Below are positions 1-64,000 of a DNA stretch of 64,000 nucleotides, piece after piece. The notes under the pieces were generated by a model. That model saw nothing but the letters and a program-made list of their open reading frames with translations. It was not told where the DNA came from and did not search any database. Position 1 is the first letter of the stretch. Each line of letters opens with the position of its first letter. Origin of the DNA: Sphingomonas sp. 32-66-10. GTDB lineage: Bacteria > Pseudomonadota > Alphaproteobacteria > Sphingomonadales > Sphingomonadaceae. The stretch is taken from contig NCEF01000007.1 of the NCBI GenBank assembly GCA_002280565.1, positions 80,138-144,137 of the forward strand. Direction: 5' to 3'. Made by a program: the position numbers and the translations under genes.

Positions 1-129
1 CTGCTCGGCTGGCTGATCTTCGCGCATTTCCCCGATCGCTGGAGCATGACCGGCATGGCGATCATCGCCGCGTCGGGCATCCTCGCCGCGTGGCGCGCGC
101 GGCGCCCGCCGGTGAAGCGGAGCGTGTGA
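1..129 (+). CDS. DMT/EamA-family transporter, C-terminal fragment
   Basis: The reading frame is open from the left edge and ends with TGA at 127-129, so only the last 42 residues are visible. They form one hydrophobic helix followed by an Arg-rich cytoplasmic tail (WRARRPP). The motif GWLIFAHFPDRWSMTGMAIIA resembles the last helix of EamA-type drug/metabolite transporters, where a short loop precedes TM10. Substrate cannot be inferred. Family assignment rests on a short fragment. Confidence 0.5.
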   Translation: MLGWLIFAHFPDRWSMTGMAIIAASGILAAWRARRPPVKRSV

Positions 130-178
130 GGGGGAGATCGACTTTGGATAACGGTGCGGCGCGCCCTATGTCGAGCGC

Positions 179-592
179 ATGACCCTGCTTCGCCGATTCT
201 TCCTGGTCGCCTTCTGGGCGGCGCTGATCTTTGCCTTTGTGATGGCGGTGCTGCCCAAGCCGCCCGCCCTGCCGGGTGACCCCGGGGACAAGGTGCAGCA
301 TATCATTGCCTTTGTCGTGCTGACCGGGCTGGCGCGGCTGGCCTATCCGCGCGTGCGGGCGGTGACGTTGCTGTTCGCCTTTGCCGGGTTCGGGGCGCTG
401 ATCGAATTTGCCCAGATGCTGCCCGCCCTGGGACGGACGGCGGCACTGGACGACTGGATCGCGGATGTCGCGGCGACAGCGGTGATGCTGGCGGTGCTCG
501 ATCCCGCGCGGCACTTGCTCGCCCGGCGGCGCAAGCGTTCAGCGCCCGAGCATATGGTCGACAAAACCGGTGAGGTTGCGGAAACCGGTTAG
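179..592 (+). CDS. VanZ-like small membrane protein
   Basis: Predicted integral membrane protein of 137 residues with about four hydrophobic segments (residues ~7-25, 40-58, 61-80 and 95-112). The pattern PGDKVQHIIAFVVLTGLA, then GALIEFAQMLPALGRTAALDDWIADVAA, matches VanZ-like proteins, which share a D-K-x-x-H motif in the first loop and an E-x-x-Q...D-x-x-D/N motif later. The function of VanZ-like proteins outside teicoplanin-resistance clusters is not known. Its 3' end overlaps the convergent radA gene by 54 bases. No strong ribosome binding site is visible. Confidence 0.75.
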   Translation: MTLLRRFFLVAFWAALIFAFVMAVLPKPPALPGDPGDKVQHIIAFVVLTGLARLAYPRVRAVTLLFAFAGFGALIEFAQMLPALGRTAALDDWIADVAATAVMLAVLDPARHLLARRRKRSAPEHMVDKTGEVAETG

Positions 593-1906
593 CGCAACGC
601 TGCCCTCAGGCGCCTGCGCCGAGGGCGCGAGCGCGCGGGTGAAGCCAAGCTTGCCCGCTTCCTTGAGCCGCAGGGCGCCATGCGCGACCGGGCGCACCTC
701 CCCCGACAGCGCGATTTCGCCGAACGTGACCATGTCGGTTGCGACCGGGCGTTCGGACAGTGCCGAGATGAGCGCGGCGGCGACCGCGAGGTCGGCGGCG
801 GGGTCCTGGACGCGATAGCCGCCGGCGATGTTGAGATAGACTTCGCTGGTCGCGAAGCTGAGGCCGCAGCGCGCCTCCAGCACCGCGAGGATCATGGCGA
901 GGCGACCGCTGTCCCAGCCGACCACCGCGCGGCGGGGGGTGGCGCCGGATGCGAGGCGGACGACAAGTGCCTGAATCTCGACCAGTACCGGGCGGGTGCC
1001 TTCCAATGCGGGAAACACCACCGTGCCGCTGACGCTTTCGTCGCGGCTGGTGAGGAATAGCGAAGACGGGTTGCCGACTTCGGTCAGCCCCTCGGTCTGC
1101 ATCGCGAACACGCCGATCTCGTCGGTGCCACCGAAGCGGTTCTTGACCGCGCGCAGGATGCGATACTGATGGCTGCGCTCGCCCTCGAACGCCAGCACGG
1201 TATCGACCATATGTTCGAGCACGCGCGGGCCGGCGAGGCTGCCGTCCTTGGTGACATGGCCGACCAGCACCAGCGCGGTGCCGCGTTCCTTGGCGAAGCG
1301 GATCAGTTCCTGCGACGATGCGCGCACCTGGCTGACCGTGCCGGGCGCGCCTTCGATCAGGTCGCTGTGCATCGTCTGAATCGAATCGATGATCAGCAGG
1401 TCGGGTGGGCTCGCACCGCCGAGCGTGGTCAGAATGTCGCGCACGCTGGTCGCCGAGGCGAGCTGAACCGGTGCGTTGCCGAGGCCGAGGCGGCGGGCGC
1501 GCAGCCGCACCTGATCGGCCGCCTCCTCGCCCGAGACATAGGCGACGCTCTTGCCCGCCAGCGCCATCCGTGCCGCCGCCTGAAGCAATAGCGTCGACTT
1601 ACCGATGCCCGGGTCGCCGCCGATCAGCGTCGCCGATGCCTCGACAAAGCCGCCGCCCAGCGCGCGGTCGAGCTCGGCGATCCCGGTACCCATCCGCGCG
1701 GGCAGCGGCACATCGGCGTCGAGCCCGGACAGCAGGATCATCCGCCCGCCGCCCTGAAGGTTATGCTTGGCCTGAAACGGCGTCACGACCGCGCCGGCAT
1801 CCTCGACCAGCGTGTTCCACTCACCGCAATCGGCGCATTGCCCCGCCCATTGCGACGTCACGGAGCCGCAGGACTGACAGACGTAACGCTTCTTGGGTTT
1901 GGCCAT
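539..1906 (-). CDS. radA: DNA repair protein RadA (Sms)
   Basis: RadA is a RecA-like ATPase that promotes branch migration during homologous recombination and repair. The 455-residue product has the full family layout. An N-terminal C4 zinc finger (CQSC...CADC, residues ~9-29) comes first, then a Walker A motif GGDPGIGKST near residue 97, the RadA-specific KNRFG motif, and a C-terminal Lon-protease-like domain without catalytic function. Length is normal for the family. It is transcribed towards the VanZ-like gene and overlaps it at the 3' end. Confidence 0.96.
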   Translation of the reverse strand: MAKPKKRYVCQSCGSVTSQWAGQCADCGEWNTLVEDAGAVVTPFQAKHNLQGGGRMILLSGLDADVPLPARMGTGIAELDRALGGGFVEASATLIGGDPGIGKSTLLLQAAARMALAGKSVAYVSGEEAADQVRLRARRLGLGNAPVQLASATSVRDILTTLGGASPPDLLIIDSIQTMHSDLIEGAPGTVSQVRASSQELIRFAKERGTALVLVGHVTKDGSLAGPRVLEHMVDTVLAFEGERSHQYRILRAVKNRFGGTDEIGVFAMQTEGLTEVGNPSSLFLTSRDESVSGTVVFPALEGTRPVLVEIQALVVRLASGATPRRAVVGWDSGRLAMILAVLEARCGLSFATSEVYLNIAGGYRVQDPAADLAVAAALISALSERPVATDMVTFGEIALSGEVRPVAHGALRLKEAGKLGFTRALAPSAQAPEGSVALTGFRNLTGFVDHMLGR

Positions 1907-1965
1907 GATGCATGCCTAACCCGAGTGGAACGAAAAGGGAATATGCGTTTAGAAAGCCGGGTCGT

Positions 1966-2256
1966 TCAGTGCGGCTTGGGCGCGCTTTCCGGCGTCCCAC
2001 CCGACGGCTGCGTGCCGCCGCTGGCCGGCGCCGGGCCACGACCGCCCTTGTTCTTGCTCGACCGAATGGTGTTGTGGTTCGCCGTGGCATCGCCGGTCCC
2101 GACGGCGGGACCGCCCGGCGCGGCGACGGTGCTCTTGTTGGACCGCGCCGTGTTGTGATTGGCCTTTTCATCACCCGTCCCCGCGCCTGACGGGCGGTCG
2201 GTCTGAATCGCGGTGGGCAGCAGCAGCGCGGCGAGCGAAAGTGCGAGAACGGACAT
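1966..2256 (-). CDS. small secreted protein with a duplicated ANHNT motif
   Basis: Not recognised. The 96-residue product begins with a typical Sec signal peptide (MSVLALSLAALLLPTAIQT). The mature part is polar and Gly/Ser/Asn rich. It contains two copies of a roughly 20-residue unit built on GTGD-x-x-ANHNT-x-RS-x-K, at about residues 27-40 and 53-68, separated by a Pro/Gly/Ala linker. The start at 2256 is supported by a strong GGAGG ribosome binding site seven bases upstream. The low-complexity C-terminus suggests a disordered periplasmic or surface protein. Confidence 0.6.
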   Translation of the reverse strand: MSVLALSLAALLLPTAIQTDRPSGAGTGDEKANHNTARSNKSTVAAPGGPAVGTGDATANHNTIRSSKNKGGRGPAPASGGTQPSGGTPESAPKPH

Positions 2257-2356
2257 CGGAATCCTCCCTGAAATGTCACTCAGAACAGGCCGACCGTCTC
2301 AGGGCGACATTCGAGATAAACGTTTCGGCGGTGAATGCGCAATGAATTGCGCTGGA

Positions 2357-3052
2357 TCACCCCTTTGCCGTGACCATCAGCCCCCGCTGCACCGCCGGGC
2401 GCGCCAGGCCGCGTTCGAGCCAGGCGGCGACGTTGGCGAAAGCGTCGAAGCCGACCAGATCGCGCGCCTCGTAAAAGCCGATCAAATTGCGGACCCAGCC
2501 GAGCGAGGCGATGTCGGCGATCGAATAGTCGCCCATGATCCAGTCGCGGCCCTTGAGCTGCGTATCGAGGACGCCGAGAAGGCGTTTGGATTCGGCGACA
2601 TAGCGGTCGAGCGGGCGCTTGTCCGCGATCTCGCGCCCGGCGAATTTGTGGAAATAGCCCAGCTGGCCGAACATCGGGCCGAGCCCGCCCATCTGCCACA
2701 TCACCCAACCGATCGTTTCGTAGCGCTGGGCGGGATCGAGAAACTTGCCCGACTTGTCGGCGAGGTAGAGCAGGATCGCGCCGCTTTCGAACAGCGCCAG
2801 CGGGCGGCCGTTCGGACCGTCGGGATCGAGGATCGCGGGGATCTTGCCATTGGGATTGAGGCTGAGGAATTCGGGCGTCTTCTGGTCGTCCGCCCCGATG
2901 TCGATCAGATGCGCCTCATAGGGCAGCCCAGTTTCCTCGAGCATGATCCCGGCCTTCACACCATTGGGGGTGTTGAGCGAATAGAGCTGAATGCGATCGG
3001 GATGCTGCGCGGGCCAGCGGCGGGTGATCGGGAAGTGCGACAGGTCAGCCAT
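2357..3052 (-). CDS. glutathione S-transferase family protein, YfcG/YghU (Nu class) type
   Basis: Likely a glutathione-dependent disulfide-bond oxidoreductase. The thioredoxin-fold N-terminal domain carries LYSLNTPNG, where the Thr-Pro-Asn of TPNG is the signature of Nu-class GSTs such as YfcG. The NPNGKIPAI segment supplies the cis-proline loop and ESGAILLYLADK the gamma-glutamyl contact. An all-helical C-terminal domain follows. The reading frame stays open far upstream, but the start at 3052 (MADLSHFPITRRWP) gives 231 residues and fits the family. Substrate is unknown. Confidence 0.85.
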   Translation of the reverse strand: MADLSHFPITRRWPAQHPDRIQLYSLNTPNGVKAGIMLEETGLPYEAHLIDIGADDQKTPEFLSLNPNGKIPAILDPDGPNGRPLALFESGAILLYLADKSGKFLDPAQRYETIGWVMWQMGGLGPMFGQLGYFHKFAGREIADKRPLDRYVAESKRLLGVLDTQLKGRDWIMGDYSIADIASLGWVRNLIGFYEARDLVGFDAFANVAAWLERGLARPAVQRGLMVTAKG

Positions 3053-3100
3053 GCGGGAATCTCCTTTCCGGCGACATAGTATCGCCCTATTCGCATCGCT

Positions 3101-4258
3101 ATGGGCGCGCCGATGACTCCGACCGATCTTCGCGTGGCGCTGTTCAGCGGCAACTATAATTATGTGCGTGACGGCGCGAACCAGGCGCTGAACAAGCTGG
3201 TGCGCCATTTGCTCGATGCCGGGGTCACGGTGCGCGTCTATTCGCCGACCGTCGAAAAGCCCGCGTTTGAGCCGGAGGGCGACCTGGTCAGCGTGCCGGC
3301 CTTTGCAATGCCCGGTGGACGCGGCGAGTATAAGGTCGCGCTGGGCCTGCCGCGCGCGCCACGCGAGGATCTGGAGGCGTTTGCGCCGAACCTCGTCCAT
3401 GTCTCCGCACCCGAATTTCTGGGCCATGCGGCGGTCGCTTGGGCGCGCAAGCAGGGCATTCCGGTGGTCGCGTCGCTGCACACGCGGTTCGAAACCTATC
3501 CGCGCTATTATGGGCTGGGCTTTGTCGAGCCGTGGCTGATCCGGCGGCTGACGCGCTTTTACAACCGGGTCGACCGGGTGATGGTGCCGGGTAAGTCGAT
3601 CGCCGATCTGATCCAGAGCTGGGGCGTGACGACGCCGATCGGCATCTGGTCGCGCGGGGTGGATCATGCGCGGTTCAACCCGCAGCGGCGCGACCTGGCG
3701 TGGCGGCGGGGTCTTGGCATCGCGGACGATGTGCCGGCGATCGGCTTTCTCGGACGGCTGGTGCTCGAAAAGGGGCTCGACATTTTTGCCGAGGTTGCGC
3801 GCGAGCTGACCCGGCGCGGGGTGCCGCACAAGGTGCTGGTGGTCGGCGAAGGCCCGGCGCGGGAATGGTTCGCGGGACAGGTGCCCGAGGCGATCTTTAC
3901 CGGGTTCCAGTCGGGCGATGCGCTGGGCCGCGCGGTCGCGTCGATGGACGTGTTCTTCAACCCGTCAATCACCGAGACCTTCGGCAATGTGACGTCCGAA
4001 GCGATGGCCTGCGGCGTCCCGGTGGTCGCGGCGCGGGCGACGGGCGCGATGGACCTGGTGGTCGAGAATGAGACCGGCTTTCTGGTCCCGCCGCGCGACG
4101 TTGCTGCCTATGCCGATGCGATCGAGCGGCTCGCGCGCGACGCGGAGATGCGCGCGCGGTTCGGGGCGCTGGGGCATCAGCGGATGCAGGCGCAGGTGTG
4201 GCCGCAGGTCAATCAGGCGGTGCTGGACGCGTATCTTGAGGTGATGGGGGGACGGTGA
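3101..4258 (+). CDS. GT4-family glycosyltransferase (MgtA/SqdX-like)
   Basis: A retaining GT-B glycosyltransferase of 385 residues. The N-terminal Rossmann domain opens with ALFSGNYNYVRDGANQALNKLV, the acceptor-side loop seen in GDP-mannose-dependent MgtA-like and SqdX-like enzymes. The C-terminal domain has GFLGRLVLEKGLDIFAEV for the donor phosphate and the E-x7-E motif in NPSITETFGNVTSEAMACG. It probably transfers a hexose to a membrane lipid at the inner leaflet, but donor and acceptor cannot be read from sequence. It stands alone between divergent and convergent genes. Confidence 0.85.
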   Translation: MGAPMTPTDLRVALFSGNYNYVRDGANQALNKLVRHLLDAGVTVRVYSPTVEKPAFEPEGDLVSVPAFAMPGGRGEYKVALGLPRAPREDLEAFAPNLVHVSAPEFLGHAAVAWARKQGIPVVASLHTRFETYPRYYGLGFVEPWLIRRLTRFYNRVDRVMVPGKSIADLIQSWGVTTPIGIWSRGVDHARFNPQRRDLAWRRGLGIADDVPAIGFLGRLVLEKGLDIFAEVARELTRRGVPHKVLVVGEGPAREWFAGQVPEAIFTGFQSGDALGRAVASMDVFFNPSITETFGNVTSEAMACGVPVVAARATGAMDLVVENETGFLVPPRDVAAYADAIERLARDAEMRARFGALGHQRMQAQVWPQVNQAVLDAYLEVMGGR

Positions 4259-4260
4259 TC

Positions 4261-4428
4261 ATTCCTCCCCTGCACCGCAGGGGAGGTGGCATCGCGCAGC
4301 GATGGCGGAGGGGCCGCCGTCGTCAGACGGCGGATTTTTGCCGAGCTGTTCACGGCCGTCTACGCGGCCGCCCCTCCACCACCGGCTGCGCCGGCGGTCC
4401 CCCTCCCCCAGCAAGCTGGGGGAGGAAT
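4261..4428. repeat. imperfect palindromic intergenic repeat element
   Basis: A stretch of about 168 bases between two convergent genes is bounded by inverted ends (ATTCCTCCCC at 4261-4270 and GGGGGAGGAAT ending at 4428). Each end is also a local hairpin: CCTCCCCTGC/GCAGGGGAGG at the left and CTCCCCCAGC/GCTGGGGGAG at the right. The inner part pairs GGAGGGGC with GCCCCTCC. This resembles the dispersed palindromic elements found between genes in Caulobacterales and Sphingomonadales. It could act as a bidirectional terminator. Copy number cannot be judged from one window. Confidence 0.65.
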
Positions 4429-4430
4429 GT

Positions 4431-4745
4431 TCACTCCCAATCGTACTTCAACCCCTCTTCCCGGAACGCGAACCGGTCGAGATGGCGTTCGATTGCGCCC
4501 TTCAGACCCTCGGCCTGTTCGGGGGCGCTGGCGTCGATGCGGATCGCGATGCCGCCGGGCTTCGCGTCGAGTGTGACCAGCCCGTCGCCGGGCCAGTCCG
4601 CGCCGCGCGCGTTCTTCGGGAAGACGATCGTGCCGTGGTCGGCGGTGTAGTCGACCTTGAGGTTATGTTCCCAATGCTTGCACAGCTGTTGCAGGTAGCG
4701 CGACGCCTTGTCGGTCGCGGCGAAGCCCGTTGCAGTTGCGGTCAT
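4431..4745 (-). CDS. DUF2218 domain protein
   Basis: A 104-residue protein matching DUF2218 in length and pattern: an N-terminal KASRYLQQLCKHW helix, a DHGTIVFP strand pair, and a C-terminal IERHLDRFAFREEGLKYDW. Family members are small cytosolic proteins of unknown function, often next to metal, siderophore or PadR-type regulator genes. The start at 4745 overlaps the last base of the upstream padR-like gene, so the two are probably translated together under PadR control. Longer readings of this frame are discarded because they run through the padR gene. Confidence 0.8.
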   Translation of the reverse strand: MTATATGFAATDKASRYLQQLCKHWEHNLKVDYTADHGTIVFPKNARGADWPGDGLVTLDAKPGGIAIRIDASAPEQAEGLKGAIERHLDRFAFREEGLKYDWE

Positions 4746-5341
4746 CAAAGGCGCTCCACCTTGCGCGCGGCGGCGTCGATGATGTCGACAATCGCGTCGA
4801 CCGTTTCCTGATCGGCTTCGCCGTCGCTCAGCCGCTGCATCACCGCCATTTTGAGGTTGCCCATCGCGCGGCGCACCGGGCTGCGTCCACTCTGCTCGCG
4901 CTGGGTGCCGAGTTCGGCGAGGCGGCCCATCAGCAGCGTCACCTGTTCGGCGTTCTCGTCGAGATGTGCCTGACCTGTCGTAGTGATCGCGTAGAGCTTC
5001 TTCGCGCCCTCCGCCGCCTGCTCGGCAATATGGTCCATGTCGGCGAGCAGGGTGAGCGTGGGATAGACCACGCCAGGGCTGGGGGCATAGGCACCGCCGG
5101 TGCGCTCCTCGATCTCGCGGATCAGGTCGTAGCCGTGGCGCGGCTGGTCGGCGATCAGCGCGAGCAGAACGAGGCGAAGCTCGTCGCCGGTGAAGATGCG
5201 CCGCCGCCCGCGGCCACCGCCACGCCCGCCCGTCGCTTCGGCATTGATGTCCCATTCGACCGTGAACGGCCCCCATTGGCGGCGTCCGCGGCTGGCATGC
5301 ATGCCGTGCGGCCCGTGGCCGCGATGATGTGCTCGAAACAT
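4745..5341 (-). CDS. PadR-family transcriptional regulator
   Basis: A 198-residue winged-helix regulator. After a His/Gly/Arg-rich tail (MFRAHHRGHGPHGMHASRGRR), which could bind metal, comes the PadR core: LRLVLLALIADQPRHGYDLIREIEERTGGAYAPSPGVVYPTL, with the conserved HGY and P-S-x-G-x-x-Y-P-x-L motifs, then a C-terminal dimerising helix. The start at 5341 follows GAAGGACACAGA, a good ribosome binding site. An in-frame ATG at 5395 lies inside the palindrome at 5368-5395 and is less likely. It forms an operon with the DUF2218 gene. Confidence 0.85.
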   Translation of the reverse strand: MFRAHHRGHGPHGMHASRGRRQWGPFTVEWDINAEATGGRGGGRGRRRIFTGDELRLVLLALIADQPRHGYDLIREIEERTGGAYAPSPGVVYPTLTLLADMDHIAEQAAEGAKKLYAITTTGQAHLDENAEQVTLLMGRLAELGTQREQSGRSPVRRAMGNLKMAVMQRLSDGEADQETVDAIVDIIDAAARKVERL

Positions 5342-5367
5342 TCTGTGTCCTTCAAATTCGAGTCGTG

Positions 5368-5395
5368 ATGCATTTACGATATATCTTGAATGCAT
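5368..5395. promoter_or_regulatory. 28-bp palindrome, probable PadR operator
   Basis: The segment is a 28-base inverted repeat with 24 of 28 positions symmetric. It has ATGCATT at each end and an uninterrupted GATATATC in the centre. It lies 27 bases upstream of the padR-like start, where a repressor would block transcription. PadR proteins commonly autoregulate through AT-rich dyads. That this protein binds here is an inference from position and symmetry. Confidence 0.65.
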
Positions 5396-5444
5396 TTTGA
5401 CAAGCCCCTTCGCGTAGCGGTGCTGAATCCCTATATCGGCCGTC

Positions 5445-6755
5445 ATGGCTGACCTGTTCGGCGGGACCGCACCCGCCGCCTCCCCATCCGAAATTTCCGC
5501 CTCCGCGCCGCTGGCCGATCGGCTGCGTCCCGCGCGGCTTGAGGAGGTGGTGGGGCAGGAACATCTGACCGGGCCGGAGGGCGCGATCGGGCGGATGGTC
5601 GCGGCGGGGAAGCTGTCATCGATCATCCTGTGGGGACCGCCGGGGACGGGCAAGACGACGACCGCGCGGCTGCTCGCCGATGCGGTCGGCTTGCGCTTCG
5701 TCGCGATCAGCGCGGTGTTTTCGGGCGTGGCGGACCTGAAAAAGGTGTTCGCCGAGGCGAAGGAACATGCGCGGATCGGACAGCGCACGCTGCTGTTCGT
5801 GGACGAGATTCACCGCTTCAACCGCGCGCAGCAGGACGGGTTTCTACCGTTTGTCGAGGATGGCACGGTGACCCTGGTCGGCGCGACGACCGAAAATCCG
5901 TCGTTCGAGCTCAACGCCGCATTGCTCAGCCGGGCGCAGGTGCTGATCCTGCGACGGCTGGATCATCCGGCGCTCAGCCAGCTGCTCGACCGCGCCGAGG
6001 CGATCGAGGGTCGCCCCCTGCCCCTCACCCCCGAAGCGCGCGATGCGCTGGTGGCGAGCGCGGATGGCGACGGACGGTTCCTACTCAACCAGGCGGAGAC
6101 GCTCTATTCGGTCAGCTTCGACGCGCCCCTCGATCCGGCGGAGCTGTCGGCGTTCCTGCAGCGCCGTGTCGCGGTGTACGACAAGGACCGCGAGGGTCAT
6201 TACAACCTCATCTCCGCGCTGCACAAATCGCTGCGCGGGAGCGATCCGCAGGCGGCGCTCTATTATCTCGCCCGGATGCTGGTCGCAGGTGAGGAGCCGC
6301 TCTACGTGCTGCGCCGGCTGGTGCGCTTTGCGAGCGAGGATATCGGCCTGGCCGACCCGCAGGCTTTGGTCCAGTGCCTGGCCGCCAAGGACAGTTACGA
6401 GTTTCTGGGGTCGCCCGAGGGCGAACTCGCGATCGTGCAGGCGTGTCTCTATTGCGCGACCGCACCCAAATCGAACGCGGCCTATAAGGCGATGAAGGCG
6501 GCGTGGCGGTCAGCGAAGGAAACCGGATCGTTGATGCCACCGCAGAACATCCTCAACGCGCCGACCAAGCTGATGAAGGAGATCGGCTATGGCAAGGGCT
6601 ATGCCTATGACCATGATGCGGAGGACGGGTTCAGCGGTGCCAATTACTGGCCCGAGGAAATGACGCCGGAGACCTTTTACACCCCGACCGACCGGGGGAC
6701 CGAGAAGCGCATCGCCGAGCGACTGGCGTGGTGGGACGCGCGGCGGGGGCGTTAA
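5445..6755 (+). CDS. rarA: replication-associated recombination protein RarA (MgsA)
   Basis: A clamp-loader-like AAA+ ATPase of 436 residues that acts at stalled replication forks with SSB and RecA. Visible motifs are Walker A GPPGTGKTTTA (residues ~66-76), Walker B FVDEIHRFNRAQQD, sensor 1 GATTENPSFELN, and the C-terminal tetramerisation region with ARMLVAGEEPLYVLRRLVRFASEDIGLADP. Length and motif order are those of a complete family member. The promoter must lie in the 100 bases shared with the divergent padR-like gene. Confidence 0.95.
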   Translation: MADLFGGTAPAASPSEISASAPLADRLRPARLEEVVGQEHLTGPEGAIGRMVAAGKLSSIILWGPPGTGKTTTARLLADAVGLRFVAISAVFSGVADLKKVFAEAKEHARIGQRTLLFVDEIHRFNRAQQDGFLPFVEDGTVTLVGATTENPSFELNAALLSRAQVLILRRLDHPALSQLLDRAEAIEGRPLPLTPEARDALVASADGDGRFLLNQAETLYSVSFDAPLDPAELSAFLQRRVAVYDKDREGHYNLISALHKSLRGSDPQAALYYLARMLVAGEEPLYVLRRLVRFASEDIGLADPQALVQCLAAKDSYEFLGSPEGELAIVQACLYCATAPKSNAAYKAMKAAWRSAKETGSLMPPQNILNAPTKLMKEIGYGKGYAYDHDAEDGFSGANYWPEEMTPETFYTPTDRGTEKRIAERLAWWDARRGR

Positions 6756-6764
6756 GCTTGAGCC

Positions 6765-6804
6765 AAAAAAGCCGCCGCCGGGGATCTAAACCCCACGGCG
6801 GCGG
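6765..6804 (-). terminator. intrinsic terminator of the GH105/lyase operon
   Basis: Read on the minus strand this is a GC-rich hairpin (CCGCCGCCGTGGGG paired with CCCCGGCGGCGG around a TTTAGAT loop) followed directly by six T. It lies about 85 bases beyond the stop of the lyase-like gene at 6888. It is also just downstream of rarA, but on that strand there is no T run. Confidence 0.8.
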
Positions 6805-6887
6805 TGACGGCGCGGACCGAGAGAGGGATGGCCCAGCCAAGTTGCTGATGATGTATGACAACTGGCCGGACCGCGGTCAACTAGCCC

Positions 6888-8771
6888 TTAGTCGTAGTTG
6901 TATGACAAAGCCCAGCTTGTGGCGATCACGCTAGAGGGCATCCCGCCCCCTGCGCGCGCGCATTTGACGACGGTCGCGAAGGGGCCGACCGGAGCACGAT
7001 AGACCGGGTCGCTCGCCGGCGCCGCGGCGCATGCGCCATAGCCCGTCGTCGCAAACCGGTGTACCGCGCCACGCGCAAAGGTCACCGCCCCGGCCCGCTG
7101 CGCGGGTGCGTCGGAGAAGCTCGCAAACTCCATATCGATCCGCGCGATCTTCACCCCCTCAGCCGGGACGATGCGGTCGCTGCGTTCGATCTTCCCGGGA
7201 GAGAAACGGTAATGGGTCTCGATCGACACGCGCGTGTCGAGCTGTGCGTCATTGCTGCCCATGCGGTCGAGCGCAGTCTGGTGCCAGCGCACATCGGTCA
7301 CCGCACCGCGCCGGGTGACGCGCACATCCTTGAAGAAGGCGAGCGGCATCAGCACGTCGCCATTGGCCAGCGTGATGCGCGGCAACAGCTGCGGGAAGGT
7401 CGCATCGGCCGACCCGGCGAGCATCCCGGGTGAAAAGGGGATCGGGAAATAGGGGTTATTCATATGCTGCCCCTCCGCCCCGTTGATGATGGGCAGGGAG
7501 ATCATCCGCTTGCCATCGCGGATCGTCACCAGCCCGCGATCATGCAAGCCCCGCGCGAACCAGGTCATGGTCGAACGCGGGAGCGTGTCGAGCCAGCGCG
7601 CAAAGCCAGGATCGGGCGCCTGCCCGCGATAGCCGAGCCGGTTCCAGATCGCGTTGGTATAGATATGCTGGCGCGCGAGGCTGAAATTCTCACCCAGGAT
7701 GCGCGCTTCGCCGCGATAGACATCGGTGCGCCGCCCTTGCCCCCATGCGGTGCGGCCCCACAGATCGACCGATCCGCTGACCGGATCGATCCAGAAATCC
7801 ATGTAGCGCGCGGTGACGCGGCTGGAGAAGGCATAGGCCATGCGCTCCTCGACCGGGGTCATCACCTTGAGCAAAGCGGCGGCGGTCAGCACTTCGAGGA
7901 AGGCGGTGTCGCCATAGGTTCCGATGCTGCGGCCATATTCGAACCCCTCACCATGCAGGTTGAAGCGCGGGAGCAGCAGGTCGACCGACTTACGCAGCCA
8001 TGCCTTGACCTCATCGCTCGGCGTCATGCCGGTTTCGAGCAGGCGGTGCGCGATCTCGCCGATCAGCAGCACCGAATAACGGTCGAACCGCCCCTTCCCC
8101 TCGGTCTCGTCGGCAAAGCCGTACTCGCCCGAATATTTGCGATAATGGTCGATCATCCGCGCGAGCAACTGATCGCCCGCGCTGGCATCCTCCCAGCCGA
8201 GCAGATGGCGGAAACGCGCGATCGAGAATGCGACGCCGTAATAGTTGTTGGGCAGGTTGATCAGGCTGAGGTCCGGACGGACGAAGCGGCGCCAGTCGAG
8301 CCGCTGCTTGAGCGTGGCGAGCGTCGCCGGGCGAACGGCGCGCTCGAGCAGGCCACGCGCATGCAGGTCGTGCAGCGCGGCGATGTAATAATAGAGACCC
8401 CAGCTTTCATTGTCGTTCGCCAGCGTGAGGTCGGCCATATCGGCAAATTCGCGCAGTCGCTGATCGAGCCGGGGGTCGTTCGGTTCGAGCGCGACGATGC
8501 GATGCGCCATGGTCGCGGCGATCTTGCCCGGCAGGAACTTGTCCCCGCCGCCGAACACGGTGACACCGTCAATCTTCGTCGCCTTGCCATCGCGGAGCAG
8601 CTGTTCGACCAGTTTTTCAAGTTGGGGTGACAGACGCGTGGTAACGCTGGTGTCCATCGGCGCAACCGCGTCGGTATAGACAGGGCCGGCCGGCGCATCG
8701 GCATGGCGATCGACCTGAGCGGCCTGCACGGCGACGGGGGTTACAAGGGCGATCAGCAACAACGAACGCAT
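6888..8771 (-). CDS. secreted alpha/alpha-toroid protein, putative polysaccharide lyase
   Basis: A 627-residue exported protein with a Sec signal (MRSLLLIALVTPVAVQAAQ). The first half is helical with NNYYGVAFSIARFR, HGEGFEYGRSIGTYGDTAFLEVLT and Tyr/Arg/His-rich turns, as in (alpha/alpha)6-toroid lyases. The second half is beta-rich, like the sandwich domain of heparinase II/III-type enzymes. No lyase family is certain. Its overlap (TGATG) with the upstream GH105 gene argues for joint action on a uronic-acid-containing polymer. The ATG at 8771 is preferred over an in-frame TTG at 8774. Specificity is unknown. Confidence 0.55.
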   Translation of the reverse strand: MRSLLLIALVTPVAVQAAQVDRHADAPAGPVYTDAVAPMDTSVTTRLSPQLEKLVEQLLRDGKATKIDGVTVFGGGDKFLPGKIAATMAHRIVALEPNDPRLDQRLREFADMADLTLANDNESWGLYYYIAALHDLHARGLLERAVRPATLATLKQRLDWRRFVRPDLSLINLPNNYYGVAFSIARFRHLLGWEDASAGDQLLARMIDHYRKYSGEYGFADETEGKGRFDRYSVLLIGEIAHRLLETGMTPSDEVKAWLRKSVDLLLPRFNLHGEGFEYGRSIGTYGDTAFLEVLTAAALLKVMTPVEERMAYAFSSRVTARYMDFWIDPVSGSVDLWGRTAWGQGRRTDVYRGEARILGENFSLARQHIYTNAIWNRLGYRGQAPDPGFARWLDTLPRSTMTWFARGLHDRGLVTIRDGKRMISLPIINGAEGQHMNNPYFPIPFSPGMLAGSADATFPQLLPRITLANGDVLMPLAFFKDVRVTRRGAVTDVRWHQTALDRMGSNDAQLDTRVSIETHYRFSPGKIERSDRIVPAEGVKIARIDMEFASFSDAPAQRAGAVTFARGAVHRFATTGYGACAAAPASDPVYRAPVGPFATVVKCARAGGGMPSSVIATSWALSYNYD

Positions 8772-9940
8772 CAATTGGACTCCTTCCGCGCGAGATCGGC
8801 CATCGCGGTACCGGCGAGCAGGAAGGCGCCCGCGCCATAGAATTGGGTTTCCTTTGCCGACACACTGTCGGGCCGGTCGCCAACCTGCTGCACCCAGCCG
8901 AGCATGCCATCGGGCTGCACCGCGCGGACGATCGCGTCCCAGCCACGGATCGCCGCCGGCTGATAAGTCGCGCGGTCGAGCAGCCCGGCGTCGATGCCCC
9001 AGGCAAAGGCATAGGTGTAAAAGGCGGTGCCGCTGCTTTCGGGCGGAGTGGCAGGATTAGTGTCGAGCAGTGACGCCGACCAATAGCCGTCGGGCTTCTG
9101 CAGCGTCAGCAGCTTTGCCGCCATGTCGCGGAACAGCGCTTCGTAATAAGCGCGCTTGGGGTCCGTGGCGGACATCGCCTCGAGCATGCGGACCAGCCCG
9201 CCCATCACCCAGCCATTGCCACGGCTCCAGAACTGCTTGCGCCCCCTGGCATCGCGCGTGTCGAAGAAGCGGCTGTCGCGGAAATAGAGCTTCTCGGCCG
9301 AATCGTAGAGATAGTCGGTGGTCGCCTTGAACTCTTCATGCGCGAAATCGGCATAGCGCCGGTCGCCCGTGATCGTCGCGAGCTGAAGCAGGGTCGGCGG
9401 GGCCATGAACAGCGCGTCGCACCAGCACCAGCGGTCGGTGCATTTCGACCAGCCTGCGCCGGGTGCGCCGGGGATGAATTCGAGGCTGCCGCGCGGGCGG
9501 TTGGCGAGGACATTGTCGAAATAGGCGATGGCGGGAGCGCGCGCCGCCCTGCCCGCACCGTTACGCGCCGCCCAGATCCAGGCCTGTCCGATTAGCTGGT
9601 CATCGGCATGGAATGGGTTGTCGCCGAGCTTCCACGACTGCTCCCGCCCCAGCTCCATCAGCGGCGCGGCATAGCGGGTGTCGCGTTTGGCGAGTTCGGT
9701 CAGCGCGATCCAGAAGGTCGCCTGTTGCCAGTCGCGCGGGTTCTGGACGCTCTTGCGCGCGGCAGGCATGGTTGCCCAGTTGGCGCGGTTGGCGAGCTGC
9801 CAATCGGCGACGCGGCGCACTTGCGCCAGGATCGCGTCGGGGCGCGGCAACTGCGCGCGCGGCGCAACCGCGGCGACCGGCACCGGGGGCGCTGCTGCAG
9901 CGGGGGCAGCCCCGGCAAGGGCGAGCAGAATCAACGACAT
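8771..9940 (-). CDS. glycoside hydrolase family 105 protein (unsaturated uronyl hydrolase)
   Basis: GH105 enzymes (YteR/YesR type) remove the 4,5-unsaturated uronic acid left at the non-reducing end by polysaccharide lyases. The 389-residue product has a signal peptide (MSLILLALAGAAPAAAA). Family features are HADDQLIGQAW with the catalytic Asp, WCWCDALFMAPPTLLQL, FWSRGNGWVMGGLVRMLE and ESSGTAFYTYAFAWGI. The start at 9940 has a GGAGGG site eight bases upstream. It is the first gene of a minus-strand operon with the lyase-like gene, divergent from the DUF4861 gene. Confidence 0.85.
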   Translation of the reverse strand: MSLILLALAGAAPAAAAPPVPVAAVAPRAQLPRPDAILAQVRRVADWQLANRANWATMPAARKSVQNPRDWQQATFWIALTELAKRDTRYAAPLMELGREQSWKLGDNPFHADDQLIGQAWIWAARNGAGRAARAPAIAYFDNVLANRPRGSLEFIPGAPGAGWSKCTDRWCWCDALFMAPPTLLQLATITGDRRYADFAHEEFKATTDYLYDSAEKLYFRDSRFFDTRDARGRKQFWSRGNGWVMGGLVRMLEAMSATDPKRAYYEALFRDMAAKLLTLQKPDGYWSASLLDTNPATPPESSGTAFYTYAFAWGIDAGLLDRATYQPAAIRGWDAIVRAVQPDGMLGWVQQVGDRPDSVSAKETQFYGAGAFLLAGTAMADLARKESN

Positions 9941-10042
9941 CTCATTTCCCTCCGGCTGCGACGCGGCGCGTGACGGTCGCAACCCCTCTCCTAAACGCTC
10001 CGGCGCATCTTGGCTGTTGACACCGGTGCCATAATCTTTCCA

Positions 10043-10062
10043 ATTGACGTTTAGCCGTCAAT
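10043..10062. promoter_or_regulatory. inverted repeat ATTGACG-N6-CGTCAAT
   Basis: Perfect seven-base arms separated by six bases lie in the 161-base gap between the divergent GH105 and DUF4861 genes. The right-hand ATTGACG arm could also be part of a -35 region. It could bind the downstream GntR regulator or another factor. Confidence 0.5.
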
Positions 10063-10065
10063 AAG

Positions 10066-10078
10066 GTTGTCACACAAC
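10066..10078. promoter_or_regulatory. candidate FadR-type GntR operator GTTGT-N3-ACAAC
   Basis: A perfect five-base dyad with a three-base centre sits 24 bases before the DUF4861 start. The half-site spacing (TTGT-N3-ACAA) is that of FadR-subfamily GntR operators (N-GT-N3-AC-N). The GntR/FCD gene lies immediately downstream of DUF4861, so autoregulation of the divergent locus is likely. Confidence 0.55.
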
Positions 10079-10101
10079 TAGACAATAGTCGAGGGGATTG
10101 G

Positions 10102-11019
10102 ATGCCGGAACCGCGAACACGCCGCATGGCCATGGCGATCACCGGGCTCGCGCTGCTGGTCGTCCCGGCGGTCTCGGCACAGCAGCATAAACCCCTGCGC
10201 CCCGCCTCTGCCGAAGAGCAAAAGGCGCGCGCCGCGGTGTCCATCGCCGACTATCGCTATGGCGACCTGTTGTTCGAGAATGACCGGATCGCGTTCCGCA
10301 TCTATGGTCGGCCACTCGAAGCCGCCGAGCCGCCGTCCTCCTCGGGCATCGACGCCTGGGGCAAGCGCGTGCGCTGGCCGTTCATGGACCGACAACTGCG
10401 CACCGGCGATCAGCATCAGGATCAGGGTGAGGGCGTCGATTTCTACAATGTCGGCACCGGGCGCGGGATCGGGGGCCTAGGCATCTGGCACGACAATAAA
10501 TTGTGGACGTCGCGCAACTATGTGAACCCGCGCATCGCCAGCGCCGGGCCGGAGCGTGCGGCATTCAGCGTCGATTATCCCGCCTGGCCGGTCGATACCG
10601 CGCGTAACGTGGCGGAGACGCGGCAGTTTGAGCTGGCACCGGGCAGCAACTTCATTCGCATGACTTCGACCCTCACCTCGAGCAGCGCCGAGCCGCTGAC
10701 GGTTGCGGTCGGCCTGTCGAAACGCCCAACCGGCACCGCATTGGGCAAAGTGACGAAGGACGCCACGGGAGCCCGGCTGATCTGGTGGGGGCCGGACACG
10801 CCGGACAAAGGCGCGATGGCTGGTGCGGTGATGGTCGATCCGGCGGCGTTTATCGGCTTTGCCGAGGACGCCGACAATTACCTGATCCTCGTCCGGGTGA
10901 CGCCGGGCAAACCCTTCGTCTATTATGCCGGCGCTGCGTGGAGCGGCGGTCCCGATTTCAAGCGCGAACCCGATTGGCACGCCTATGTCCAGCAGCAACA
11001 GCCAGATTTCCGACCCTAG
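10102..11019 (+). CDS. DUF4861 family exported protein
   Basis: A 305-residue protein with a signal peptide (ending near AVSAQQ) and the DUF4861 pattern: FENDRIAFRIYG, SGIDAWGKRVRWPFMD, GEGVDFYNVGTGRGIGGLGIW, FELAPGSNFIRMTS. DUF4861 proteins are often found in loci for uronic-acid polysaccharide or pectin breakdown, which agrees with the GH105 neighbour. Catalytic role is unproven. The start has a GAGGGG site seven bases upstream. The gene overlaps or nearly abuts the GntR regulator at its 3' end. Confidence 0.75.
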   Translation: MPEPRTRRMAMAITGLALLVVPAVSAQQHKPLRPASAEEQKARAAVSIADYRYGDLLFENDRIAFRIYGRPLEAAEPPSSSGIDAWGKRVRWPFMDRQLRTGDQHQDQGEGVDFYNVGTGRGIGGLGIWHDNKLWTSRNYVNPRIASAGPERAAFSVDYPAWPVDTARNVAETRQFELAPGSNFIRMTSTLTSSSAEPLTVAVGLSKRPTGTALGKVTKDATGARLIWWGPDTPDKGAMAGAVMVDPAAFIGFAEDADNYLILVRVTPGKPFVYYAGAAWSGGPDFKREPDWHAYVQQQQPDFRP

Positions 11020-11023
11020 TCAC

Positions 11024-11785
11024 ATGCACGCGGTCGATGCTATCCGTCCGGTGATGACGGTGACCAAGGCGGCATCGCTGGCCGACGATCTGGTCCAGCG
11101 GTTCGAGGAACAGATCGAACGGGGGGAGATGCCTCCGGGTTCGCGTTTTCCGACCGAGAAGGCGATTACCGAGAGTTTCGGCGTGAGCCGGACGGTGGTG
11201 CGGGAGGCCTATTCGCGCCTGGCTGCGCGCGGTTTGCTGGTGTCGCGGCGTGGGTCCGGGGCTTATGTCGCCGAGGGGGCGCAGTATCGCGCGTTCCAGG
11301 TGACGCCGGACGAGGTCAGCGCGATCGACGATGTGCTGCGCCTGCTGGAAATGCGCATGGGGTTCGAGGCGGAGATGGCCGCGCTCGCCGCAGAGCGCCG
11401 GACCGAGGCGGACCTGGACGACATCCGCGCTGCGCTGGCGGCGATGGACGCGAGCACCGAGGCGGAGGGATCGGTCGCCGCCGACGCGGCCTTCCACGCG
11501 GCGATCGCGCGGGCGACGGGCAACGCCTATTTCGTGCGCTTCACCCAGTTTCTGGGCGTGCGGCTGGTGCCCTCGCGCAAGCTGTATCTGCAGGGCAACG
11601 ACCCGAGGAAACACCAGCGTTATGCCCGCGTGATCAACCGCGACCATGAGGCGATCTACTCAGCGATTGTGGCGGGCGACCCGGCAGCGGCGCGGCGCGC
11701 GGCGCGGCGGCATATCCAGAAGTCGATCGACCGGCACGAGGCACTGAAGGCGGGGCGCAGCGACGGCGAGGGCGACGCGGGGTGA
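11024..11785 (+). CDS. GntR family regulator, FadR/FCD subfamily
   Basis: An N-terminal winged helix (ADDLVQRFEEQIERGEMPPGSRFPTEKAITESFGVSRTVVREAYSRLAARGLL) is followed by an all-helical FCD domain. The FCD metal/ligand residues appear as D...H in DAAFHAAIARATGN and two later His (HEAIYSAI, ARRHIQKSI). Such regulators sense uronate or related acids. Four in-frame starts are possible (10985, 11024, 11051 and 11054), none with a strong ribosome binding site. 11024 follows the DUF4861 stop by four bases. It probably controls this polysaccharide locus. Confidence 0.85.
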   Translation: MHAVDAIRPVMTVTKAASLADDLVQRFEEQIERGEMPPGSRFPTEKAITESFGVSRTVVREAYSRLAARGLLVSRRGSGAYVAEGAQYRAFQVTPDEVSAIDDVLRLLEMRMGFEAEMAALAAERRTEADLDDIRAALAAMDASTEAEGSVAADAAFHAAIARATGNAYFVRFTQFLGVRLVPSRKLYLQGNDPRKHQRYARVINRDHEAIYSAIVAGDPAAARRAARRHIQKSIDRHEALKAGRSDGEGDAG

Positions 11786-11863
11786 GCCCAGGCAGGTCGG
11801 CGATTTTTCTGCTCCACTAGCCTTCGACCGATCGTCACCCTGAACGCGTGCAGGGCAACAAAA

Positions 11864-11894
11864 AAGGGGGAGGGTTTCTCCCTCCCCCTCTTTG
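11864..11894. terminator. bidirectional intrinsic terminator
   Basis: GGGGGAGGG and CCCTCCCCC pair around a five-base loop. An A run on the left and TCTTT on the right flank the stem, so it can stop transcription from the GntR gene (+) and from flgH (-), which converge here. Confidence 0.75.
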
Positions 11895-11921
11895 GAATGG
11901 CGGCGCTTCTGCGCTTCCCTT

Positions 11922-11986
11922 CCCTTTCCACGGCCCCCCGGCTGGGAAAGGGGCTGCCCGTCCACGGCCCCCCGGCTGGGACGGGC
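11922..11986. repeat. two tandem hairpins with identical loops and different stems
   Basis: Hairpin 1 (11922-11952) has arms CCCTTTCC and GGAAAGGG. Hairpin 2 (11956-11986) has arms GCCCGTCC and GGACGGGC. The 15-base loop ACGGCCCCCCGGCTG is identical in both. The stems differ at several positions but each is fully paired, so pairing rather than sequence appears conserved. They lie just beyond the flgH stop. Confidence 0.6.
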
Positions 11987-12005
11987 AATCCTGTTGACTG
12001 CCCGA

Positions 12006-12785
12006 TTAGAACGGGAACAGCGCGTCGTAGATCTGCTGGCCCCAGCGCGCCTGCTGCGCATCCGACAGCTGGCCGCGGCCGCCATAGCTGATCCGCGCTT
12101 CGGCAATCTGGCTGTGGCGCACCGAATTGTCGCGGCCGATATCCTGTGGGCGGACCACGCCGCTGACCACCAGTTCGCGCAGTTCGTTGTTCACGCGCAC
12201 TTCCTGACGGCCCCGGATGCCGAGATTGCCGTTGGGAAAGACGTTGGTGACGATCGCCGACATGGTCATGTTGATCGTTTCGGACCGGCTGATATTGCCG
12301 CCACCGCTCGATTGCGATTTCGAGTTGGTGCTGGCGAGGTTGGTCGGATCGATCGACTTGGGCAGCAGATTTTGCAGCCCGAGCAGCGAGGCGATACCGG
12401 CATTTTCCGAACCGCTGCGGTTGCGCGAGGTGTTGTTGCCGACCTCGGCCTTGTCCGCGATGTTGATCTTGATCGTCAGAATGTCGCCCATGCGGGTCGC
12501 GCGCTGATCGCTGAGGAAGGCACCGGCACCGGCGCGGAACAGCGAGGCGGACGCGGCGGGAGCCTGAACCGGCACCGTGCCGGTCGGGACCGGAGCGCTG
12601 GCGACCGCCGCAGCGGCGGTCCCTGGCCGATAGCCGGGATTGCCGATCGAGCGTTCGCCGCCCGGCATCGCCATCTCTTCAGGCGCGGACATCTTGGGCG
12701 CCTTGCCGACGCGGCCGAGCCGGTCGACTGCGCCGCAGCCCGAAACCAGGGTCGCCGCAGTGACGGCGAGAATGATCTTCTTCAT
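12006..12785 (-). CDS. flgH: flagellar L-ring protein FlgH
   Basis: Outer-membrane lipoprotein of the basal-body L ring. The 259-residue product has a lipobox (LVSGC, Cys at ~17), a Pro/Ala-rich linker, then the conserved core SLFRAGAGAFLSDQRATRMGDILTIKINIADKAEVGN, the Ser-rich segment SSGGGNISRSETINMTMSAIVTNVFPNGNLGIRGRQEVRVNNELREL, and a C-terminal RWGQQIYDALFPF. The start at 12785 (MKKIILAV) is chosen because it begins the signal peptide. It is the last gene of the flgF-flgG-flgA-flgH operon. Confidence 0.95.
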   Translation of the reverse strand: MKKIILAVTAATLVSGCGAVDRLGRVGKAPKMSAPEEMAMPGGERSIGNPGYRPGTAAAAVASAPVPTGTVPVQAPAASASLFRAGAGAFLSDQRATRMGDILTIKINIADKAEVGNNTSRNRSGSENAGIASLLGLQNLLPKSIDPTNLASTNSKSQSSGGGNISRSETINMTMSAIVTNVFPNGNLGIRGRQEVRVNNELRELVVSGVVRPQDIGRDNSVRHSQIAEARISYGGRGQLSDAQQARWGQQIYDALFPF

Positions 12786-12799
12786 GGGTATCTGCTCCC

Positions 12800-13276
12800 T
12801 CAATACAGGATACGGACCAGCCCGTTGCCCGCGACGAAGCCGTCGAGCGTGCGCTGGGTGGAGGTGGTGACGACGCGGACGGGTTCGCCCGCCCCCGCGC
12901 TGGCCAGGGCGCGGCCCTGGGTGGTGATGGTGAGTGCGCCGACCTTGTAGGCGATCAGCACCGGCTCGCCCCGGCGGACCAGCCGCGGGGTGATGACGTC
13001 GCTGACCCGCACCACCGATCCGGGTGAGAGCGGACGCACGGCCTCCAGTCCCTTGGCGGCGTCGGCCTCGATCGCGCCGCGACCCATGTTGGGCGAGCGC
13101 TTTTCGTAGACGAAGTCGTCGGCCGACAGGATCTCGCCGCGCTGGACCGGGCGCGCGAGCACGGCGACCTCGACCTGTGCGGGCACAGCGCGCGCCGGAG
13201 CGGCAGCCGTCGGCGTCTGCGCCGGTGCGGGCACCGGAACCAGCGCCGCGGCGATGAAGGCGATGCGGTAGATCAT
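12800..13276 (-). CDS. flgA: flagellar P-ring assembly chaperone FlgA
   Basis: Periplasmic chaperone for FlgI. The 158-residue protein has a signal peptide and a single SAF domain: VAVLARPVQRGEILSADDFVYEKRS, VRPLSPGSVVRVSDVITPRLVRRGEPVLIAYKVGALTITTQGRALASAGAGEPVRVV. The C-terminal TQRTLDGFVAGNGLVRI matches the family. It is shorter than enterobacterial FlgA, which is common in alphaproteobacteria. The start codon overlaps the flgG stop. Its client FlgI is encoded at 52634 and appears broken. Confidence 0.9.
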   Translation of the reverse strand: MIYRIAFIAAALVPVPAPAQTPTAAAPARAVPAQVEVAVLARPVQRGEILSADDFVYEKRSPNMGRGAIEADAAKGLEAVRPLSPGSVVRVSDVITPRLVRRGEPVLIAYKVGALTITTQGRALASAGAGEPVRVVTTSTQRTLDGFVAGNGLVRILY

Positions 13277-14058
13277 CAGCGCAGCTGGCTGGTGGTGGCC
13301 AGCATCTCGTCTGCGGTCTTCACGACCCGGCTGTTCATTTCATAGGCGCGCTGGGCGGTGATCAATGCGGTGATTTCGGCCACCGGATTGACGTTCGACG
13401 CCTCGACAAAGCCCTGTTGCAGCGCGCCGAAGCCCGGCTCAGCCGGATTGGCGAGGGTTGGCTGGCCCGATGCGGCGGTTTCGAGGAAGAGGTTGCCACC
13501 CTGCGCCTCGAGCCCGGCTTCGTTGATGAAGGTCGCGAGCTGGAGCTGGCCGACATTCTGCGGCTCGGGCTGGCCGGCGAGGATCACCTGAACTTCGCCG
13601 GTCTTGGAGATCGTTACATCGACCGCTTCGGCGGGAATGGTGATGCCCGGTTGGACCGGAAAGCCGTCGGCATTGACCAGCTCGCCCTGATCGGACAGCT
13701 GGAACGAACCGTCGCGGGTATAGGCGGTCTCGCCCGAGGGCAGCGTCACCGCGAAATAGCCGCGGCCCTGGATCGCCAGGTCATAGCGATTGTCGGTCTG
13801 GCTCATCGCGCCCTGCGTCGCGATGCGATAGACGCCGCCGGTCTTGACGCCCGCGCCGATCTGAATGCCGGTCGGCACGCGGCTGTCGGGGCCGGACGCG
13901 CCGCCGGGCCGGGTCACCTGCTGATAGAGCAGGTCCTGAAACTCGGCACGCTGGCGCTTGTAGCCGGTCGTGTTCATGTTCGCGATGTTGTTCGAGATCA
14001 CATCGACATTGGTCTGCTGCGCGAGCATGCCCGTGCCGGCGATGGAGAGGGTACGCAT
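13276..14058 (-). CDS. flgG: flagellar distal rod protein FlgG
   Basis: Distal rod subunit of 260 residues, exported through the flagellar type III system. It has the rod/hook N-terminal motif GMLAQQTNVDVISNNIANMNTTGYKRQRAEFQDLLYQ and the C-terminal heptad-rich EASNVNPVAEITALITAQRAYEMNSRVVKTADEMLATTSQLR. The central D1 domain contains RYDLAIQGRGYFAVTLPSGETAYTRDGSF. Length is that of complete FlgG proteins. It lies between flgF and flgA in one operon. Confidence 0.97.
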   Translation of the reverse strand: MRTLSIAGTGMLAQQTNVDVISNNIANMNTTGYKRQRAEFQDLLYQQVTRPGGASGPDSRVPTGIQIGAGVKTGGVYRIATQGAMSQTDNRYDLAIQGRGYFAVTLPSGETAYTRDGSFQLSDQGELVNADGFPVQPGITIPAEAVDVTISKTGEVQVILAGQPEPQNVGQLQLATFINEAGLEAQGGNLFLETAASGQPTLANPAEPGFGALQQGFVEASNVNPVAEITALITAQRAYEMNSRVVKTADEMLATTSQLR

Positions 14059-14082
14059 GGGTCAGTCTCCGTTGAGAGGGGG

Positions 14083-14826
14083 TCAGCCGAAGCGGCCAAG
14101 CTTGTCGATCGCGGACTTGCGCATGTCGCCCAGCGACTCCGACATTTTCATGCTGGTCTGATAGGCACGCAGGATCTCGACCATGTTGGTGGTCTCGACG
14201 ATCGCCTGGACGTTGGATCCTTCGACGCCGCCACTCTTGAGCTTGGTGTCGGCAGCGGCGAGTTCGCGCCCGCCGGTTCCGGCAAAGGTGCCGTCGCCGC
14301 GCGGATCGACCATGCGTTCGTCGTCGAACACCGTCACCGCGACGCGCCCGACCTGGGCATCGCCCGCGCTGACCGTGCCGTCCTTGCCGATGCTGACCTG
14401 TCCCGCCTGTTCGGGGGGAATCGTGATCGGGCGCCCGCCTTCGCCGAGCAGGGCGAGCCCGCCCGCCGTCTCCAGCGTGCCGTCCTCGCCGACCCTTAGA
14501 TAGCCCGCGCGCGTATAGGCGGTGCCACCCTCGGGGGTTTCGACCGCGAGGTAACCCGCACCGTCGATCATGACGTCGATCGGATTGCCGGTCGCAATGA
14601 ATGCGCCTGCGCTCTGGTCATGCACTGCGCCATAGTCGAGCACCATCGACGTCGTCTTGACCGGCGCATCCGTGCCGCCGCCCGCCTGCTCCACATATTC
14701 GCGGAACACCGGCGCTTCGCGCTTGAACCCGGCCGTCGAGATATTGGCCATATTGTTCGCGCTCACGTCGAGCCGACGCCGGAGCGCCTGATTGTGACTC
14801 AGCAGCACATAGGATGAGATATCCAT
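14083..14826 (-). CDS. flgF: flagellar proximal rod protein FlgF
   Basis: Proximal rod subunit, 247 residues. The N-terminus (MDISSYVLLSHNQALRRRLDVSANNMANISTAGFKRE) and C-terminus (EGSNVQAIVETTNMVEILRAYQTSMKMSESLGDMRKSAIDKLGRF) are those of FlgF. The start at 14826 is the MDISSY methionine; a much longer frame upstream is rejected because it crosses fliL on the other strand. It is the first gene of flgF-flgG-flgA-flgH and has its own candidate flagellar promoter at 14897-14924. Confidence 0.95.
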   Translation of the reverse strand: MDISSYVLLSHNQALRRRLDVSANNMANISTAGFKREAPVFREYVEQAGGGTDAPVKTTSMVLDYGAVHDQSAGAFIATGNPIDVMIDGAGYLAVETPEGGTAYTRAGYLRVGEDGTLETAGGLALLGEGGRPITIPPEQAGQVSIGKDGTVSAGDAQVGRVAVTVFDDERMVDPRGDGTFAGTGGRELAAADTKLKSGGVEGSNVQAIVETTNMVEILRAYQTSMKMSESLGDMRKSAIDKLGRFG

Positions 14827-14870
14827 CGCGACCGCCCTCCGAAAAAAATCGTCCAAGTTTTTTGCGGCTA

Positions 14871-14883
14871 GGCAAATGTTGCC
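14871..14883. promoter_or_regulatory. GGCAA-ATG-TTGCC palindrome upstream of fliL
   Basis: Perfect five-base arms with a three-base centre, ending 11 bases before the CTATAAT box of fliL. It occupies the place where other flagellar promoters here have GACCG. It resembles FlbD-type enhancer sites in its GGCAA/TTGCC arms; flbD is encoded at the right edge. Binding is inferred. Confidence 0.5.
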
Positions 14884-14894
14884 GCCCCACTCCC

Positions 14895-14924
14895 CTATAA
14901 TAGGAACATTCAGCCGGTCCGGTC
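14895..14924. promoter_or_regulatory. overlapping divergent promoters of fliL (+) and flgF (-)
   Basis: CTATAATAG at 14895-14903 is symmetric and lies in the 11-base palindrome CCTATAATAGG. On the plus strand CTATAAT can serve as the -10 of fliL. On the minus strand CTATTAT (14903-14897) is preceded at 16 bases by GACCG (14924-14920), the two-part flagellar promoter found throughout this island, and would serve flgF. Confidence 0.6.
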
Positions 14925-14955
14925 GCGGATGGGCAAAGAGATTGGGACACAGACC

Positions 14956-15528
14956 ATGAGCGACGACATCATCGTCGAGACGAAGGACGGCGAGGCTCCT
15001 GCTAAGCCCAAGGGCGGCAAGAAGAAGCTGATGATCATCATCGGCGCGGCCGTGCTGGTGCTGGGCGGCGGCGGTGGCGGCGCAGCCTTTTTCCTGATGG
15101 GGTCGGACAAGCCGGCGGCAAAAACTGCCGAGGGTGAACATGGCGAGGGCGAAGCCGAGGCAGAGGCCGAAGAAGGCGCCGACGATGGCGACAAGGAAAA
15201 GGGCGGCAAGGACGGCAAGGCCGGCAGCGCCTATCTCGACGTCCCCCCGCTGGTCGTGAACCTGCGCAGCGCCGACGGTGCCGCGCGGTTCCTGAAGGTC
15301 CATTTCGTGCTGGTGCCCGGCAAGGCAAGCTCGGTCGAGAAGCTGCAGGGTAAGCTGCCGCTGCTGATCGACGCCTATCAGCCGTTCCTGCGCGAACTGC
15401 GCCCCGAAGACCTGAATGGGTCGGGCGCAGTCTATCGCGTCAAGGAAGAGCTGTTGATCCGCGCCACCCAGACGCTGGGGCCGGACGCGGTCAAAGACGT
15501 TCTGATCCAGGATCTGGTGCAGCAATGA
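14956..15528 (+). CDS. fliL: flagellar basal body-associated protein FliL
   Basis: Single-pass inner-membrane protein that surrounds the stator. The 190-residue product has a cytosolic Lys-rich tail, one TM helix (residues ~26-46), an unusually acidic Glu/Ala linker, then the periplasmic FliL domain: YLDVPPLVVNLRSADGAARFLKVHFVLVPG and the C-terminal LLIRATQTLGPDAVKDVLIQDLVQQ. A second ATG at 14929 is in frame, but 14956 follows GGGA at usual distance. The stop overlaps the fliM start. Confidence 0.88.
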   Translation: MSDDIIVETKDGEAPAKPKGGKKKLMIIIGAAVLVLGGGGGGAAFFLMGSDKPAAKTAEGEHGEGEAEAEAEEGADDGDKEKGGKDGKAGSAYLDVPPLVVNLRSADGAARFLKVHFVLVPGKASSVEKLQGKLPLLIDAYQPFLRELRPEDLNGSGAVYRVKEELLIRATQTLGPDAVKDVLIQDLVQQ

Positions 15529-16544
15529 GCGATGATTTCGACGATTTCGAGCTGCCCGAGCCGCCCAAGTTCGATTCCGACGCAGAGTCGCTGCTCGATC
15601 AGGCGGGGATCGACGCGCTGTTCGGGCAGGTCGGGGGTTTCGGCCAGCCGAAGGAAGGCCTGCGTGCGGTCATCGAATCCAACGTCATCAGCCGCGAGCG
15701 GCTGCCGATGCTGGAAGTCGTGTTCGACCGTATGGTCCGCATCTTTGCGACCTCGATGCGCAACCTGACATCCGATGCGATCGATGTCAGCCTTGAGGAA
15801 GTGACCTCGATCCGCTTTGGCGATTATCTCAACCACATCATGCTGCCCGCGATGATCGGCGTGTTTCGCGTCGAGGAATGGGAAAATTATGGCCTGGTCT
15901 CGGTCGATTCCAGCCTGATCTACGCCGTGGTCGATGCGCTGCTCGGCGGACGGCGCGGCGGTGGCGATCAGGTGATGATCGACGGGCGCGGCTTCACCAC
16001 GATCGAAACCGACCTGGTCTCGCGCATGCTGGGCCATGTGCTGAGCGATCTGTCGACGTCGATGGCGCCGATCACCCCGACCACGATCGAGCTGGAGCGC
16101 GTAGAAAGCAGCCCGCGCTTCGTCGCGATCGCCGGCACGACCAACGTCTGCGCGGTTGCCACTTTCCGGGTCAGCATGGACGAGCGCGGGGGGAATTTCA
16201 GCATCCTGCTGCCCTATGCGACGATCGAGCCGGTGCGCCATCTGCTCAACCAGCGGTTCATGGGCGAAAAGCTGGGCCGCGACACGATCTGGGAAGTCCA
16301 TATGGCGTCGGAGGTGCGCAAAGTGGACGTGACGCTCGACGTCGTGCTGGGCGAACGCGACATGGCGCTGGGCGCCGTGCGCGAATTCAAGGTCGGCCAG
16401 ACGATCCCGCTGTTCGCCGACCCCGATCAGCCCCTCGACATGCAATGCGGCGGCGTCACCATCGGCCGCGCCCAGATCGGCCAGCGATCGAGCAAGATTG
16501 CGGTGCGGCTGGTGTCCGACATCGCCAAGGAGAAGCGCGCATGA
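15525..16544 (+). CDS. fliM: flagellar motor switch protein FliM
   Basis: Switch-complex protein linking CheY-P to FliG and FliN. The 339-residue product starts with an acidic segment and has LLDQAGIDALFGQ near residue 25, the CheY-binding/early FliM motif. The middle CheC-like domain (RMVRIFATSMRNLTSDAIDVSLEEVTSIRFGDYLNHI) includes the GGxG-like RRGGGDQ region. The C-terminal SpoA domain (VTLDVVLGERDMALGAVREFKVGQTIPLFADPDQPLDMQCGGV) binds FliN. Complete length. Overlaps fliL and DUF6468 by four bases each. Confidence 0.96.
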   Translation: MSDDFDDFELPEPPKFDSDAESLLDQAGIDALFGQVGGFGQPKEGLRAVIESNVISRERLPMLEVVFDRMVRIFATSMRNLTSDAIDVSLEEVTSIRFGDYLNHIMLPAMIGVFRVEEWENYGLVSVDSSLIYAVVDALLGGRRGGGDQVMIDGRGFTTIETDLVSRMLGHVLSDLSTSMAPITPTTIELERVESSPRFVAIAGTTNVCAVATFRVSMDERGGNFSILLPYATIEPVRHLLNQRFMGEKLGRDTIWEVHMASEVRKVDVTLDVVLGERDMALGAVREFKVGQTIPLFADPDQPLDMQCGGVTIGRAQIGQRSSKIAVRLVSDIAKEKRA

Positions 16545-16879
16545 CCTATTCGCTCGCAGCGAACGTGTTGACGATGCTGTTTTGCACGGTGGTGATCGTT
16601 CAGAGCATGCGCATGATGCGCGCGCTCAACGCACTGAAGCGCAACGATCTGGCGCAGGTCGTGTCGACCCTCGACCAGGCGACGGTGCAGGCACGGCTGG
16701 TGCTGTCCGAGCTCAAGGGCACGCTGACCCAATATGCCCGCGGAACCCATGACGCGGCGCGCGCCAAGGCGGTGGCGGACGAATTGCGGATGATGATCGA
16801 GATCGCGGATTCGACCGCCGAGCGGCTGGTCGAATCCGCCGCTGCTGCACGACGCGCCGACCTGGTGGATCGCTACTGA
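16541..16879 (+). CDS. DUF6468 flagellar-associated protein
   Basis: A 112-residue protein with an N-terminal TM helix ([26 protein letters not shown]) and a helical cytoplasmic or periplasmic coil ([30 protein letters not shown], ending in [19 protein letters not shown]). It matches the DUF6468 proteins found beside fliM and motE in alphaproteobacteria; their role is not known. It is coupled at both ends: ATGA with fliM and TGATG with motE. The start at 16541 is fixed by these overlaps, since the frame continues open upstream through fliM. Confidence 0.75.
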
Positions 16880-17463
16880 TGCGCATCCCCTTTCTGTTGA
16901 TCACCGCTGCCGTCGCGACCGTTGGCGCGGTGGCAAATGGCGTCGATGCGGCGGTGGCCGTCGGCGAATCGGTCGTGCCCAAGACGCGGCTCGGCAGCCA
17001 GATCGAGGGCGAAATCAATGCCGCGCAACGCAAGGAGGCCGAGCGGCGCCGCGCGCTCGACCTGCGCGAACAGGCGCTCAAGGCAGCGCGGCTGCGCCTG
17101 CAGCGCCAGCAGAAGGACGCACAGGCCAAGGCAGCAGCCGAGGGCAAGGCCAGCGCCGATGCGGGTGCCGCTGGCGCGCCAGATGCCGCCGCGGCTGCGG
17201 AGGAAAAACGCTATAGCGATTTGGCCCGCATCTTTCAGTCGATGAAGCCCGCCAAAGCGGCGCCGGTGTTCGAGAAGCTGAGCCCCGACGTGCAGTTCCA
17301 GGTGGCGCAGCGGATGCGCGAGCGCAACGCCGCGCTGATGATGCAGGCCATGTCGCCCGATGCCGCCGCGACCTTGGGCATGGCGCTGGCGCGGGGCGGA
17401 ATGACCCAGCTCAAAGCGGCTGCAGCGACACCCGCCAGGGCCAGCCGCGCCGCGCCTAAATGA
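16879..17463 (+). CDS. motE: MotE family periplasmic protein
   Basis: MotE is an alphaproteobacterial periplasmic chaperone of the motility protein MotC. The 194-residue product has a signal sequence ([21 protein letters not shown]), a long coiled coil (residues ~45-80, Arg/Glu/Ala/Gln rich), an Ala-rich linker and a MgtE-N-like domain: [55 protein letters not shown]. MotC is not in this window. Last gene of the fliL-fliM operon. Confidence 0.8.
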
Positions 17464-17477
17464 GAACGCCACGCATT

Positions 17478-17493
17478 ACTGTAATACTACAGT
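17478..17493. promoter_or_regulatory. inverted repeat ACTGTA-N4-TACAGT
   Basis: A perfect six-base dyad lies 64 bases before the GAF-protein start and 15 bases after the motE stop. It could be a regulator operator. No gene with a matching known site was identified here. Confidence 0.4.
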
Positions 17494-17556
17494 ACAGACA
17501 GGAGCGGTCCGCTAAGATCATCTTGCGATAAGCGGGGTCCTTGAGCGGAGACACCA

Positions 17557-18207
17557 GTGACGATCCCCGACTCGGACAGTGTGCCATTGTCGAGCGAAGA
17601 TGCGCTGCGTCGTGCGGTACTGTTCGCGTCCGGCCTGCTGGCGCTGCGCGATTCTCCGCGCTTCAACGAGCTGATTCAGGAATTGAGCCGCACGATGGAC
17701 GTGCCGATCGCGGGCGTCAGCGTGATCGACAGCGGATTTTGCTGGCTGCCAGTGCTGCATGGCGTCGATCTCGACTCGGTCCCATTGTCCGAATCGCTAT
17801 GCGCCGGTGTCGTCGAAACCCAGATCCCCATGGCCGAGACCGATCTGCCGGCGAACCCCGAGTTCGCGAACAATCGCTTCGTCGCCGGACCGCTCGCGCT
17901 GCGCGCCTATGCTGCCGTACCGATGCGCGGCGTGCAGGGGGCGAAGCTCGGCACGGTGTTCGTGGCCGATCAGCGCGTCCGGCCCGATTTCGCCCATCGC
18001 GCCATCCCGCAGCTGGAACGCGCGACGACGCGAATCCTGGAGGAAGCTTCCTCGCCGCATCACATGCGTCGCGTCGGACGCACCACGGTCGAGGGGCTGG
18101 AGTCGCTGATCCGACAGGCGACGCGTGACGGCGATGATGCGCTGGTCACCGCGATCGACCGGGTGATGCGCGAAGTGTTGCCGCTGACCGGAATGCGGGG
18201 GATCTAA
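17557..18207 (+). CDS. GAF domain protein
   Basis: A 216-residue soluble protein. A single GAF domain spans about residues 20-165 (FNELIQELSRTMDVPIAGVSVIDSGFCWLPVLHG, SLCAGVVETQIPMAETDLPANPEFANNRFV, YAAVPMRGVQGAKLGTVFVAD). A C-terminal helical segment follows with no output domain, so it is probably a stand-alone sensor acting through a partner. The start has a GCGGAGACACCA site upstream of the GTG/ACG region and the track start at 17557 is used. Ligand is unknown. It sits inside the flagellar island, convergent with the FliL-like gene. Confidence 0.75.
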   Translation: MTIPDSDSVPLSSEDALRRAVLFASGLLALRDSPRFNELIQELSRTMDVPIAGVSVIDSGFCWLPVLHGVDLDSVPLSESLCAGVVETQIPMAETDLPANPEFANNRFVAGPLALRAYAAVPMRGVQGAKLGTVFVADQRVRPDFAHRAIPQLERATTRILEEASSPHHMRRVGRTTVEGLESLIRQATRDGDDALVTAIDRVMREVLPLTGMRGI

Positions 18208-18208
18208 A

Positions 18209-18619
18209 TTACGGCGCGCCGCGCGCGGGGCTGGTGCGCACTTCGAGGATCAGCACATGGCCGGCCTGCGGATCGGCGGCATGTGCGGCGGTATCGAGCG
18301 CATGGGCCAGCGCCTCGGCATCCACCGCGATCCGCGGTGACGCGTTCAGCTGCGCAAAGTCCAGCAGGGCCGACAGCATCGCCGCGCGCAATGCGGGTTG
18401 GGCCGCGCCCAGCACGCCTGCATCGACACCGTCGGCTGGAGTAATGGCCAGCTCAAGCTCGAGGTCGCCATCGAGCCGTCCGGCATCGATGATCGGAACG
18501 CGAAACTTGCCCAGCGGAACGACGGCAGCCTCTCCCCCGCCGCCGCCGGCAGCTCCGGCGGGCGCGGCCACGGCCAGCAATGCGGCAGCGGCAGTCAGGC
18601 GGGCAGCGGATCGGCGCAT
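18209..18619 (-). CDS. exported FliL-like hypothetical protein
   Basis: A 136-residue protein with a signal peptide (MRRSAARLTAAAALLAVAAPAGA). The mature part, VPLGKFRVPIIDAGRLDGDLELELAITP... LRAAMLSALLDFAQLNASPRIAVDAEALAHALDTAA...GHVLILEVRT, has the strand-helix order of FliL-domain proteins and resembles the 46533 gene in layout. The start at 18619 follows GGAGACCCC. It diverges from the 73-residue gene across a shared CTATAATAG box. Function unknown; a motor-associated periplasmic role is inferred from fold and place. Confidence 0.55.
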   Translation of the reverse strand: MRRSAARLTAAAALLAVAAPAGAAGGGGGEAAVVPLGKFRVPIIDAGRLDGDLELELAITPADGVDAGVLGAAQPALRAAMLSALLDFAQLNASPRIAVDAEALAHALDTAAHAADPQAGHVLILEVRTSPARGAP

Positions 18620-18647
18620 GGGGTCTCCGTCAAAGGCGTGCAGCTGG

Positions 18648-18678
18648 GACCGCACCCGGCCCCGCCCTTCTATAATAG
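18648..18678. promoter_or_regulatory. flagellar promoter GACCG-N17-CTATAAT, possibly bidirectional
   Basis: GACCG at 18648-18652 and CTATAAT at 18670-18676 drive the 73-residue gene on the plus strand. The symmetric 11-mer TCTATAATAGA also gives CTATTAT on the minus strand (18678-18672), preceded at 17 bases by GTCCC, for the divergent FliL-like gene. Upstream bases are nearly identical to those of the flbT promoter. Confidence 0.65.
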
Positions 18679-18719
18679 ATTGAAAACCCCGTGTTGGGAC
18701 TTGCCCCGTTGGGATTTGA

Positions 18720-18941
18720 ATGAGTCACGATCAAAAGCCAGCGCGGATCCGCATTGTCGGTAGCGGCACCTCCGACCGCCGTTTGGGCGGCGGCTTTGCC
18801 ACCGGCCCTGCGCCACGCCGCGCCGCCACACCGCGCGCGTCCGACAAAACGGGGATCGGGCGCGTGGTGATCGCATTTCTGTTCCTGTCCGCCGCGCTGG
18901 TCGGCGGCGTGGTCCAGGCCTGGTTGCTGCTGCGCGCATGA
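18720..18941 (+). CDS. small single-pass membrane protein
   Basis: Not recognised. A 73-residue protein with a basic, polar N-terminal half (residues 1-43) and one hydrophobic helix at the C-terminus (VVIAFLFLSAALVGGVVQAWLLL). Predicted topology is N-in. It has a flagellar-type promoter and is translationally coupled (ATGA) to the large periplasmic protein that follows, so the two are likely partners in the flagellar system. Confidence 0.65.
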   Translation: MSHDQKPARIRIVGSGTSDRRLGGGFATGPAPRRAATPRASDKTGIGRVVIAFLFLSAALVGGVVQAWLLLRA

Positions 18942-20716
18942 CTCGCCCGGCACCTGCCCTTGCGCTGCTCCTGTTGGCCGGGAGCGCCAGCGCCGCGATG
19001 GCGGCGGGCGATGCCAAGCCCGCCGCCCCGGCGCATGGCGCGCCGCCGCCGACAGCCGCCAAGCCTGCCCCCGGCGGCGCGGTGGCAAAGCCAAACCCCT
19101 TCGCCGCCCAGCTTGCCGAAATGCCGCGCGCCGCGCCCGGGGCGCGTGCCGCCATCGACGCCCCCCTCGCCTGGTCGCTGATCGCGCGCAGCACGGCGGA
19201 GACGCGACAGGCCGCCCGCTGGAAGCTGGCAACCGCGCTGATCGATACACGGCGCGGCGCGGAAGCGCTTGGGGTGCTGGAAACGATGCAGCGCGATGAC
19301 CATGCGCTCGAACTGGTGCCGGCCTGGCGGCTGGCGATGGGCAAGGCGAGCGTGCTGGCCGACCGCAACGCCGCCGCGCTGACCTGGTTCAACGCGCCCG
19401 AATTGCTCGCCGATCCCGAAGCCTGTGCCTGGCGCATCCGTGCAGGCGCAGTGATCGACGGCGCAGCTGGCAGCGCACTGCTCAAATGCGCGGTGCCCGC
19501 GATCCTGGCGCACCATGGGGCGGATCGGATCGCCTTTCTGCTCGATGCAGCCAACGGCCTGATCCGGTCGGGCCATCACGCCCGCGCATTGCGCTTTCTT
19601 GCCGCGATCCCCGATCAGCACGTCGCGGCCAATCTGCAGCGCGGGATCGCATTGATGGCGACCGGTCAGCCGCAAGCGGGCAAGCTGCGGCTTGAGCGCG
19701 TGATGCTGTCGGGCACGCCGGCCGAGCGCGCCGCAGCCGAACTCGCGCTGATCCGCGATGCGGTTGCGCGGAGCACGATCAAGCCAGGCGAGGCGGTGAA
19801 GCGGCTCGACGCCCTCACCTTTCGCTGGCGCGGCGGCGCGGTCGAGCGCGCGGCGCTCGAGCTCAAATGGCAGATTGCCGAGCGCGCGCAGGATCCAGTG
19901 ATCGCACTCGTCGCATCGGCGACGCTGTTTCGCCATTTCGACCTTGGCGCGCAGACCGGACCGACGCTGACACGCATCCAGGCTGGCCTTCAGGCGCTGG
20001 TCAACGATCCCAAGCGCCCGATCGCACAGGCGGCTGGGCTGTTCTGGGAATATCGCGACCTGTCCCCGACCGGCGCGCCAGGCGACCTGCTGGTCAGCAC
20101 GCTGGCCGATCGGCTGTCCGCCGCCGGCCTGCATGTCCGCGCCGCCGAATTGCTGCAGCATCAGATGCAGAACCGCGCGATCGACATTGCCAAGGGGCCG
20201 TTGTCGGTCCGCATCGCGCGCCTGCTGCTGCTCGCCGACAAGCCCGACCAGGCGCTGGCGATCCTGCGCCGCAGCGATGGCCCGGACTATCCCGCCCCGA
20301 TCGCCGCTGACCGCCAAAAGATGCAGGCGATCGCCACCTGGCGCATGGGTCGACGCGGGGACGCACTGGCGATGCTCGACCAGATCGACGCCGCAGACGA
20401 CCTGCGCGCCGAAATGCTGTGGCAGGCGCGCGATTGGGCACGCTTTGCCGAGGCCAATCGCGCGGTGCTTAGCCCTGGACGCAATGCCACAGTGCTGCGT
20501 CAGGCGGTTGCGTTGGTGATGCTGGGCGACGAGCCGGGCCTTGTCGCATTGCGCAAGCGCTATCTGCCCGCGTTACGCGGGACCAAGGCGGGCGAGGCGC
20601 TGGGCGCGCTGGCCGCGTCCAGCGGCGCGGTCAATCCGGCCGCGCTCGACGCCGCCATGGCAGGCGTGTCCGAGATCGCCGCCGATGGCGACCTGTTGCT
20701 GCTCGCACGCGGATAA
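18938..20716 (+). CDS. exported helical-repeat (TPR-like) protein of the flagellar locus
   Basis: A 592-residue protein with a signal peptide (MTRPAPALALLLLAGSASAAMA), a Pro/Ala-rich linker (residues ~25-60) and a long alpha-helical array. Pairs such as RWKLATALIDTRRGAEALGVLETM, ALRFLAAIPDQHVAANLQRGIALMATGQPQAGKLRLERVM and ARLLLLADKPDQALAILRRS look like degenerate TPR units. Similar exported repeat proteins occur in flagellar clusters of alphaproteobacteria with unknown role. It is coupled to the small membrane protein and converges on the mcp gene. Confidence 0.65.
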   Translation: MTRPAPALALLLLAGSASAAMAAGDAKPAAPAHGAPPPTAAKPAPGGAVAKPNPFAAQLAEMPRAAPGARAAIDAPLAWSLIARSTAETRQAARWKLATALIDTRRGAEALGVLETMQRDDHALELVPAWRLAMGKASVLADRNAAALTWFNAPELLADPEACAWRIRAGAVIDGAAGSALLKCAVPAILAHHGADRIAFLLDAANGLIRSGHHARALRFLAAIPDQHVAANLQRGIALMATGQPQAGKLRLERVMLSGTPAERAAAELALIRDAVARSTIKPGEAVKRLDALTFRWRGGAVERAALELKWQIAERAQDPVIALVASATLFRHFDLGAQTGPTLTRIQAGLQALVNDPKRPIAQAAGLFWEYRDLSPTGAPGDLLVSTLADRLSAAGLHVRAAELLQHQMQNRAIDIAKGPLSVRIARLLLLADKPDQALAILRRSDGPDYPAPIAADRQKMQAIATWRMGRRGDALAMLDQIDAADDLRAEMLWQARDWARFAEANRAVLSPGRNATVLRQAVALVMLGDEPGLVALRKRYLPALRGTKAGEALGALAASSGAVNPAALDAAMAGVSEIAADGDLLLLARG

Positions 20717-20819
20717 CGTCCCGCACAACCTACCCCGTCGTCACGCCTTGCACGCCGCCTCACTATGTTGGGGTCGGCGCGTGGTGCATCGACGCCGCCA
20801 TTCGCCGCGCAAATGAAAA

Positions 20820-20847
20820 GCGGCGGTGCCGGGTGAGGCACCGCCGC
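20820..20847 (-). terminator. intrinsic terminator after mcp
   Basis: GCGGCGGTGCC and GGCACCGCCGC form an 11-base-pair stem with a six-base loop. On the minus strand the stem is followed by TTTTC, so it ends the flgE-flgK-flgL-mcp unit. On the plus strand no T run follows. Confidence 0.8.
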
Positions 20848-20890
20848 GAGGTTCAAAACCGTCCGGGGGAATGTCCGGCCGGCTCGGGGA

Positions 20891-22837
20891 TCAGAATTCG
20901 TCCCAGGAGTCGCTCTTGCGCACGAGCGACGGGATCGCCGCAGCCGGCAGCGGCTTGATCGGCGACTGATAGACATGCTCGCTCGACTGGCGCGGGGACT
21001 TTGCCGCCACCTTGGGCGCGGGCGCAGCGGCGCGCGGCTTGGCCGGAGCCTTGGTCACCGGTCGCGGTGCGCGGACCGGTGCAGCCGCATGCGACCCCGA
21101 ACGCGCCTGCGTGCGGAAGCTGTCGGCGCGTTCGCCAAGCACGCGGACTTCGGAATTGAGGCTCCGCGCCGCTGCCGAGGTTTCCTCGACCATCGCCGCA
21201 TTCTGCTGCGTCGACTCGTCCATCGTGCCGATCGCCGATGCGATCTGCTGCACCGCCGCCGCCTGCGCCTGATTGTCCTGGGCGAGGCCGTTCAGCATTT
21301 CATGCACCGCCGACACGTCGGACGAGATGCCGACCAGCGCGCCGTCGACGCGCTCGACCGCGCCAACCGCGATTTCGACGTCATTCTGGGTCGCCGTCAG
21401 CTGCTCGCGGGCGCGCTTGGCTTCTTCTTCGGAGCGCATGGCGAGCTGACCAACCAGATCGGCAACCACCGCAAAGCCACGGCCTGCTTCACCGGCACGG
21501 CCGGCTTCGACCGCCGCGTTCATGGCGAGAACGCGGGTCTGGAAGGCGATCTTGTCGAGCCCTTCGATCACGCTGTCGATGCCCTTGGCGCTTTCGGCGA
21601 CGCGGCCCATGGCCGACACTGCTTCCTCAGCCGTGCCGCGGCCGGTGCCAACGGTAACCATCGCCTGATCGGCGCGACCGACGGTGCGGGTGGCCGCTTC
21701 GGCGCCGGTGCGCAGGCGATCGTTGATCTGCGCGACCGCAGCCGAGGTTTCCTCAAGCGAGGCCGCCGCGCTTTCGGTGCGGCGCGCAAGATCTTCCGAC
21801 GCCGCCTCGATCTCGGTCGAGCCGGAGCTGATCGAGCGGACGCTTTCCGTCACCGACTGGATCAGATCGCTGAGCGACGTGACGGCGGCGTTGAAATTGT
21901 CCTTCAGCACGACATAAGAGCCGGTGAATTCGGTGTTGATCGGCCGGGTCAGGTCCCCGTGCGCCAGCGATTCCAGATGGCTGGAGACGGTTTCGATCAC
22001 CATCTTTTGCTCGGCATCAGCCTGGGCCTTGGCGGCGGTCAGGCGCTCCTGTTCCTGCGCATTGTCGCGGAAGACGAGCACCGCCTTGGCCATCGCGCCG
22101 ACTTCGTCACCGCGATCGGTGCCGTTGACGTCGATGCGGTTATTACCCTCGGCCAGCGTGCGCATCGCGCTTTCAAGACCCATTAGCGGGGCGATGATCG
22201 TGCGGCGGGCGATGAAGATGCCAAAGCCAACGGCAAGAACGACACCGAGCAAGCCGGTAACGAGCATCGAGGTGACCGCGCTGGACGTCATATCGGACAG
22301 TTCGGCGCTCTTCTTGGTCGCCGCTGCGGCGCGCTCGGTGGTAAAACGGCGCAATTCCGCCCGGACCGCCTTGGCCTTCGGATCGGCGGTCGCGAGCGCC
22401 TTGCCCGCTTCTTCGTTGCGATCCACCTTGCCCAGTTCAATGGCCTGCACGGTGAGCTTGTGCAGCGCATCGAGGTCAGCGACGATGGGCGAAATGGCGC
22501 TGGCGCTATAGGGTTCCGATTTCGCGATCGATTCGAGTCGGGATTTCGCATTCTTGTACGAATCCAGTTCCGACGCAATCGCCTCACGGCTTCGCTCACT
22601 CCCGCCAGGATAATACATCACCTGATAACCGGAAAGGCTCATGTCGATCACACCCTGATAGGCGCGCGCGAGTTCGGTGTTGTTGGGCAGAGTGGTGCCG
22701 GTGAGGTAGTCATATTCCTTGTCGACATGCTTCAATGTGCTGACGCTGTTCAGGACAAGGCCAATGGTCACGGCGCCGAGCATCAGCAGCAACGCCGCGA
22801 TCTTGTACGCGATTTTCAGGTTGGTGAAGGCCTTCAT
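20891..22837 (-). CDS. methyl-accepting chemotaxis protein with CheR-tether tail
   Basis: A 648-residue chemoreceptor: TM1 (residues ~10-32), a helical four-helix-bundle-like periplasmic domain (to ~185), TM2 (~190-212), HAMP, and a signalling domain with hairpin [50 protein letters not shown]. After it comes a flexible Ala/Pro/Lys-rich linker of about 60 residues ending in DSWDEF. The terminal W-x-x-F fits the pentapeptide that tethers CheR. The start at 22837 has GGAG eight bases upstream. It is the last gene of the hook operon. Confidence 0.92.
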   Translation of the reverse strand: MKAFTNLKIAYKIAALLLMLGAVTIGLVLNSVSTLKHVDKEYDYLTGTTLPNNTELARAYQGVIDMSLSGYQVMYYPGGSERSREAIASELDSYKNAKSRLESIAKSEPYSASAISPIVADLDALHKLTVQAIELGKVDRNEEAGKALATADPKAKAVRAELRRFTTERAAAATKKSAELSDMTSSAVTSMLVTGLLGVVLAVGFGIFIARRTIIAPLMGLESAMRTLAEGNNRIDVNGTDRGDEVGAMAKAVLVFRDNAQEQERLTAAKAQADAEQKMVIETVSSHLESLAHGDLTRPINTEFTGSYVVLKDNFNAAVTSLSDLIQSVTESVRSISSGSTEIEAASEDLARRTESAAASLEETSAAVAQINDRLRTGAEAATRTVGRADQAMVTVGTGRGTAEEAVSAMGRVAESAKGIDSVIEGLDKIAFQTRVLAMNAAVEAGRAGEAGRGFAVVADLVGQLAMRSEEEAKRAREQLTATQNDVEIAVGAVERVDGALVGISSDVSAVHEMLNGLAQDNQAQAAAVQQIASAIGTMDESTQQNAAMVEETSAAARSLNSEVRVLGERADSFRTQARSGSHAAAPVRAPRPVTKAPAKPRAAAPAPKVAAKSPRQSSEHVYQSPIKPLPAAAIPSLVRKSDSWDEF

Positions 22838-22910
22838 GTTCAGACTCCGGTTCGGGTCATTCGGTAAGTTGCGGTACAGGGCTGTCCCGGCTGGACGCCG
22901 GAAAATGGGA

Positions 22911-23813
22911 TTACCGCAAGTAATTGAGCAGACTGAGTTCATTGAGCTGGGTGAAGACCGAGTAGCTGGCCTCCAGCGTCGTCTTGTGCATGGCCAAATC
23001 CATTGCGACCTGCGCCAGGTCGGCGTCTTCGTTACGGCTGATCACATCTTTTAGAACGAGCGCGCGCTCATTGGCGCGATCGACCAGTGTTTCTGTTTGC
23101 GCAAGCCGCCGGCCATTTTCGGCGTTGAGGCGGCGGATCCCGCCGACGGCATCGTCGAGCTGGGACTTGATCGTGGTCAGGGTCGCCTTTTGCGCATCGG
23201 TGAGCCGCTCACCGAATGGACCGGCCTCGACCAGGCTGCGGTAGATGTCGGTCATCTCAACCCCGAGCTCGGACGCAGTGATGCCATAGTTGAGGTCAAG
23301 GCCGTCGCCGACGCGGGCGCGGGCAATCGCCTCGCCATCCACGAAATGGTCCTCCGCGGCCGTTCCGATCAGATCGCCGATCTTTGACGGGGTATAGGGG
23401 GCACCGGAGATGCCGCCACCGAACAGCGGCAGTCCGCCCTCGCTGGTGTTGAGCATCGAGCGGAACTGATCGAACGCAGCGGAAATGGCTTCGTCGAGGC
23501 CAGCCGCCTCGCCGGTGCCGACCGCCAGCGACAGGCGGTTGCCAAGTTCCATCGAGCCATTTTCGATTGCGGTGATCGAGGTTTCGTAGAGGCTGAGCGT
23601 GGTGCCGAGCCGGGTCGCGGTCTGGGCATGCGCCTCCTGCTTGGCCAGCAAGGTATGCGCCGACAGCGTGCGCACCGCCTCGCTGCCCAGTGCGGCGAGA
23701 TCCGGCGCCTTTTTGCCGGTCGACAGCTGCGCCTGGGTGACCGACAGCTTCTCCTGCGCGCGCTGGATCGAGATCGCGGTGGTCTGTTGCAGGGGGATGG
23801 TGGCGACGCGCAT
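22911..23813 (-). CDS. flgL: flagellar hook-associated protein FlgL (HAP3)
   Basis: Hook-filament junction protein of 300 residues. The flagellin-like N-terminus (VATIPLQQTTAISIQRAQEKLSVTQAQLSTGKKAPDLAALGSEAVRTLSAHTLLAKQEAH) and C-terminus (VISRNEDADLAQVAMDLAMHKTTLEASYSVFTQLNELSLLNYLR) are clear. The variable middle contains LPLFGGGISGAPYTPS, typical of FlgL. The start has GAGG nine bases upstream. It lies 11 bases after flgK. Confidence 0.92.
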   Translation of the reverse strand: MRVATIPLQQTTAISIQRAQEKLSVTQAQLSTGKKAPDLAALGSEAVRTLSAHTLLAKQEAHAQTATRLGTTLSLYETSITAIENGSMELGNRLSLAVGTGEAAGLDEAISAAFDQFRSMLNTSEGGLPLFGGGISGAPYTPSKIGDLIGTAAEDHFVDGEAIARARVGDGLDLNYGITASELGVEMTDIYRSLVEAGPFGERLTDAQKATLTTIKSQLDDAVGGIRRLNAENGRRLAQTETLVDRANERALVLKDVISRNEDADLAQVAMDLAMHKTTLEASYSVFTQLNELSLLNYLR

Positions 23814-23824
23814 CGTTCAGGTCC

Positions 23825-25930
23825 TCAACCCACGGTCCCGAGCAGGACCTGGTACATTTCGTCGGCCACGCGCACGACGCGGGCGGAGGCAGAATAGCTG
23901 TTCTGCAGGACGATCATCATCGACAGCTCTTCGTCGATGTTGACGCCGGAAAAGGAGTCACGCCGGTTGATCGCGTCCTGGGTGCGCGCCGATGCGTCCT
24001 CGTAGCGGGTCTGCGCATTTGCAGCGCTGGTGCCGGTTTCGCCCAGGATCAGCGAGGCGAAGCGCTCCAGCGAGACATTCCCTTCCTTGCCGAGGTCGTT
24101 CACCTCACTGAAGCTGTCGGTGTAGAATTGCGCGGCGCGCGTGTCGGAAGCGAGCACGCCGCGTTCGCCGACTGCAGCGCTGGTGTTGAAGATGGCGAGC
24201 GGCAGCTTGCCCGGGCTGTTGCGCAGATCGGGCGCGACGCCGCCTGCAGCCAGCCCGCTGACGCTGCCGGTCAGGCCCGACAGCGCGGAAAAGGAGATGC
24301 CGGTGCCATAGCGCGCGGTGGCATCGGACGGGATCGAGATCGACGTGCCGGTAACGCCGGCCGCCTGGTCGAAGCGGAAGCGGCCGCTGGAGTCGATCGA
24401 GAAGGTGCCGAAACCGCCGAGCTCGCTGGCGTTGAGCTGGGTCACGAGGTCGCCCATCGTGCCGCCCGCCGCAGCGGTCATCGTCGTGCGCGCAATCACG
24501 CGCCCCGAGGAATCGCGCAACATGATATCGCTGGTGCTGCCGGCGGCAAAGCCGTGCGGATCGCCCGAAGCAAAGCCCGGCGGCACCATCAATGCGCCTT
24601 CGGTCCGCACCACATCGTTTAGCCCGAAATATTGGCTGAACCCAACCCCGCCACGATTGGACGGGGCGGCAGGATCATCGCCCACGGCGACGCCGCGACC
24701 GGTGCCGACCGCATCGATGGTCAAACGGCCATCGGCGAAGCTGGCCGTCCCCGCGCCACCCAGGCCCGCATTGATTGCGGCCACAGCGTCGGCGACGGTG
24801 GCACCCGCGCCCATCGCATCGAAATCGACCCGGGTCCGCGCAACGATCGATCCGTCCGATCCCATTACTGCAAACACGACGGCCCCGGTGAAGCCGAGCC
24901 GGTCGCTCGCTGCCAGCGCGGTGGTCGATCCGTTCAGCCGATTGGGCGGCGGTGCAGAGCTGGCGGCATTGGACGCGCCGTTGAGCGCGCGGGCGAGGCC
25001 GGTGAACAAGGTGCCGAGCTGATCGCGGAAACCCGGCAGCGTGCGGTCGCGCAGCTCGAGCAGCCCGCCGAGCTTGCCACCCACCGCCGAGGATTCGATC
25101 CGATCGCCGGTCGCCGCGCCAAGTGCGCCGGAGTCGGTCGCAAAGCGGATGTCGATGCCGGGATATTCGGCCAGTGCCGCGCCCGATCCCGATTTCGAGG
25201 TCGGATAGGACAGCAGGCGCATGCGCGTATCGAGCAGCGGCGCGCCGCCGGCGGTTTCGATCAGCAACCGGCCATTTGGTTGTTCCCGCACATTCACCGC
25301 GAGCAGGCTGCTGAGTTCCTGAACGGCATTGTTGCGCTGGTCGGCGGTACCCGCCGCGCTGCGCCCCAGCCCGTCAAGCCGCGACACGGCATCGTTGAGC
25401 GAGTGAATCTGCTTGAGCAGCGCGTTGATCCGCTCGACCGTCAGGCCGGTTTCAGCATCGACGTCGCCGGTGAGCATCGAGATGTCGGTGTCGAGCCGCT
25501 GGAGTGTGCCGATCGCGTCGGTTGTGCGCGCGATGAAGTCGGCCGCATTCTGTTCGGCACCCAGCGCGCCCGTCATGGCGATCGCCGCGCTGTTGATCGC
25601 ATTGAGCCGCGCCGGAATGCCCGATTCACCGCCCGGCGCGCCGAGCAAGGTTTGCATGCGATCGAGATAGTTGGCCGTCACCTCCGAATTGCCAAGGTCG
25701 TTGGCGCGGCGATAGACGGCAGCTTCGAGGAACTTGTCGGCGATCCGGGTCGGCTCGCCGACCACGACGCCGGTGACCCGGCCGCCATGGATGGCAGCGG
25801 ACTGATTGGCGCGCTCGCGGGCATAGCCGGGGGTGCCGACATTGGCGATGTTGGTCGACACCGTCTTGAGCCCGGCCTGCGCCGCGCTCATGCCGGATAC
25901 GGCAGCCCCCAGAATCTCCCCGATCGACAC
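23825..25930 (-). CDS. flgK: flagellar hook-associated protein FlgK (HAP1)
   Basis: Hook-filament junction protein of 701 residues. The N-terminus (MSIGEILGAAVSGMSAAQAGLKTVSTNIANVGTPGYARERAN) and C-terminus (GVNIDEELSMMIVLQNSYSASARVVRVADEMYQVLLGTVG) are diagnostic. The long Gly/Ala/Ser-rich central region is exposed on the junction surface. It starts with GTG at 25930 after GGGGGA. Second gene of flgE-flgK-flgL-mcp. Confidence 0.95.
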   Translation of the reverse strand: MSIGEILGAAVSGMSAAQAGLKTVSTNIANVGTPGYARERANQSAAIHGGRVTGVVVGEPTRIADKFLEAAVYRRANDLGNSEVTANYLDRMQTLLGAPGGESGIPARLNAINSAAIAMTGALGAEQNAADFIARTTDAIGTLQRLDTDISMLTGDVDAETGLTVERINALLKQIHSLNDAVSRLDGLGRSAAGTADQRNNAVQELSSLLAVNVREQPNGRLLIETAGGAPLLDTRMRLLSYPTSKSGSGAALAEYPGIDIRFATDSGALGAATGDRIESSAVGGKLGGLLELRDRTLPGFRDQLGTLFTGLARALNGASNAASSAPPPNRLNGSTTALAASDRLGFTGAVVFAVMGSDGSIVARTRVDFDAMGAGATVADAVAAINAGLGGAGTASFADGRLTIDAVGTGRGVAVGDDPAAPSNRGGVGFSQYFGLNDVVRTEGALMVPPGFASGDPHGFAAGSTSDIMLRDSSGRVIARTTMTAAAGGTMGDLVTQLNASELGGFGTFSIDSSGRFRFDQAAGVTGTSISIPSDATARYGTGISFSALSGLTGSVSGLAAGGVAPDLRNSPGKLPLAIFNTSAAVGERGVLASDTRAAQFYTDSFSEVNDLGKEGNVSLERFASLILGETGTSAANAQTRYEDASARTQDAINRRDSFSGVNIDEELSMMIVLQNSYSASARVVRVADEMYQVLLGTVG

Positions 25931-25955
25931 GCCCAGTCCCCCGCCGTTTCAGCGA

Positions 25956-27260
25956 TCAGCGCTTGAGGTTGCTGACTTCAGCCAACATCTCGTCGACCGT
26001 GGTGATGATCTTCGACGACGCGCTGTAGGCGCGCTGGAAGCGGATCATGTTGCTGAACTCCTGCGCCAGATCGACGGTGGAGGCTTCCAGCGTGCTCGAG
26101 CGGATTTTGCCCGCGCCCAGCGCGCCGGCAATGTCGATCGAGGCGTTGCCCGACCGGTCCGACAACAGATACGCGTTGCCCGAAATGCGGGTCAGCCCGT
26201 CCGGATTGGGGAAGGTCGCGACCGGCAGCTGGAACACCGGGCGGGTCACGCCATTGTCGAACACCGCGCTGAGCACGCCCGCTTCCGAAACCTGGATCGA
26301 GGCGATGTTGCCGAGCACGCCGCCATCGGTGGTTGCCGCGATCATCGCCGATTCCGAACCGAACTGGCTGAGGCCGCTGATCGTGCCATTCTCACCAAGG
26401 CCGAGGCGCAGCGGAACCGATCCGGCGCCATTGGCCCAAGTGATCGCAACCGGATCGAAAAAGCCCGAAGTGTAGACGGCATCGTCCTTGATCAGGCTGC
26501 CATCGGGGTTGAAGCGCAGTTCGCCACTGGCCAGTACGCCGCCGGCGGCGGTGACGTCGCTGGCAGGCTCGGCGAAGAGCTCACCCTGCCACGTGTTCGC
26601 GCCGGTGCGGACATAGGCCATGGTGACGCGGTGCGATGTGCCCTGCGCATCATAGATGTCGAACGAGCGGCTGAAGCTCGGCTCAATGGTGCCGCTGGCG
26701 ATATCGCCAACCGCATAGGCACCCGTGTGCAGCGGCGCGGTCGACTGAAGATTTGCGCGGATGTCGATCTTGGTCGACGGCGCGGCGGCACCCGTCAGGT
26801 CGCTGACGCGCACCGGAGTTAGCGCCTGGACATTGCCGGTGTTGGTGAACTCGCCAAAGCTGTCGAGGCGCCAGCCCTGCAGGTACATGCCCGCCGCGTT
26901 GCGCAGGAAGCCAAACTCATCGGGGCGGAACGAACCGGCGCGGGTGAAGGCGACGTCGTTGCCGTTCAGCGTTTCGCGCACGACAAAGAAGCCGCCGCCC
27001 TCGATGCCGAGGTCGGTGGTGTTGCTCGACGCCTGAAGCAGGCCCTGTTTCGAGATCAGCGCCTGGGGAGCCGCCATCACGCCGCCTGCGGTATAAGCCG
27101 ACCTGGCGCGACCGTCGCTGACCAGCGTGCGGAACTGGATGTCGTTCCCCTTGTAGCCGATGGTGTTGATGTTGCTGATGTTGTCGGCAACGACCGCCAT
27201 CGCAGTCGCTTCGGCGCCGAGACCGGCGACACCGGCATAAAGTGCGGAATAAAGGCTCAA
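25956..27260 (-). CDS. flgE: flagellar hook protein FlgE
   Basis: Hook subunit of 434 residues. The N-terminus after the start is SLYSALYAGVAGLGAEATAMAVVADNISNINTIGYKGNDIQFRTLV, and the C-terminus is SSTLEASTVDLAQEFSNMIRFQRAYSASSKIITTVDEMLAEVSNLKR. The hook family normally begins MSLYSA; here the Met codon is TTG at 27260, with CGGAGACAG seven bases upstream, so an unusual start is likely. Starting at 27302 would add an unconserved tail. A flagellar promoter lies at 27329-27301. flgD and fliK are not adjacent. Confidence 0.93.
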   Translation of the reverse strand: MSLYSALYAGVAGLGAEATAMAVVADNISNINTIGYKGNDIQFRTLVSDGRARSAYTAGGVMAAPQALISKQGLLQASSNTTDLGIEGGGFFVVRETLNGNDVAFTRAGSFRPDEFGFLRNAAGMYLQGWRLDSFGEFTNTGNVQALTPVRVSDLTGAAAPSTKIDIRANLQSTAPLHTGAYAVGDIASGTIEPSFSRSFDIYDAQGTSHRVTMAYVRTGANTWQGELFAEPASDVTAAGGVLASGELRFNPDGSLIKDDAVYTSGFFDPVAITWANGAGSVPLRLGLGENGTISGLSQFGSESAMIAATTDGGVLGNIASIQVSEAGVLSAVFDNGVTRPVFQLPVATFPNPDGLTRISGNAYLLSDRSGNASIDIAGALGAGKIRSSTLEASTVDLAQEFSNMIRFQRAYSASSKIITTVDEMLAEVSNLKR

Positions 27261-27300
27261 GGACTGTCTCCGGTTCGTGCCCCTGTGGGCTGACATGGCC

Positions 27301-27329
27301 ATGATAGAAGAGCAGCGACGCTATCGGTC
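27301..27329 (-). promoter_or_regulatory. flgE promoter GACCG-N17-CTATCAT
   Basis: On the minus strand GACCG (27329-27325) and CTATCAT (27307-27301) are 17 bases apart, 40 bases before the TTG start of flgE. The layout is the same as in the other flagellar promoters of this window. Confidence 0.65.
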
Positions 27330-27340
27330 TGCGGGGCCGC

Positions 27341-27351
27341 GCAAAATTTGC
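27341..27351. promoter_or_regulatory. GCAAA-A-TTTGC palindrome between flgE and flbT
   Basis: Perfect five-base arms around one base lie between the divergent flgE and flbT promoters, 12 bases upstream of the flgE GACCG box. Just beyond, CGGCAATTTTTTCC (27356-27369) is repeated exactly upstream of fliF. These are candidate FlbD-type sites. Confidence 0.5.
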
Positions 27352-27377
27352 TGGGCGGCAATTTTTTCCGGGTGCGG

Positions 27378-27406
27378 GACCGCGCCCTACCCCGCCCTTC
27401 TATGAA
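27378..27406 (+). promoter_or_regulatory. flbT promoter GACCG-N17-CTATGAA
   Basis: GACCG at 27378-27382 and CTATGAA at 27400-27406, 30 bases before the flbT ATG. The spacer is C rich and nearly identical to that of the 18648 promoter (shared CCCGCCCTTCTAT). Confidence 0.6.
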
Positions 27407-27436
27407 AGCAGCAATGCACAAGATGAGGACGTGACG

Positions 27437-27832
27437 ATGCTGCGAATTTCACTGCGCGACGGCGAGGCGCTGGTGGTCAACGGAGCGATGCTGCGCGCCA
27501 AGGGCCGCACCGAACTGGTGATCGAGAACAAGGTCGCGCTGCTGCGCGGACGTGAGATCATGGCGCCGGAAGAGGCCACCACGACCGCGCGTCGCCTCTA
27601 TTATGCGACGATGATGGCGTATCTGGGCGACGAACCCGAAGCGCACAAGAACCAGGTGATCGACGAGTTGACGCTGCTGATCCCGGCAATGGGAAGCGAC
27701 GAAGGCCGCGCCGCGTGCGTGCGCTTTGCGCGTCAGGTTGCCGAGGGCAGTTTTTACCGGGGTCTCACGACGTGCCGCGCACTGATCGAGTTCGAGGATG
27801 CGGCCACCGCCCCGGCGAACGAAGCGGCCTGA
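27437..27832 (+). CDS. flbT: flagellin post-transcriptional regulator FlbT
   Basis: RNA-binding regulator that, with FlaF, controls flagellin mRNA translation and stability in alphaproteobacteria. The 131-residue product matches FlbT: MLRISLRDGEALVVNGAMLRAKGRTELVIENKVALLRGREIM, then helical TTTARRLYYATMMAYLG and the C-terminal EGSFYRGLTTCRALIEFE. The ATG at 27437 has GAGG eight bases upstream, better than a GTG at 27431. FlaF is encoded separately at 38136. The target flagellin gene lies outside the window. Confidence 0.9.
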   Translation: MLRISLRDGEALVVNGAMLRAKGRTELVIENKVALLRGREIMAPEEATTTARRLYYATMMAYLGDEPEAHKNQVIDELTLLIPAMGSDEGRAACVRFARQVAEGSFYRGLTTCRALIEFEDAATAPANEAA

Positions 27833-27842
27833 GACGCATCGC

Positions 27843-29180
27843 GTGCACAGCCTGTCTTCCGCCGCCCAGACGATCGCCGCGCTGCCGCTGGAGCAGCGCT
27901 ATGGTCGCGTGACAGCGGTGCGCGGTGCGCTGATCGAGGTCGAAGGCCTTGCTGGCGCGGCGCAGATCGGGGCGCGGATCGATATCGACACGCCGGAAGG
28001 AATGATCCCGTCGGAAGTGACGGGGATCGAGGCGGGCCTTGCGCAATGCATGCCGTTCCGCGAGCCACAGGGGCTGCGTTCGGGCACCATGGCCTGGCTG
28101 CACCCCGGCGCGCTGTCGCTGCGCCCGTGCGATGCATGGCTCGGCCGGATGGTCGACGGCCTTGGCCGCCCGGTCGATGGCAAGGGGGAGCTGCCGCAGG
28201 GCGCCACCCGCCAGCCGATCAAGGCATCCCCGCCCCCGGCCGCCTCGCGCGCCAGAGTGGGTGAGCGGATCGAAACCGGCGTGCGCGCACTCGACTTGTT
28301 CGTGCCGCTGTGCACCGGCCAGCGGCTCGGCCTGTTTGCCGGATCGGGCGTCGGCAAATCGGTGCTCTTGTCGATGCTGGCGCGCTGGACCGAATGCGAT
28401 GTCGCGATCATCGGGCTGATCGGCGAGCGCGGTCGCGAAGTGCAGGAATTTGTCGAGGATGACCTCGGCCCCGAAGGCCTTGCCCGCAGCATCGTCGTCG
28501 TGGCGACGTCGGACGAACCCGCGCTGATGCGGCGTCAGGCGGCGTGGACTACCCTGGCGCTGGCCGAGCATTTTCGCGATCGCGGCCTGCGCGTGCTGTG
28601 CCTGATGGACTCGGTCACGCGCTTTGCGATGGCACAGCGCGAGATCGGCCTGGCCAATGGCGAACCGCCGGCGACGCGCGGCTATACCCCGACCGTCTTT
28701 GCCGAACTGCCCCGCCTGCTCGAACGTGCCGGTCCGGGCCTTCCGGGACAAGGGTCGATCACCGGCCTGTTCACTGTGCTGGTCGATGGCGACGATCATA
28801 ACGAGCCGGTCGCCGACGCGGTGCGCGGCATTCTGGACGGCCATGTCGTCATCACCCGCCGTATCGCCGAGCGCGGCCGCTATCCGGCGATCGACCTGCT
28901 CAAATCAGTGTCGCGTACCCTGCCCCGCTGCCTCAGCGAGGATCAGAATGCGACGCGGCTGGCCGCGCGGCGGGTGCTCGGCACCTATGCCGATATGGAG
29001 GAAATCGTCCGGCTCGGCGCGTACAAGGCCGGGTCGAACGCCGAGGTCGATCGTGCCGTGGCGATCGCGCCGCAGATCGAAGCGATGCTGACCCAAAACA
29101 AGGGCGATCGCGGCCACGCCGATCAGGCTTTTGCCGACCTCAACGCATTGGTGGAGGCAGCGCATGCGCACGCCCTATGA
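27843..29180 (+). CDS. fliI: flagellum-specific ATPase FliI
   Basis: Hexameric ATPase of the flagellar type III export apparatus. The 445-residue product has Walker A GLFAGSGVGKSVLLSML, the catalytic Glu in GLIGERGREVQEFVED, Walker B RVLCLMDSVTRFAMAQREIGLANGEPPATRGYTPTVF, and GSITGLFTVLVDGDDHNEPVADAVRGILDGHVVITRR. It starts with GTG at 27843, ten bases after flbT; an upstream in-frame start at 27798 would overlap flbT and lacks a binding site. The stop overlaps fliJ. Confidence 0.95.
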   Translation: MHSLSSAAQTIAALPLEQRYGRVTAVRGALIEVEGLAGAAQIGARIDIDTPEGMIPSEVTGIEAGLAQCMPFREPQGLRSGTMAWLHPGALSLRPCDAWLGRMVDGLGRPVDGKGELPQGATRQPIKASPPPAASRARVGERIETGVRALDLFVPLCTGQRLGLFAGSGVGKSVLLSMLARWTECDVAIIGLIGERGREVQEFVEDDLGPEGLARSIVVVATSDEPALMRRQAAWTTLALAEHFRDRGLRVLCLMDSVTRFAMAQREIGLANGEPPATRGYTPTVFAELPRLLERAGPGLPGQGSITGLFTVLVDGDDHNEPVADAVRGILDGHVVITRRIAERGRYPAIDLLKSVSRTLPRCLSEDQNATRLAARRVLGTYADMEEIVRLGAYKAGSNAEVDRAVAIAPQIEAMLTQNKGDRGHADQAFADLNALVEAAHAHAL

Positions 29181-29598
29181 CGCCGCGCTGCGCGCGCTCG
29201 ACCGCGACATGGATGCACTCAAGGGGCTGATCGCCGACGCAACCGCCCGGCTTGAAGAGATGCAGTCGCTGCACGAGGCGCTGGGCACCCAAATCCTGCG
29301 CGAACGCGCGCTGAGCGCGATGGATTGGCAGCTTTATGCCGAAGCCTATCTCGACCGGGCGCGCGCCGAGCGCCGCCAGCTGGAGCAATTGCGCCACGAT
29401 GCCGAGATCGAACTGACGATGCTGCGCCGCCAGGCGGCCCAGCAATATGCGTCGATGAAGGCGATCGGCAACGCCGCCGATGCGTATCGGGCCGAGGCCG
29501 AACGTGTCGCGCAGACGGCGGAACAGGCGATGCTCGACGATCTCACCGCAGCGCGCTTCGTGCGCCGCGCCCGCGACCTGCGCAGGAGCAGCCGATGA
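29164..29598 (+). CDS. fliJ: flagellar export protein FliJ
   Basis: A 144-residue, almost wholly helical coiled-coil protein (Leu/Glu/Arg/Ala heptads over residues ~10-135), as expected for FliJ, the central stalk of the FliI ATPase. Sequence similarity within the family is low, so the call rests on length, coiled coil, and position overlapping fliI. The start at 29164 has GGAGGC just upstream. A TGA/ATG overlap couples it to the next gene. Confidence 0.75.
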   Translation: MRTPYDAALRALDRDMDALKGLIADATARLEEMQSLHEALGTQILRERALSAMDWQLYAEAYLDRARAERRQLEQLRHDAEIELTMLRRQAAQQYASMKAIGNAADAYRAEAERVAQTAEQAMLDDLTAARFVRRARDLRRSSR

Positions 29599-30557
29599 CG
29601 ACGATCCACACCCGCCCGCTGGGTGCGCCCGAAACCGCCGCGACCGCCGCTGCGATCCACCGCAACGCGTTGGGTGCGGCGCAGAAGCGGCTGTGGCAGG
29701 CAGCGATCGGCACCATGGCCCCGGACGCGCAGGCCAAGGTGCCACAAGGCCCCGAGATGGAGAAGCTGGACCTCGACGCCTTGCTCGAGCTGTCGGGTCA
29801 GGCAACGCAGCCGCGCCCGATGGCCGCCATGCTGCACAGCCCGGAGTTCCGCGACACCGATCTGCGCAGCCTGGAAACACGCCAGCCGGAAGCGGTCGGA
29901 GCGGCAACGCTCGATCGGACGCGGCTTGGCACCAATGCCCGGCACGCCCCCGCGCTTGAGCGCGCGGCGGAGCGCACCGGCATCCCCGCCACCGCGCTGG
30001 CCGCGATCGTCAATGCCGAGGCGGCGAAGGATTCGAGCGGCCAGTGGAACGTCTATTCGCGCAACAGCCGCTCATCGGCGGCGGGGCTCGGCCAATTCCT
30101 CAGCGGCACCTGGCAGGGCATGGCCGAAACGCGCGGCACCTGGCTCAACCAGACGGCACAGGCCAAGGGCTGGCTCGACCGGTCGGGTCAGGTCCGTCCG
30201 GCAGCGCGCGCGGCGCTGCTTCAGCTGCGCTATGACGCGACCGCGTCGATCGAGACGACCGCCGACTATGCGCAGGCCAATCTGAAGCTGCTCAAGCGAT
30301 CGGGGATCGCCACCGGCGAGGATCCATCGGCGGTCGCCCGCACCGCCTATCTCGCCCATCACCTTGGGCCGGGCGATGCCGCGCGATATCTCAAGACCGG
30401 CCTGACCGACGCGCGCGCCAGCCTGTTGCTCCGCGCGCAGATCGGCGGCGGTCGCGCCGCCCAGGCAATCGCCCGCAGCGGCGATGCCAGCGCCGCGCAT
30501 CGCGCATGGCTGGACAATTATGTCGGCAGCCGCGTGCGCCCGGAACGCTTTGCTTAA
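29595..30557 (+). CDS. lytic transglycosylase-like protein of the flagellar locus
   Basis: A 320-residue protein with no obvious signal peptide. After a charged helical N-terminal region, residues ~120-200 resemble an SLT-like fold: AERTGIPATALAAIVNAEAAKDSSGQWNVYSRNSRSSAAGLGQFLSGTWQGMAE, where the Glu in VNAEAA would be the catalytic acid and SSAAGLGQF the conserved Ser-x-A-x-G-x-x-Q segment. The short FlgJ at 53664 has no muramidase domain, so this protein may open peptidoglycan for the rod. AGGAG precedes the start at 29595. Lack of a Sec signal suggests export by the flagellar system. Confidence 0.65.
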   Translation: MTTIHTRPLGAPETAATAAAIHRNALGAAQKRLWQAAIGTMAPDAQAKVPQGPEMEKLDLDALLELSGQATQPRPMAAMLHSPEFRDTDLRSLETRQPEAVGAATLDRTRLGTNARHAPALERAAERTGIPATALAAIVNAEAAKDSSGQWNVYSRNSRSSAAGLGQFLSGTWQGMAETRGTWLNQTAQAKGWLDRSGQVRPAARAALLQLRYDATASIETTADYAQANLKLLKRSGIATGEDPSAVARTAYLAHHLGPGDAARYLKTGLTDARASLLLRAQIGGGRAAQAIARSGDASAAHRAWLDNYVGSRVRPERFA

Positions 30558-30577
30558 CTAGGTAAAAACCCAATACC

Positions 30578-30606
30578 GACCGTCACTCCACTATTTGTCC
30601 TATAAA
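30578..30606 (+). promoter_or_regulatory. promoter GACCG-N17-CTATAAA of the globin-coupled sensor
   Basis: GACCG at 30578-30582 and CTATAAA at 30600-30606, 34 bases before the ATG at 30641. This places the soluble receptor gene in the same regulon as the flagellar structural genes. Confidence 0.6.
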
Positions 30607-30640
30607 ATCAAGGAACTCGGTTGAACTGGAAGCCTCTGCC

Positions 30641-31987
30641 ATGACCGTAAGCGCCGAACTCGTCGAACGCCTTGCCTTTGCCGGGTTTAGCGATATCCAA
30701 CGCGCCGCGTTGACCAAGTTCGGCCCGACGCTGGAGCGCGAGCTCCCCGGTATTCTCGACAAATTCTACGCCAATCTGCGCAGCTGGCCGCAGCTGGCGG
30801 CGATGTTCAAGGACAGCGAAGCCATGCCGCGCGCCGCAAACGCGCAGGCGGCGCACTGGAAGATGCTGTTCAGCGGTCGGTTCGATGACGCCTATGTCGC
30901 ATCGGTCAGGAAAATCGGCCTGATGCACAGCAAGATCGGGCTGGACCCGCAATGGTATATCGGCGGCTATACCTTCATCCTGCGCCACCTGTTCGAGCTG
31001 GCCGCACAGAGCAGCGGGCCCGCGTTCAACCCGGCAGGCGCGCGCCGCACGGCGGACCTATGCACCGCGATCAACATGGCGGTGATGATCGACATGGACC
31101 TCGCCATCTCGGGCTACATCGTTGAGAACAAGGTTACCTTTGACGACAAGCTGGGCAAGCTCGCCGAGGACTTTCAGACACAGGTCGCCGGTCTCGTCGA
31201 ACAGCTGAGCGTTGCATCGAACCAGCTGGAAGCCAGCGCCCAGTCGATGACCAGCAATACCGGTGAGGCCAACCATCGCGCTCTTGCCGTCGCCGCTGCC
31301 GCTGAACAGGCCAGTGCGGGCGTGCAAACCGTGGCGTCGGCCGCAGAGGAGCTGTCGGCATCGATCCAGATGATCGCAGCGCAGGTCACCGAATCCAGCC
31401 ACACCACCCAGCGCGCCGTAACCGACGCCCAGCAGACCGACCAGACCGTTCGCGCGCTCGACGAGGCGGCGGAGCGGATCGGCACCGTCGTCGGCCTGAT
31501 CGGCCAGATTGCAGGCAAGACCAACATGCTGGCGCTCAACGCGTCGATCGAGGCGGCACGCGCTGGCGAGGCCGGCAAGGCATTCGAGGTGGTCGCCGCC
31601 GAGGTCAAGGCGCTCGCCAGCCAGACTGAGCGCATGACCGAAGAGGTTGAGGCGCAGGTTCGCGCGATCCAGCAAGCGACCCGGCAGGCGGTCACGGGCC
31701 TGAGCAGCATCACCGAGACGATCGGCCGGGTCGCCGAGATCAGCACCAGCATCGCCAGCGCGGTCAACCAGCAGAATAGCGCAACCGCCGACATCAGCCG
31801 CAACATCCAGCAGACCGCCCAGGCGGCGCATGAGGTGTCGGCCAACATCGTCGGTGTCAGCCAGGCGTCGGAGGCCACGGGCACGGCGGCAAGCCAGGTT
31901 TTCTCCTCGGCCAGCGCGCTGTCGGGGCAGGCCAGCACCCTGTCCGACCAGGTCCATCGCTTCGTCAGCCAGGTGCGCGCGGCGTGA
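30641..31987 (+). CDS. globin-coupled chemotaxis sensor (HemAT-like)
   Basis: Soluble oxygen sensor of 448 residues. The N-terminal protoglobin domain (residues ~10-175) contains [18 protein letters not shown], where His96 fits the proximal heme ligand. A linker leads to a methyl-accepting signalling domain with the hairpin [39 protein letters not shown]. There is no membrane segment. It probably mediates aerotaxis through the CheA/CheW encoded at 39857-42495. Heme binding is inferred from the motif. Confidence 0.9.
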
Positions 31988-32027
31988 GGCACAACTACTG
32001 TAGAAGCACCATATTGTGGAATTACGT

Positions 32028-32048
32028 ATAGGAGTAGTTTATTCCTAT
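32028..32048. promoter_or_regulatory. inverted repeat ATAGGA-N9-TCCTAT
   Basis: Perfect six-base arms lie 75 bases upstream of the sigma-like gene. The same half-sites form a longer dyad in front of the XRE regulator at 33710-33733, so it may be an operator of that regulator. Confidence 0.5.
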
Positions 32049-32122
32049 TTACTGCAATCGGCGATCATTCCCCTGCAGCCGGAGCAGATATCGCGACGGC
32101 AAAGACGATCGAGGGGACGATC

Positions 32123-33157
32123 ATGTCGAACACCACCGCCGCGCTCGAGGTTGCCGTCGCAACCGTCATCGAGAACATGGCCAAGGACGGCCAGCCGCAG
32201 ACCAACCGCCAGCGCGTTTACGGTGAGCGTGCCTTCGCTCAGGTGCTGAAGCTGCTCGCGCCACGCATCCGTCACTTCATCCGCCAATATGGTCTCGCCG
32301 CCCATTGGGACGATGCCGAGCAGTGCTGCGCGATCGGCGTCCACCGCGCGATCCAGGCCTATGACTCCGAGCGCGCCCAGTTCACGACCTTCGTCAACTG
32401 GCAGCTGCGCGGCGAGCTGCAGAGCCTGCGTTTCCGCGTCATGACCGATCAGCGCCCGTCGGCGAAGAAGGTCGAGGCGACCACCGTCTCGCTCCATGCG
32501 ATGAGCATCGGCGTCGAAGGCGAAGCCAACACGCTGGAGAGCATGATCGAGGACGAATACGCCCTTGAGCGCACCGAAGCGGCGGCCGGCGAGCATTTCG
32601 CGGTCAAAACCCGTGAAGCACTGCTCGACGCCTATGTCGATCATCTGCGCAGCGTTGCGATGGAGCAGCTCAAGCGCCGCGCCCGCAGCACCCGCTCGGT
32701 ACAGGTCCAGGACCCGCGCCTCCCCCGCTACCGCGCCGGTGCTGCAATCATCGATCCGGCCGAGATCGCCGAGCTGGAAGAAAAGCTGGAGGCACAGCGC
32801 CGCACGGTTGCGCGCCGCCTGTCGGACGACGCTGCCGATATCGAGCTGGAAGCCGATCCCCAGGAGCGCGAACGCCAGCGCCAGGTCGCCAAGCGCGCGG
32901 CAAAGGCGATTGCCGACATCGCGGCAAATGACCCCCGCTTTGGCGGCATGTTCGAACGCCCCAAGACCATGCCGCGTCGCCGCGCGAGCGACAAGGTCGA
33001 CACGCCCTCGATCGGCGTGCTGCCCGATCACAATGCGCCGCATAACCGGCTGAGCCGCGTGATCGCGGTGGTACCGACGGAAATGGAAGAAACCCCGGCC
33101 GTTGAGCAGGACGAGCGCGAAGCCGCGCTGGTTCGCGGCGCCACCCGTTCGCGCTGA
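32123..33157 (+). CDS. sigma-70 region 2-like protein lacking a visible region 4
   Basis: A 344-residue protein. Residues ~45-115 match sigma-70 region 2: RHFIRQYGLAAHWDDAEQCCAIGVHRAIQAYDSERAQFTTFVNWQLRGELQSLRFRVM, with the core-binding D-x-x-Q-x-G segment and an aromatic -10-melting helix. No region 4 helix-turn-helix could be found; the C-terminal half is a charged coiled coil (AEIAELEEKLEAQRRTVARRL...ERERQRQVAKRAAKAIADI) and a disordered tail. It may be a divergent sigma factor or a core-binding regulator. AGGGGA precedes the start. Its place between receptor and regulator genes suggests a role in flagellar transcription. Confidence 0.6.
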   Translation: MSNTTAALEVAVATVIENMAKDGQPQTNRQRVYGERAFAQVLKLLAPRIRHFIRQYGLAAHWDDAEQCCAIGVHRAIQAYDSERAQFTTFVNWQLRGELQSLRFRVMTDQRPSAKKVEATTVSLHAMSIGVEGEANTLESMIEDEYALERTEAAAGEHFAVKTREALLDAYVDHLRSVAMEQLKRRARSTRSVQVQDPRLPRYRAGAAIIDPAEIAELEEKLEAQRRTVARRLSDDAADIELEADPQERERQRQVAKRAAKAIADIAANDPRFGGMFERPKTMPRRRASDKVDTPSIGVLPDHNAPHNRLSRVIAVVPTEMEETPAVEQDEREAALVRGATRSR

Positions 33158-33185
33158 GCATAACCGCGTGATCCGCGAGAGCATC

Positions 33186-33665
33186 ATGACCGCTCAGAGC
33201 AGCGCCGACGGCCTTATGCCGTTCATCGATCCGGGCCTGGACGAACTGTCCAGGGAATTCTGTCACAGCGCCCGCTATTGGTTCGACCAGTCGGGACATC
33301 TGATCGCCGTTTGGGGCGTGGGTACCAATGGGCATTTCGGTGTCAGCTGGGACCGCTGGCTCAAGCGCGAGGAAATCGCGCCGCTGCGCGCTGCCCGCAG
33401 CTGTGAGCGGCTTGCCGCACAATTGCTCGAGCGGGTTCGCCAGCGCTGGCCGCTGGGCATGGCGCCGCACAGCATCGGACTGATCACCGATGGCAGCGGC
33501 GTTGCCGTTGCGCCCGAAGACCCCTGGCCGCTCGCACCGGGCTGGCTCGACCGCCGCATTGCGCGTCCCGGCAGCCTCGTTGCCCTGCGCCGCTTCGATC
33601 CGGCCGGCAATTGGGCGCTGATCTCCCAGCCGCCACGGTCGATCGCTGCGCGCCGGGCGGGCTGA
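33186..33665 (+). CDS. conserved hypothetical protein
   Basis: Not recognised. A 159-residue soluble protein with an alpha/beta pattern, rich in Trp and Arg (ARYWFDQSGHLIAVWGVGTNGHFGVSWDRWLKREEIAPLR). No signal peptide or membrane helix. It lies 28 bases after the sigma-like gene and is probably cotranscribed with it. The start at 33186 is preceded by GAGAGC; an in-frame GTG at 33168 is possible. Confidence 0.55.
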   Translation: MTAQSSADGLMPFIDPGLDELSREFCHSARYWFDQSGHLIAVWGVGTNGHFGVSWDRWLKREEIAPLRAARSCERLAAQLLERVRQRWPLGMAPHSIGLITDGSGVAVAPEDPWPLAPGWLDRRIARPGSLVALRRFDPAGNWALISQPPRSIAARRAG

Positions 33666-33709
33666 CCGCTGCCCCGCTAAAAGCTTGGAACTATTGGGGA
33701 TGCCTGCTA

Positions 33710-33733
33710 TCCTATACCAAAATGGGTATAGGA
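33710..33733. promoter_or_regulatory. nine-base dyad TCCTATACC-N6-GGTATAGGA, probable XRE operator
   Basis: A perfect inverted repeat lies just before the XRE gene. Its right arm contains the AGGAG ribosome binding site of that gene, so a bound protein would block both transcription and ribosome access. The half-site recurs at 32028-32048. Confidence 0.65.
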
Positions 33734-33742
33734 GTTCGCGGC

Positions 33743-34840
33743 ATGGATGCGCCCGTAGTATTGAGAACTGCGGTTGCCCCCGGGGCGGTGCCGGTCGATC
33801 CGTATCGGGCGTTCATCTTTCCCAATCACATCCGCGAATTGCGTCGGCGCGCAGGATATCAAAAGCTGATCGGCCTGGCGCACCGTTTGCCGGGACTGAC
33901 CTATATCCGCCTGTCCAAGATCGAACGCGGCGAGGTCACGGCGCGGGCGCATGAACTGATCGAGATCGCGAGCGTGCTCGGCGTCACGCCGGACGCCCTG
34001 CTGGTCGATGTCGACGCGCGGGGCTTTTCGATCGAGGATTGGGCAGCGCCCTTTGTCAGCGCGCCGATCCTGGACCTGGAGCGGGAGCAGTTCGCCGTGC
34101 TGCTCGCCGCAGCCGTACGGCAGCTGCGCTCGACCGATCGGGCGCTGACCATCCAGGCGATCGGCGAGCGGCACGGGATCGCGCCGGTCAATCTGTCGCG
34201 CATCGAAAATGCGCAGCGCAGCTTTGAGGAGTGGAACGCCCCTACCCGGCTGGCGATCGCCGCATTGTTCGGCACGGCGAGCGAGGCGGCGTTGCGCGCG
34301 CGTATCGACCAGCTGCACCGCTCAGGCGACCTCGACCCGTGGATGGCATCGGTCAGTGATCCGGAAGCGCGCCTGTTCCGGACCCGCGAACGGATCGCGG
34401 CATTGCGCGCCGAGCTGCGCGGCGAGGCGGCAGGGTCGGCGGCGAGTCCCGCGACCATCGCGACGGTCGGCGATCCCTCTGCGACGATTCCCGTCCGCGG
34501 CATCGCCGGGCCGGATGGACTGGTCCTCGACCAGGAAACGGGCGAGCGCATCCCGCCTCCACCCGGATGCGGGGTCCAGGTGATCGCGCTGCGCCTGTGT
34601 CGTGCCACGCTCGGCGCCGGACTGCCCGGTCAGGCGATCCTGTTCATTGACCCCGACCGCTATCCGGTGGCCGGCGGCCTGGCCGCGGTGCGCGAACCGG
34701 GCGGATTTCGCATCCTTGCGGTCGCGGCTGGCATGGATGGCACGCTGGTGGGACACAGCCAGTCACCGCCACGCGCGTTGCCGCTCAATGAGTTGACCCA
34801 GGACGAAGTCCATGCGGTCGTCGCCGCGCGGTTTGTCTAA
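33743..34840 (+). CDS. XRE-family transcriptional regulator with two HTH-like segments
   Basis: A 365-residue protein. Residues ~28-90 form a Cro/C1-type HTH (HIRELRRRAGYQKLIGLAHRLPGLTYIRLSKIERGEVTARAHELIEIASVLGVTPDALLVD). A second HTH-like segment follows (ALTIQAIGERHGIAPVNLSRIENAQRSFEEWNAPTRLAIAALFG). The C-terminal domain (residues ~240-365) is a beta-rich region of unknown function, perhaps ligand binding. The start at 33743 has AGGAG eight bases upstream; an ATG at 33722 lies inside the operator. It is likely autoregulated. Confidence 0.75.
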   Translation: MDAPVVLRTAVAPGAVPVDPYRAFIFPNHIRELRRRAGYQKLIGLAHRLPGLTYIRLSKIERGEVTARAHELIEIASVLGVTPDALLVDVDARGFSIEDWAAPFVSAPILDLEREQFAVLLAAAVRQLRSTDRALTIQAIGERHGIAPVNLSRIENAQRSFEEWNAPTRLAIAALFGTASEAALRARIDQLHRSGDLDPWMASVSDPEARLFRTRERIAALRAELRGEAAGSAASPATIATVGDPSATIPVRGIAGPDGLVLDQETGERIPPPPGCGVQVIALRLCRATLGAGLPGQAILFIDPDRYPVAGGLAAVREPGGFRILAVAAGMDGTLVGHSQSPPRALPLNELTQDEVHAVVAARFV

Positions 34841-34911
34841 CTGGTTGTAACTTCATCCATTATGGGTAAACTCGGGGCAAGAAACCGGGTTGAGGCTGTA
34901 ATGGGGGGAGC

Positions 34912-37287
34912 GTGGAGCCGAGCCGTATCTGGTTTCCAATCGGGTCGATTCGCGGACGATTAGCCGCGAGCTGTTTCGCGCTGGCCGTGCTGGTTTGCCT
35001 CATCGGTCTCCTCGGCTGGATCATCGACTCCCCGCTATTGCACAGCACCATCCCCGGGTATCCGTCGGTCTGGCCCCCTTCCGTTGCGACCAAATTGCTG
35101 CTTGCCGTGACGCTGATCGCGGTCAGCGTATCGGATGCCGTATCGCGCAGGCATGTCGCATTTGTGGGGATCGGCGTTGCCGTCGTCGCGCTGATCCTGC
35201 TTGCCGTCTCGATATCCGCCGACGGTGGCGGCAGCCCGATCTCATGCCTGCTCATCCTGCTGCTCGGCATTGCGACGGTGATCCTGTTCCGCACCGATCA
35301 CGATGGGGCGCCGATCGCGGCGTTGGTCGCGGCGCTCGTTATCAGCTTTGCGTTGCTGACACTGGCCGGCCAGATTCTCGCCACCGAGGTGCGCGGTGGC
35401 ACGGTTCAGCTCTGGCATATCCCCGTCCTGACCAATGTTGCCGAGCTGCTGCTCGGCCTTGGCCTGCTGCTCACCGCGATTGACCAGACGCTGGCGGAAT
35501 ATCGGGCCAGCGGCGAGGAACGCTGGCCATTGCCATTGCGCGCGGTGCCGGCGCTGATGGTGGCACCGGCGCTCGTGCTGGCCGCCGACCTGATCCTGTT
35601 CGGCGATCCGGAATTTCCCGAGACGACTGAAATCTGGGGCATGCTGGCAAATACGCTGATCGTGGGGTCGGTGCTGCTATGGGCCATTGCGCGACTGACG
35701 CGCCAGCGCTCGACCCTGCGCATTTATGCCGCGACGCTCGACGTCCAGCCGATCGTGATGACCGACCCGGCGGACCGGATCATTCACTGGTCGCGGGGTT
35801 GCCAGCATTTGTTCGGATTCAGCGCAGAAGAGGCGTTGGGGAAGGTCAAGACCGAGCTGCTGCAGACCCGCCCCGTCGAGGGGGTCGCCGAGGAGGAGCT
35901 GGCGGTAGACGCTCGCGGCGCATGGCGCCAGCACCGATGGGTCGAAACCGCACGCGATGGCGGAGCAGTCCAGGTGCTGGAGCAAGCCCAGGATGTCGAG
36001 GACCGTGAGCATGGCCATGTCACCGTTCTTTCCATCACCGATCTCGGTCCACTGCTGCGCGCACAGAGCGCGATTGCAGAGAGCGATCAGCGCCTGTTGC
36101 TGGCGGCCGAAGCGCACAAGATCGGCATTTTCGAATGGGATGTGACTTCGGGCGGTCTGACCTGGTTCGCCAATACCGAGCCCTTGCTGGGCGTACCGGT
36201 GGGAACGCTCAACGACTTTGCGTCATGGCAGGAGTTCGTGTTTCCCGAAGATCGCGAGCTGCTGGCCAAGCGGCTGGAGGCGGCGGTGTGGAGCAGGGCC
36301 GATCAGATCAGCCTGTCCTATCGCCTGCGCTTGCCCGACGGATCGATCCGCGCAATCGAGGGGTCGGCACGCTGCTTCTACGATGAATCCGGAGCGCTGA
36401 TCAGGGCGGTCGGCGTCAATATCGACGTAACGGACCGGGTTCAGCAGACCGCGCAGCTCGCCGCGCGTGAAGCACAGATGCGCTCGATTCTTGAAACTGT
36501 GCCCAGCGCGATGGTCGTGATCGACATCCACGGACGGATCCTGAGCTTCAGCCCGGCCGCCGAGCGGATGTTTGGCCACAGCGCGAACGATGTGATCGGC
36601 TCCAACGTCTCGCTGCTGATGAACGACGAGTTCGGGCTGCGGCATGACGGCTTTCTCGCCAATTATCTCCGCACGGGTCAGCGGCGGATTATCGGACGGC
36701 CCCGCATCCTGACCGCACGGCATGCCGACGGCAGCGAATTTCCGATCGAGCTGCACGTGGGCGAGGCGGTGTATCAGGACAATCGCGTCTTTACCGGCTT
36801 CATCACCGATTTGTCGGAGCGGCTGCGCAATGAAGAGCAGTTGGCGCAATTGTCCAGCGAACTGACCCAGATCGGCCGGATCAACGCCATGGGCGAACTT
36901 GCCGCTGCACTGGCGCATGAGATCAACCAGCCGCTTTCGGCGATCGCCAACCATATCGCCACGGCCGAGATCATCCTGGAGGATGAACAGATTTCCGATC
37001 CGTTGCACGAACGGCTGTTCGACCAGTTGCGCGCAACGCGGGCACAGGCGCTGCGTGCGGGCGAGATCATTCGGCGCCTGCGCGATTTCGTCGCGCGGCG
37101 CGACGACCGTATGTTTTTGCCGTTCAATTCGACCAAGGGCGAGGGCAGTATGGGGATCGGGCTGTTGATCTGCCGTCGGATCGTCGAGGCGCATGGCGGC
37201 AAAATTTCAGCTGGAAATGAAGAACATGGCGGTGCCACGTTCCGCTTTACCGTTCCAGGTGTCGAGCGGACATTGGGGGAGGACTGA
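34912..37287 (+). pseudogene. FixL-like PAS histidine kinase with internal deletion in the ATPase domain
   Basis: A 791-residue membrane kinase: about eight TM helices (residues ~10-260), three PAS domains (~266-380, 389-505, 516-640), and a HisKA domain with phospho-acceptor His669 in LAHEINQPL. The third PAS resembles the FixL heme PAS, with His578 in RHDGF as likely ligand. After RDFVARRDD (near 733) the sequence jumps to RMFLPFNSTKGEGSMGIGLLICRRIVEAHGG, the F/G2 boxes of HATPase_c. The N and G1 boxes that bind ATP are missing although the frame is intact. It should not autophosphorylate. GTG start at 34912 is uncertain. Confidence 0.7.
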
Positions 37288-37748
37288 TGCAGAGTGTTTA
37301 CATCGTCGACGACGACCAGGCGGTACGTCAGTCGCTCCATGGGTTGTTGTCCGAGCGTCCCAACCTGGTGATCCGCGTGTTCGCGTCGGGAGACGCGTTT
37401 CTCGACAATATCGAGGCGAGCGACGGTGGCGTGCTGTTGCTCGATTTCCAGATGCCGGGACGCAACGGGATTGAGGTGATGCGCGCGATTCAGGAACGCA
37501 GCGGGAAGTTCCTGACGATCATGCTGACCGGTCAGGGCGACATTTCACTCGCAGTGCAGGCGATGAAGGCGGGGGCGACCGATTTTCTCGAAAAGCCCTA
37601 TGACCCCCACCATCTGCTCAACCTGCTCGACCTGTCGCCCCGCACGGTGGAAATCTACCGCGCGAACATGATGGAAAAGCTGGACGTCAGCAGCCTGTCC
37701 GAAGCGCTGCGGCTCGCTTATGCTGCAGAGGTTGCGGTGCCGGTATAG
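37287..37748 (+). pseudogene. FixJ-like response regulator with internal deletion
   Basis: A 153-residue protein against about 200 for FixJ. The receiver is complete (acidic pair D8-D10, phospho-acceptor D53, T81, K103). After HHLLNLLD (residue ~115) it passes directly into LSPRTVEIYRANMMEKLDVSSLSEALRLAYAAE, the recognition helix and C-terminal helix of a LuxR-type HTH. The linker and first HTH helices, normally starting LTPRE, are absent, and the frame is kept. DNA binding is doubtful. It overlaps the kinase stop by one base, so the pair is an operon. Confidence 0.7.
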
Positions 37749-37776
37749 GTGGCGGCACCGCTGTAACCGATTGCGT

Positions 37777-38136
37777 TCACGCCGCCATGCGGCCTTCGCC
37801 CAGCCCCTCAAGCAATGAGCGGTTGACCTCGATCAGCGGATCGATCGCTTCACGGCCCTTCATCACCTCGCTGGCGTGACGATTGACCCACAGGGCAATC
37901 GAGATGATCGACGCGCGCAACGTGTCGGGAAGTTCATTGCCCGGCGCGCCACAGGCGCTGGCAAACGCATCCCACATTTCGCGATTCCAGTGCAGCGCCT
38001 CCATCAGTCGGCCACCGCTATAGCCCAGGTCGCGCGCTTCCATCAGTGCCGCCGTCACCTCGCGGATCAGTCGCTGCTCGGTTGCACGGGGCGTTTCGAC
38101 GAGCGTGCGGGCACGTTGATAAGCGTTCAGCGACAT
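37777..38136 (-). CDS. flaF: flagellar biosynthesis regulator FlaF
   Basis: A 119-residue helical protein needed for flagellin secretion and acting opposite FlbT on flagellin synthesis in alphaproteobacteria. MSLNAYQRARTLVETPRATEQRLIREVTAALMEAR at the N-terminus and ALWVNRHASEVMKGREAIDPLIEVNRSLLEGL at the C-terminus match FlaF. It is a single gene, divergent from motA, with a candidate flagellar promoter at 38191-38163. The flagellin gene is not in this window. Confidence 0.88.
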   Translation of the reverse strand: MSLNAYQRARTLVETPRATEQRLIREVTAALMEARDLGYSGGRLMEALHWNREMWDAFASACGAPGNELPDTLRASIISIALWVNRHASEVMKGREAIDPLIEVNRSLLEGLGEGRMAA

Positions 38137-38162
38137 GCGGGTTCCTCGTTCGCGTTTACACT

Positions 38163-38191
38163 TATCTAGAATGGTCCTTGCCGGTCCGGTC
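38163..38191 (-). promoter_or_regulatory. candidate flaF promoter GACCG-N17-CTAGATA
   Basis: On the minus strand GACCG (38191-38187) is 17 bases before CTAGATA, a weaker match to CTATAAT. The 12-mer GACCGGACCGGC here is also present at the flgF promoter. Confidence 0.45.
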
Positions 38192-38238
38192 GCGTGCGCA
38201 TCGACCGGGCAAACAAATATCTAAAAGACGTGCCGCGC

Positions 38239-38267
38239 GTCCGCCGCCCCCGCGCCCCTCCTATAAT
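38239..38267 (+). promoter_or_regulatory. motA/che operon promoter GTCCG-N17-CTATAAT
   Basis: GTCCG (one mismatch to GACCG) at 38239-38243 and CTATAAT at 38261-38267, 39 bases before the motA start. It would drive the long plus-strand motA-che-motB-fliL2-PilZ cluster. Confidence 0.6.
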
Positions 38268-38306
38268 CCACGGGATCACCACATACGGCAGGGGACCGTC
38301 ACCAAC

Positions 38307-39191
38307 ATGCTTAACGGCGTCGGATTCGTCATCATCATGATCTGCGTGTTCGGCAGCTACATCATGGCTGGTGGCAAGATGGAGGTGATTCTCCACGCGC
38401 TGCCGCATGAAATGATGGCGATCGGCGGCGCCGCGATCGGCGCGTTTCTGGTGTCCAACCAGATTGCGGTGGTGAAGGCTGCCGGCAAGGGCATCGTCAA
38501 ATCGTTCAAGGGCAGCCGCTGGAAGGATTCCGACTATCGCGATCTGCTGACGCTGATGTTCGGCCTGTTGTCGGCGTTCAAAAAGGGCGGCGCGACCGCG
38601 ATCGAACCGCATCTCGACTCGCCCAAGGACAGCCCGATCTTCAGCCGCTATCCGCGCCTGATCGCCGACCATCACCTGACCGAATTCATCTGCGACTATC
38701 TGCGCATGATGACGGTGAATTTCGAAGATCCGCACCAGATCGCCGAAGCGATGGAAAACGATATCGAGGCGCATCACCACCATGAAATGCACCCGCAGCA
38801 CGCGCTGCAGCAAATGGCGGACGGCCTGCCCGCAATCGGCATCGTCGCCGCGGTGCTGGGCGTGATCAAGACCATGGGGTCGATCGACCAGCCGGTCGAA
38901 GTGCTCGGCGCCATGATCGGCGGCGCACTGGTCGGCACCTTCCTCGGCGTGCTCCTGTCCTACTGTTTCGTCGGCCCGCTGGCCGCCAAGCTCGGCCAGG
39001 TCATCGAAGCGGACGGCAAGCCGTTCGTGATCGCCAAGACTGCCATCGTCGCGCACGCCCAGGGCATGCCGACCCAGGTGGCCGTCGAGATCGCCCGCCG
39101 TGCGACGCCTTCGGACAAGGCGCCGACCTTCCAGCAACTCGAAACCGCGCTCGAGGAGGCAAAGAGTGACTTCGCAGCCCAACCCGCTTGA
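38307..39191 (+). CDS. motA: flagellar motor stator protein MotA
   Basis: Stator subunit, 294 residues, four TM helices (residues ~2-20, 30-50, 168-190, 200-222). The cytoplasmic loop has RLIADHHLTEFICDYLRMM, and the proton-channel region has ADGLPAIGIVAAVLGVIKTMGSIDQPVEVLGAMIGGALVGTFLGVLLSYCFVGPLA, with the conserved Pro residues near TM3. Start at 38307 (MLNGVGFVII) has GGGGA upstream. Its partner MotB is 6.5 kb downstream in the same cluster. Confidence 0.95.
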   Translation: MLNGVGFVIIMICVFGSYIMAGGKMEVILHALPHEMMAIGGAAIGAFLVSNQIAVVKAAGKGIVKSFKGSRWKDSDYRDLLTLMFGLLSAFKKGGATAIEPHLDSPKDSPIFSRYPRLIADHHLTEFICDYLRMMTVNFEDPHQIAEAMENDIEAHHHHEMHPQHALQQMADGLPAIGIVAAVLGVIKTMGSIDQPVEVLGAMIGGALVGTFLGVLLSYCFVGPLAAKLGQVIEADGKPFVIAKTAIVAHAQGMPTQVAVEIARRATPSDKAPTFQQLETALEEAKSDFAAQPA

Positions 39192-39498
39192 ACTCGCACC
39201 GTCGCCGGGGGGGATCATCGAACTTCCCAAGCACGGCGTCACCGTGACCGCCGAAGAGCTGAAGGTGCGCCTGGTGCTCGCCGCCGATGCCCGGGACGAC
39301 ATCGTCGTCGATGCCGGCGCGGTGGAGAGTGTCGGTCAGGCCGTGCTGCAGTTGCTGCTCGCCGCCCGAATCGAATCCGAAGCGCATGGCCATCGCTTCG
39401 TCATCCAAAACCCCAGCCCCGCCTTCCTGGCCAGGACCGAGGCGCTTGGTCTGACCGACCGACTGGGCCTGAGCCACCAAGAGGAACTGCAATCGTGA
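39166..39498 (+). CDS. STAS domain protein of the chemotaxis operon
   Basis: A 110-residue protein with an anti-sigma-antagonist-like STAS fold: IIELPKHGVTVTAEELKVRLVLAADARDDIVVDAGAVESVGQAVLQLLLAARIESEAHGHRFVIQNPSPAFLARTEALGLTDRLGL. The usual phosphorylatable Ser/Thr position is VESVGQ. Such proteins occur next to cheY-cheA in many proteobacteria with unclear function. It starts with GTG at 39166 after GAGGAGG, overlapping the end of motA; the stop overlaps cheY. Confidence 0.8.
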   Translation: MTSQPNPLELAPSPGGIIELPKHGVTVTAEELKVRLVLAADARDDIVVDAGAVESVGQAVLQLLLAARIESEAHGHRFVIQNPSPAFLARTEALGLTDRLGLSHQEELQS

Positions 39499-39860
39499 GC
39501 AAGCTGATTCTTACCGTCGACGACTCCGCCAGCATGCGCATGCTGCTCAAGGCGTCGCTCACCGCACAGGGGTTCAAGATCGAGGCTGCCAATGACGGCC
39601 GCCACGGTCTGGAGCGGATGCAGGAGGTCAAGCCCGACCTGCTCATCACGGACATCAACATGCCCGAAATGGACGGCTTCGAGCTGATCGAAGCGGTGCG
39701 CGGCCTGCCCGAATTTCGCGGCACGCCGATCCTGGTGCTGTCGACCGAATTCTCCGACGAGAAGAAGGCGCGCGCCCGCTCTGCTGGCGCCACCGGCTGG
39801 ATCACCAAGCCGTTCGAGGCGGAGAAGCTGGGAGCGGCGATCCGCCGCGTTTGCCCATGA
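39495..39860 (+). CDS. cheY: chemotaxis response regulator CheY
   Basis: Single-domain receiver, 121 residues. TVDDSASMRMLLK holds the acidic pair, D53 in LLITDINMPEMDG is the phospho-acceptor, and the conserved Ser/Thr and Lys appear in LVLSTEF and KPFEAEKLG. It overlaps the STAS gene and cheA by four bases each. Two cheY genes are present; this one, directly before cheA, or the second at 44423 may be the FliM-binding form. Confidence 0.93.
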   Translation: MSKLILTVDDSASMRMLLKASLTAQGFKIEAANDGRHGLERMQEVKPDLLITDINMPEMDGFELIEAVRGLPEFRGTPILVLSTEFSDEKKARARSAGATGWITKPFEAEKLGAAIRRVCP

Positions 39861-42007
39861 GCGACGATATGGACGATATCCAGGCGATCTTCTTTGAAGA
39901 ATGCGCCGAAGGGCTGGCCGCCGCCGAACAGGGGCTGTCGGCGATGCAGGCCGGCGATGTGTCGGCCGGCACGATCGCGGCCGTGTTCCGCGCGGTGCAC
40001 TCGATCAAGGGTGGCGCTGGCGCGTTCGGCCATGTCGCGCTGACCGCCTTTGCCCACAAGTTCGAAAATCTGCTCGACGAAGTGCGCGCTGGTCGTATCG
40101 ACCCGACCCCGGCCACGGTGGGCGTGATGCTCTCCGCGCTCGACATCCTGTCGGATCATGTCGGCGCGTCGCAGGGTAGCGTGCCCTTGCCTGACGACAG
40201 CGCTTCGCTGGCAGCGATCCAGGCGATCCTCGACGCCGATCATTCGGCCCCTGCTCCTGCCCCCGAAGCGCCTGTGGCGCAGCCGGAAGCGGCGGTTGAA
40301 GCGGAGCCGGATCCGTTCGGGTTCGAGCCGGTCGCCGTTGCGCTGGATTTCGATCTCGATGCGCTCGAAGAGACCGCCGACGCACCGGAAGCCCCCGCTG
40401 CGGAAGCAGTGTGGCGCGTCGAATTTGGCCCGTCGCGCGATGCGATGGCCGCCGGTGCCGAACCGGTGCTGGTGATCCGCGAGCTGGAGGATAATGGCGG
40501 ACGCGTGGTTGCGGTCGATTGCGACGCCCTGCCCCCGCTGCGCGACCTGGATCCCGAGCAGGCTTATCTGCGCTGGACGATCGAGCTGCCCGGCTGGACC
40601 GCCGAGGCCCGCATCAACGATGCATTCGACTTTGTCGCGCCGGATTCGCATATCGCGATCACGCGCGTCGAGCCGAGCGCAGTCGAGGCCGAACCTGTCG
40701 AAGCACGGACCGAGCGCCTGGACGATGCACGCGCGCTGATCGAGCAGGTTGCCGCAGCCACCGCGGCCGCGCCGACGCTGACCGCCGTCCCGGCCGCGCC
40801 GGCGCCGACGGGCGACAGCGGATCGCAGACGATCCGCGTCGATCTGGTCAAGCTCGACATGCTGCTCAACCTGGTCGGCGAGCTGGTCATCCGCAACTCG
40901 ATCCTGTCCGATCGCCTGAGCGCCAAGGATCAGGAGCGGGTCGAACTGCCCGAACTCGCCCGCCTGACGCGCGAGATTCAAGACAATGTGATGAGCCTGC
41001 GCGCGCAGCCGATCAAGCAGGCATTCAGCCGCGTGCCGCGCATGCTGCGCGACCTGATGGCCGAGACCGGCAAGCAGGTGAACCTGCAGACGCATGGCGA
41101 GATGACCGAAGTCGACAAGGGCGTGATCGAGAAGATCGGCGACCCGCTGACCCACCTCATCCGCAACGCGGTCGACCATGGCCTGGAAAGCACCGAGGAG
41201 CGCCTGCGCGCCGGCAAGTCGCCGCAGGGTACCATCGTGCTGTCCGCCGAGCAGAAGGGCGCGCGGATCATCGTGACCGTGTCGGACGACGGCAAGGGCA
41301 TCGACCGCGCCCGCGTGCGCGCCAAGGCAGTGGAAAAGGGCATCATCGCCGCCGACGCGGTGCTGAGCGACGAGGAAATCGATCAGCTGATCTGCGCCCC
41401 CGGCTTCTCGACTGCGGCAACGATCTCGAACATTTCGGGTCGCGGCGTGGGGATGGACGTGGTCCGTTCCAACGTCGAGGCGCTGGGTGGCCGGGTCGAG
41501 ATCGCATCGGTTCCGGGCAAGGGGACCAGCTTCACGCTCGTCCTGCCGCTCACGCTGGCGATCCTCGACGGCATGGTCGTCCGCCTCGCCGGACAGCGCT
41601 TCGTGCTCCCGCTCGCCACCGTGATCGAGGCGATCCGCCCCGAGCCGGGTCAGGTCAGCGCGACCACCCCGGGCAGCGAAGTAATCGAGATTCGTGGCGA
41701 TTACCTGCCGGTGCGCCGCCTGACTCAGGTGTTCGGGCTGCACGCCAACGAAGATCGCCCGGTTCATGAAAGCCTGGTGATCATCGTCGAGAGCGAGAGC
41801 GCAGGTCGCGTCGGACTGCTGGTCGATACGATCGACGACCGCCGCGAGGTGGTGATCAAGAGCCTGGAGCAAAATCTCCACCCGATCCGCGGTCTGGGCG
41901 GCGCCACCATTCTTGGCGACGGTTCGATCGCACTCATCCTCGATGTCGAGGCGCTTGTCGCCCCGGCCGGACAAACCCGCACCCTTCTGAGAGGACTGGC
42001 AGCATGA
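39857..42007 (+). CDS. cheA: chemotaxis histidine kinase CheA
   Basis: Complete 716-residue CheA. P1 has the phospho-acceptor His48 in AVHSIKGGAGAFG. A long Ala/Glu/Pro linker and a P2-like region follow. P3 dimerisation (IRVDLVKLDMLLNLVGELVIRNSIL), P4 kinase (HLIRNAVDHGLE N box, VSDDGKGID G1, GRGVGMDVVRSNVEALGG G2) and a C-terminal P5 CheW-like domain are all present. The start ATG at 39857 overlaps the cheY stop. Confidence 0.97.
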   Translation: MSDDMDDIQAIFFEECAEGLAAAEQGLSAMQAGDVSAGTIAAVFRAVHSIKGGAGAFGHVALTAFAHKFENLLDEVRAGRIDPTPATVGVMLSALDILSDHVGASQGSVPLPDDSASLAAIQAILDADHSAPAPAPEAPVAQPEAAVEAEPDPFGFEPVAVALDFDLDALEETADAPEAPAAEAVWRVEFGPSRDAMAAGAEPVLVIRELEDNGGRVVAVDCDALPPLRDLDPEQAYLRWTIELPGWTAEARINDAFDFVAPDSHIAITRVEPSAVEAEPVEARTERLDDARALIEQVAAATAAAPTLTAVPAAPAPTGDSGSQTIRVDLVKLDMLLNLVGELVIRNSILSDRLSAKDQERVELPELARLTREIQDNVMSLRAQPIKQAFSRVPRMLRDLMAETGKQVNLQTHGEMTEVDKGVIEKIGDPLTHLIRNAVDHGLESTEERLRAGKSPQGTIVLSAEQKGARIIVTVSDDGKGIDRARVRAKAVEKGIIAADAVLSDEEIDQLICAPGFSTAATISNISGRGVGMDVVRSNVEALGGRVEIASVPGKGTSFTLVLPLTLAILDGMVVRLAGQRFVLPLATVIEAIRPEPGQVSATTPGSEVIEIRGDYLPVRRLTQVFGLHANEDRPVHESLVIIVESESAGRVGLLVDTIDDRREVVIKSLEQNLHPIRGLGGATILGDGSIALILDVEALVAPAGQTRTLLRGLAA

Positions 42008-42495
42008 ACGAGCAAGAGACCCCCGCTGACGAGATCAAGATCGTCACCTTCACCCTGGGCAGCCGCCATTTCGGCATCGACATGCGCTCGTTGATCGAAA
42101 TCCGCGAATGGGCCGAACCGACCCCGCTTCCCAGCGTGCCGGGCTATATCCTGGGCGTCACCAACCTGCGCGGCACCGTGGTGCCGGTGATCGGCCTTGC
42201 CGACCGACTGGGCTGGACCCCGAGCGAAATCCACGCCCGCTCGTGCGTGCTGGTCGTCAACATCGCGGGCAAGCAGGCCGGCTTCCTGGTCGACGAGGTC
42301 GATGACATCGTCGCCATTCAGGAAAGTGCGATCCAGCCCGCTCCCGATGTCGAGCTGCAGGAAGCTTCGGTCATTTCTGGCCTGGTCCAGATCAACGCCC
42401 GTTCGCGCGACGGCAGCGAGCCCAGCGCACAGATGGTGCTGCTGCTCGACCTCGACGCCCTTTCGATCACCCGTCACCTGGATCTGGCCGCATAA
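42004..42495 (+). CDS. cheW: chemotaxis coupling protein CheW
   Basis: Adapter between receptors and CheA, 163 residues. IVTFTLGSRHFGIDMRSLIEIREWAEPTPLPSVPGYILGVTNLRGTVVPVIGLADRLG is the receptor/CheA-binding core, and ACVLVVNIAGKQAGFLVDEVDDIVAI-like strands complete the two-barrel fold. Overlaps cheA (ATGA) and cheR (TAATG). Confidence 0.95.
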   Translation: MNEQETPADEIKIVTFTLGSRHFGIDMRSLIEIREWAEPTPLPSVPGYILGVTNLRGTVVPVIGLADRLGWTPSEIHARSCVLVVNIAGKQAGFLVDEVDDIVAIQESAIQPAPDVELQEASVISGLVQINARSRDGSEPSAQMVLLLDLDALSITRHLDLAA

Positions 42496-43373
42496 TGAGC
42501 ATGTCGCTGGCGCCTGCGCCGATGAGCCCGCTGCTGTCCGACGGCGCCCCGCCGCTCGGCGACAGCGAGTTCGCGGCGATCGCGCGGATCATGATGACCG
42601 AGGCGCGCATCAGCCTGCCCTCGACGAAGAAGGTGCTGGTGCATTCGCGCCTGTCGCGCCGCCTTCGCGAACGCAGACTGGCGTCGTTCAAGGACTATAT
42701 CGCCTTTGCCGAGAATGATGCGGAGGAGTTGCGGCTGCTGGTGACGGCGCTGACGACCAACCACACGCATTTCTTCCGCGAAAGCCATCACTTCGACCAT
42801 CTGCGCGACGTGCTGATGCCGAAGCTGAAGGCTGATCCCAGCCGTGCCCCGGTGCGGATGTGGTCGGCTGGCTGCTCCAGCGGCGAGGAGGTCTACACGC
42901 TGGCGATGACGCTGATGGGCACCGACCGTGCCCAAGCGGAATGGATGCGTAACCGCGACGTCCGCCTGCTGGCGACCGATATCTCCGAGCCGGTGGTCGC
43001 TGCTGCTGCCGAAGGTTTTTATCCGGCGAGCGGCGTCGATGGCGTGCCCGAGGCGTATCGCAAGGCATGGATGGTGCCCGAAGGCAGCGGCTATCGCATG
43101 GCCGAGGCAGCGCGGGCGCTGGTGACGGCGCGTCCGCTGAATTTGTTCGGCGAGTGGCCGATGCGCCAGCGCTATGACGCGATCTTTTGCCGTAACGTCA
43201 TGATCTATTTCGACGATGCGGCGAAGGAGGAACTGGAAGCGCGGCTGGTCGATCTGCTCAAACCGGGCGGCTTCCTCTATATCGGTCACAGCGAGCGGCT
43301 GATCGGCCCGGCGGTGTCGCGCATGAAGAGCTGCGGCAACACCATTTATCAGCGCACGGACGGTGCCGCATGA
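42495..43373 (+). CDS. cheR: chemoreceptor methyltransferase CheR
   Basis: SAM-dependent methyltransferase that methylates receptor Glu residues. The 292-residue product has an N-terminal helical domain and the SAM site MWSAGCSSGEEVYTLAM, then ATDISEPVVAAA and YDAIFCRNVMIYFDDAAKEE. The beta-subdomain region (residues ~190-235) could bind the W-x-x-F tail of the mcp at 20891. Coupled to cheW and cheB. Confidence 0.95.
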   Translation: MSMSLAPAPMSPLLSDGAPPLGDSEFAAIARIMMTEARISLPSTKKVLVHSRLSRRLRERRLASFKDYIAFAENDAEELRLLVTALTTNHTHFFRESHHFDHLRDVLMPKLKADPSRAPVRMWSAGCSSGEEVYTLAMTLMGTDRAQAEWMRNRDVRLLATDISEPVVAAAAEGFYPASGVDGVPEAYRKAWMVPEGSGYRMAEAARALVTARPLNLFGEWPMRQRYDAIFCRNVMIYFDDAAKEELEARLVDLLKPGGFLYIGHSERLIGPAVSRMKSCGNTIYQRTDGAA

Positions 43374-44422
43374 GGCCCGTTCGCGCATTGATCGTCGATG
43401 ACAGCCCGTCGATGCGGGCGGCACTGACGCGCATCCTGTCCGGCGATCCAGAGATCGAGGTGATCGGTGCCGCGCCCGAGCCGCACACCGCGCGCGAGAT
43501 GATCAAGGAACTCAACCCGGACGTGTTGACGCTCGACGTCGAGATGCCGGGGATGGACGGTCTGTCCTTCCTTGAGCGGATCATGCGGCTGCGTCCGATG
43601 CCGGTGGTCATGTGCTCGTCGCTGACCGCGGCGGGTGCGGAAGTCACGATCGAGGCACTGCGCCTCGGCGCGGTCGACTGCATCGCCAAGCCCTCGGGCG
43701 GACCGGTCGAGCTTGCACTGGGTGCAGAGCAGCTGCGCGCGACCGTCAAAGGCGCAGCGCGCTCCCAGGCGCGGCGTGGCCTTCCGTCCACCGCTCCGGC
43801 GCACCAGACCCCCTCTCCGGCGGCGAGTCAGGCACCGTTCCGCGACGTCGTCATCGCGATCGGCGCATCGACGGGCGGCGTGGAAGCGCTGTTCCGCGTG
43901 CTGGGCGAACTGCCCACCGACTGTCCGCCCGTGCTGGTCGTGCAGCATATGCCGGCCGCCTTCACCGCCAGCTTCGCCGCCCGGCTCGACCGCGGTTGCG
44001 CGGTTCGGGTGGTCGAGGCGACCGACGGCGCACGGCTGGAGCGCGGCACGGTCTATATCGCGCCCGGCGGGTCGCATCACATGGTGCTCGACGGCGGCAC
44101 GACCGGCCGTATCAAGCTGGTCGCGGCCGACCCGGTCAATGGCCACCGCCCGTCGGTCGATATGCTGTTCGATTCGGTCGCCAAGCTGGGCAAGTCGGCG
44201 GTTGCCGCGATCCTGACCGGCATGGGCAGCGATGGCGCCAATGGCATGCTGGCGATGCGCCATGCGGGTGCACGCACCTTTGGTCAAAGCCGCGAAGACT
44301 GTGTCGTCTGGGGTATGCCGCGGGCGGCAGCCCAGATCGGCGCCGTAGAAACCGAAACCAGCCTGTCAGCCATGGCAGGAGCCATCCTCGCCGCCGCGCG
44401 CGGCAAGTATCAGGAGCGTTAA
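43370..44422 (+). CDS. cheB: chemoreceptor methylesterase/deamidase CheB
   Basis: A 350-residue two-domain enzyme. The receiver has phospho-acceptor D56 in LTLDVEMPGMDG. After a Pro/Ala linker the esterase domain shows the catalytic Ser in GASTGGVEAL, His in VVQHMPAAFTASFA and Asp in GMGSDGANGM. It demethylates receptors as the counterpart of CheR, whose stop it overlaps. Confidence 0.96.
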   Translation: MRPVRALIVDDSPSMRAALTRILSGDPEIEVIGAAPEPHTAREMIKELNPDVLTLDVEMPGMDGLSFLERIMRLRPMPVVMCSSLTAAGAEVTIEALRLGAVDCIAKPSGGPVELALGAEQLRATVKGAARSQARRGLPSTAPAHQTPSPAASQAPFRDVVIAIGASTGGVEALFRVLGELPTDCPPVLVVQHMPAAFTASFAARLDRGCAVRVVEATDGARLERGTVYIAPGGSHHMVLDGGTTGRIKLVAADPVNGHRPSVDMLFDSVAKLGKSAVAAILTGMGSDGANGMLAMRHAGARTFGQSREDCVVWGMPRAAAQIGAVETETSLSAMAGAILAAARGKYQER

Positions 44423-44812
44423 ATGCCCGCCGCGTCAGCCATCCGAGTCATGGTCGTGGACGACCAGACGAGCATGCGCGCGATGATTCGCCGTGCGCTG
44501 CAGGACTTTGGATTCAAGGACATTCGCGACAAAGCGACCGCGCCTGAGGCGCTGTCGGCGATGCGCGTCGACCGGGTCCATCTGATCATCTCGGACTATA
44601 ACATGCCCGAGATGGACGGACTCGAGTTCCTGGAAACGGTCCGCAACGATTCCGTGCTCGCCAAAACCGTGTTCATCATGCTGACCGGATCGTCCGACCG
44701 TGAGGTCGTGGCGAAGGCGGCGGCATTGGGCGTCAACAATTACCTCGTGAAACCCTTCGCGCCCGCCGCGCTGAAGGAAAAGATCGAGCGCGTCTTCGGT
44801 GACCTTTCATGA
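44423..44812 (+). CDS. cheY: second CheY-type response regulator
   Basis: A 129-residue receiver. MVVDDQTSMRAMIRRALQDFGF and phospho-acceptor D58 in LIISDYNMPEMDGLEFLE are CheY-like, with MLTGSSDRE and NNYLVKPFAPAALKEKIE supplying Thr and Lys. No output domain. It abuts cheB and overlaps cheD. With the copy at 39495 it makes two CheY proteins in one cluster, which often means one drives the switch and one is a phosphate sink. Confidence 0.92.
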   Translation: MPAASAIRVMVVDDQTSMRAMIRRALQDFGFKDIRDKATAPEALSAMRVDRVHLIISDYNMPEMDGLEFLETVRNDSVLAKTVFIMLTGSSDREVVAKAAALGVNNYLVKPFAPAALKEKIERVFGDLS

Positions 44813-45342
44813 GTGTTGCGACCGCCAGCAAGATTTCGATCATCCAGGGCGAGTTCGCCGTGATCGGGAAGCCAGATGTGGTGATTTCGACCCTGCTGGG
44901 GTCGTGCATTGCCGTTTGTCTGCACGATGCGCGGGCGCGGGTCGGCGGCATGAACCATTTCCTGCTCGGCGAACCCAGCCCGGACCACAAGGTCAGCCAG
45001 ACCGAGCTGCAGCGTTACGGCGTGCACGCGATGGAGCTGTTGATCAACGGCATGATGAAGGCCGGGGCCGAGCGGTCGCAACTGCGCGCGCACATGTATG
45101 GTGGCGCGAACATCATCGCAGGGCTCGGTGGGATCGGCACGGCCAATGCGGCCTTTGCCGTCCGCTTTCTCCAGACCGAAGGCATCGCCATCGGCCACAA
45201 TGACACTGGTGGGACACAGCCGCGCAAGGTCGAGTTCCGACCCTATGACGGCAAAATCCGATGCACTTATGTCGCGGAGCCGCCGCCCGTCACCCTGCCG
45301 CCGAAAATGCCTGCGCATGGCGGCGAAATCGACCTGTTCTAA
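44809..45342 (+). CDS. cheD: chemoreceptor glutamine deamidase CheD
   Basis: A 177-residue deamidase with the CheD signatures: VISTLLGSCIAVCLHDARARVGGMNHFLLGEP, which includes the catalytic Cys and His, and KAGAERSQLRAHMYGGANIIAGLGGIGTANAAFAVRFLQTEGI. It converts receptor Gln residues to Glu and may also interact with CheY or CheC-type proteins. Overlaps cheY. Confidence 0.95.
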   Translation: MSVATASKISIIQGEFAVIGKPDVVISTLLGSCIAVCLHDARARVGGMNHFLLGEPSPDHKVSQTELQRYGVHAMELLINGMMKAGAERSQLRAHMYGGANIIAGLGGIGTANAAFAVRFLQTEGIAIGHNDTGGTQPRKVEFRPYDGKIRCTYVAEPPPVTLPPKMPAHGGEIDLF

Positions 45343-45353
45343 AGGGGTTAGCA

Positions 45354-45668
45354 ATGGAAAAAAACAACGCCCCAGCCTCCGGCACCGACCCGTTGATCGG
45401 CGTGCTGCACAGCGCGGTCGCAGGCGAGCTGCGCCATGTCCGCACCCTGATCGAGGAACTGGCCGAGGTGCTGGTCGGCGATGAGCACTTCGTCGACCGC
45501 TATCTCGACAAGCTTCAGGCGTTCGATCTGCTGGTCCAGTGCACCGAGGAGAGCGCAGCCGTGCTCGACCGGCTGGCCGCCGGCGCCTGCACGCGCAGCG
45601 CAATCGCGCCCGTGCGCCTGGGCCAGATCCATGAGCGACTGCACACGGCGCTCCAGGCGGCACACTGA
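45354..45668 (+). CDS. small helical protein of the che operon
   Basis: Not recognised. A 104-residue soluble, nearly all-helical protein (GVLHSAVAGELRHVRTLIEELAEVLVGDEHFVDRYLDKLQAFDLLVQCTEESAAVLDRLAAG). It has a good AAGGGG site six bases upstream of the ATG at 45354. Position between cheD and motB suggests a chemotaxis or motor function. Its helical hairpin character makes a CheZ-like or chaperone role conceivable, but no motif supports either. Confidence 0.6.
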   Translation: MEKNNAPASGTDPLIGVLHSAVAGELRHVRTLIEELAEVLVGDEHFVDRYLDKLQAFDLLVQCTEESAAVLDRLAAGACTRSAIAPVRLGQIHERLHTALQAAH

Positions 45669-45670
45669 TC

Positions 45671-46522
45671 ATGGCCAGCCAGGCACCCAACACACGCCCG
45701 ATCGTGATCCGCAAGGTCAAGAAGGTGGTCGGTGGCCATCATGGCGGCGCGTGGAAGGTTGCCTATGCCGACTTCGTAACCGCGATGATGGCGTTCTTCA
45801 TGCTGCTGTGGCTGATCGGCAATCCGGACAAGGATACGCTGAAGGGGCTCGCCGAGTATTTCTCGCCCGGCCCGCCGATGGTGGGTGCAGCGGGCAATGC
45901 TGCGGGCGGCGCGCAAGCGGGTTCGGGCGGTCATGGTCGCGCCAAGAATGCCGATCAGGCGCAGGCGAAAGGCGTGCCCGCGATGGACGCACAGAGTGTC
46001 GGCACCGCCCGCGGGGGATCGGCGACGATCCCTGACGCGACCTTGCGCGTCCTGGCACAGGAGCTGCGTGTTTCGCTCGACGCGATCACCAGCGATGCAA
46101 GTGCGCAGCAAAAGGTGGAATCCGACGAGGATGGTCTGCGCATCACGCTGATGGACAGCGTCCGTCAGCCCATGTTCCGGCCCGGCACCGCGCAACTCAA
46201 CGACCTGGCCCGTCGCCAGCTGAACACCGTGGCGGAAAAGCTCGCCCGGTCGGGTGCCCGCCTGACGATCGAGGGCCATACCGATGGTGCAGGCGGGGAC
46301 AACGAAGCCAATTGGCGGCTTTCGGGCGAGCGCGCGCTGGCCGCGCGATCGACGCTGCTGGGCGGAGGCATCACCGCCGACCGCATCGCCGGCGTGATGG
46401 CGCGCGGCGCGAGCCAGCCACTCTATCCCGGCGAACCCGACCGGGCGGAAAACCGTCGCATCACGATCATCGTCAAGGGCGAATCCCCCGCCACGCCCGC
46501 CGATTCAAGCTTCAAGCTGTGA
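45671..46522 (+). CDS. motB: flagellar motor stator protein MotB
   Basis: Stator subunit, 283 residues. KVAYADFVTAMMAFFMLLWLIGNPDK is the single TM helix with the proton-carrying Asp. A plug and a Gly/Ala-rich linker follow, then the OmpA-like peptidoglycan-binding domain (LTIEGHTDGAGGDNEANWRLSGERALAARSTLLGGGI...RAENRRITIIV). Complete. Cotranscribed with the che genes. Confidence 0.96.
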   Translation: MASQAPNTRPIVIRKVKKVVGGHHGGAWKVAYADFVTAMMAFFMLLWLIGNPDKDTLKGLAEYFSPGPPMVGAAGNAAGGAQAGSGGHGRAKNADQAQAKGVPAMDAQSVGTARGGSATIPDATLRVLAQELRVSLDAITSDASAQQKVESDEDGLRITLMDSVRQPMFRPGTAQLNDLARRQLNTVAEKLARSGARLTIEGHTDGAGGDNEANWRLSGERALAARSTLLGGGITADRIAGVMARGASQPLYPGEPDRAENRRITIIVKGESPATPADSSFKL

Positions 46523-46532
46523 GCCGAGGACC

Positions 46533-46982
46533 ATGAAGAAGATCCTGTTCCCCATCATATTGCTGATCACGGGCGGCGCCATCGGAGCCGGCAGCGGCTA
46601 TGCGACCAACTTCTTCCTGGGCACCCCGGCGGGCGCGACCACCGCAAAGCCCGAGCCGGTTGAGGAGGAACCCGGCAAGTTCGTCACTGTGCCCCCGATG
46701 ACCGCACCGCTGGTGCTCAAGGACGGCAAGCTGTCCGGCTATGCGACGTTTGAAATCCAGCTGGAGGTCGATGAGAGCCAGGTCGATGCCGTGACCGCGC
46801 GCCTGCCGTTCCTGCAGCATGCAATCAACCTGCGCACTTTCAAGGTGCCGCTGGCGGCCGGCAATGACGGGATGCTGCCCGACCTCGACAATTTCCGCCG
46901 CGTGGTGATCGAAGCCGCGCGCGAAGCGATCGGGCCAGACAAGGTGCGCAAGGTGGCGATCACCAAGGCAGAGCCAGCCTGA
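46533..46982 (+). CDS. FliL-like protein (second copy)
   Basis: A 149-residue protein with an N-terminal membrane anchor (MKKILFPIILLITGGAIGAGSGYATNFFLG), a short linker and a periplasmic domain (FVTVPPMTAPLVLKDGKLSGYATFEIQLEVDESQVDAVTARLPFLQHAINLRTF...RRVVIEAAREAIGPDKVRKVAITKA) of FliL-like layout. It differs from FliL at 14956 and lies right after motB, so it may be a stator-associated paralogue. Coupled to the PilZ gene (TGATG). Confidence 0.65.
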   Translation: MKKILFPIILLITGGAIGAGSGYATNFFLGTPAGATTAKPEPVEEEPGKFVTVPPMTAPLVLKDGKLSGYATFEIQLEVDESQVDAVTARLPFLQHAINLRTFKVPLAAGNDGMLPDLDNFRRVVIEAAREAIGPDKVRKVAITKAEPA

Positions 46983-47620
46983 TGTATAGCGACCACCCCG
47001 AACGCTGGGACAGCGCACCGACCGGGTCGGGCGACCGGCGTAGCGGTGGCGAAACGCGGCTGGTCACAACCCTGCTCGTCGGCCGTCTCGTGACGCCGCA
47101 TGGCGACGTCGTGTGCCGCGTCCGCAACATTTCGGAGAGCGGCGCTCGGGTCGAATGCCCCGTTGCGCTGTCGCGCGGTGACAAGGTCCAGCTCGAACTG
47201 CGCGGCGCCCCTTTGCTCGACGCGGAGATCGCCTGGTCGCAGGGCGGGGCATGCGGCCTGCGCTTCCTGTCCAGGGTTCCGGCCGAAGTCATTCTCAAAC
47301 CGGCCCCTTGCAAGCAGGGCTGGCACAACCGACTGCCCCGGCTCGATGCGGAATGCGGGGTGCTGCTAACATGCGACGGCCGGCGCATGGCCGCGACGCT
47401 GCGCGACATCAATCAGCGCGGGATGCGAGTCGATGGACTCAACCGCACGCTGACGCAAGGGACGCTGGCAGTGCATGTACCGCAGCTCGGGACCGTCAAT
47501 GCTGCCGTTCGCTGGCAGCGTGAGGGTGCGGCGGGATTGCAGTTTCTGACGCCGCTGCGCTTTGAAGCTCTGTCGGCGTGGCTGATCGATCCTGCAAGCC
47601 GCTTCGGTCGTCGCGACTAG
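46982..47620 (+). CDS. tandem PilZ domain protein
   Basis: A 212-residue protein with two PilZ-like barrels: CRVRNISESGARVECPVALSRGDKVQLELRGAPLLDAEIAWSQGGACGLRFL, with the D/N-x-S-x-x-G-x-x-V motif, and ATLRDINQRGMRVDGLNRTLTQGTLAVHVPQLGTVNAAVRWQREGAAGLQFL. Only the first keeps NISESGAR well; the N-terminal RxxxR half is weak. It probably brakes or tunes the motor in response to c-di-GMP, given its place behind motB and fliL2. Converges on fliP with one base between. Confidence 0.8.
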   Translation: MYSDHPERWDSAPTGSGDRRSGGETRLVTTLLVGRLVTPHGDVVCRVRNISESGARVECPVALSRGDKVQLELRGAPLLDAEIAWSQGGACGLRFLSRVPAEVILKPAPCKQGWHNRLPRLDAECGVLLTCDGRRMAATLRDINQRGMRVDGLNRTLTQGTLAVHVPQLGTVNAAVRWQREGAAGLQFLTPLRFEALSAWLIDPASRFGRRD

Positions 47621-47621
47621 C

Positions 47622-48371
47622 CTACCCGGTCCCGAAACTTCGGATCAGGCTGCCTGCCACCAGCGCCCAGCCGTCGACCAGCACGAAGAAGATGATCTTG
47701 CATGGCAAGGCGATCGTCGTCGGTGGCAGCATCATCATACCCATCGCCATCAGCACCGCCGATACGGCGAGGTCGATCACCAGGAACGGCAGCAGCAGCA
47801 GAAAGCCGATTTCGAATGCGCGACGCAGCTCCGAGATCATGAAGGCGGGGATCAGTGTCCCCAGCGGCACTTCGGCGCGGGTCTTGGCGGGTTCGGCGGC
47901 AAGGCCGTTGAACAGCGCGATATCATCGTCGCGCACCTGGCTCAGCATGAATTTGCGGAACGGCGCGGCGGTCTTTTCGAACGCAACATCCTCGCTGATC
48001 TTGCCTTCGGTATAGGGCTTGATCCCGGCGGTCCATGCTGCCTCCAGCGTCGGCGTCATCACGAACATCGACAGGAACAGCGCCAGGCCGATGATCACCG
48101 GGTTAGGCGGCACGCCCTGTGCGCCAAGGCCGGTGCGCAGCAGCGACAGGGCGACGACGATGCGGGTGAACGACGTCACCGTCATCAGGATGCCGGGCGC
48201 AAGGCTGAGCACGGTCAACAGCGCGACCATGCCGATCGCCTTGCCGCTCAGCGACCCGCTGACCGCTTCCAGCGCCGATCCCCCTGCCCCGTCGCCGCCA
48301 GCTGCAGCCGCAGCAGTCGCGGGGGCGAGCAACAGGATCGCGGTCAGGCCATAACGCAGCAGCTTAGGCAT
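47622..48371 (-). CDS. fliP: flagellar export gate protein FliP
   Basis: Core of the export gate, 249 residues with a signal peptide (MPKLLRYGLTAILLLAPATAAAA). TM segments carry SLAPGILMTVTSFTRIVVALSLLRTGLGAQGVPPNPVIIGLALFLSMFVMTP, and ELRRAFEIGFLLLLPFLVIDLAVSAVLMAMGMMMLPPTTIALPCKIIFFVLVDGW is diagnostic. The start at 48371 begins the signal sequence; longer versions run through fliO. Overlaps fliO by eight bases. Confidence 0.96.
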   Translation of the reverse strand: MPKLLRYGLTAILLLAPATAAAAAGGDGAGGSALEAVSGSLSGKAIGMVALLTVLSLAPGILMTVTSFTRIVVALSLLRTGLGAQGVPPNPVIIGLALFLSMFVMTPTLEAAWTAGIKPYTEGKISEDVAFEKTAAPFRKFMLSQVRDDDIALFNGLAAEPAKTRAEVPLGTLIPAFMISELRRAFEIGFLLLLPFLVIDLAVSAVLMAMGMMMLPPTTIALPCKIIFFVLVDGWALVAGSLIRSFGTG

Positions 48372-48828
48372 GACGCGCGATCCGCGCATTGGCGAAGCTG
48401 TGGACGCGCTCGAGGTTGCTGAGGAATGCGGTGGATCCGGCTGCGTCGCCACCATCGCGCGCGGCGTCGAACATCGCGACCGGATCGGGTTCGACCAGTG
48501 CGGCAAAGGCGGGAGCCGGCTTGGACGCGGGCGTATCGATCAGGCGCAGCGCCGGCGTGTCGGTGCGTGCCTCATGCAGCACGACATTCCCTTCGGGTGC
48601 CATCAGCACAAGATGTTCGACATTGTCACGGCGCACGAGCAGCAGTGAACGCTTCGGGTCGACGGTCAGCCGCTCGACCACTTCGAGCCGCTTGTCCGGC
48701 GGGCCGCCCGCACCCAGCCGTCCAGGCAGGCGGATGTCGAACCGTCGCACCGCCCACAACGCACCGGCCAGCAGGCCGAGCACGATCGCGAGCGCACCGA
48801 ACATGCGCAACAGGGCAAGGATCGTCAT
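48364..48828 (-). CDS. fliO: flagellar export protein FliO
   Basis: A 154-residue protein with one TM helix (MTILALLRMFGALAIVLGLLAGALWAV) and a small basic cytoplasmic domain: RLEVVERLTVDPKRSLLLVRRDNVEHLVLMAPEGNVVLHEA, the FliO core. It assists FliP ring assembly. Overlaps fliN by four bases and fliP by eight. Confidence 0.88.
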   Translation of the reverse strand: MTILALLRMFGALAIVLGLLAGALWAVRRFDIRLPGRLGAGGPPDKRLEVVERLTVDPKRSLLLVRRDNVEHLVLMAPEGNVVLHEARTDTPALRLIDTPASKPAPAFAALVEPDPVAMFDAARDGGDAAGSTAFLSNLERVHSFANARIARHA

Positions 48829-49082
48829 GCCACCGCACTCGCGGGCAGGACTTCGGAGATTTCGATCGACATATGCTCGCCGCTCACGATCACGCGGCCC
48901 TTGGCGACCAGCGTGTCGTTGACATAGATCAGCGTCGGATCGGCGTCGGTGCTGTCGAGCGCGACAATCGCGCCGCGGCTCATCTTGAGCACCTGGCGGA
49001 TCGGCAGTCGCGTGGACCCCAGCACGATCGACAGTTCGACCATGATATCGTTGAGCACGGCGTTCCCCTGCGTGGTCGTCAT
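48825..49082 (-). CDS. fliN: flagellar motor switch protein FliN (short form)
   Basis: An 85-residue SpoA-domain protein: VELSIVLGSTRLPIRQVLKMSRGAIVALDSTDADPTLIYVNDTLVAKGRVIVSGEHMSIEISEVL. It is the minimal FliN core without the N-terminal extension of the second copy at 63175. No ribosome binding site precedes the ATG, and the CTATAAA box ends only six bases away, which suggests a leaderless mRNA. First gene of fliN-fliO-fliP. Confidence 0.9.
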   Translation of the reverse strand: MTTTQGNAVLNDIMVELSIVLGSTRLPIRQVLKMSRGAIVALDSTDADPTLIYVNDTLVAKGRVIVSGEHMSIEISEVLPASAVA

Positions 49083-49088
49083 ACCGTG

Positions 49089-49117
49089 TTTATAGGGGGC
49101 AGAATTTGCCCCCGGTC
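49089..49117 (-). promoter_or_regulatory. fliN promoter GACCG-N17-CTATAAA with a dyad in the spacer
   Basis: On the minus strand GACCG (49117-49113) and CTATAAA (49095-49089) are 17 bases apart, and the dyad at 49095-49113 fills the spacer. Protein binding to the dyad would block this promoter. Confidence 0.6.
49095..49113. promoter_or_regulatory. GGGGGCA-N5-TGCCCCC palindrome between fliN and flgC
   Basis: Perfect seven-base arms around GAATT. The core GGCAGAATTTGCC is similar to the fliL and fliF palindromes. It sits inside the fliN promoter and just upstream of the flgC promoter, a geometry suited to a dual repressor/activator such as FlbD. Confidence 0.6.
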
Positions 49118-49118
49118 C

Positions 49119-49146
49119 GACCGACCCGGAAAAACTTGCCTATAAG
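49119..49146 (+). promoter_or_regulatory. flgC promoter GACCG-N16-CTATAAG
   Basis: GACCG at 49119-49123 and CTATAAG at 49140-49146, with a spacer of 16, 46 bases before the flgC start. It would drive flgC-fliE-fliQ-fliR-flhB. Confidence 0.55.
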
Positions 49147-49192
49147 AAAGCTGTCGGGGGCAATTCCTGCCCGCCGCGCCGGATTTGGGATC

Positions 49193-49600
49193 ATGGACCT
49201 CAAAAGTGCCGTCTCGGTCTCCGCCTCGGGCCTGCGTGCCCAGTCGTTGCGGATGCGCGTGATTGCGGAAAACCTAGCCAACCAGAGCTCGGTGTCGCAG
49301 ACGCCGGGCGGCGACCCCTATCGCCGTCGGGTCGCAACTTTTGCCGCCGAAGTGGATCGCGCGACCGGCGCGACCAAGGTTTCGGTCAAGGGCGTCGCCA
49401 CCGACAAGTCCGCATTCCAGCGCGTCTATCAGCCGGGCAACCCCGCTGCCGATGCGCGCGGCTATGTGAACATGCCCAACGTCAACGGCCTGGTCGAGAC
49501 CGCCGACCTCAAGGCCGCACAGCGCTCCTACGAAGCCAATCTCAGCGCCATCGAAGCCGCCAAGGGCATGACGATGCGCACCATCGACCTGCTGAAATAA
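49193..49600 (+). CDS. flgC: flagellar proximal rod protein FlgC
   Basis: Proximal rod subunit, 135 residues. LKSAVSVSASGLRAQSLRMRVIAENLANQSSVSQTPGGDPYRRRVATF at the N-terminus and the C-terminal GYVNMPNVNGLVETADLKAAQRSYEANLSAIEAAKGMTMRTIDLL are FlgC hallmarks. Its usual partner flgB is not adjacent but at 56684 on the other strand. Confidence 0.95.
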   Translation: MDLKSAVSVSASGLRAQSLRMRVIAENLANQSSVSQTPGGDPYRRRVATFAAEVDRATGATKVSVKGVATDKSAFQRVYQPGNPAADARGYVNMPNVNGLVETADLKAAQRSYEANLSAIEAAKGMTMRTIDLLK

Positions 49601-49611
49601 GGGAAGCATCC

Positions 49612-49941
49612 ATGTCCATCGGAGCATTTGACGCCGCCACTGCCTATGGCCGCGCCGCCGGCGTTTCGCCGCTGTCGCGCGGTCCCGGTATCGGCGGCCC
49701 CGGCGGCACCGACGCGCCGGTTGCCGGCGGCTTCGGCCAGCTGGTCCAGGGCATGGTCGGCGAAGCCTCGTCGAGCCTGAAGGCCGCTGAAACCGCGTCC
49801 ACGCGCCAGATCGCCGGCAAGGGCGACCTGATCGACGTGGTGACCGCCATGGGCGCGGCTGAAGTCGCGCTCGACACCGTCGTCGCCGTGCGCGACCGCG
49901 TGGTCAACGCCTATTCCGAAATCATGCGGATGCAGATCTAG
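49612..49941 (+). CDS. fliE: flagellar hook-basal body protein FliE
   Basis: Rod-MS ring adapter, 109 residues. After a Gly/Ala-rich N-terminus comes FGQLVQGMVGEASSSLKAAETASTRQIAGKGDLIDVVTAMGAAEVALDTVVAVRDRVVNAYSEIMRMQI, the conserved FliE helix-turn-helix with the terminal Y-x-E-I-M-x-M-Q-I. Eleven bases after flgC. Confidence 0.93.
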   Translation: MSIGAFDAATAYGRAAGVSPLSRGPGIGGPGGTDAPVAGGFGQLVQGMVGEASSSLKAAETASTRQIAGKGDLIDVVTAMGAAEVALDTVVAVRDRVVNAYSEIMRMQI

Positions 49942-49950
49942 GCCGGAGCG

Positions 49951-50217
49951 ATGGATGCAAATTCCGCCATCGAAATCGGTCGCGCCGCGCTGATCCTGAC
50001 GCTCACTGTCGCCGGGCCGCTGCTGTTCGCCGCGCTGTTCACCGGCGTCGCGATTGGCCTGCTTCAGGCGCTGACGCAGATTCAGGAACAGACGCTGACC
50101 TTTGTACCCAAGATCATCATCATGGGGATCACGCTGTTGCTCAGCTTTCCGATGATCGGTTCCGCACTCGGCGACTTCATGCGCGTGCTCAGCGACAAGA
50201 TCGTCCAGGGCGGCTGA
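49951..50217 (+). CDS. fliQ: flagellar export gate protein FliQ
   Basis: Export gate subunit, 88 residues, two TM helices: AALILTLTVAGPLLFAALFTGVAIGLLQALTQIQEQTLTFVPKIIIMGITLLLSFPMIG. The Q-A-x-T-Q-I-x-E-Q-T-L-x-F-x-P-K motif is invariant in the family. GGAG precedes the start. Confidence 0.96.
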   Translation: MDANSAIEIGRAALILTLTVAGPLLFAALFTGVAIGLLQALTQIQEQTLTFVPKIIIMGITLLLSFPMIGSALGDFMRVLSDKIVQGG

Positions 50218-50224
50218 CCATCCA

Positions 50225-50983
50225 ATGATCGAAGACCTGCCGCTGCATGCTACCGCCTTTCTGATCCTGTTTGCACGGGTCGGGTCGGTGCTGATGCTGT
50301 TGCCGGTCTTCTCCGAAGACGCGGTCCCCGCGCAGATCCGCTTGTTCGCCGGGTTTGGCATGACGCTGGGCCTGTGGAGCTTTCTGTCGGCCAAGGTGAT
50401 CCCGATGGCTGATGTCACCGACCTTCAGCTCGCCGCGATCCTCGTCGCGGAGCTGCTTGTCGGGATCGGGCTCGGCCTGATCATGCGGATCATGTATCAG
50501 GCGATCTCGATCGCCGGGTCGCTGATCAGCCTTCAGATCGGCCTCACCTCCGCCATGGTGTTCGATCCTGCCCAGTCGGGCCAGGCACCGATCCTGTCCA
50601 AATTCGTCGGCGTCGCCGCAGCGGTCGTGTGTTTCGCCATGGCGGTCCACCATCTCTGGCTCGGCGCGGTGATCAAATCCTATGGTCTGTTCCCGGTAGG
50701 CGTCGTGCCCAACAGCCATGACTTCGCCCAGCTGGCGGTGAAGGTCGCGGGCAATTCGCTCGCGCTCGGCGTATCGCTCGCCGCGCCGCTGCTGGTCTAT
50801 GGCATCGTCTTCAACACGGTCCTCGGCCTGGTCGCGCGCGTCGCACCGGCACTGCAGGTCTTTTTCATCGCCCAGCCGCTCAACCTGCTGCTGGGTGTCA
50901 CCATCACCGCGGCGACGCTGGGGGCGACGCTCGTCACCTTCGCGAACAGCATCGCGACGTGGATGAACATGGGCTGGAGCTGA
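50225..50983 (+). CDS. fliR: flagellar export gate protein FliR
   Basis: Export gate subunit of 252 residues with about six hydrophobic segments. FLILFARVGSVLMLLPVFSEDAVPAQIRLFAGFGMTLGL and GIGLGLIMRIMYQAISIAGSLISLQIGLTSAMVFDPAQSGQAPILSKF are typical. Seven bases after fliQ and four before flhB, an export-gate gene order seen in many genomes. Confidence 0.94.
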   Translation: MIEDLPLHATAFLILFARVGSVLMLLPVFSEDAVPAQIRLFAGFGMTLGLWSFLSAKVIPMADVTDLQLAAILVAELLVGIGLGLIMRIMYQAISIAGSLISLQIGLTSAMVFDPAQSGQAPILSKFVGVAAAVVCFAMAVHHLWLGAVIKSYGLFPVGVVPNSHDFAQLAVKVAGNSLALGVSLAAPLLVYGIVFNTVLGLVARVAPALQVFFIAQPLNLLLGVTITAATLGATLVTFANSIATWMNMGWS

Positions 50984-50987
50984 CGCA

Positions 50988-52061
50988 ATGGCCGATGACA
51001 CGCAGGACAAAGACTCCAAAACATTTGCCCCGTCCGAAAAGCGCATCGAGGATGCGCGCAAGAAGGGCGATGTGCCGATGGCGCCGGAGATGCGTCAGGC
51101 GGCGATGTTTGTCGGATTGATCATCGTCACCGGCGGCCTTGGTGCGCATGCAGCCTCGTCACTCGCTGGCTCGCTCGCCCGCATCTGGGGTCGGGCGGAC
51201 GATTTCATGTTCCGCCCCGACGGAGCGCAGATATTCGGCGGCTTCATCCTCGGCGAGCTGGCCGCGGCGCTACTGCCGGTGCTCGGCGCCTTGTTCGGCT
51301 GCGCGCTGCTCGGCGGCTTTGCCCAGGGGCGGCCGATGATCAGTTTCAGCCGCATCGCGCCCAAATTCACCAAGATCAATCCGGTGTCGGGCTTCAAGCG
51401 CATGTTCGGCGCGCAGGGCCTGTTCGAATTCGCCAAGACCCTGGCCAAGCTGATCGTGGTCGCGACGATCGGGACGATCATCCTGTGGCCGTTTCTGCCC
51501 GGATTCGAGAACATGGTCGGCGTTGGCCCGACCACCATCGCCGACCTGTCGCAACAGATGATCATGAGCGTGCTGACCATCGTCGTGGTGCTCGTCGCGC
51601 TGATCGCTGCGGTCGACTTCATCTACCAGCGCTACAGCTGGACGAAGAAGAACATGATGTCGCTCAAGGACATGAAGGACGAGCACAAGGAGCAGGAGGG
51701 CGACCCCAAGATCAAGGGCAAGATGCGCCAGATTGGTATGAAGCGCTCACGCCAGCGGATGATGCAGGCGGTGCCCTCGGCGACGGTCGTGATCACCAAC
51801 CCGACCCACTATGCGGTCGCACTGAAATACGACCATGGCGCGATGAATGCGCCGATCGTGGTGGCCAAGGGTACCGATGCGATCGCGCTGAAGATCCGCG
51901 AGATCGCGACCGCCAATGGCGTACCACTGGTCGAAAACCGCCCGCTCGCCCGCGCGCTGCACGCCAGCGCCGAGATCGATCACCCGATCCCGCTGGAACA
52001 TTATCAGGCGGTGGCAGAGGTCATCAGCTACGTGATGAAACTGGCGCGCGCAGAGCAGTAA
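50988..52061 (+). CDS. flhB: flagellar export switch protein FlhB
   Basis: Substrate-specificity switch of the export gate, 357 residues. The N-terminus is DSKTFAPSEKRIEDARKKGDVPMAPEM, four TM helices follow, and the cytoplasmic domain has the autocleavage site in SATVVITNPTHYAVALKYDHG (cleavage between N and P). Complete. FliK, which triggers the switch, is not in the window. Confidence 0.96.
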   Translation: MADDTQDKDSKTFAPSEKRIEDARKKGDVPMAPEMRQAAMFVGLIIVTGGLGAHAASSLAGSLARIWGRADDFMFRPDGAQIFGGFILGELAAALLPVLGALFGCALLGGFAQGRPMISFSRIAPKFTKINPVSGFKRMFGAQGLFEFAKTLAKLIVVATIGTIILWPFLPGFENMVGVGPTTIADLSQQMIMSVLTIVVVLVALIAAVDFIYQRYSWTKKNMMSLKDMKDEHKEQEGDPKIKGKMRQIGMKRSRQRMMQAVPSATVVITNPTHYAVALKYDHGAMNAPIVVAKGTDAIALKIREIATANGVPLVENRPLARALHASAEIDHPIPLEHYQAVAEVISYVMKLARAEQ

Positions 52062-52135
52062 ACGCGGGTTCAACATGCGCCGGACCGGCAAAACCGCCGC
52101 TCCGCGCCGTTAACCATCTCCATTCAGGATCGTAA

Positions 52136-52561
52136 TCAGACCGTGCGGTCGTGCTTGGCCAGTTCGACCCGCACGCGCAATTCGATGTCGCGCGCGATGT
52201 CGGCAAGCTCGGGATCGTCCGGCATTTCGAACAATGCGGCCCATTGCGACAGCGCGTCGAGCGCTGCCGCGTCGGGCAATCCCTTGACCTGGGCGGCGTG
52301 CAGCTGTTCGAGGATCTCGAGCCCGCGCGCCGCCGGGCGTGCCTCACGCCGGCGCTTGTCCTTGGGCGTTTCCAGCGCGGTCGCGGCGGCGAGCAGCACA
52401 TGCACCGTGGTCGCGGCCTGCAGTGTCGGGGCGGCCTGCTGCCCCTGTCGCGGCGCTTCGGGCATCTCCATTTTCGGGACAGCCAGGCGCAGGGCGGCGT
52501 CGGATTTGGACAGTGCGTTGAGCACCATCTGCACCGGCATCGGAACGCCCTCGATCCGCAC
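52136..52561 (-). CDS. fliX: flagellar assembly regulator FliX
   Basis: FliX is an alphaproteobacterial trans-acting factor that controls FlbD activity in response to assembly. The 141-residue product ends with the family signature: RPAARGLEILEQLHAAQVKGLPDAAALDALSQWAALFEMPDDPELADIARDIELRVRVELAK. A GTG at 52561 (MRIEGVPMPVQ) is the likely start; the ATG at 52537 is an alternative. It diverges from flgI, the gene order known from Caulobacter. Confidence 0.82.
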   Translation of the reverse strand: MRIEGVPMPVQMVLNALSKSDAALRLAVPKMEMPEAPRQGQQAAPTLQAATTVHVLLAAATALETPKDKRRREARPAARGLEILEQLHAAQVKGLPDAAALDALSQWAALFEMPDDPELADIARDIELRVRVELAKHDRTV

Positions 52562-52580
52562 TGCTTCTCTTCTCCGCCAA

Positions 52581-52609
52581 GACCGGAACGGCCTTCTTCT
52601 TTCTATAAG
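52581..52609 (+). promoter_or_regulatory. flgI promoter GACCG-N17-CTATAAG
   Basis: GACCG at 52581-52585 and CTATAAG at 52603-52609, 24 to 36 bases before the possible flgI starts, in the fliX-flgI divergent gap. Confidence 0.6.
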
Positions 52610-52633
52610 AAGATTAACGGCGTTCCGGAGACG

Positions 52634-53664
52634 ATGGACAGGTTTATGCACATTTTGAGGTTCCTGCTGCTGGCTCTGGTCCTGGCGCTGCCCGGCACCG
52701 CCGCGGCAAACAGCGCGCATCGCATCAAGGACATCGTCGACATCGAGAATGTCCGACCCAACCAGTTGGTCGGATATGGTCTCGTCGTCGGCCTTGCCGG
52801 TACCGGTGATCGCACGCGCAACACGCCCTTCACCGAGGAATCGATGCAGGCGATGCTGGAGCGCATGGGCGTCAATGTGCGCGGGTCGCAGCTCAAGACG
52901 ATGAATGTCGCCGCCGTCTCGATCACCGCGACCATGCCGCCCTTCGCCCGTTCCGGATCGCGCATCGATGTGACGGTGTCGGCGATCGGCGATGCCACCA
53001 GCCTGCAGGGCGGGACGCTGATCGCGTCCTCGCTGCGCGCTCTGGATGGCGAAATTTATGCCGTGGCGCAGGGCCAGGTGATCGGGCGCGTCGGCAGCAC
53101 GCTCACCCGCGGCAAACGAGCCTGAAGCTGGCGCTGAAGAACCCCGATTTCACCACCGCCAATATGATCGCGGGCGTCATCAATTCGACCTTTGCCGGAA
53201 CCGCCGAGGTGCTCGACCCGGCTACGGTCCAACTCAAGCCCGGACCCGGCTTCCCGGGATCGGTCGTCGATCTGGTCGCCCGGATCGAAAACCTGCCCGT
53301 CACGGTCGATCAGCCCGCCAAGGTGATCGTCAACGAAGCATCGGGCACGGTGGTGATGGGCGCAAATGTCCGGATCAGCCCAGTCGCGATCGCGCAGGGG
53401 GGGCTGACCATCAGCGTCGCGGAATCGCCGCAGGTGTCGCAGCCTGCGCCGCTGTCGCAGGGCCAGACCCAGGTCGTGCCCCGGACCCAGGTGACGGTCG
53501 ATGACGGCACCGGCCGCTCGCTTGGCACGCTCGGCGGCGAAACCTCGCTCGCCTCGCTGGTCGCCGGCCTCAACGCGCTGGGCGTCAGCCCGCGCGACCT
53601 GATCACCATTCTTCAGGCCGTGAAGAGCGCCGGCGCGCTCCAGGCCGATATCGAGGTGCAGTGA
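52634..53664 (+). pseudogene. flgI: flagellar P-ring protein FlgI, disrupted by an internal deletion with frameshift
   Basis: The first frame (52634-53125, 163 residues) has the signal peptide and HRIKDIVDIENVRPNQLVGYGLVVGLAGTGDRTRNTPFTEESMQAMLERMGVNV through DGEIYAVAQGQVI, then ends in unrelated GRVGSTLTRGKRA and TGA. The second frame resumes near 53119 with SLKLALKNPDFTTANMIAGVINSTF and continues normally to 53664. The part of FlgI in between, normally about 35-40 residues carrying the GRIPxGAxVE region, is missing and the frame is shifted. The two pieces add up to about 335 residues against roughly 370. As written no intact P-ring protein is made. A sequence error is possible. Confidence 0.8.
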
Positions 53665-53963
53665 TGAGCCCCCTTTCCACCCCCGCCGCCGCGACCACTG
53701 GCGCTGCGCCGAGCATTCCGACGCCCAAGAGCAAGGAAACCGCGCAAGCGTTCGAGGCGACCTTCATCGGCCAGATGACCCAGTTGATGCTGGAGAGCGT
53801 CGAGGAGGGCGAGTTTTCCGGCGGCCATGGCGAACAGATGTTTCGCGGCGTGCTCGCCGAAAACCTTGGCACCGCCATCGCGGCAAAGGGCGGCATCGGC
53901 CTGGCCCCGGCCGTGATGGACCAGATCATTAAGCTTCAGGGGGGCAACCCACATGGAAACTGA
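53664..53963 (+). CDS. flgJ: flagellar rod-binding protein FlgJ, N-terminal domain only
   Basis: A 99-residue protein equal to the rod-capping half of FlgJ: KETAQAFEATFIGQMTQLMLESVEEGEFSGGHGEQMFRGVLAENLGTAIAAKGGIGLAPAVMDQIIKLQ. There is no muramidase domain, as in most alphaproteobacteria. The start ATG overlaps the flgI stop. Peptidoglycan opening may be done by the protein at 29595. Confidence 0.88.
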   Translation: MSPLSTPAAATTGAAPSIPTPKSKETAQAFEATFIGQMTQLMLESVEEGEFSGGHGEQMFRGVLAENLGTAIAAKGGIGLAPAVMDQIIKLQGGNPHGN

Positions 53964-54372
53964 ACTTCTCGACCTGTTCCGGTCGCTGGCGTCGATCAGC
54001 GAGGAAGAAACGATGCTGTTGGCACAGGGCCGTCGCGGCGAGATCGCGGGGCTGGTGCAGGCCAAGATACGGCTGGTCGGCGCGGTCGACCATGAAGTGG
54101 CACGGCTCGACCGCACCAGCCCCGACTGGCGCGATGCGCTCGACCCGGATGTGCGTGCCGAACTGGCCGAACTCGCCGCGCGGCTGCGCGACATCTGCTC
54201 CGCCAATGGCGCGGCGCTCAAGCGTCAGATCGACCTGTCGGACGAGATGATGGCGGAAATTGCCGCCGACGCCCGCCGCCGACGCGGCAGCGGTAGCGGC
54301 GCCTATGGCGCATCGGGCGGAATGGCCTTTGCCGGGGCGGCCGTCCCGATCTCGGTCAACGCAAGCTTTTGA
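53953..54372 (+). CDS. FlgN-like flagellar export chaperone
   Basis: A 139-residue helical protein (ELLDLFRSLASISEEETMLLAQGRRGEIAGLVQAKIRLVGAVDHEVARL...LRDICSANGAALKRQIDLSDEMMAEIAADARRR) with a Gly/Ala-rich tail. Length, helix pattern and place after flgJ fit FlgN, the chaperone of FlgK and FlgL. The family is poorly conserved, so the call is moderate. Overlaps flgJ by 11 bases. Confidence 0.6.
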   Translation: METELLDLFRSLASISEEETMLLAQGRRGEIAGLVQAKIRLVGAVDHEVARLDRTSPDWRDALDPDVRAELAELAARLRDICSANGAALKRQIDLSDEMMAEIAADARRRRGSGSGAYGASGGMAFAGAAVPISVNASF

Positions 54373-54668
54373 GGGCAGGGCTCGCCCTCGCGGTGGCGGT
54401 GCCACTGGCAGTACCGGTGGGGGCATCGATCATGCCCCCGCCGGACGGGGCGATGCTGATCGCGCCGATCGTCCCGGCCCGGCAGGCCGAGATGATCGAC
54501 TGGATCACGCGCGCCGACGCGGGACTGATCGGCAAGGGGCCATTGCCTGGATCATTGGTCGTTATCGGCAACCGCGACGCCGTGGTTCGCGAAAGCGGGC
54601 GACACGGCGCAATCATAATCGCCGCACGACCGCAAAGTTGTACCGGAAGGCAGAGTTGGAATGAGTGA
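54369..54668 (+). CDS. small hypothetical protein, possible TTG start
   Basis: Not recognised. A 99-residue frame starting TTG at 54369, overlapping the FlgN-like stop by four bases and the mcp start by eight. The N-terminus ([17 protein letters not shown]) looks like a signal peptide, followed by [45 protein letters not shown]. The tight packing on both sides supports translation. No relative is known to me. Confidence 0.45.
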
Positions 54669-56193
54669 GTTGACGCTCGACGGCATCCGCAAAACAGGGC
54701 TGACGCTCGTCATGGGAGTGGCCGGAACATTGTCGCTCGCGGTGCTCGCCGGGATGCTGGTGACCGGCGCGGACGGCATCATGACCGTTGCGCTCGCCCT
54801 CGCCGCTTTGCTTGCCTACCCCACCTGGCTGTGGCGGCGCGGTGAGATCGACAGCACTGCGCGTATCGCCGCGAGCATGACACTGGTCGCGATTCCGGCG
54901 GTCATGCTTTGCGCATTTCGCGGCATGGCGTGGCAGGTCGATCTGCACATGACATTCTTTGCCGCGCTGGCAATCACGGCGGTGCTATGCGACTGGCGCG
55001 CGATCATTGGCGCGACAGGCGTGGTCGCGGTCCATCATCTGCTGCTCGGCATGGCGATTCCGGACTGGGTATTTCTTGGCGACGCGTCCCTAATGCGGAT
55101 CGTGCTGCACGCAGTGATCCTGCTCGGCGAGGCCGGGGCACTCGTCTTCATCTCCGCGCGCGTCGTCGCCTTGCTCGACGCCATCGCCGAGAAGGATGCT
55201 GCGCAGCGCACAACCGAAGCCGCAATCGCGGCCGAGCGTGAGCAGCGGATGCGCGAGCTGGAGAGCGCATCGACCGCGCTGGCACACGGGCTGGAAGGAT
55301 TGAGCCGCGGCGAGTTGCACCATCGCATCACCGGCACGATGCCGAGCGGCTATGCGGCCATTCAGGCGCATTTCAACGAAGCGGTCGAATCGCTGCGCGT
55401 ACTGGTTCAGGCGGTGTCGGGCGGCGCTTCGCAGCTCGAAAACAACTCAAGCCAGATTGCCCATGCAGCCGGAGATCTTGCCGCCCGCAGCGAGCGGACC
55501 AGCGCGCGGATCGACGAAGCATCGGCCGCGATCGGGCAGATCGATGCACGGCTGAACGACGGGAACGGCACGGTTCGCGAAACCGTCGCACGCGCCGATG
55601 AGGCCATCACCAGCGTCCGTCGCGGTCGCGGCGTCACCGATGATGCGGTCCAGCGCATGGAACAGGTCGCGCAAAGCGCGGCCGGGATCGACGCGGTGAT
55701 CGAAGGACTCGACAAGATCGCGTTCCAAACCCGCGTTCTGGCGATGAACGCTGCGGTCGAGGCCGGTCGCGCTGGCGAGGCAGGGCGTGGCTTCGCCGTG
55801 GTCGCCGATCTGGTCGGCCAGCTGGCCATGCGCTCCGAAGAGGAAGCCAAGCGTGCGCGCGAGCAGCTGACCTCGACCCAGGATCAGGTCGCCAATGCGG
55901 TGACGGCAATCGGCCAGGTCGATGGCGCGCTGAACGGCATTGAGCAGGTGGTCGAAGGTGTCCACCAGCTATTGACCGGACTGGCCGAGGACTACGGCTC
56001 GCACGCCGGCGCGCTGAGTGAGGTCAGTGCTGCCTTCGCGACGCTCAACGACTTCACGCAGCAGAATGCGGCGATGGTCGAGGAGAGCAATGCTGCCGCA
56101 CGCGCGCTGTCGGACGAGGCACGCGCGCTGGCCCGGCTGACCGAGCGGTTCGCGCTCGACGATGTCACGCCGCAATTGCGCAAGGCGGCCTGA
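54661..56193 (+). CDS. methyl-accepting chemotaxis protein with polytopic N-terminus
   Basis: A 510-residue receptor. Five or six TM helices fill residues ~10-180, with no periplasmic ligand domain, so it likely senses a membrane-linked signal. A HAMP-like linker leads to a signalling domain nearly identical at the tip to that of the 20891 receptor ([57 protein letters not shown]). It has no C-terminal CheR pentapeptide. Last gene of the flgI operon. Confidence 0.9.
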
Positions 56194-56209
56194 CGCAGCG
56201 TGCGCCAAC

Positions 56210-56248
56210 AAAAAAGGGGGCGTCCCGGCCGGGACGCCCCCTTTTTTT
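56210..56248. terminator. strong bidirectional terminator
   Basis: A perfect 13-base-pair stem (GGGGGCGTCCCGG with CCGGGACGCCCCC) is flanked by six A on the left and seven T on the right. It ends both the mcp (+) and flgB (-) transcripts, which converge here. Confidence 0.93.
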
Positions 56249-56267
56249 GCATGCGCTCTGCGTCGCG

Positions 56268-56684
56268 TCAGCCGCCGCCCTTGCGGCCGAGCGCCGACTG
56301 CATCAGCCCCTGGCTCTTGCGATAGAGGCTGGTCATCGCGGCGAAGTCCGCCTGGATCTGGCCCATCTTGAGCAGCTGATCTTCGAGCGTGACATTGTTG
56401 CCGTCGGGCTTCGTCTCGCTCGTATCCGCGTCGAGCATCACGCTGCCCGCCGAGATCGGCGCGCGCGCGCCGAGTGCTGCCATGCTGCCGGTCAGCTGAA
56501 CCCGCGGCCGCGCGATCGATGCGCTGCTGTTGCCGGTGTTGATCAGGTCGCTGAAGTCGGGTGCGCGCACATCGCGCGCCTTGAACCCCGGCGTTTCGCT
56601 GTTGGCGATATTCTCGGAGATGACGCGCTGGCGTTCCGAGAGATGCTTCATGTTGCGGGCAATGCCGCCGATCAGATCACTCAT
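56268..56684 (-). CDS. flgB: flagellar proximal rod protein FlgB
   Basis: Proximal rod subunit, 138 residues. MSDLIGGIARNMKHLSERQRVISENIANSETPGFKARDVRAPDFSDLI at the N-terminus and VTLEDQLLKMGQIQADFAAMTSLYRKSQGLMQSALGRKG at the C-terminus are typical. It follows the 888-residue protein by four bases, an unusual neighbour, and is separated from flgC. Confidence 0.93.
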   Translation of the reverse strand: MSDLIGGIARNMKHLSERQRVISENIANSETPGFKARDVRAPDFSDLINTGNSSASIARPRVQLTGSMAALGARAPISAGSVMLDADTSETKPDGNNVTLEDQLLKMGQIQADFAAMTSLYRKSQGLMQSALGRKGGG

Positions 56685-56688
56685 GATG

Positions 56689-59355
56689 TCAGAACCCTAT
56701 GGATGTCGAAGGGCCGGATGTGAGGCGGGTGAGCGCAGCTTGATAATTGGCAATCTGGGCTTGTTCGCGCGCGGTGCTTCCGCCCCCGCGCGCGCCTTCG
56801 ACCAGTGCCTGCTTGCCGTCATCCCAGTAAAGCGAGCGATAACCGGTCTGGGCAATCGACAGCGCGGATTTCAGTTTGGCGAGCGTTGCCGTGGCCGCCT
56901 TCTGGTCGACGATCGAAAGCGCCGGATTGAGGCCCAGTCCGAAACTGCCGCCCGGACGGACCCGGGGCGCATTCTTGTCGATCGGGTCCATGCCGGAGAC
57001 GCGCGCGGCCGGCAGACCCAGCTTTTCCAGCGCATCACGGCCGTTCGGGCCGGCGATGAACTCGATGTCGATCCCCGCCTTGGGCGCCACGCGCAGCATT
57101 GCGCCATCGTCTTTCTTGGGCGTGGTCACCAGCGCTTTCGATCCGGTGATCTTGCGTACCTTGTCGGCCAGGCTGGCGAGCGTCTCTTCCTTTGCGATCG
57201 TGATCGTGCGGACCACGCCGCCGGCGACGCGCATCTGGAAGCTGTCGCCTTCGCGCAAGCTCGACCCGGTGGTCAGGCGTAGCGAGCCGTCGGGCGTCAC
57301 AACGCCGCGACCAAGGCCGAGCGCATCGACCTTGCTCGACCCGCCGTCCGACGCGGCGACGCGCACCGGCTCGGTGCGCAGGGTTGGCTGGCCAAATTGC
57401 GCGACCTTCTCGACACCGCCGCTGGCCGGATCGATCCGCGCGACGAAGCCATCGGTGGGACCGCTGCGTGTCCCGCCAAAGTCGCCCGTCGTGCGACCGC
57501 CGACATAGAGCTTGCCGTTACTGAAAGCGAGGCTGTCGACCTGCTCATTCCCGCCGGTGCCGAGATAGGTGACCGCCATGCCGGTACCGTCCGCCGCGAG
57601 CCGCGCCACGAACCCGTCACGGCCGCCGGTGATGCCGTTGACCTGGGTTCCGGGCAGCGCCGAGAGCGTGGTTCCGCCGATGGCGATCGATCCGTCGGGC
57701 GCCATGGCGATCGCGCGTGCATCGGCAGTGCCGAGGTCGATCGTATCGAGCACCGTCCCGGGGCTGGCCGGATCGAGGAAGCGCAGTTTCGACGTCGCAC
57801 CCTCCTTGGTCAGCGCGGCGAGGCGACCATCGGCGGTCATCGCCATGGCGGTGATACTTTCATCGCCCGCACCAGGCAGCTTGACCCGCTGTGTCACCGC
57901 TCCCGTGCCGCTGAGCCGGGCGACGAATGCGTCACCCCCGCCCTGCCCCGCGCGCCCGCCGACCAGAATTGCGCCATCATCGGCAATGGCGATGCTGGTT
58001 GCGCGATCCTCTCCGGCTGAGCGAATGCGGCTGGCGAACATCTCGTCGCCATTGTTGGCATAGCGGGCGACGAGCATGTCGGCGTCCGCGCTGGTCCCGT
58101 TGAAACTGCCCGACACCGTCCCGGCAACGACGATGTCGCCATTCTCGGCAACGGTGACGGCGGCACCCGACGCGCTGTCGGCGGCACCCAGCGCGCGTTG
58201 CCACACGACATTGCCGACGCTGTCCATCTTGGTGAGATAGAGGTCCTGCGTGCCCGCGGCGCGGAGCTCATCGAGATCGCCCGACGCCGTTCCGACGACA
58301 TAGGCAAAGCCATCGGCGTCGGTCGCGACCGCATCGGTGGTGGTCGCCACCGCCTTGGTCGTCAGCCGGTCCTTGGCCTCGATCGTGGTGAGCGTCTTGT
58401 TGGTCATCGCCGCTTCGGGATCGTCGATACGCAGCACCCGCGCGGCAGTCGGCGTTTCAAGGCCGGTGCGCCCGGTCGCGACGATCAGCGCGTCGGGGGC
58501 GTCGACCTGATCGATCGACACGCTCTCCAGGCCCTGGCGGTTGATGCCCATCGTCCAGCCATCTTCTTCGGTCTTTTTGGGCTCGAAATTCACTTTCCAC
58601 TTGGGCGCGGGCGTCCCGTCGCTGTTGAGCACGATGTTGCCCCCTGCATCGCGCATCGGGATATTGGCGATCGCCTGATTGACCAGGTTCGCCACGCTGT
58701 CGAGCGTCGGTGGCTCGGGCAACGAGCCAAGGTCGATCACGACCGTATCGACGCTGCTGCCGCGCTCCAGCGTGACCCGGAACCGTTCGGTGCCCGACAT
58801 TTGCGACAGCACTTCGTCGCGCTTGGCGACAACGCCTTTACCCGACACGCTGACCGTCAAGCCGCCCGTGCCCGGCGCGACGACCGTGCTCTCGGCCCGG
58901 CGCACCGGCTGCCCGAAGGACAGCTCCAGCTTGTCGGACGGCGCGGTGCCCATATAGGTCTGAAGGTCGGCGAGACCCTTGGCGAAGGTCGCGGCGAGCT
59001 GCCCGCGTTCGGTGGTCGACAGGCCGGGCTTCGCCGCCGTCGTGGCAAGGACATTGAGCCGGTCGAGCGCCTTCCACGTGGTGAACGCCGACTGCACGTC
59101 GGTCGGCAGCGCGCGCACGCCGGTCAGCGGCTTGTCGATGATGGTGGCGAGGCGGCGGATCGTGGCGATCTGGGTCGAGATCGATCCGGTGGATCCGGCC
59201 TCACGCCAGGGGGGTGTGGTTTCGGGCAGGGTGAACTGAGCCTTGGCCTCGCGCACGGCCTTGCTTTCCACCGTCAGGCCCGCGCCCGAGGTCGAATACC
59301 AGCTCGTATCGGCACCCAGCAGGGTCAGTCCCGCCAATCCCGAATTGATGTTCAT
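56689..59355 (-). CDS. large flagellar-locus protein with beta-propeller repeats flanked by flagellin-like segments
   Basis: An 888-residue protein with no Sec signal. Residues ~340-645 contain repeated units such as DGFAYVVGTASGDL, GDIVVAGTVSGSF, DGAILVGGRAGQGGGDAFVARL and GKLYVGGRTTGDFGG, like SBBP/beta-propeller repeats. Residues ~186-231 (FRVTLERGSSVDTVVIDL...SVANLVNQAI) and ~700-790 (GDSFQMRVAGGVVRTITIAKEETLASLADKVRKITGSKALVTTP, ending LEKLGLPAARVSG) resemble the IN motif of flagellin/hook-associated D2 domains. It may be exported by the flagellar system. Start at 59355 has AGGA upstream. It is cotranscribed with flgB. Confidence 0.65.
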   Translation of the reverse strand: MNINSGLAGLTLLGADTSWYSTSGAGLTVESKAVREAKAQFTLPETTPPWREAGSTGSISTQIATIRRLATIIDKPLTGVRALPTDVQSAFTTWKALDRLNVLATTAAKPGLSTTERGQLAATFAKGLADLQTYMGTAPSDKLELSFGQPVRRAESTVVAPGTGGLTVSVSGKGVVAKRDEVLSQMSGTERFRVTLERGSSVDTVVIDLGSLPEPPTLDSVANLVNQAIANIPMRDAGGNIVLNSDGTPAPKWKVNFEPKKTEEDGWTMGINRQGLESVSIDQVDAPDALIVATGRTGLETPTAARVLRIDDPEAAMTNKTLTTIEAKDRLTTKAVATTTDAVATDADGFAYVVGTASGDLDELRAAGTQDLYLTKMDSVGNVVWQRALGAADSASGAAVTVAENGDIVVAGTVSGSFNGTSADADMLVARYANNGDEMFASRIRSAGEDRATSIAIADDGAILVGGRAGQGGGDAFVARLSGTGAVTQRVKLPGAGDESITAMAMTADGRLAALTKEGATSKLRFLDPASPGTVLDTIDLGTADARAIAMAPDGSIAIGGTTLSALPGTQVNGITGGRDGFVARLAADGTGMAVTYLGTGGNEQVDSLAFSNGKLYVGGRTTGDFGGTRSGPTDGFVARIDPASGGVEKVAQFGQPTLRTEPVRVAASDGGSSKVDALGLGRGVVTPDGSLRLTTGSSLREGDSFQMRVAGGVVRTITIAKEETLASLADKVRKITGSKALVTTPKKDDGAMLRVAPKAGIDIEFIAGPNGRDALEKLGLPAARVSGMDPIDKNAPRVRPGGSFGLGLNPALSIVDQKAATATLAKLKSALSIAQTGYRSLYWDDGKQALVEGARGGGSTAREQAQIANYQAALTRLTSGPSTSIGF

Positions 59356-59371
59356 GATCCTGTCCTCACGC

Positions 59372-59402
59372 GACCGGGATCCCCCTTTCCTGTCCATAAT
59401 AG
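59372..59402. promoter_or_regulatory. divergent promoters of fliG (+) and the 888-residue gene (-)
   Basis: Plus strand: GACCG at 59372-59376, 17 bases, CCATAAT at 59394-59400. Minus strand: CTATTAT (59402-59396), preceded at 17 bases by GTCGG (59424-59420). The two -10 boxes overlap, as at fliL/flgF and at 18670. Confidence 0.55.
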
Positions 59403-59456
59403 GAGGATCGTGCGCGAAACCGACGGGTTAACCACGAATAAATGCAGGGGAACTAG

Positions 59457-60491
59457 ATGATGATGATGACTCCGGTCGCGGAACCGCCAGAATTTAAGCG
59501 GCTGAACCAGCGGGAGCGTGCTGCGGCACTGATGCTCGCGCTGGGCCAGGAGCATGGCGCCCCGATCTGGGAGCAGCTGTCGATCGACGAGGTGAAGGAG
59601 TTGTCGCAGAGCATGTCGCAGCTCGGGCGGATCCCGTCGAGCCTGATCGAATATCTGCTCAACCAGTTCCAGGTCGAAATGTCGTCGATGAGCTCGTGCC
59701 ACGGCTCTTACGAGACGACCGAGCGGCTGCTCAACAGCGTGTTGGACGCCGACCGCGTCAAGGAGATCATGGAGGATATCCGCGGTCCGTCGGGCCGGAC
59801 GATGTGGGACAAGCTGTCCAACGTCAACGAAGGCGTGCTCGCCGGCTATCTGCGCAACGAATATCCCCAGACAATTGCCGTGATCCTGTCCAAGCTCAGG
59901 TCCGACCATGCCGCACGCGTGCTCGGCGCGCTGCCCCGCGACATTGCGGTCGATGTGGTACAGCGGATGCTGCGGATGGAAACCGTGCAGAAAGAGGTGC
60001 TGGCACAGGTCGAAGCGACGCTGAGAACCGAGTTCATGGCCAATTTCGCCCGCGCCCAGCGCCGCGATCCACACGAGGCGATGGCCGAAATCTTCAACGC
60101 GATGGACCGCTCGACCGAGGAAAGCATGCTGTCCGCGCTCGACTCCCGCTCGCCCGATGCCGCCGACCGCATCCGCTCACTCATGTTCACCTTCGAGGAT
60201 CTGGGCGGCCTGCTGCCGGCATCGATCGCGGTCATCGTCCGTCAGGCCGACAAACGCCAGATGGCGCTGGCGCTGAAGGGCGCGCCGGAGAATATCCGCT
60301 CGCTGTTCTTCTCCACGATGACCGAACGCTCGGCCAAGCTGCTGCGCGAGGATATGGCGTCGATGGGCCCGGTCCGCGCCCGCGATTGCGAAGAGGCGCA
60401 GTCCGCACTCGTCCGCCTTGCCAAGAACCTCGCCGATATGGGGGAGATCGTGCTGGTCGATCCCAAGAGCGACGAAACGATGATCATCTAG
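59457..60491 (+). CDS. fliG: flagellar motor switch protein FliG
   Basis: Rotor protein that contacts the stator. The 344-residue product has all three domains: N-terminal RERAAALMLALGQEHGAPIWEQLSIDEVKELSQSM (MS-ring binding), middle EYPQTIAVILSKLRSDHAARVLGALP with an EHPQ-like motif, and C-terminal LMFTFEDLGGLLPASIAVIVRQADKRQMALALKGAPENIRSLFFSTMTERSAKLLREDM with the charged torque helix. Four Met codons open the frame; 59457 is the first. Confidence 0.95.
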   Translation: MMMMTPVAEPPEFKRLNQRERAAALMLALGQEHGAPIWEQLSIDEVKELSQSMSQLGRIPSSLIEYLLNQFQVEMSSMSSCHGSYETTERLLNSVLDADRVKEIMEDIRGPSGRTMWDKLSNVNEGVLAGYLRNEYPQTIAVILSKLRSDHAARVLGALPRDIAVDVVQRMLRMETVQKEVLAQVEATLRTEFMANFARAQRRDPHEAMAEIFNAMDRSTEESMLSALDSRSPDAADRIRSLMFTFEDLGGLLPASIAVIVRQADKRQMALALKGAPENIRSLFFSTMTERSAKLLREDMASMGPVRARDCEEAQSALVRLAKNLADMGEIVLVDPKSDETMII

Positions 60492-60501
60492 GGGACGGCA
60501 C

Positions 60502-61182
60502 ATGGACCTATCGTTCAGCACCAAGCCGTTCGGCTTTGACCGCGTATTCACTGCGCGCGAAGCGAACCGCACCGTCGACCATGAGGATACGATCTCGCTC
60601 GTCATCAAGGTCGAGGCCCTCGAGGATGAATTGGCGCACCTGCGCAAGATGCAGAATGAGGAGTTGGCCCGCGCCCGCGCCGATGCGTTTCAGGCCGGGC
60701 TCGATGCGGCCCGGTCGGATCGCGACAATGCCCTGCTCGCGGCCATGGATGCGCTCCACGCCGGGGTCGAGGGCATGGTCGAGGAGCGCGCAGATTTCCG
60801 CGCCGACACGGCCCGCGAAGCGGCCGAGCTGGTGCTCGCGGTAGCGCAGCATCTTGCCGGCCATCCGCTGCTCGCTTCTCCTGCCCAAGCGATCGACGAT
60901 GCGATCGGGCGGGCACTGGCGCAGGTGGCGCGCGGCACCGAACTGGTGGTGCGCGTCCACCCCGATATGGCCGAACAGATCGAGGAACGCATCGCCGCGC
61001 GCCAGGCCAATGACCGCCGCCGCCTGAACCTGCATGTCACCCATGACCCCTCACTGGCCAGCGGCGACGCGCGGATCGAATGGGACGAAGGCGGCCTGAC
61101 ACTTGACCGCGCCATGCGCGAGGATGCGGTGCTGCGCGAACTCAACAATCTTTTTCCGGTTGGCGACGGTCCGGCTGACTGA
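60502..61182 (+). CDS. fliH: flagellar export protein FliH (FlbE-like)
   Basis: Stator-like regulator of FliI, 226 residues. The N-terminal part and a coiled coil (IKVEALEDELAHLRKMQNEELARARADAFQAGLDAARSD) are followed by a FliH/V-ATPase E-like C-terminal domain (LVLAVAQHLAGHPLLASPAQAIDDAIGRALAQVARGTELVVRVHPDMAEQIEERIAARQ...GDARIEWDEGGLTLDR). The fliG-fliH-fliF-fliN-flbD set resembles the Caulobacter fliF cluster with fliF moved. Ten bases after fliG. Confidence 0.85.
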   Translation: MDLSFSTKPFGFDRVFTAREANRTVDHEDTISLVIKVEALEDELAHLRKMQNEELARARADAFQAGLDAARSDRDNALLAAMDALHAGVEGMVEERADFRADTAREAAELVLAVAQHLAGHPLLASPAQAIDDAIGRALAQVARGTELVVRVHPDMAEQIEERIAARQANDRRRLNLHVTHDPSLASGDARIEWDEGGLTLDRAMREDAVLRELNNLFPVGDGPAD

Positions 61183-61241
61183 TCCTCTATCAATAGCGTG
61201 TCGGACGGCTCGGCTCCCCTGCCCGGCCGCCGCCGCAATCG

Positions 61242-61277
61242 GCGCCCCCGGACTTCCCCCGTCCGGGGGCGCTTTTT
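61242..61277 (+). terminator. intrinsic terminator after fliH
   Basis: GCGCCCCCGGAC and GTCCGGGGGCGC form a 12-base-pair stem with a seven-base loop, followed by TTTTT. It separates fliG-fliH from fliF-fliN-flbD. Confidence 0.92.
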
Positions 61278-61469
61278 ATTTGCGATCCAGCAGGCTCGAT
61301 CGGCGCGGCACCGCCCTCCGCAGCCTGTCCGTCGATGGGTCGCATCGCCGGAGCCTTGGGCTGCTCCGCCCGCTCCCCCACCCGGCCACCCATAGGATGC
61401 TGTCGCTGGATGTGCGCGTGTGGGAGCGGACCGGTGCCACAGAAATCCACTCGGCAATTTTTTCCCACC

Positions 61470-61502
61470 GGCAAAACCTGCCGCGCCGCCGCCATCTATA
61501 AT
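61470..61502 (+). promoter_or_regulatory. fliF promoter region: GGCA-AAACC-TGCC and CTATAAT
   Basis: The palindrome at 61470-61482 ends 13 bases before CTATAAT (61496-61502). No GACCG is found at the usual distance, as at fliL. The -10 box lies 44 bases before the proposed TTG start. A regulated early promoter with a FlbD-type site is plausible. Confidence 0.5.
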
Positions 61503-61546
61503 TGACCTGAGGAACATGCAGTTCCGGCTGGTTGATAGGGTGCCGC

Positions 61547-63163
61547 TTGGAGCAGGTTAAAGGGCTGATCGCACAATTGGGGGCCAAACGGCTCATCATC
61601 ATGGGCGGCGTCGCGGCATTGATCATGGCGGCGCTGGCGATGGTCGCGCTGCGTGGTGAGAACACCACGATGGGCTTCCTCTACACCGACCTCGATCCGT
61701 CGGCGGCGGCTGCGATCTCCGAAAAGCTCAAGTCGCAGAACGTGCCGTTCGAATTGTCCGCCGACGGCACCGCCGTCATGGCTCCGGTCGACAAGCTGGC
61801 TGAGCTGCGCATGGCGATGGCCGGCGAGAAGCTGGGCGGCAAGATCGGCTATGACGTGCTCGACGAGGAACAGCCCTTCGGCGTGTCCGCCAGCCGCGCC
61901 AAGATGAACGAAACCCGCGCGATCGAAGGCGAACTGGTCCGATCGATCCAGAGCCTCGACGCCGTATCGGGCGCGCGCGTGCACATCGTGATGCCCGAAC
62001 GCGCGATGTTCGCCGCCGAAGCACGCCCCGCCACCGCATCGGTTACCGTCAAGACCAAGGGTCGCCTGCCCGCCGAAACGATCCAGGCAATCCGCTACCT
62101 CGTCTCCTCCGCAGTGCCTGAGCTCTCGCCGGAATCGGTGTCGATCGTCGACCAGTCGGGCGCGCTGCTCGCCCGGGCCGGCGAACAGGGCGCGGCAGGC
62201 GGTGGCAGCATCGACGAACGCCAGTCGCAGATCGAAGCAAAGATGCGCGAGGAGATTGTCGCGCTGCTCGAACCGATTGTCGGCCAGGGCAAGGTCCGCG
62301 CCGAAGTGGCGGCGCAGATCGACCGCGATGCGACGCGCGAGGAATCGAACGTCTACGACCCCGACAAGCAGGTCATTGCGCGCCAGGTGACGGTCGAAAG
62401 CGACGACCAGACCAACGAGAATAGCGGCGAACAGGCCGCGACCGTCGGCAATCAGCTGCCCGAAGCGCAGCAGCAGCCGGTCGGGGCCAATGGCGGCGAC
62501 ACGCGGCAACAGGCGCGCAAGGAAACGTCGGAAGACGTGACCTATGCCAACAGCGCGACCCGCAGCGTCGTGACGCGCGAACCCGGCAAGCTTACGCGGC
62601 TGTCGGTCGCGGTCACGGTCGATGGCGGCGCTCAGGGCCTGCCCGAAGCGCGCAAGCAACAGCTGACCCGGCTGGTCGAGAATGCAGTCGGCATCGATAC
62701 CGAGCGCGGCGACAGTGTGGTGGTCGAAAGCCTCGCCTTTGCCACGCCGGCCGAACCCGCCGACGCGCAGGCCGCCTGGTACAGCTTCTTCACCTCAGAT
62801 CAGGTGGTCGGGCTGCTCAAGATCCTGCTGGTCGGTGTCATCGGCCTGATCGTGCTGCGCATGCTCCGCTCGCGCGCCAACAAGGAGACCGAGGGCGAAG
62901 TTGGTCCACCGATGCTGCCCAGCGATCAGAATGCCGACATGCTGGCGATCGCGCAGCAGGCCGCCGAGGGCGACCCGGAGGCGCTCAAGCAACTGGAATC
63001 GATGCAGGGCAATCGTCCCGACGTCCCCCTGCTCGACCATGATGTCCAGCTCAACAATGTCGATGGCCAGATTAAGGCGTCGCACCTGCGCAAGATCGGC
63101 GACATGGTCGCCGCCAATACGCCGGAGGCGACCGCCGTGATCCGCCAATGGATGAACGCATGA
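61547..63163 (+). CDS. fliF: flagellar MS-ring protein FliF
   Basis: MS-ring subunit, 538 residues. TM1 (RLIIMGGVAALIMAALAMVALRG), the ring-building motifs FLYTDLDPSAAAAISEKLKSQNVPFEL, EGELVRSIQSLDAVSGARVHIVMPERAMF, and ERSQIEAKMREEIVALLEPIVGQGKVRAEVAAQIDRDATREESNVYDPDKQVI are present. TM2 (VVGLLKILLVGVIGLIVLRML) and the C-terminal FliG-binding region (LRKIGDMVAANTPEATAVIRQWMN) complete it. No ATG fits; TTG at 61547 has AGGG six bases upstream, TTG at 61532 is an alternative. Confidence 0.94.
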   Translation: MEQVKGLIAQLGAKRLIIMGGVAALIMAALAMVALRGENTTMGFLYTDLDPSAAAAISEKLKSQNVPFELSADGTAVMAPVDKLAELRMAMAGEKLGGKIGYDVLDEEQPFGVSASRAKMNETRAIEGELVRSIQSLDAVSGARVHIVMPERAMFAAEARPATASVTVKTKGRLPAETIQAIRYLVSSAVPELSPESVSIVDQSGALLARAGEQGAAGGGSIDERQSQIEAKMREEIVALLEPIVGQGKVRAEVAAQIDRDATREESNVYDPDKQVIARQVTVESDDQTNENSGEQAATVGNQLPEAQQQPVGANGGDTRQQARKETSEDVTYANSATRSVVTREPGKLTRLSVAVTVDGGAQGLPEARKQQLTRLVENAVGIDTERGDSVVVESLAFATPAEPADAQAAWYSFFTSDQVVGLLKILLVGVIGLIVLRMLRSRANKETEGEVGPPMLPSDQNADMLAIAQQAAEGDPEALKQLESMQGNRPDVPLLDHDVQLNNVDGQIKASHLRKIGDMVAANTPEATAVIRQWMNA

Positions 63164-63174
63164 TGGAGACTCCA

Positions 63175-63534
63175 ATGTCCGAACCCGGCGAACCGATCGA
63201 GGGCCACGAGAGCGGCGCGATGATCGAGAGCGACGCCCCGCCGTCGTTCGAGGAATTCGCCACCGACGGCCCCGCCGCCGATACCGGCCCCGCCGGGTCG
63301 CTGTCCGCGGTCAGCGAGGTGCCGGTCCGCGTCCAGGCGGTGCTCGGCCGCGCGCGCGTGCCGGTTGGCGAGCTGATCCGGATGAAGTCGGGCATGGTGC
63401 TCGAACTCGATCGCCGCGTCGGTGAGCCGGTCGATGTCTATGTCAACAACCGGCTGGTGGCGCGCGGCGAAGTGATGCTGGTCGACCATGCGCTTGGCGT
63501 CACGCTCACCGAAATCGTTCGTCAGGAAGGCTGA
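63175..63534 (+). CDS. fliN: flagellar motor switch protein FliN (long form)
   Basis: A 119-residue FliN with an acidic N-terminal extension (residues 1-45) and a SpoA core: VPVRVQAVLGRARVPVGELIRMKSGMVLELDRRVGEPVDVYVNNRLVARGEVMLVDHALGVTLTEIV. ATG at 63175 has GGAG six bases upstream; ATGs at 63160 and 63163 overlap the fliF stop. This copy lies in the fliF-fliN-flbD order known from Caulobacter, so it is probably the main C-ring FliN, with 48825 as paralogue. Confidence 0.93.
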   Translation: MSEPGEPIEGHESGAMIESDAPPSFEEFATDGPAADTGPAGSLSAVSEVPVRVQAVLGRARVPVGELIRMKSGMVLELDRRVGEPVDVYVNNRLVARGEVMLVDHALGVTLTEIVRQEG

Positions 63535-63536
63535 AC

Positions 63537-64000
63537 ATGCAGCTTCGCCTGATGATCGTCGGCGCCAGCAGCGGCCCTTTCGGTGAGGCTGCGCGCATGG
63601 CACAGAGCCTGGGCGCCGAGGTGATGATCGCCGAAACCCCGTCCGACGCGCTCGAGCATCTGCGTGAGCGCGGCGCGGGGCTGGTGATGATCGATGTCGA
63701 CAGCGACGTTCCCGGCTTCATGCGTGCGCTGATTGCCGAACGCTTTGCGGTTCCGGTACTCGCCTGTGGCATCGATGCCCCCGCCCAGCGCGCCGTGGCC
63801 GCGATCCGCGCCGGCGCGCGCGATTACATCCCCCTGCCCCCCGATCGCGAGCTGATCGCAGCTGCGATCGCGCAGATGGCGCAGGCCGATTTCGCACCGA
63901 TGGTGGGTGAGGATCCCGCTTGGCTGCGCGCGCTGGACTTTGCCCGGGCAATGGCCCCGGCACACGCCCCGATCCTGATCAGCGGCGAGCGTGGCACCGG
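63537..64000 (+). CDS. flbD: sigma-54-type transcriptional regulator FlbD, N-terminal part
   Basis: The frame runs off the right edge after 154 residues. It has the degenerate receiver of FlbD (LRLMIVGASSGPFGEAARMAQSLGAEVMIAETPSDALEHLRERGAGLVMIDVD, then VPVLACGIDAPAQRAVAAIRAGARDYIPLPPDRELIAAAI) and enters the AAA+ domain at ILISGERGTG, the Walker A motif. FlbD activates late and represses early flagellar genes at palindromic sites and is controlled by FliX (52561). No sigma-54 -24/-12 promoter was seen in the window. Confidence 0.9.
   Translation, partial: MQLRLMIVGASSGPFGEAARMAQSLGAEVMIAETPSDALEHLRERGAGLVMIDVDSDVPGFMRALIAERFAVPVLACGIDAPAQRAVAAIRAGARDYIPLPPDRELIAAAIAQMAQADFAPMVGEDPAWLRALDFARAMAPAHAPILISGERGT

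Follow-up and report, generated by a model that had tools for sequence, protein, structure and literature searches.

Flagellar promoters of a Sphingomonas gene cluster with a flagellum-specific -35 element, predicted sigma70-type character and a degenerate FlbD

Introduction

Which form of RNA polymerase reads the flagellar promoters of Sphingomonas sp. 32-66-10, and what role is left to the regulator FlbD, are questions raised by a 64,000-nucleotide stretch of contig NCEF01000007.1 (assembly GCA_002280565.1), referred to here as the window. A preliminary description made from the letters had reported a two-part element upstream of eleven genes, GACCG followed after 16 or 17 bases by CTATNAT. 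It did not mention the palindromes at these promoters, a second flagellar gene set with sigma54 sites, or the degenerate state of FlbD.

Results

The GACCG/CTATNA pair. All eleven pairs were found at the spacings claimed. The pair is real, but the consensus had been drawn too strictly: GACCG-N-CTATNAT matches literally at only 3 of the 11 sites (14924 minus, 18648 plus and 27329 minus; 0.05 expected), which are the predicted promoters of flgF (GACCG-N16-CTATTAT, 14897..14924, minus strand, kept in G033, G046, G104 and G076), of a 73-residue gene (GACCG-N17-CTATAAT, 18648..18676, plus strand) and of flgE (GACCG-N17-CTATCAT, 27301..27329, minus strand). Pattern and ortholog alignment together point to those of flbT (GACCG-N17-CTATGAA, 27378..27406, plus), motA (GTCCG-N17-CTATAAT, 38239..38267, plus), fliN (GACCG-N17-CTATAAA, 49089..49117, minus), flgC (GACCG-N16-CTATAAG, 49119..49146, plus), flgI (GACCG-N17-CTATAAG, 52581..52609, plus) and fliG (GACCG-N17-CCATAAT, 59372..59400, plus). 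The pair of the globin-coupled sensor gene (GCS; GACCG-N17-CTATAAA, 30578..30606, plus) is weakly kept, in 2 of 4 genomes including the source genome, and that of flaF, identified by Pfam, deviates in its -10 box (GACCG-N17-CTAGATA, 38163..38191, minus; CTAGAAT or CTAAAAT in G046, G104 and G029). The sites are better summed up as G[A/T]CCG-N16/17-CTATNA. Two further -10 boxes, both CTATAAT on the plus strand, stand without GACCG: that of fliL (14895..14901) and that of fliF (61496..61502).

Spacing and flagellar specificity. GACCG-Nd-CTAT occurs in the window five times at d=16 and six times at d=17, whereas 20 other spacings average 0.85 matches (Poisson P about 2e-6). Flagellar or sensor genes lie downstream of 8 of these 11 matches (all six N17 and two of the five N16), and the remaining three N16 matches (322, 37577 and 58324) are within coding sequence. 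A further 58 kb of the source genome (L051, L052 and L054) had no match at either spacing. In 420 kb of background there were 12 when all sequence was counted, a number not above that at other spacings, and one in the approximately 49 kb called noncoding, a category from which automatic gene masking hid some of the window's own promoters (it retained 4 of 6 N17 and 0 of 2 N16 sites). A scan of the whole genome, as the preliminary description had proposed, returned 25 matches to GACCG-N16/17-CTATNA versus 12 for the reversed pattern, and 9 of the 25 fall in the window, which makes up 2.4% of the assembly. Eight are of the N17 form: six in the window, one on the window's contig shortly after flhA and one on contig C2. 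The window excludes 16 matches, of which 14 are placed in coding-like open reading frames and two (L158 and L160) are ambiguous, a matter of judgement in that the same criterion also flags the window's own sites.

The same spacing peak is shared by relatives, in the cluster regions of 10 of which there were 9, 19 and 7 matches at d=16, 17 and 18 versus 1.5 elsewhere. Sphingomonas sp. R647, a motile laboratory strain, also has this flagellar set, its FlgE being 91% identical. The proposed comparison of orthologous upstream regions likewise bore out a flagellum-specific element of constant spacing: a loose form of the pair is kept in 55 of 65 regions (38 with exact GACCG), two accepted pairs (fliG of G029 and motA of G104) being doubtful, and in 1 of 23 upstream regions of four genes off the list. 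The ortholog comparisons excluded flgF and fliN of G036, for which the matches were to paralogs. Chance or composition in GC-rich DNA might be argued from the presence of three literal matches only, and from the many looser genome-wide matches that are coding. It is scarcely credible beside the sharp spacing peak, the genome-wide clustering and the conservation, and was rejected on the spacing profiles of the window and the relatives.

The predicted sigma factor. The -10 box looks like a sigma70-type box, CTATNA(T) here and CTACAAT in many orthologs resembling TATAAT. No TTG-type -35 was found 17 bp upstream in the window promoters, where G[A/T]CCG or a palindrome stands instead, and GACCG is the flagellum-specific -35 element of the predicted promoters. 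As the -35 is not TTG-type, the class is given as sigma70-type, in the sense of promoters that would work like sigma70 promoters, and not as proven membership. Of 37 orthologous flgE promoters, 8 have TTTGG, which holds a sigma70-like TTG, in the -35 place, mostly with CTACAAT, and 11 lack all -35 variants sought (the 37 remain from 41 after dropping the duplicates L056 and L059, and L077 and L081, whose start was not found). In roughly 49 kb of noncoding background, TTGAC-Nd-TA..[AT] matched three times at d=18, a number that does not suffice to define a sigma70 -35 consensus for this genome. In transcription start site sets of Novosphingobium, Caulobacter, Zymomonas and Rhodobacter sphaeroides, the -10 is sigma70-like, 17 bp is the most frequent spacing and the base at -7 is variable (PMC8407463). 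The window promoters are alike in -10 and spacing and differ at -35, where those sigma70 promoters have TTG.

The earlier statement that the pair fits no sigma28 or sigma54 consensus agrees with the letters. Sigma28 was rejected because the sites read GACCG/CTATNA and not TAAA and GCCGATAA (the consensus as quoted in the preliminary description). A scan for the sigma28 pattern gave no match in the window, but neither did it give one in a fliA-bearing flagellar gene set of the same genome, and the scan itself therefore says little. Sigma54 was rejected for the window promoters: no TGGCACG-N4-TTGCW site of at least 11/12 occurs in the window, and three at 10/12 are in coding sequence. The fliA-bearing set, a second one located on contig C61, carries four sigma54 sites (11 to 12 of 12) and an activator with an intact GAFTGA. 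In genomes with intact FlbD, however, there were 8 sigma54 sites near flbD versus 3 expected in 358 kb; with so few, the absence from the window is weak evidence. Upstream of flgE in such genomes an 11/12 site was present in 2 of 18, a poor test because flgE is often not the first gene of its operon.

The palindromes. A dyad, GGCAA-N3-TTGCC, stands at nearly fixed distances from several of the -10 boxes, distances being counted from a start predicted 6 bp below the -10, for which the last hit of a gene-specific pattern was used. The perfect copy, GGCAAATGTTGCC, lies between flgF and fliL (14871..14883), over the -35 region of fliL at about -31 and at about +13 of flgF. A copy with two mismatches (27340..27352) is at about -52 of flgE and -67 of flbT. 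All other listed copies have one mismatch: 27357..27369 (about -69 of flgE and -50 of flbT), 49098..49110 (about -22 of fliN and -49 of flgC), 49128..49140 (about -52 and -19), 49159..49171 (about -83 and +12), and, 17 bp apart, 61453..61465 and 61470..61482 (about -50 and -33 of fliF). Six GACCG promoters, those of the 73-residue gene, GCS, motA, flaF, flgI and fliG, have no dyad.

The positions recur across genomes: -50 to -52 and -33 to -35 at fliF in 7 of 7, -50 to -52 at fliN in 6 of 6, -67 to -69 at flgE in 7 of 7, -31 at fliL in 5 of 5, and -48 to -51 at flbT in all 6 genomes scored, one more having no -10 match. Among the 37 flgE promoters, 29 have a dyad and 8 do not; 22 of 30 flgE promoter dyads are at -46/-49 or -64/-70. 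The positions are only loosely periodic. Dyads with at most one mismatch number 11 in the 64-kb window versus 16 in the 420-kb background, and 7 of the 11 lie in the approximately 11% that is noncoding (P 4e-5), a figure from a hand-made gene map with some starts moved. Exact dyads occur at two places only in the genome, and the case rests on the one-mismatch form. At 20 flbD loci there were 10 exact dyads versus 0 to 5 for six control palindromes, and 49 versus 14 to 47 with one mismatch, a count that is weak alone. Of 19 alphaproteobacteria with intact FlbD, 14 have a dyad with at most one mismatch upstream of fliF, as does G146, so the dyad is probably an FlbD site (a putative ftr).

FlbD. 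The gene (428 aa, plus strand) begins at 63537..64000 between a fliN-like gene and flhA, and continues past the window (L053:3537-4823). Its product has the receiver, AAA+ domain, Fis-type helix-turn-helix and locus (between fliN and flhA) of FlbD, the receiver scoring below the Pfam cut-off (22 versus 30 bits). Its loop reads GAFEGA and its Walker B LFLRD, and the helix-turn-helix is intact. In 23 of 23 Sphingomonas FlbDs read, both the Thr that contacts sigma54 and the Asp of Walker B are lost, with the DNA-binding helix intact. Both residues are intact in 27 of 28 readable others in a class-level sample (92 other matching genomes), the exception being G146, and in 29 of 29 others in an order-level sample (69 other matching genomes), each sample covering 30 loci; L106 and L134, which have no full domains, were left out of the motif counts. 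Having lost both residues, Sphingomonas FlbD should not work as a sigma54 activator. Pfam still scores the crippled domain as Sigma54_activat at 120 bits, well over the cut-off, so the predicted loss of function depends on individual key residues. Two further genomes (G024 and G093) encode a short FlbD without an AAA+ domain; in G024 Pfam finds helix-turn-helix domains only, and a receiver-like start was read by eye. The cluster regions of G052 and G038 gave no fliF or flbD match.

Discussion

We consider it somewhat probable that the window promoters are sigma70-type promoters of an alpha-type flagellar regulon, with either flagellum-specific G[A/T]CCG or the GGCAA-N3-TTGCC dyad in place of TTG at -35, and that FlbD, uncoupled from sigma54, binds the dyads and now acts at these promoters. 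From sites some 50 or 68 bp upstream, FlbD would assist sigma70 RNA polymerase (flgE, flbT, fliN and fliF), whereas FlbD bound over the -35 or near +12 (fliL, flgC and flgF) would more likely repress. To a path by which this could have arisen we give slightly less than even credence: FlbD may have been crippled first and later, in some lineages, cut to a short helix-turn-helix-centered protein, while dyads were kept at set distances from sigma70-type promoters, so that an enhancer-binding protein became a simple promoter-proximal regulator, alongside a new flagellum-specific -35, GACCG, read by some factor.

The new sigma factor implied by the preliminary description finds nothing that points to it. 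An alternative sigma factor dedicated to GACCG/CTATNAT, be it FliA or some other, would account for a -35 unlike TTGACA and for a pair nearly confined to one regulon, and fliA is present in the genome; we judge it very unlikely, given that fliA is located in the other flagellar set, that the -10 is sigma70-like and that TTTGG stands at the same promoter in other species. The other three FliA-model matches in G000 (assembly 83% complete) look like RpoD/RpoH, names that are themselves inferred, or pieces. A rather unlikely reading, though one of some substance, is that FlbD is a repressor only, retaining an ancestral role at fliF, and that a GACCG-binding factor activates the regulon. Dyads do overlap the -35 or -10 region of fliF, fliL, fliN and flgC and are absent from six of the eleven GACCG promoters, and Caulobacter FlbD represses fliF through ftr4, as stated in the review PMC3930126, for which reason the fliF dyads here may be repressive. 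Dyads also lie upstream of the -35, however, at about -50 (flbT and fliN) and about -68 (flgE), places typical of activators.

Direct activation by CtrA, as in Caulobacter and R. sphaeroides fla2, through a diverged site that includes GACCG appears improbable, as GACCG is unlike TTAA. CtrA is cited as a motility regulator of Sphingomonas melonis, and ctrA and flbD rise together in a Sphingomonas WG mutant (PMC8921679 and PMC6472365). GTTAAC lies beside the fliF dyad in several relatives with intact FlbD. In both G000 and G033 a one-mismatch TTAA-N7-TTAA sits between fliG and the gene at 56689-59397, close to where the -35 of that gene is expected, and G033 has another at GCS. Against these, 12 of 15 genes had no such site with at most one mismatch in their regions, and none was found within 150 bases upstream of flgF, fliL, the 73-residue gene, flgE, flbT, flaF, motA, fliN, flgC, flgI or fliF in the aligned genomes; the regions scanned contain scattered TTAAC half-sites.

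The favored reading, in which FlbD acts at sigma70-type promoters, has partial counterparts. One is the FlbD/ftr system of Caulobacter crescentus, also a receiver/AAA+/Fis-type regulator encoded behind fliN in the fliF region, with sites at fliF and hook-type genes, the comparison being one of layout and site position. Caulobacter FlbD has GAFTGA and activates sigma54 promoters (PMC10274813 and PMC3930126), whereas Sphingomonas FlbD lacks both GAFTGA and an intact Walker B and the window has no good sigma54 sites. NtrC of Rhodobacter capsulatus and Caulobacter has lost the sigma54-contact loop and is active at sigma70 promoters (PMC10274813). Sphingomonas FlbD is likewise without GAFTGA; those proteins, in contrast, are nitrogen regulators, and the flagellar FlbD has lost Walker B too. 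Caulobacter NtrC needs AAA+ residues for ammonium use, whereas FlbD of two genomes has no AAA+ domain. In one published study of Sphingomonas, FlbD is presented as a sigma54 activator (PMC8921679).

If correct, our reading would provide a clear example, from nature, of one genus (and the outside genome G146) taking its flagellar hierarchy out of sigma54 control, in which crippled full-length and shortened forms of the regulator are both extant and cells keep a second flagellar set with sigma54 sites; the system would lend itself to direct and inexpensive tests of the way in which an AAA+ activator turns into an ordinary regulator. R. sphaeroides also combines a sigma54/FliA-type set (fla1) and an alpha-type set (fla2) in one genome (PMC6180460), as does the source genome. 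The fla2 promoters use CtrA sites (TTAA), in contrast to the GACCG and FlbD-like dyads found here.

Promoter pair of the window flagellar set

The consensus proposed in the preliminary description, GACCG-N-CTATNAT, proved too narrow, with six literal matches in the whole genome, three inside the window and three outside; what stands as the genuine feature is a more relaxed form, G[A/T]CCG-N16/17-CTATNA(T). The near-constant spacing claimed for it was borne out: GACCG-Nd-CTAT occurred in the window five times at d = 16 and six times at d = 17, versus 0 to 3 times elsewhere (mean, 0.85). All six N17 sites lay upstream of flagellar or sensor genes (the 73-aa gene, flbT, the globin-coupled sensor [GCS] gene, flgI, fliN, and flgE), as did two of the five N16 sites (flgF and flgC), the other three falling inside coding sequence. 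A genome-wide scan supported the suggested flagellar association in part: GACCG-N16/17-CTATNA gave 25 matches versus 12 for its mirror, with nine of the 25 in the window; 14 of the 16 outside it lay within coding-like open reading frames, the coding status of the remaining two being unclear.

The genome also encodes rpoN, a fliA, and several activators. A second flagellar set on another contig (C61:76000-112000; L051 and L052) contains fliA, two flagellin-type genes, and an enhancer-binding protein with an intact GAFTGA motif, plus LLLDE; it has four sigma54 sites scoring 11-12/12 and no GACCG-CTAT at spacing 16 or 17. The window set has no sigma54 site at that score, in agreement with the earlier view that the pair is not of the sigma54 type, and the clusters of six relatives together yielded one. 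Sphingomonas with two flagella has already been described (PMC13015449).

Conservation of the pair

Across the upstream regions of the eleven genes in six relatives and the genome under study, the loose pair was present in 55 of 65 and exact GACCG in 38; upstream regions of four genes off the list had the loose pair in 1 of 23. Among the relatives the spacer sequence drifts while both elements are mostly kept, conservation being weakest at flbT (4/7), GCS (2/4), and flaF (3/6, the misses all reading CTAGATA). Conservation fades in a wider sample of 37 flgE promoters: 12 carry GACCG-N17, 6 a GACCG-like variant (GTCCG, GCCCG, ACCCG, or AACCG), and 8 TTTGG in its place (L020, L066, L069, L071, L075, L078, L080, and L082; -10 CTACAAT in six, CTAGAAT in one, and CTATAAA in one), and 11 have none of these. 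Since the -35 element varies in this way, GACCG is, on sequence comparison, a clade variant of it, and the -10 is the constant part.

The dyad and FlbD

Palindromes resembling GGCAAATTTTGCC are common to many genomes upstream of flgE. The dyad GGCAA-N3-TTGCC, with at most one mismatch, occurs 11 times in the window, versus a mean of 2.8 and a maximum of 6 in 20 random sequences; seven of the 11 lie in the approximately 11% of the window that is noncoding, within four flagellar control regions. Measured to a predicted start set 6 bp below the -10, its distance varies little across genomes at each gene: -50 to -52 and -33 to -35 (fliF), -50 to -52 (fliN), -48 to -51 (flbT), -67 to -69 (flgE), -31 (fliL), and +13 (flgF). 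In the wider flgE set the dyad was found in 29 of 37 promoters, its positions clustering at -46/-49 (n = 5), -64/-70 (n = 17), and -77/-79 (n = 5), apart from three at other positions; taken alone, the periodicity of these positions is not sharp.

flbD begins at 63537, flanked by a fliN-like gene and flhA, and extends past the window end. The FlbD C terminus matched 93 of 190 genomes class-wide. Because the dyad precedes fliF in 14 of the 19 intact-FlbD genomes looked at, and in G146, and the recognition helix is nearly identical among the FlbDs read, the dyad is probably the FlbD site; GTTAAC adjoins it at fliF in several of those genomes.

In the genus sample, FlbD (>300 bits) was present in 24 of 101 genomes, all within the 28 with window-type flgE. 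Every readable Sphingomonas FlbD (23/23) has lost the sigma54-contacting Thr of GAFTGA (GAFEGA, GAFPGA, TAFPEA, and others) and has Arg for the Walker B ATPase Asp, with the helix-turn-helix GNRTSASxILGISVRTMRNKL unaltered. Among comparison FlbDs, drawn from 92 (class) and 69 (order) other matching genomes, both motifs were present in 27 of 28 class-sample proteins, the exception, G146, being degenerate as in Sphingomonas, and in all 29 from the order sample. In the FlbD encoded at the window end, Pfam still labels the AAA+ domain Sigma54_activat, so the loss concerns key residues and not the fold. Four flgE-bearing genomes lack a full FlbD. In two, the gene between fliN and flhA (G024, L295 7372-7812; G093, L298 about 18000-17630, minus strand) encodes a short protein that has a helix-turn-helix of this type but lacks the AAA+ domain (for G024 also by Pfam). 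G093 (L082) retains a mismatch-free dyad at position -46 of its flgE promoter. The locus was not recovered in the remaining two genomes. We found no publication on FlbD losing GAFTGA in the literature searched.

Proposed regulation

The window flagellar set seems, from its sequence, to be driven by promoters of the sigma70 type whose -35 region is distinctive, and FlbD would act close to these promoters as a regulator, by activation, repression, or both. NtrC proteins without GAFTGA are known to act at sigma70 promoters (PMC10274813), a likeness to the role proposed for Sphingomonas FlbD; the same paper states that Caulobacter FlbD, unlike the Sphingomonas proteins, has GAFTGA. CtrA may act above FlbD (PMC8921679 and PMC6472365). 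Most of these promoter regions contain no full CtrA-type site; one candidate, TTAACCACGAATAAA (one mismatch; about 59428-59442), lies between fliG and the divergent gene at 56689-59397 and is present in G000 (the genome under study) and G033, reduced to a half-site in G076, and missing from G046 and G104.

Genome and gene content

The assembly (2.68 Mb, 83% complete), in which the window occupies C10:80138-144137, is Sphingomonas-like, with FlgE relatives 97, 97, and 91% identical. Pfam matched FlbT, a FliI-type ATPase, the GCS, MotA/B, Che proteins, FliP, FliO, FliN, FliR, FlhB, FlgI, FlgE/F-type rod and hook proteins, FliM, FlaF, FliG, FliF, FlbD, and the product of a second FliN-like gene. 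In the first 18 kb, most genes other than flgF and fliM were named by position and sequence, as was fliL. FlgI is split between two frames (52151-53125 and 53164-53664; Pfam positions 1-121 in one and 180-343 in the next), a frameshift or an assembly error. The 73-aa gene, whose leader contains a near direct repeat at 18690-18720 (GTTGGGACTTGCCCC/GTTGGGATTTG), and the 592-aa gene that follows it matched no Pfam family. At 30641-37748, within the cluster, lie the GCS, a double-HTH protein, a PAS histidine kinase, and a FixJ-like regulator, which are candidates for the GACCG binder.
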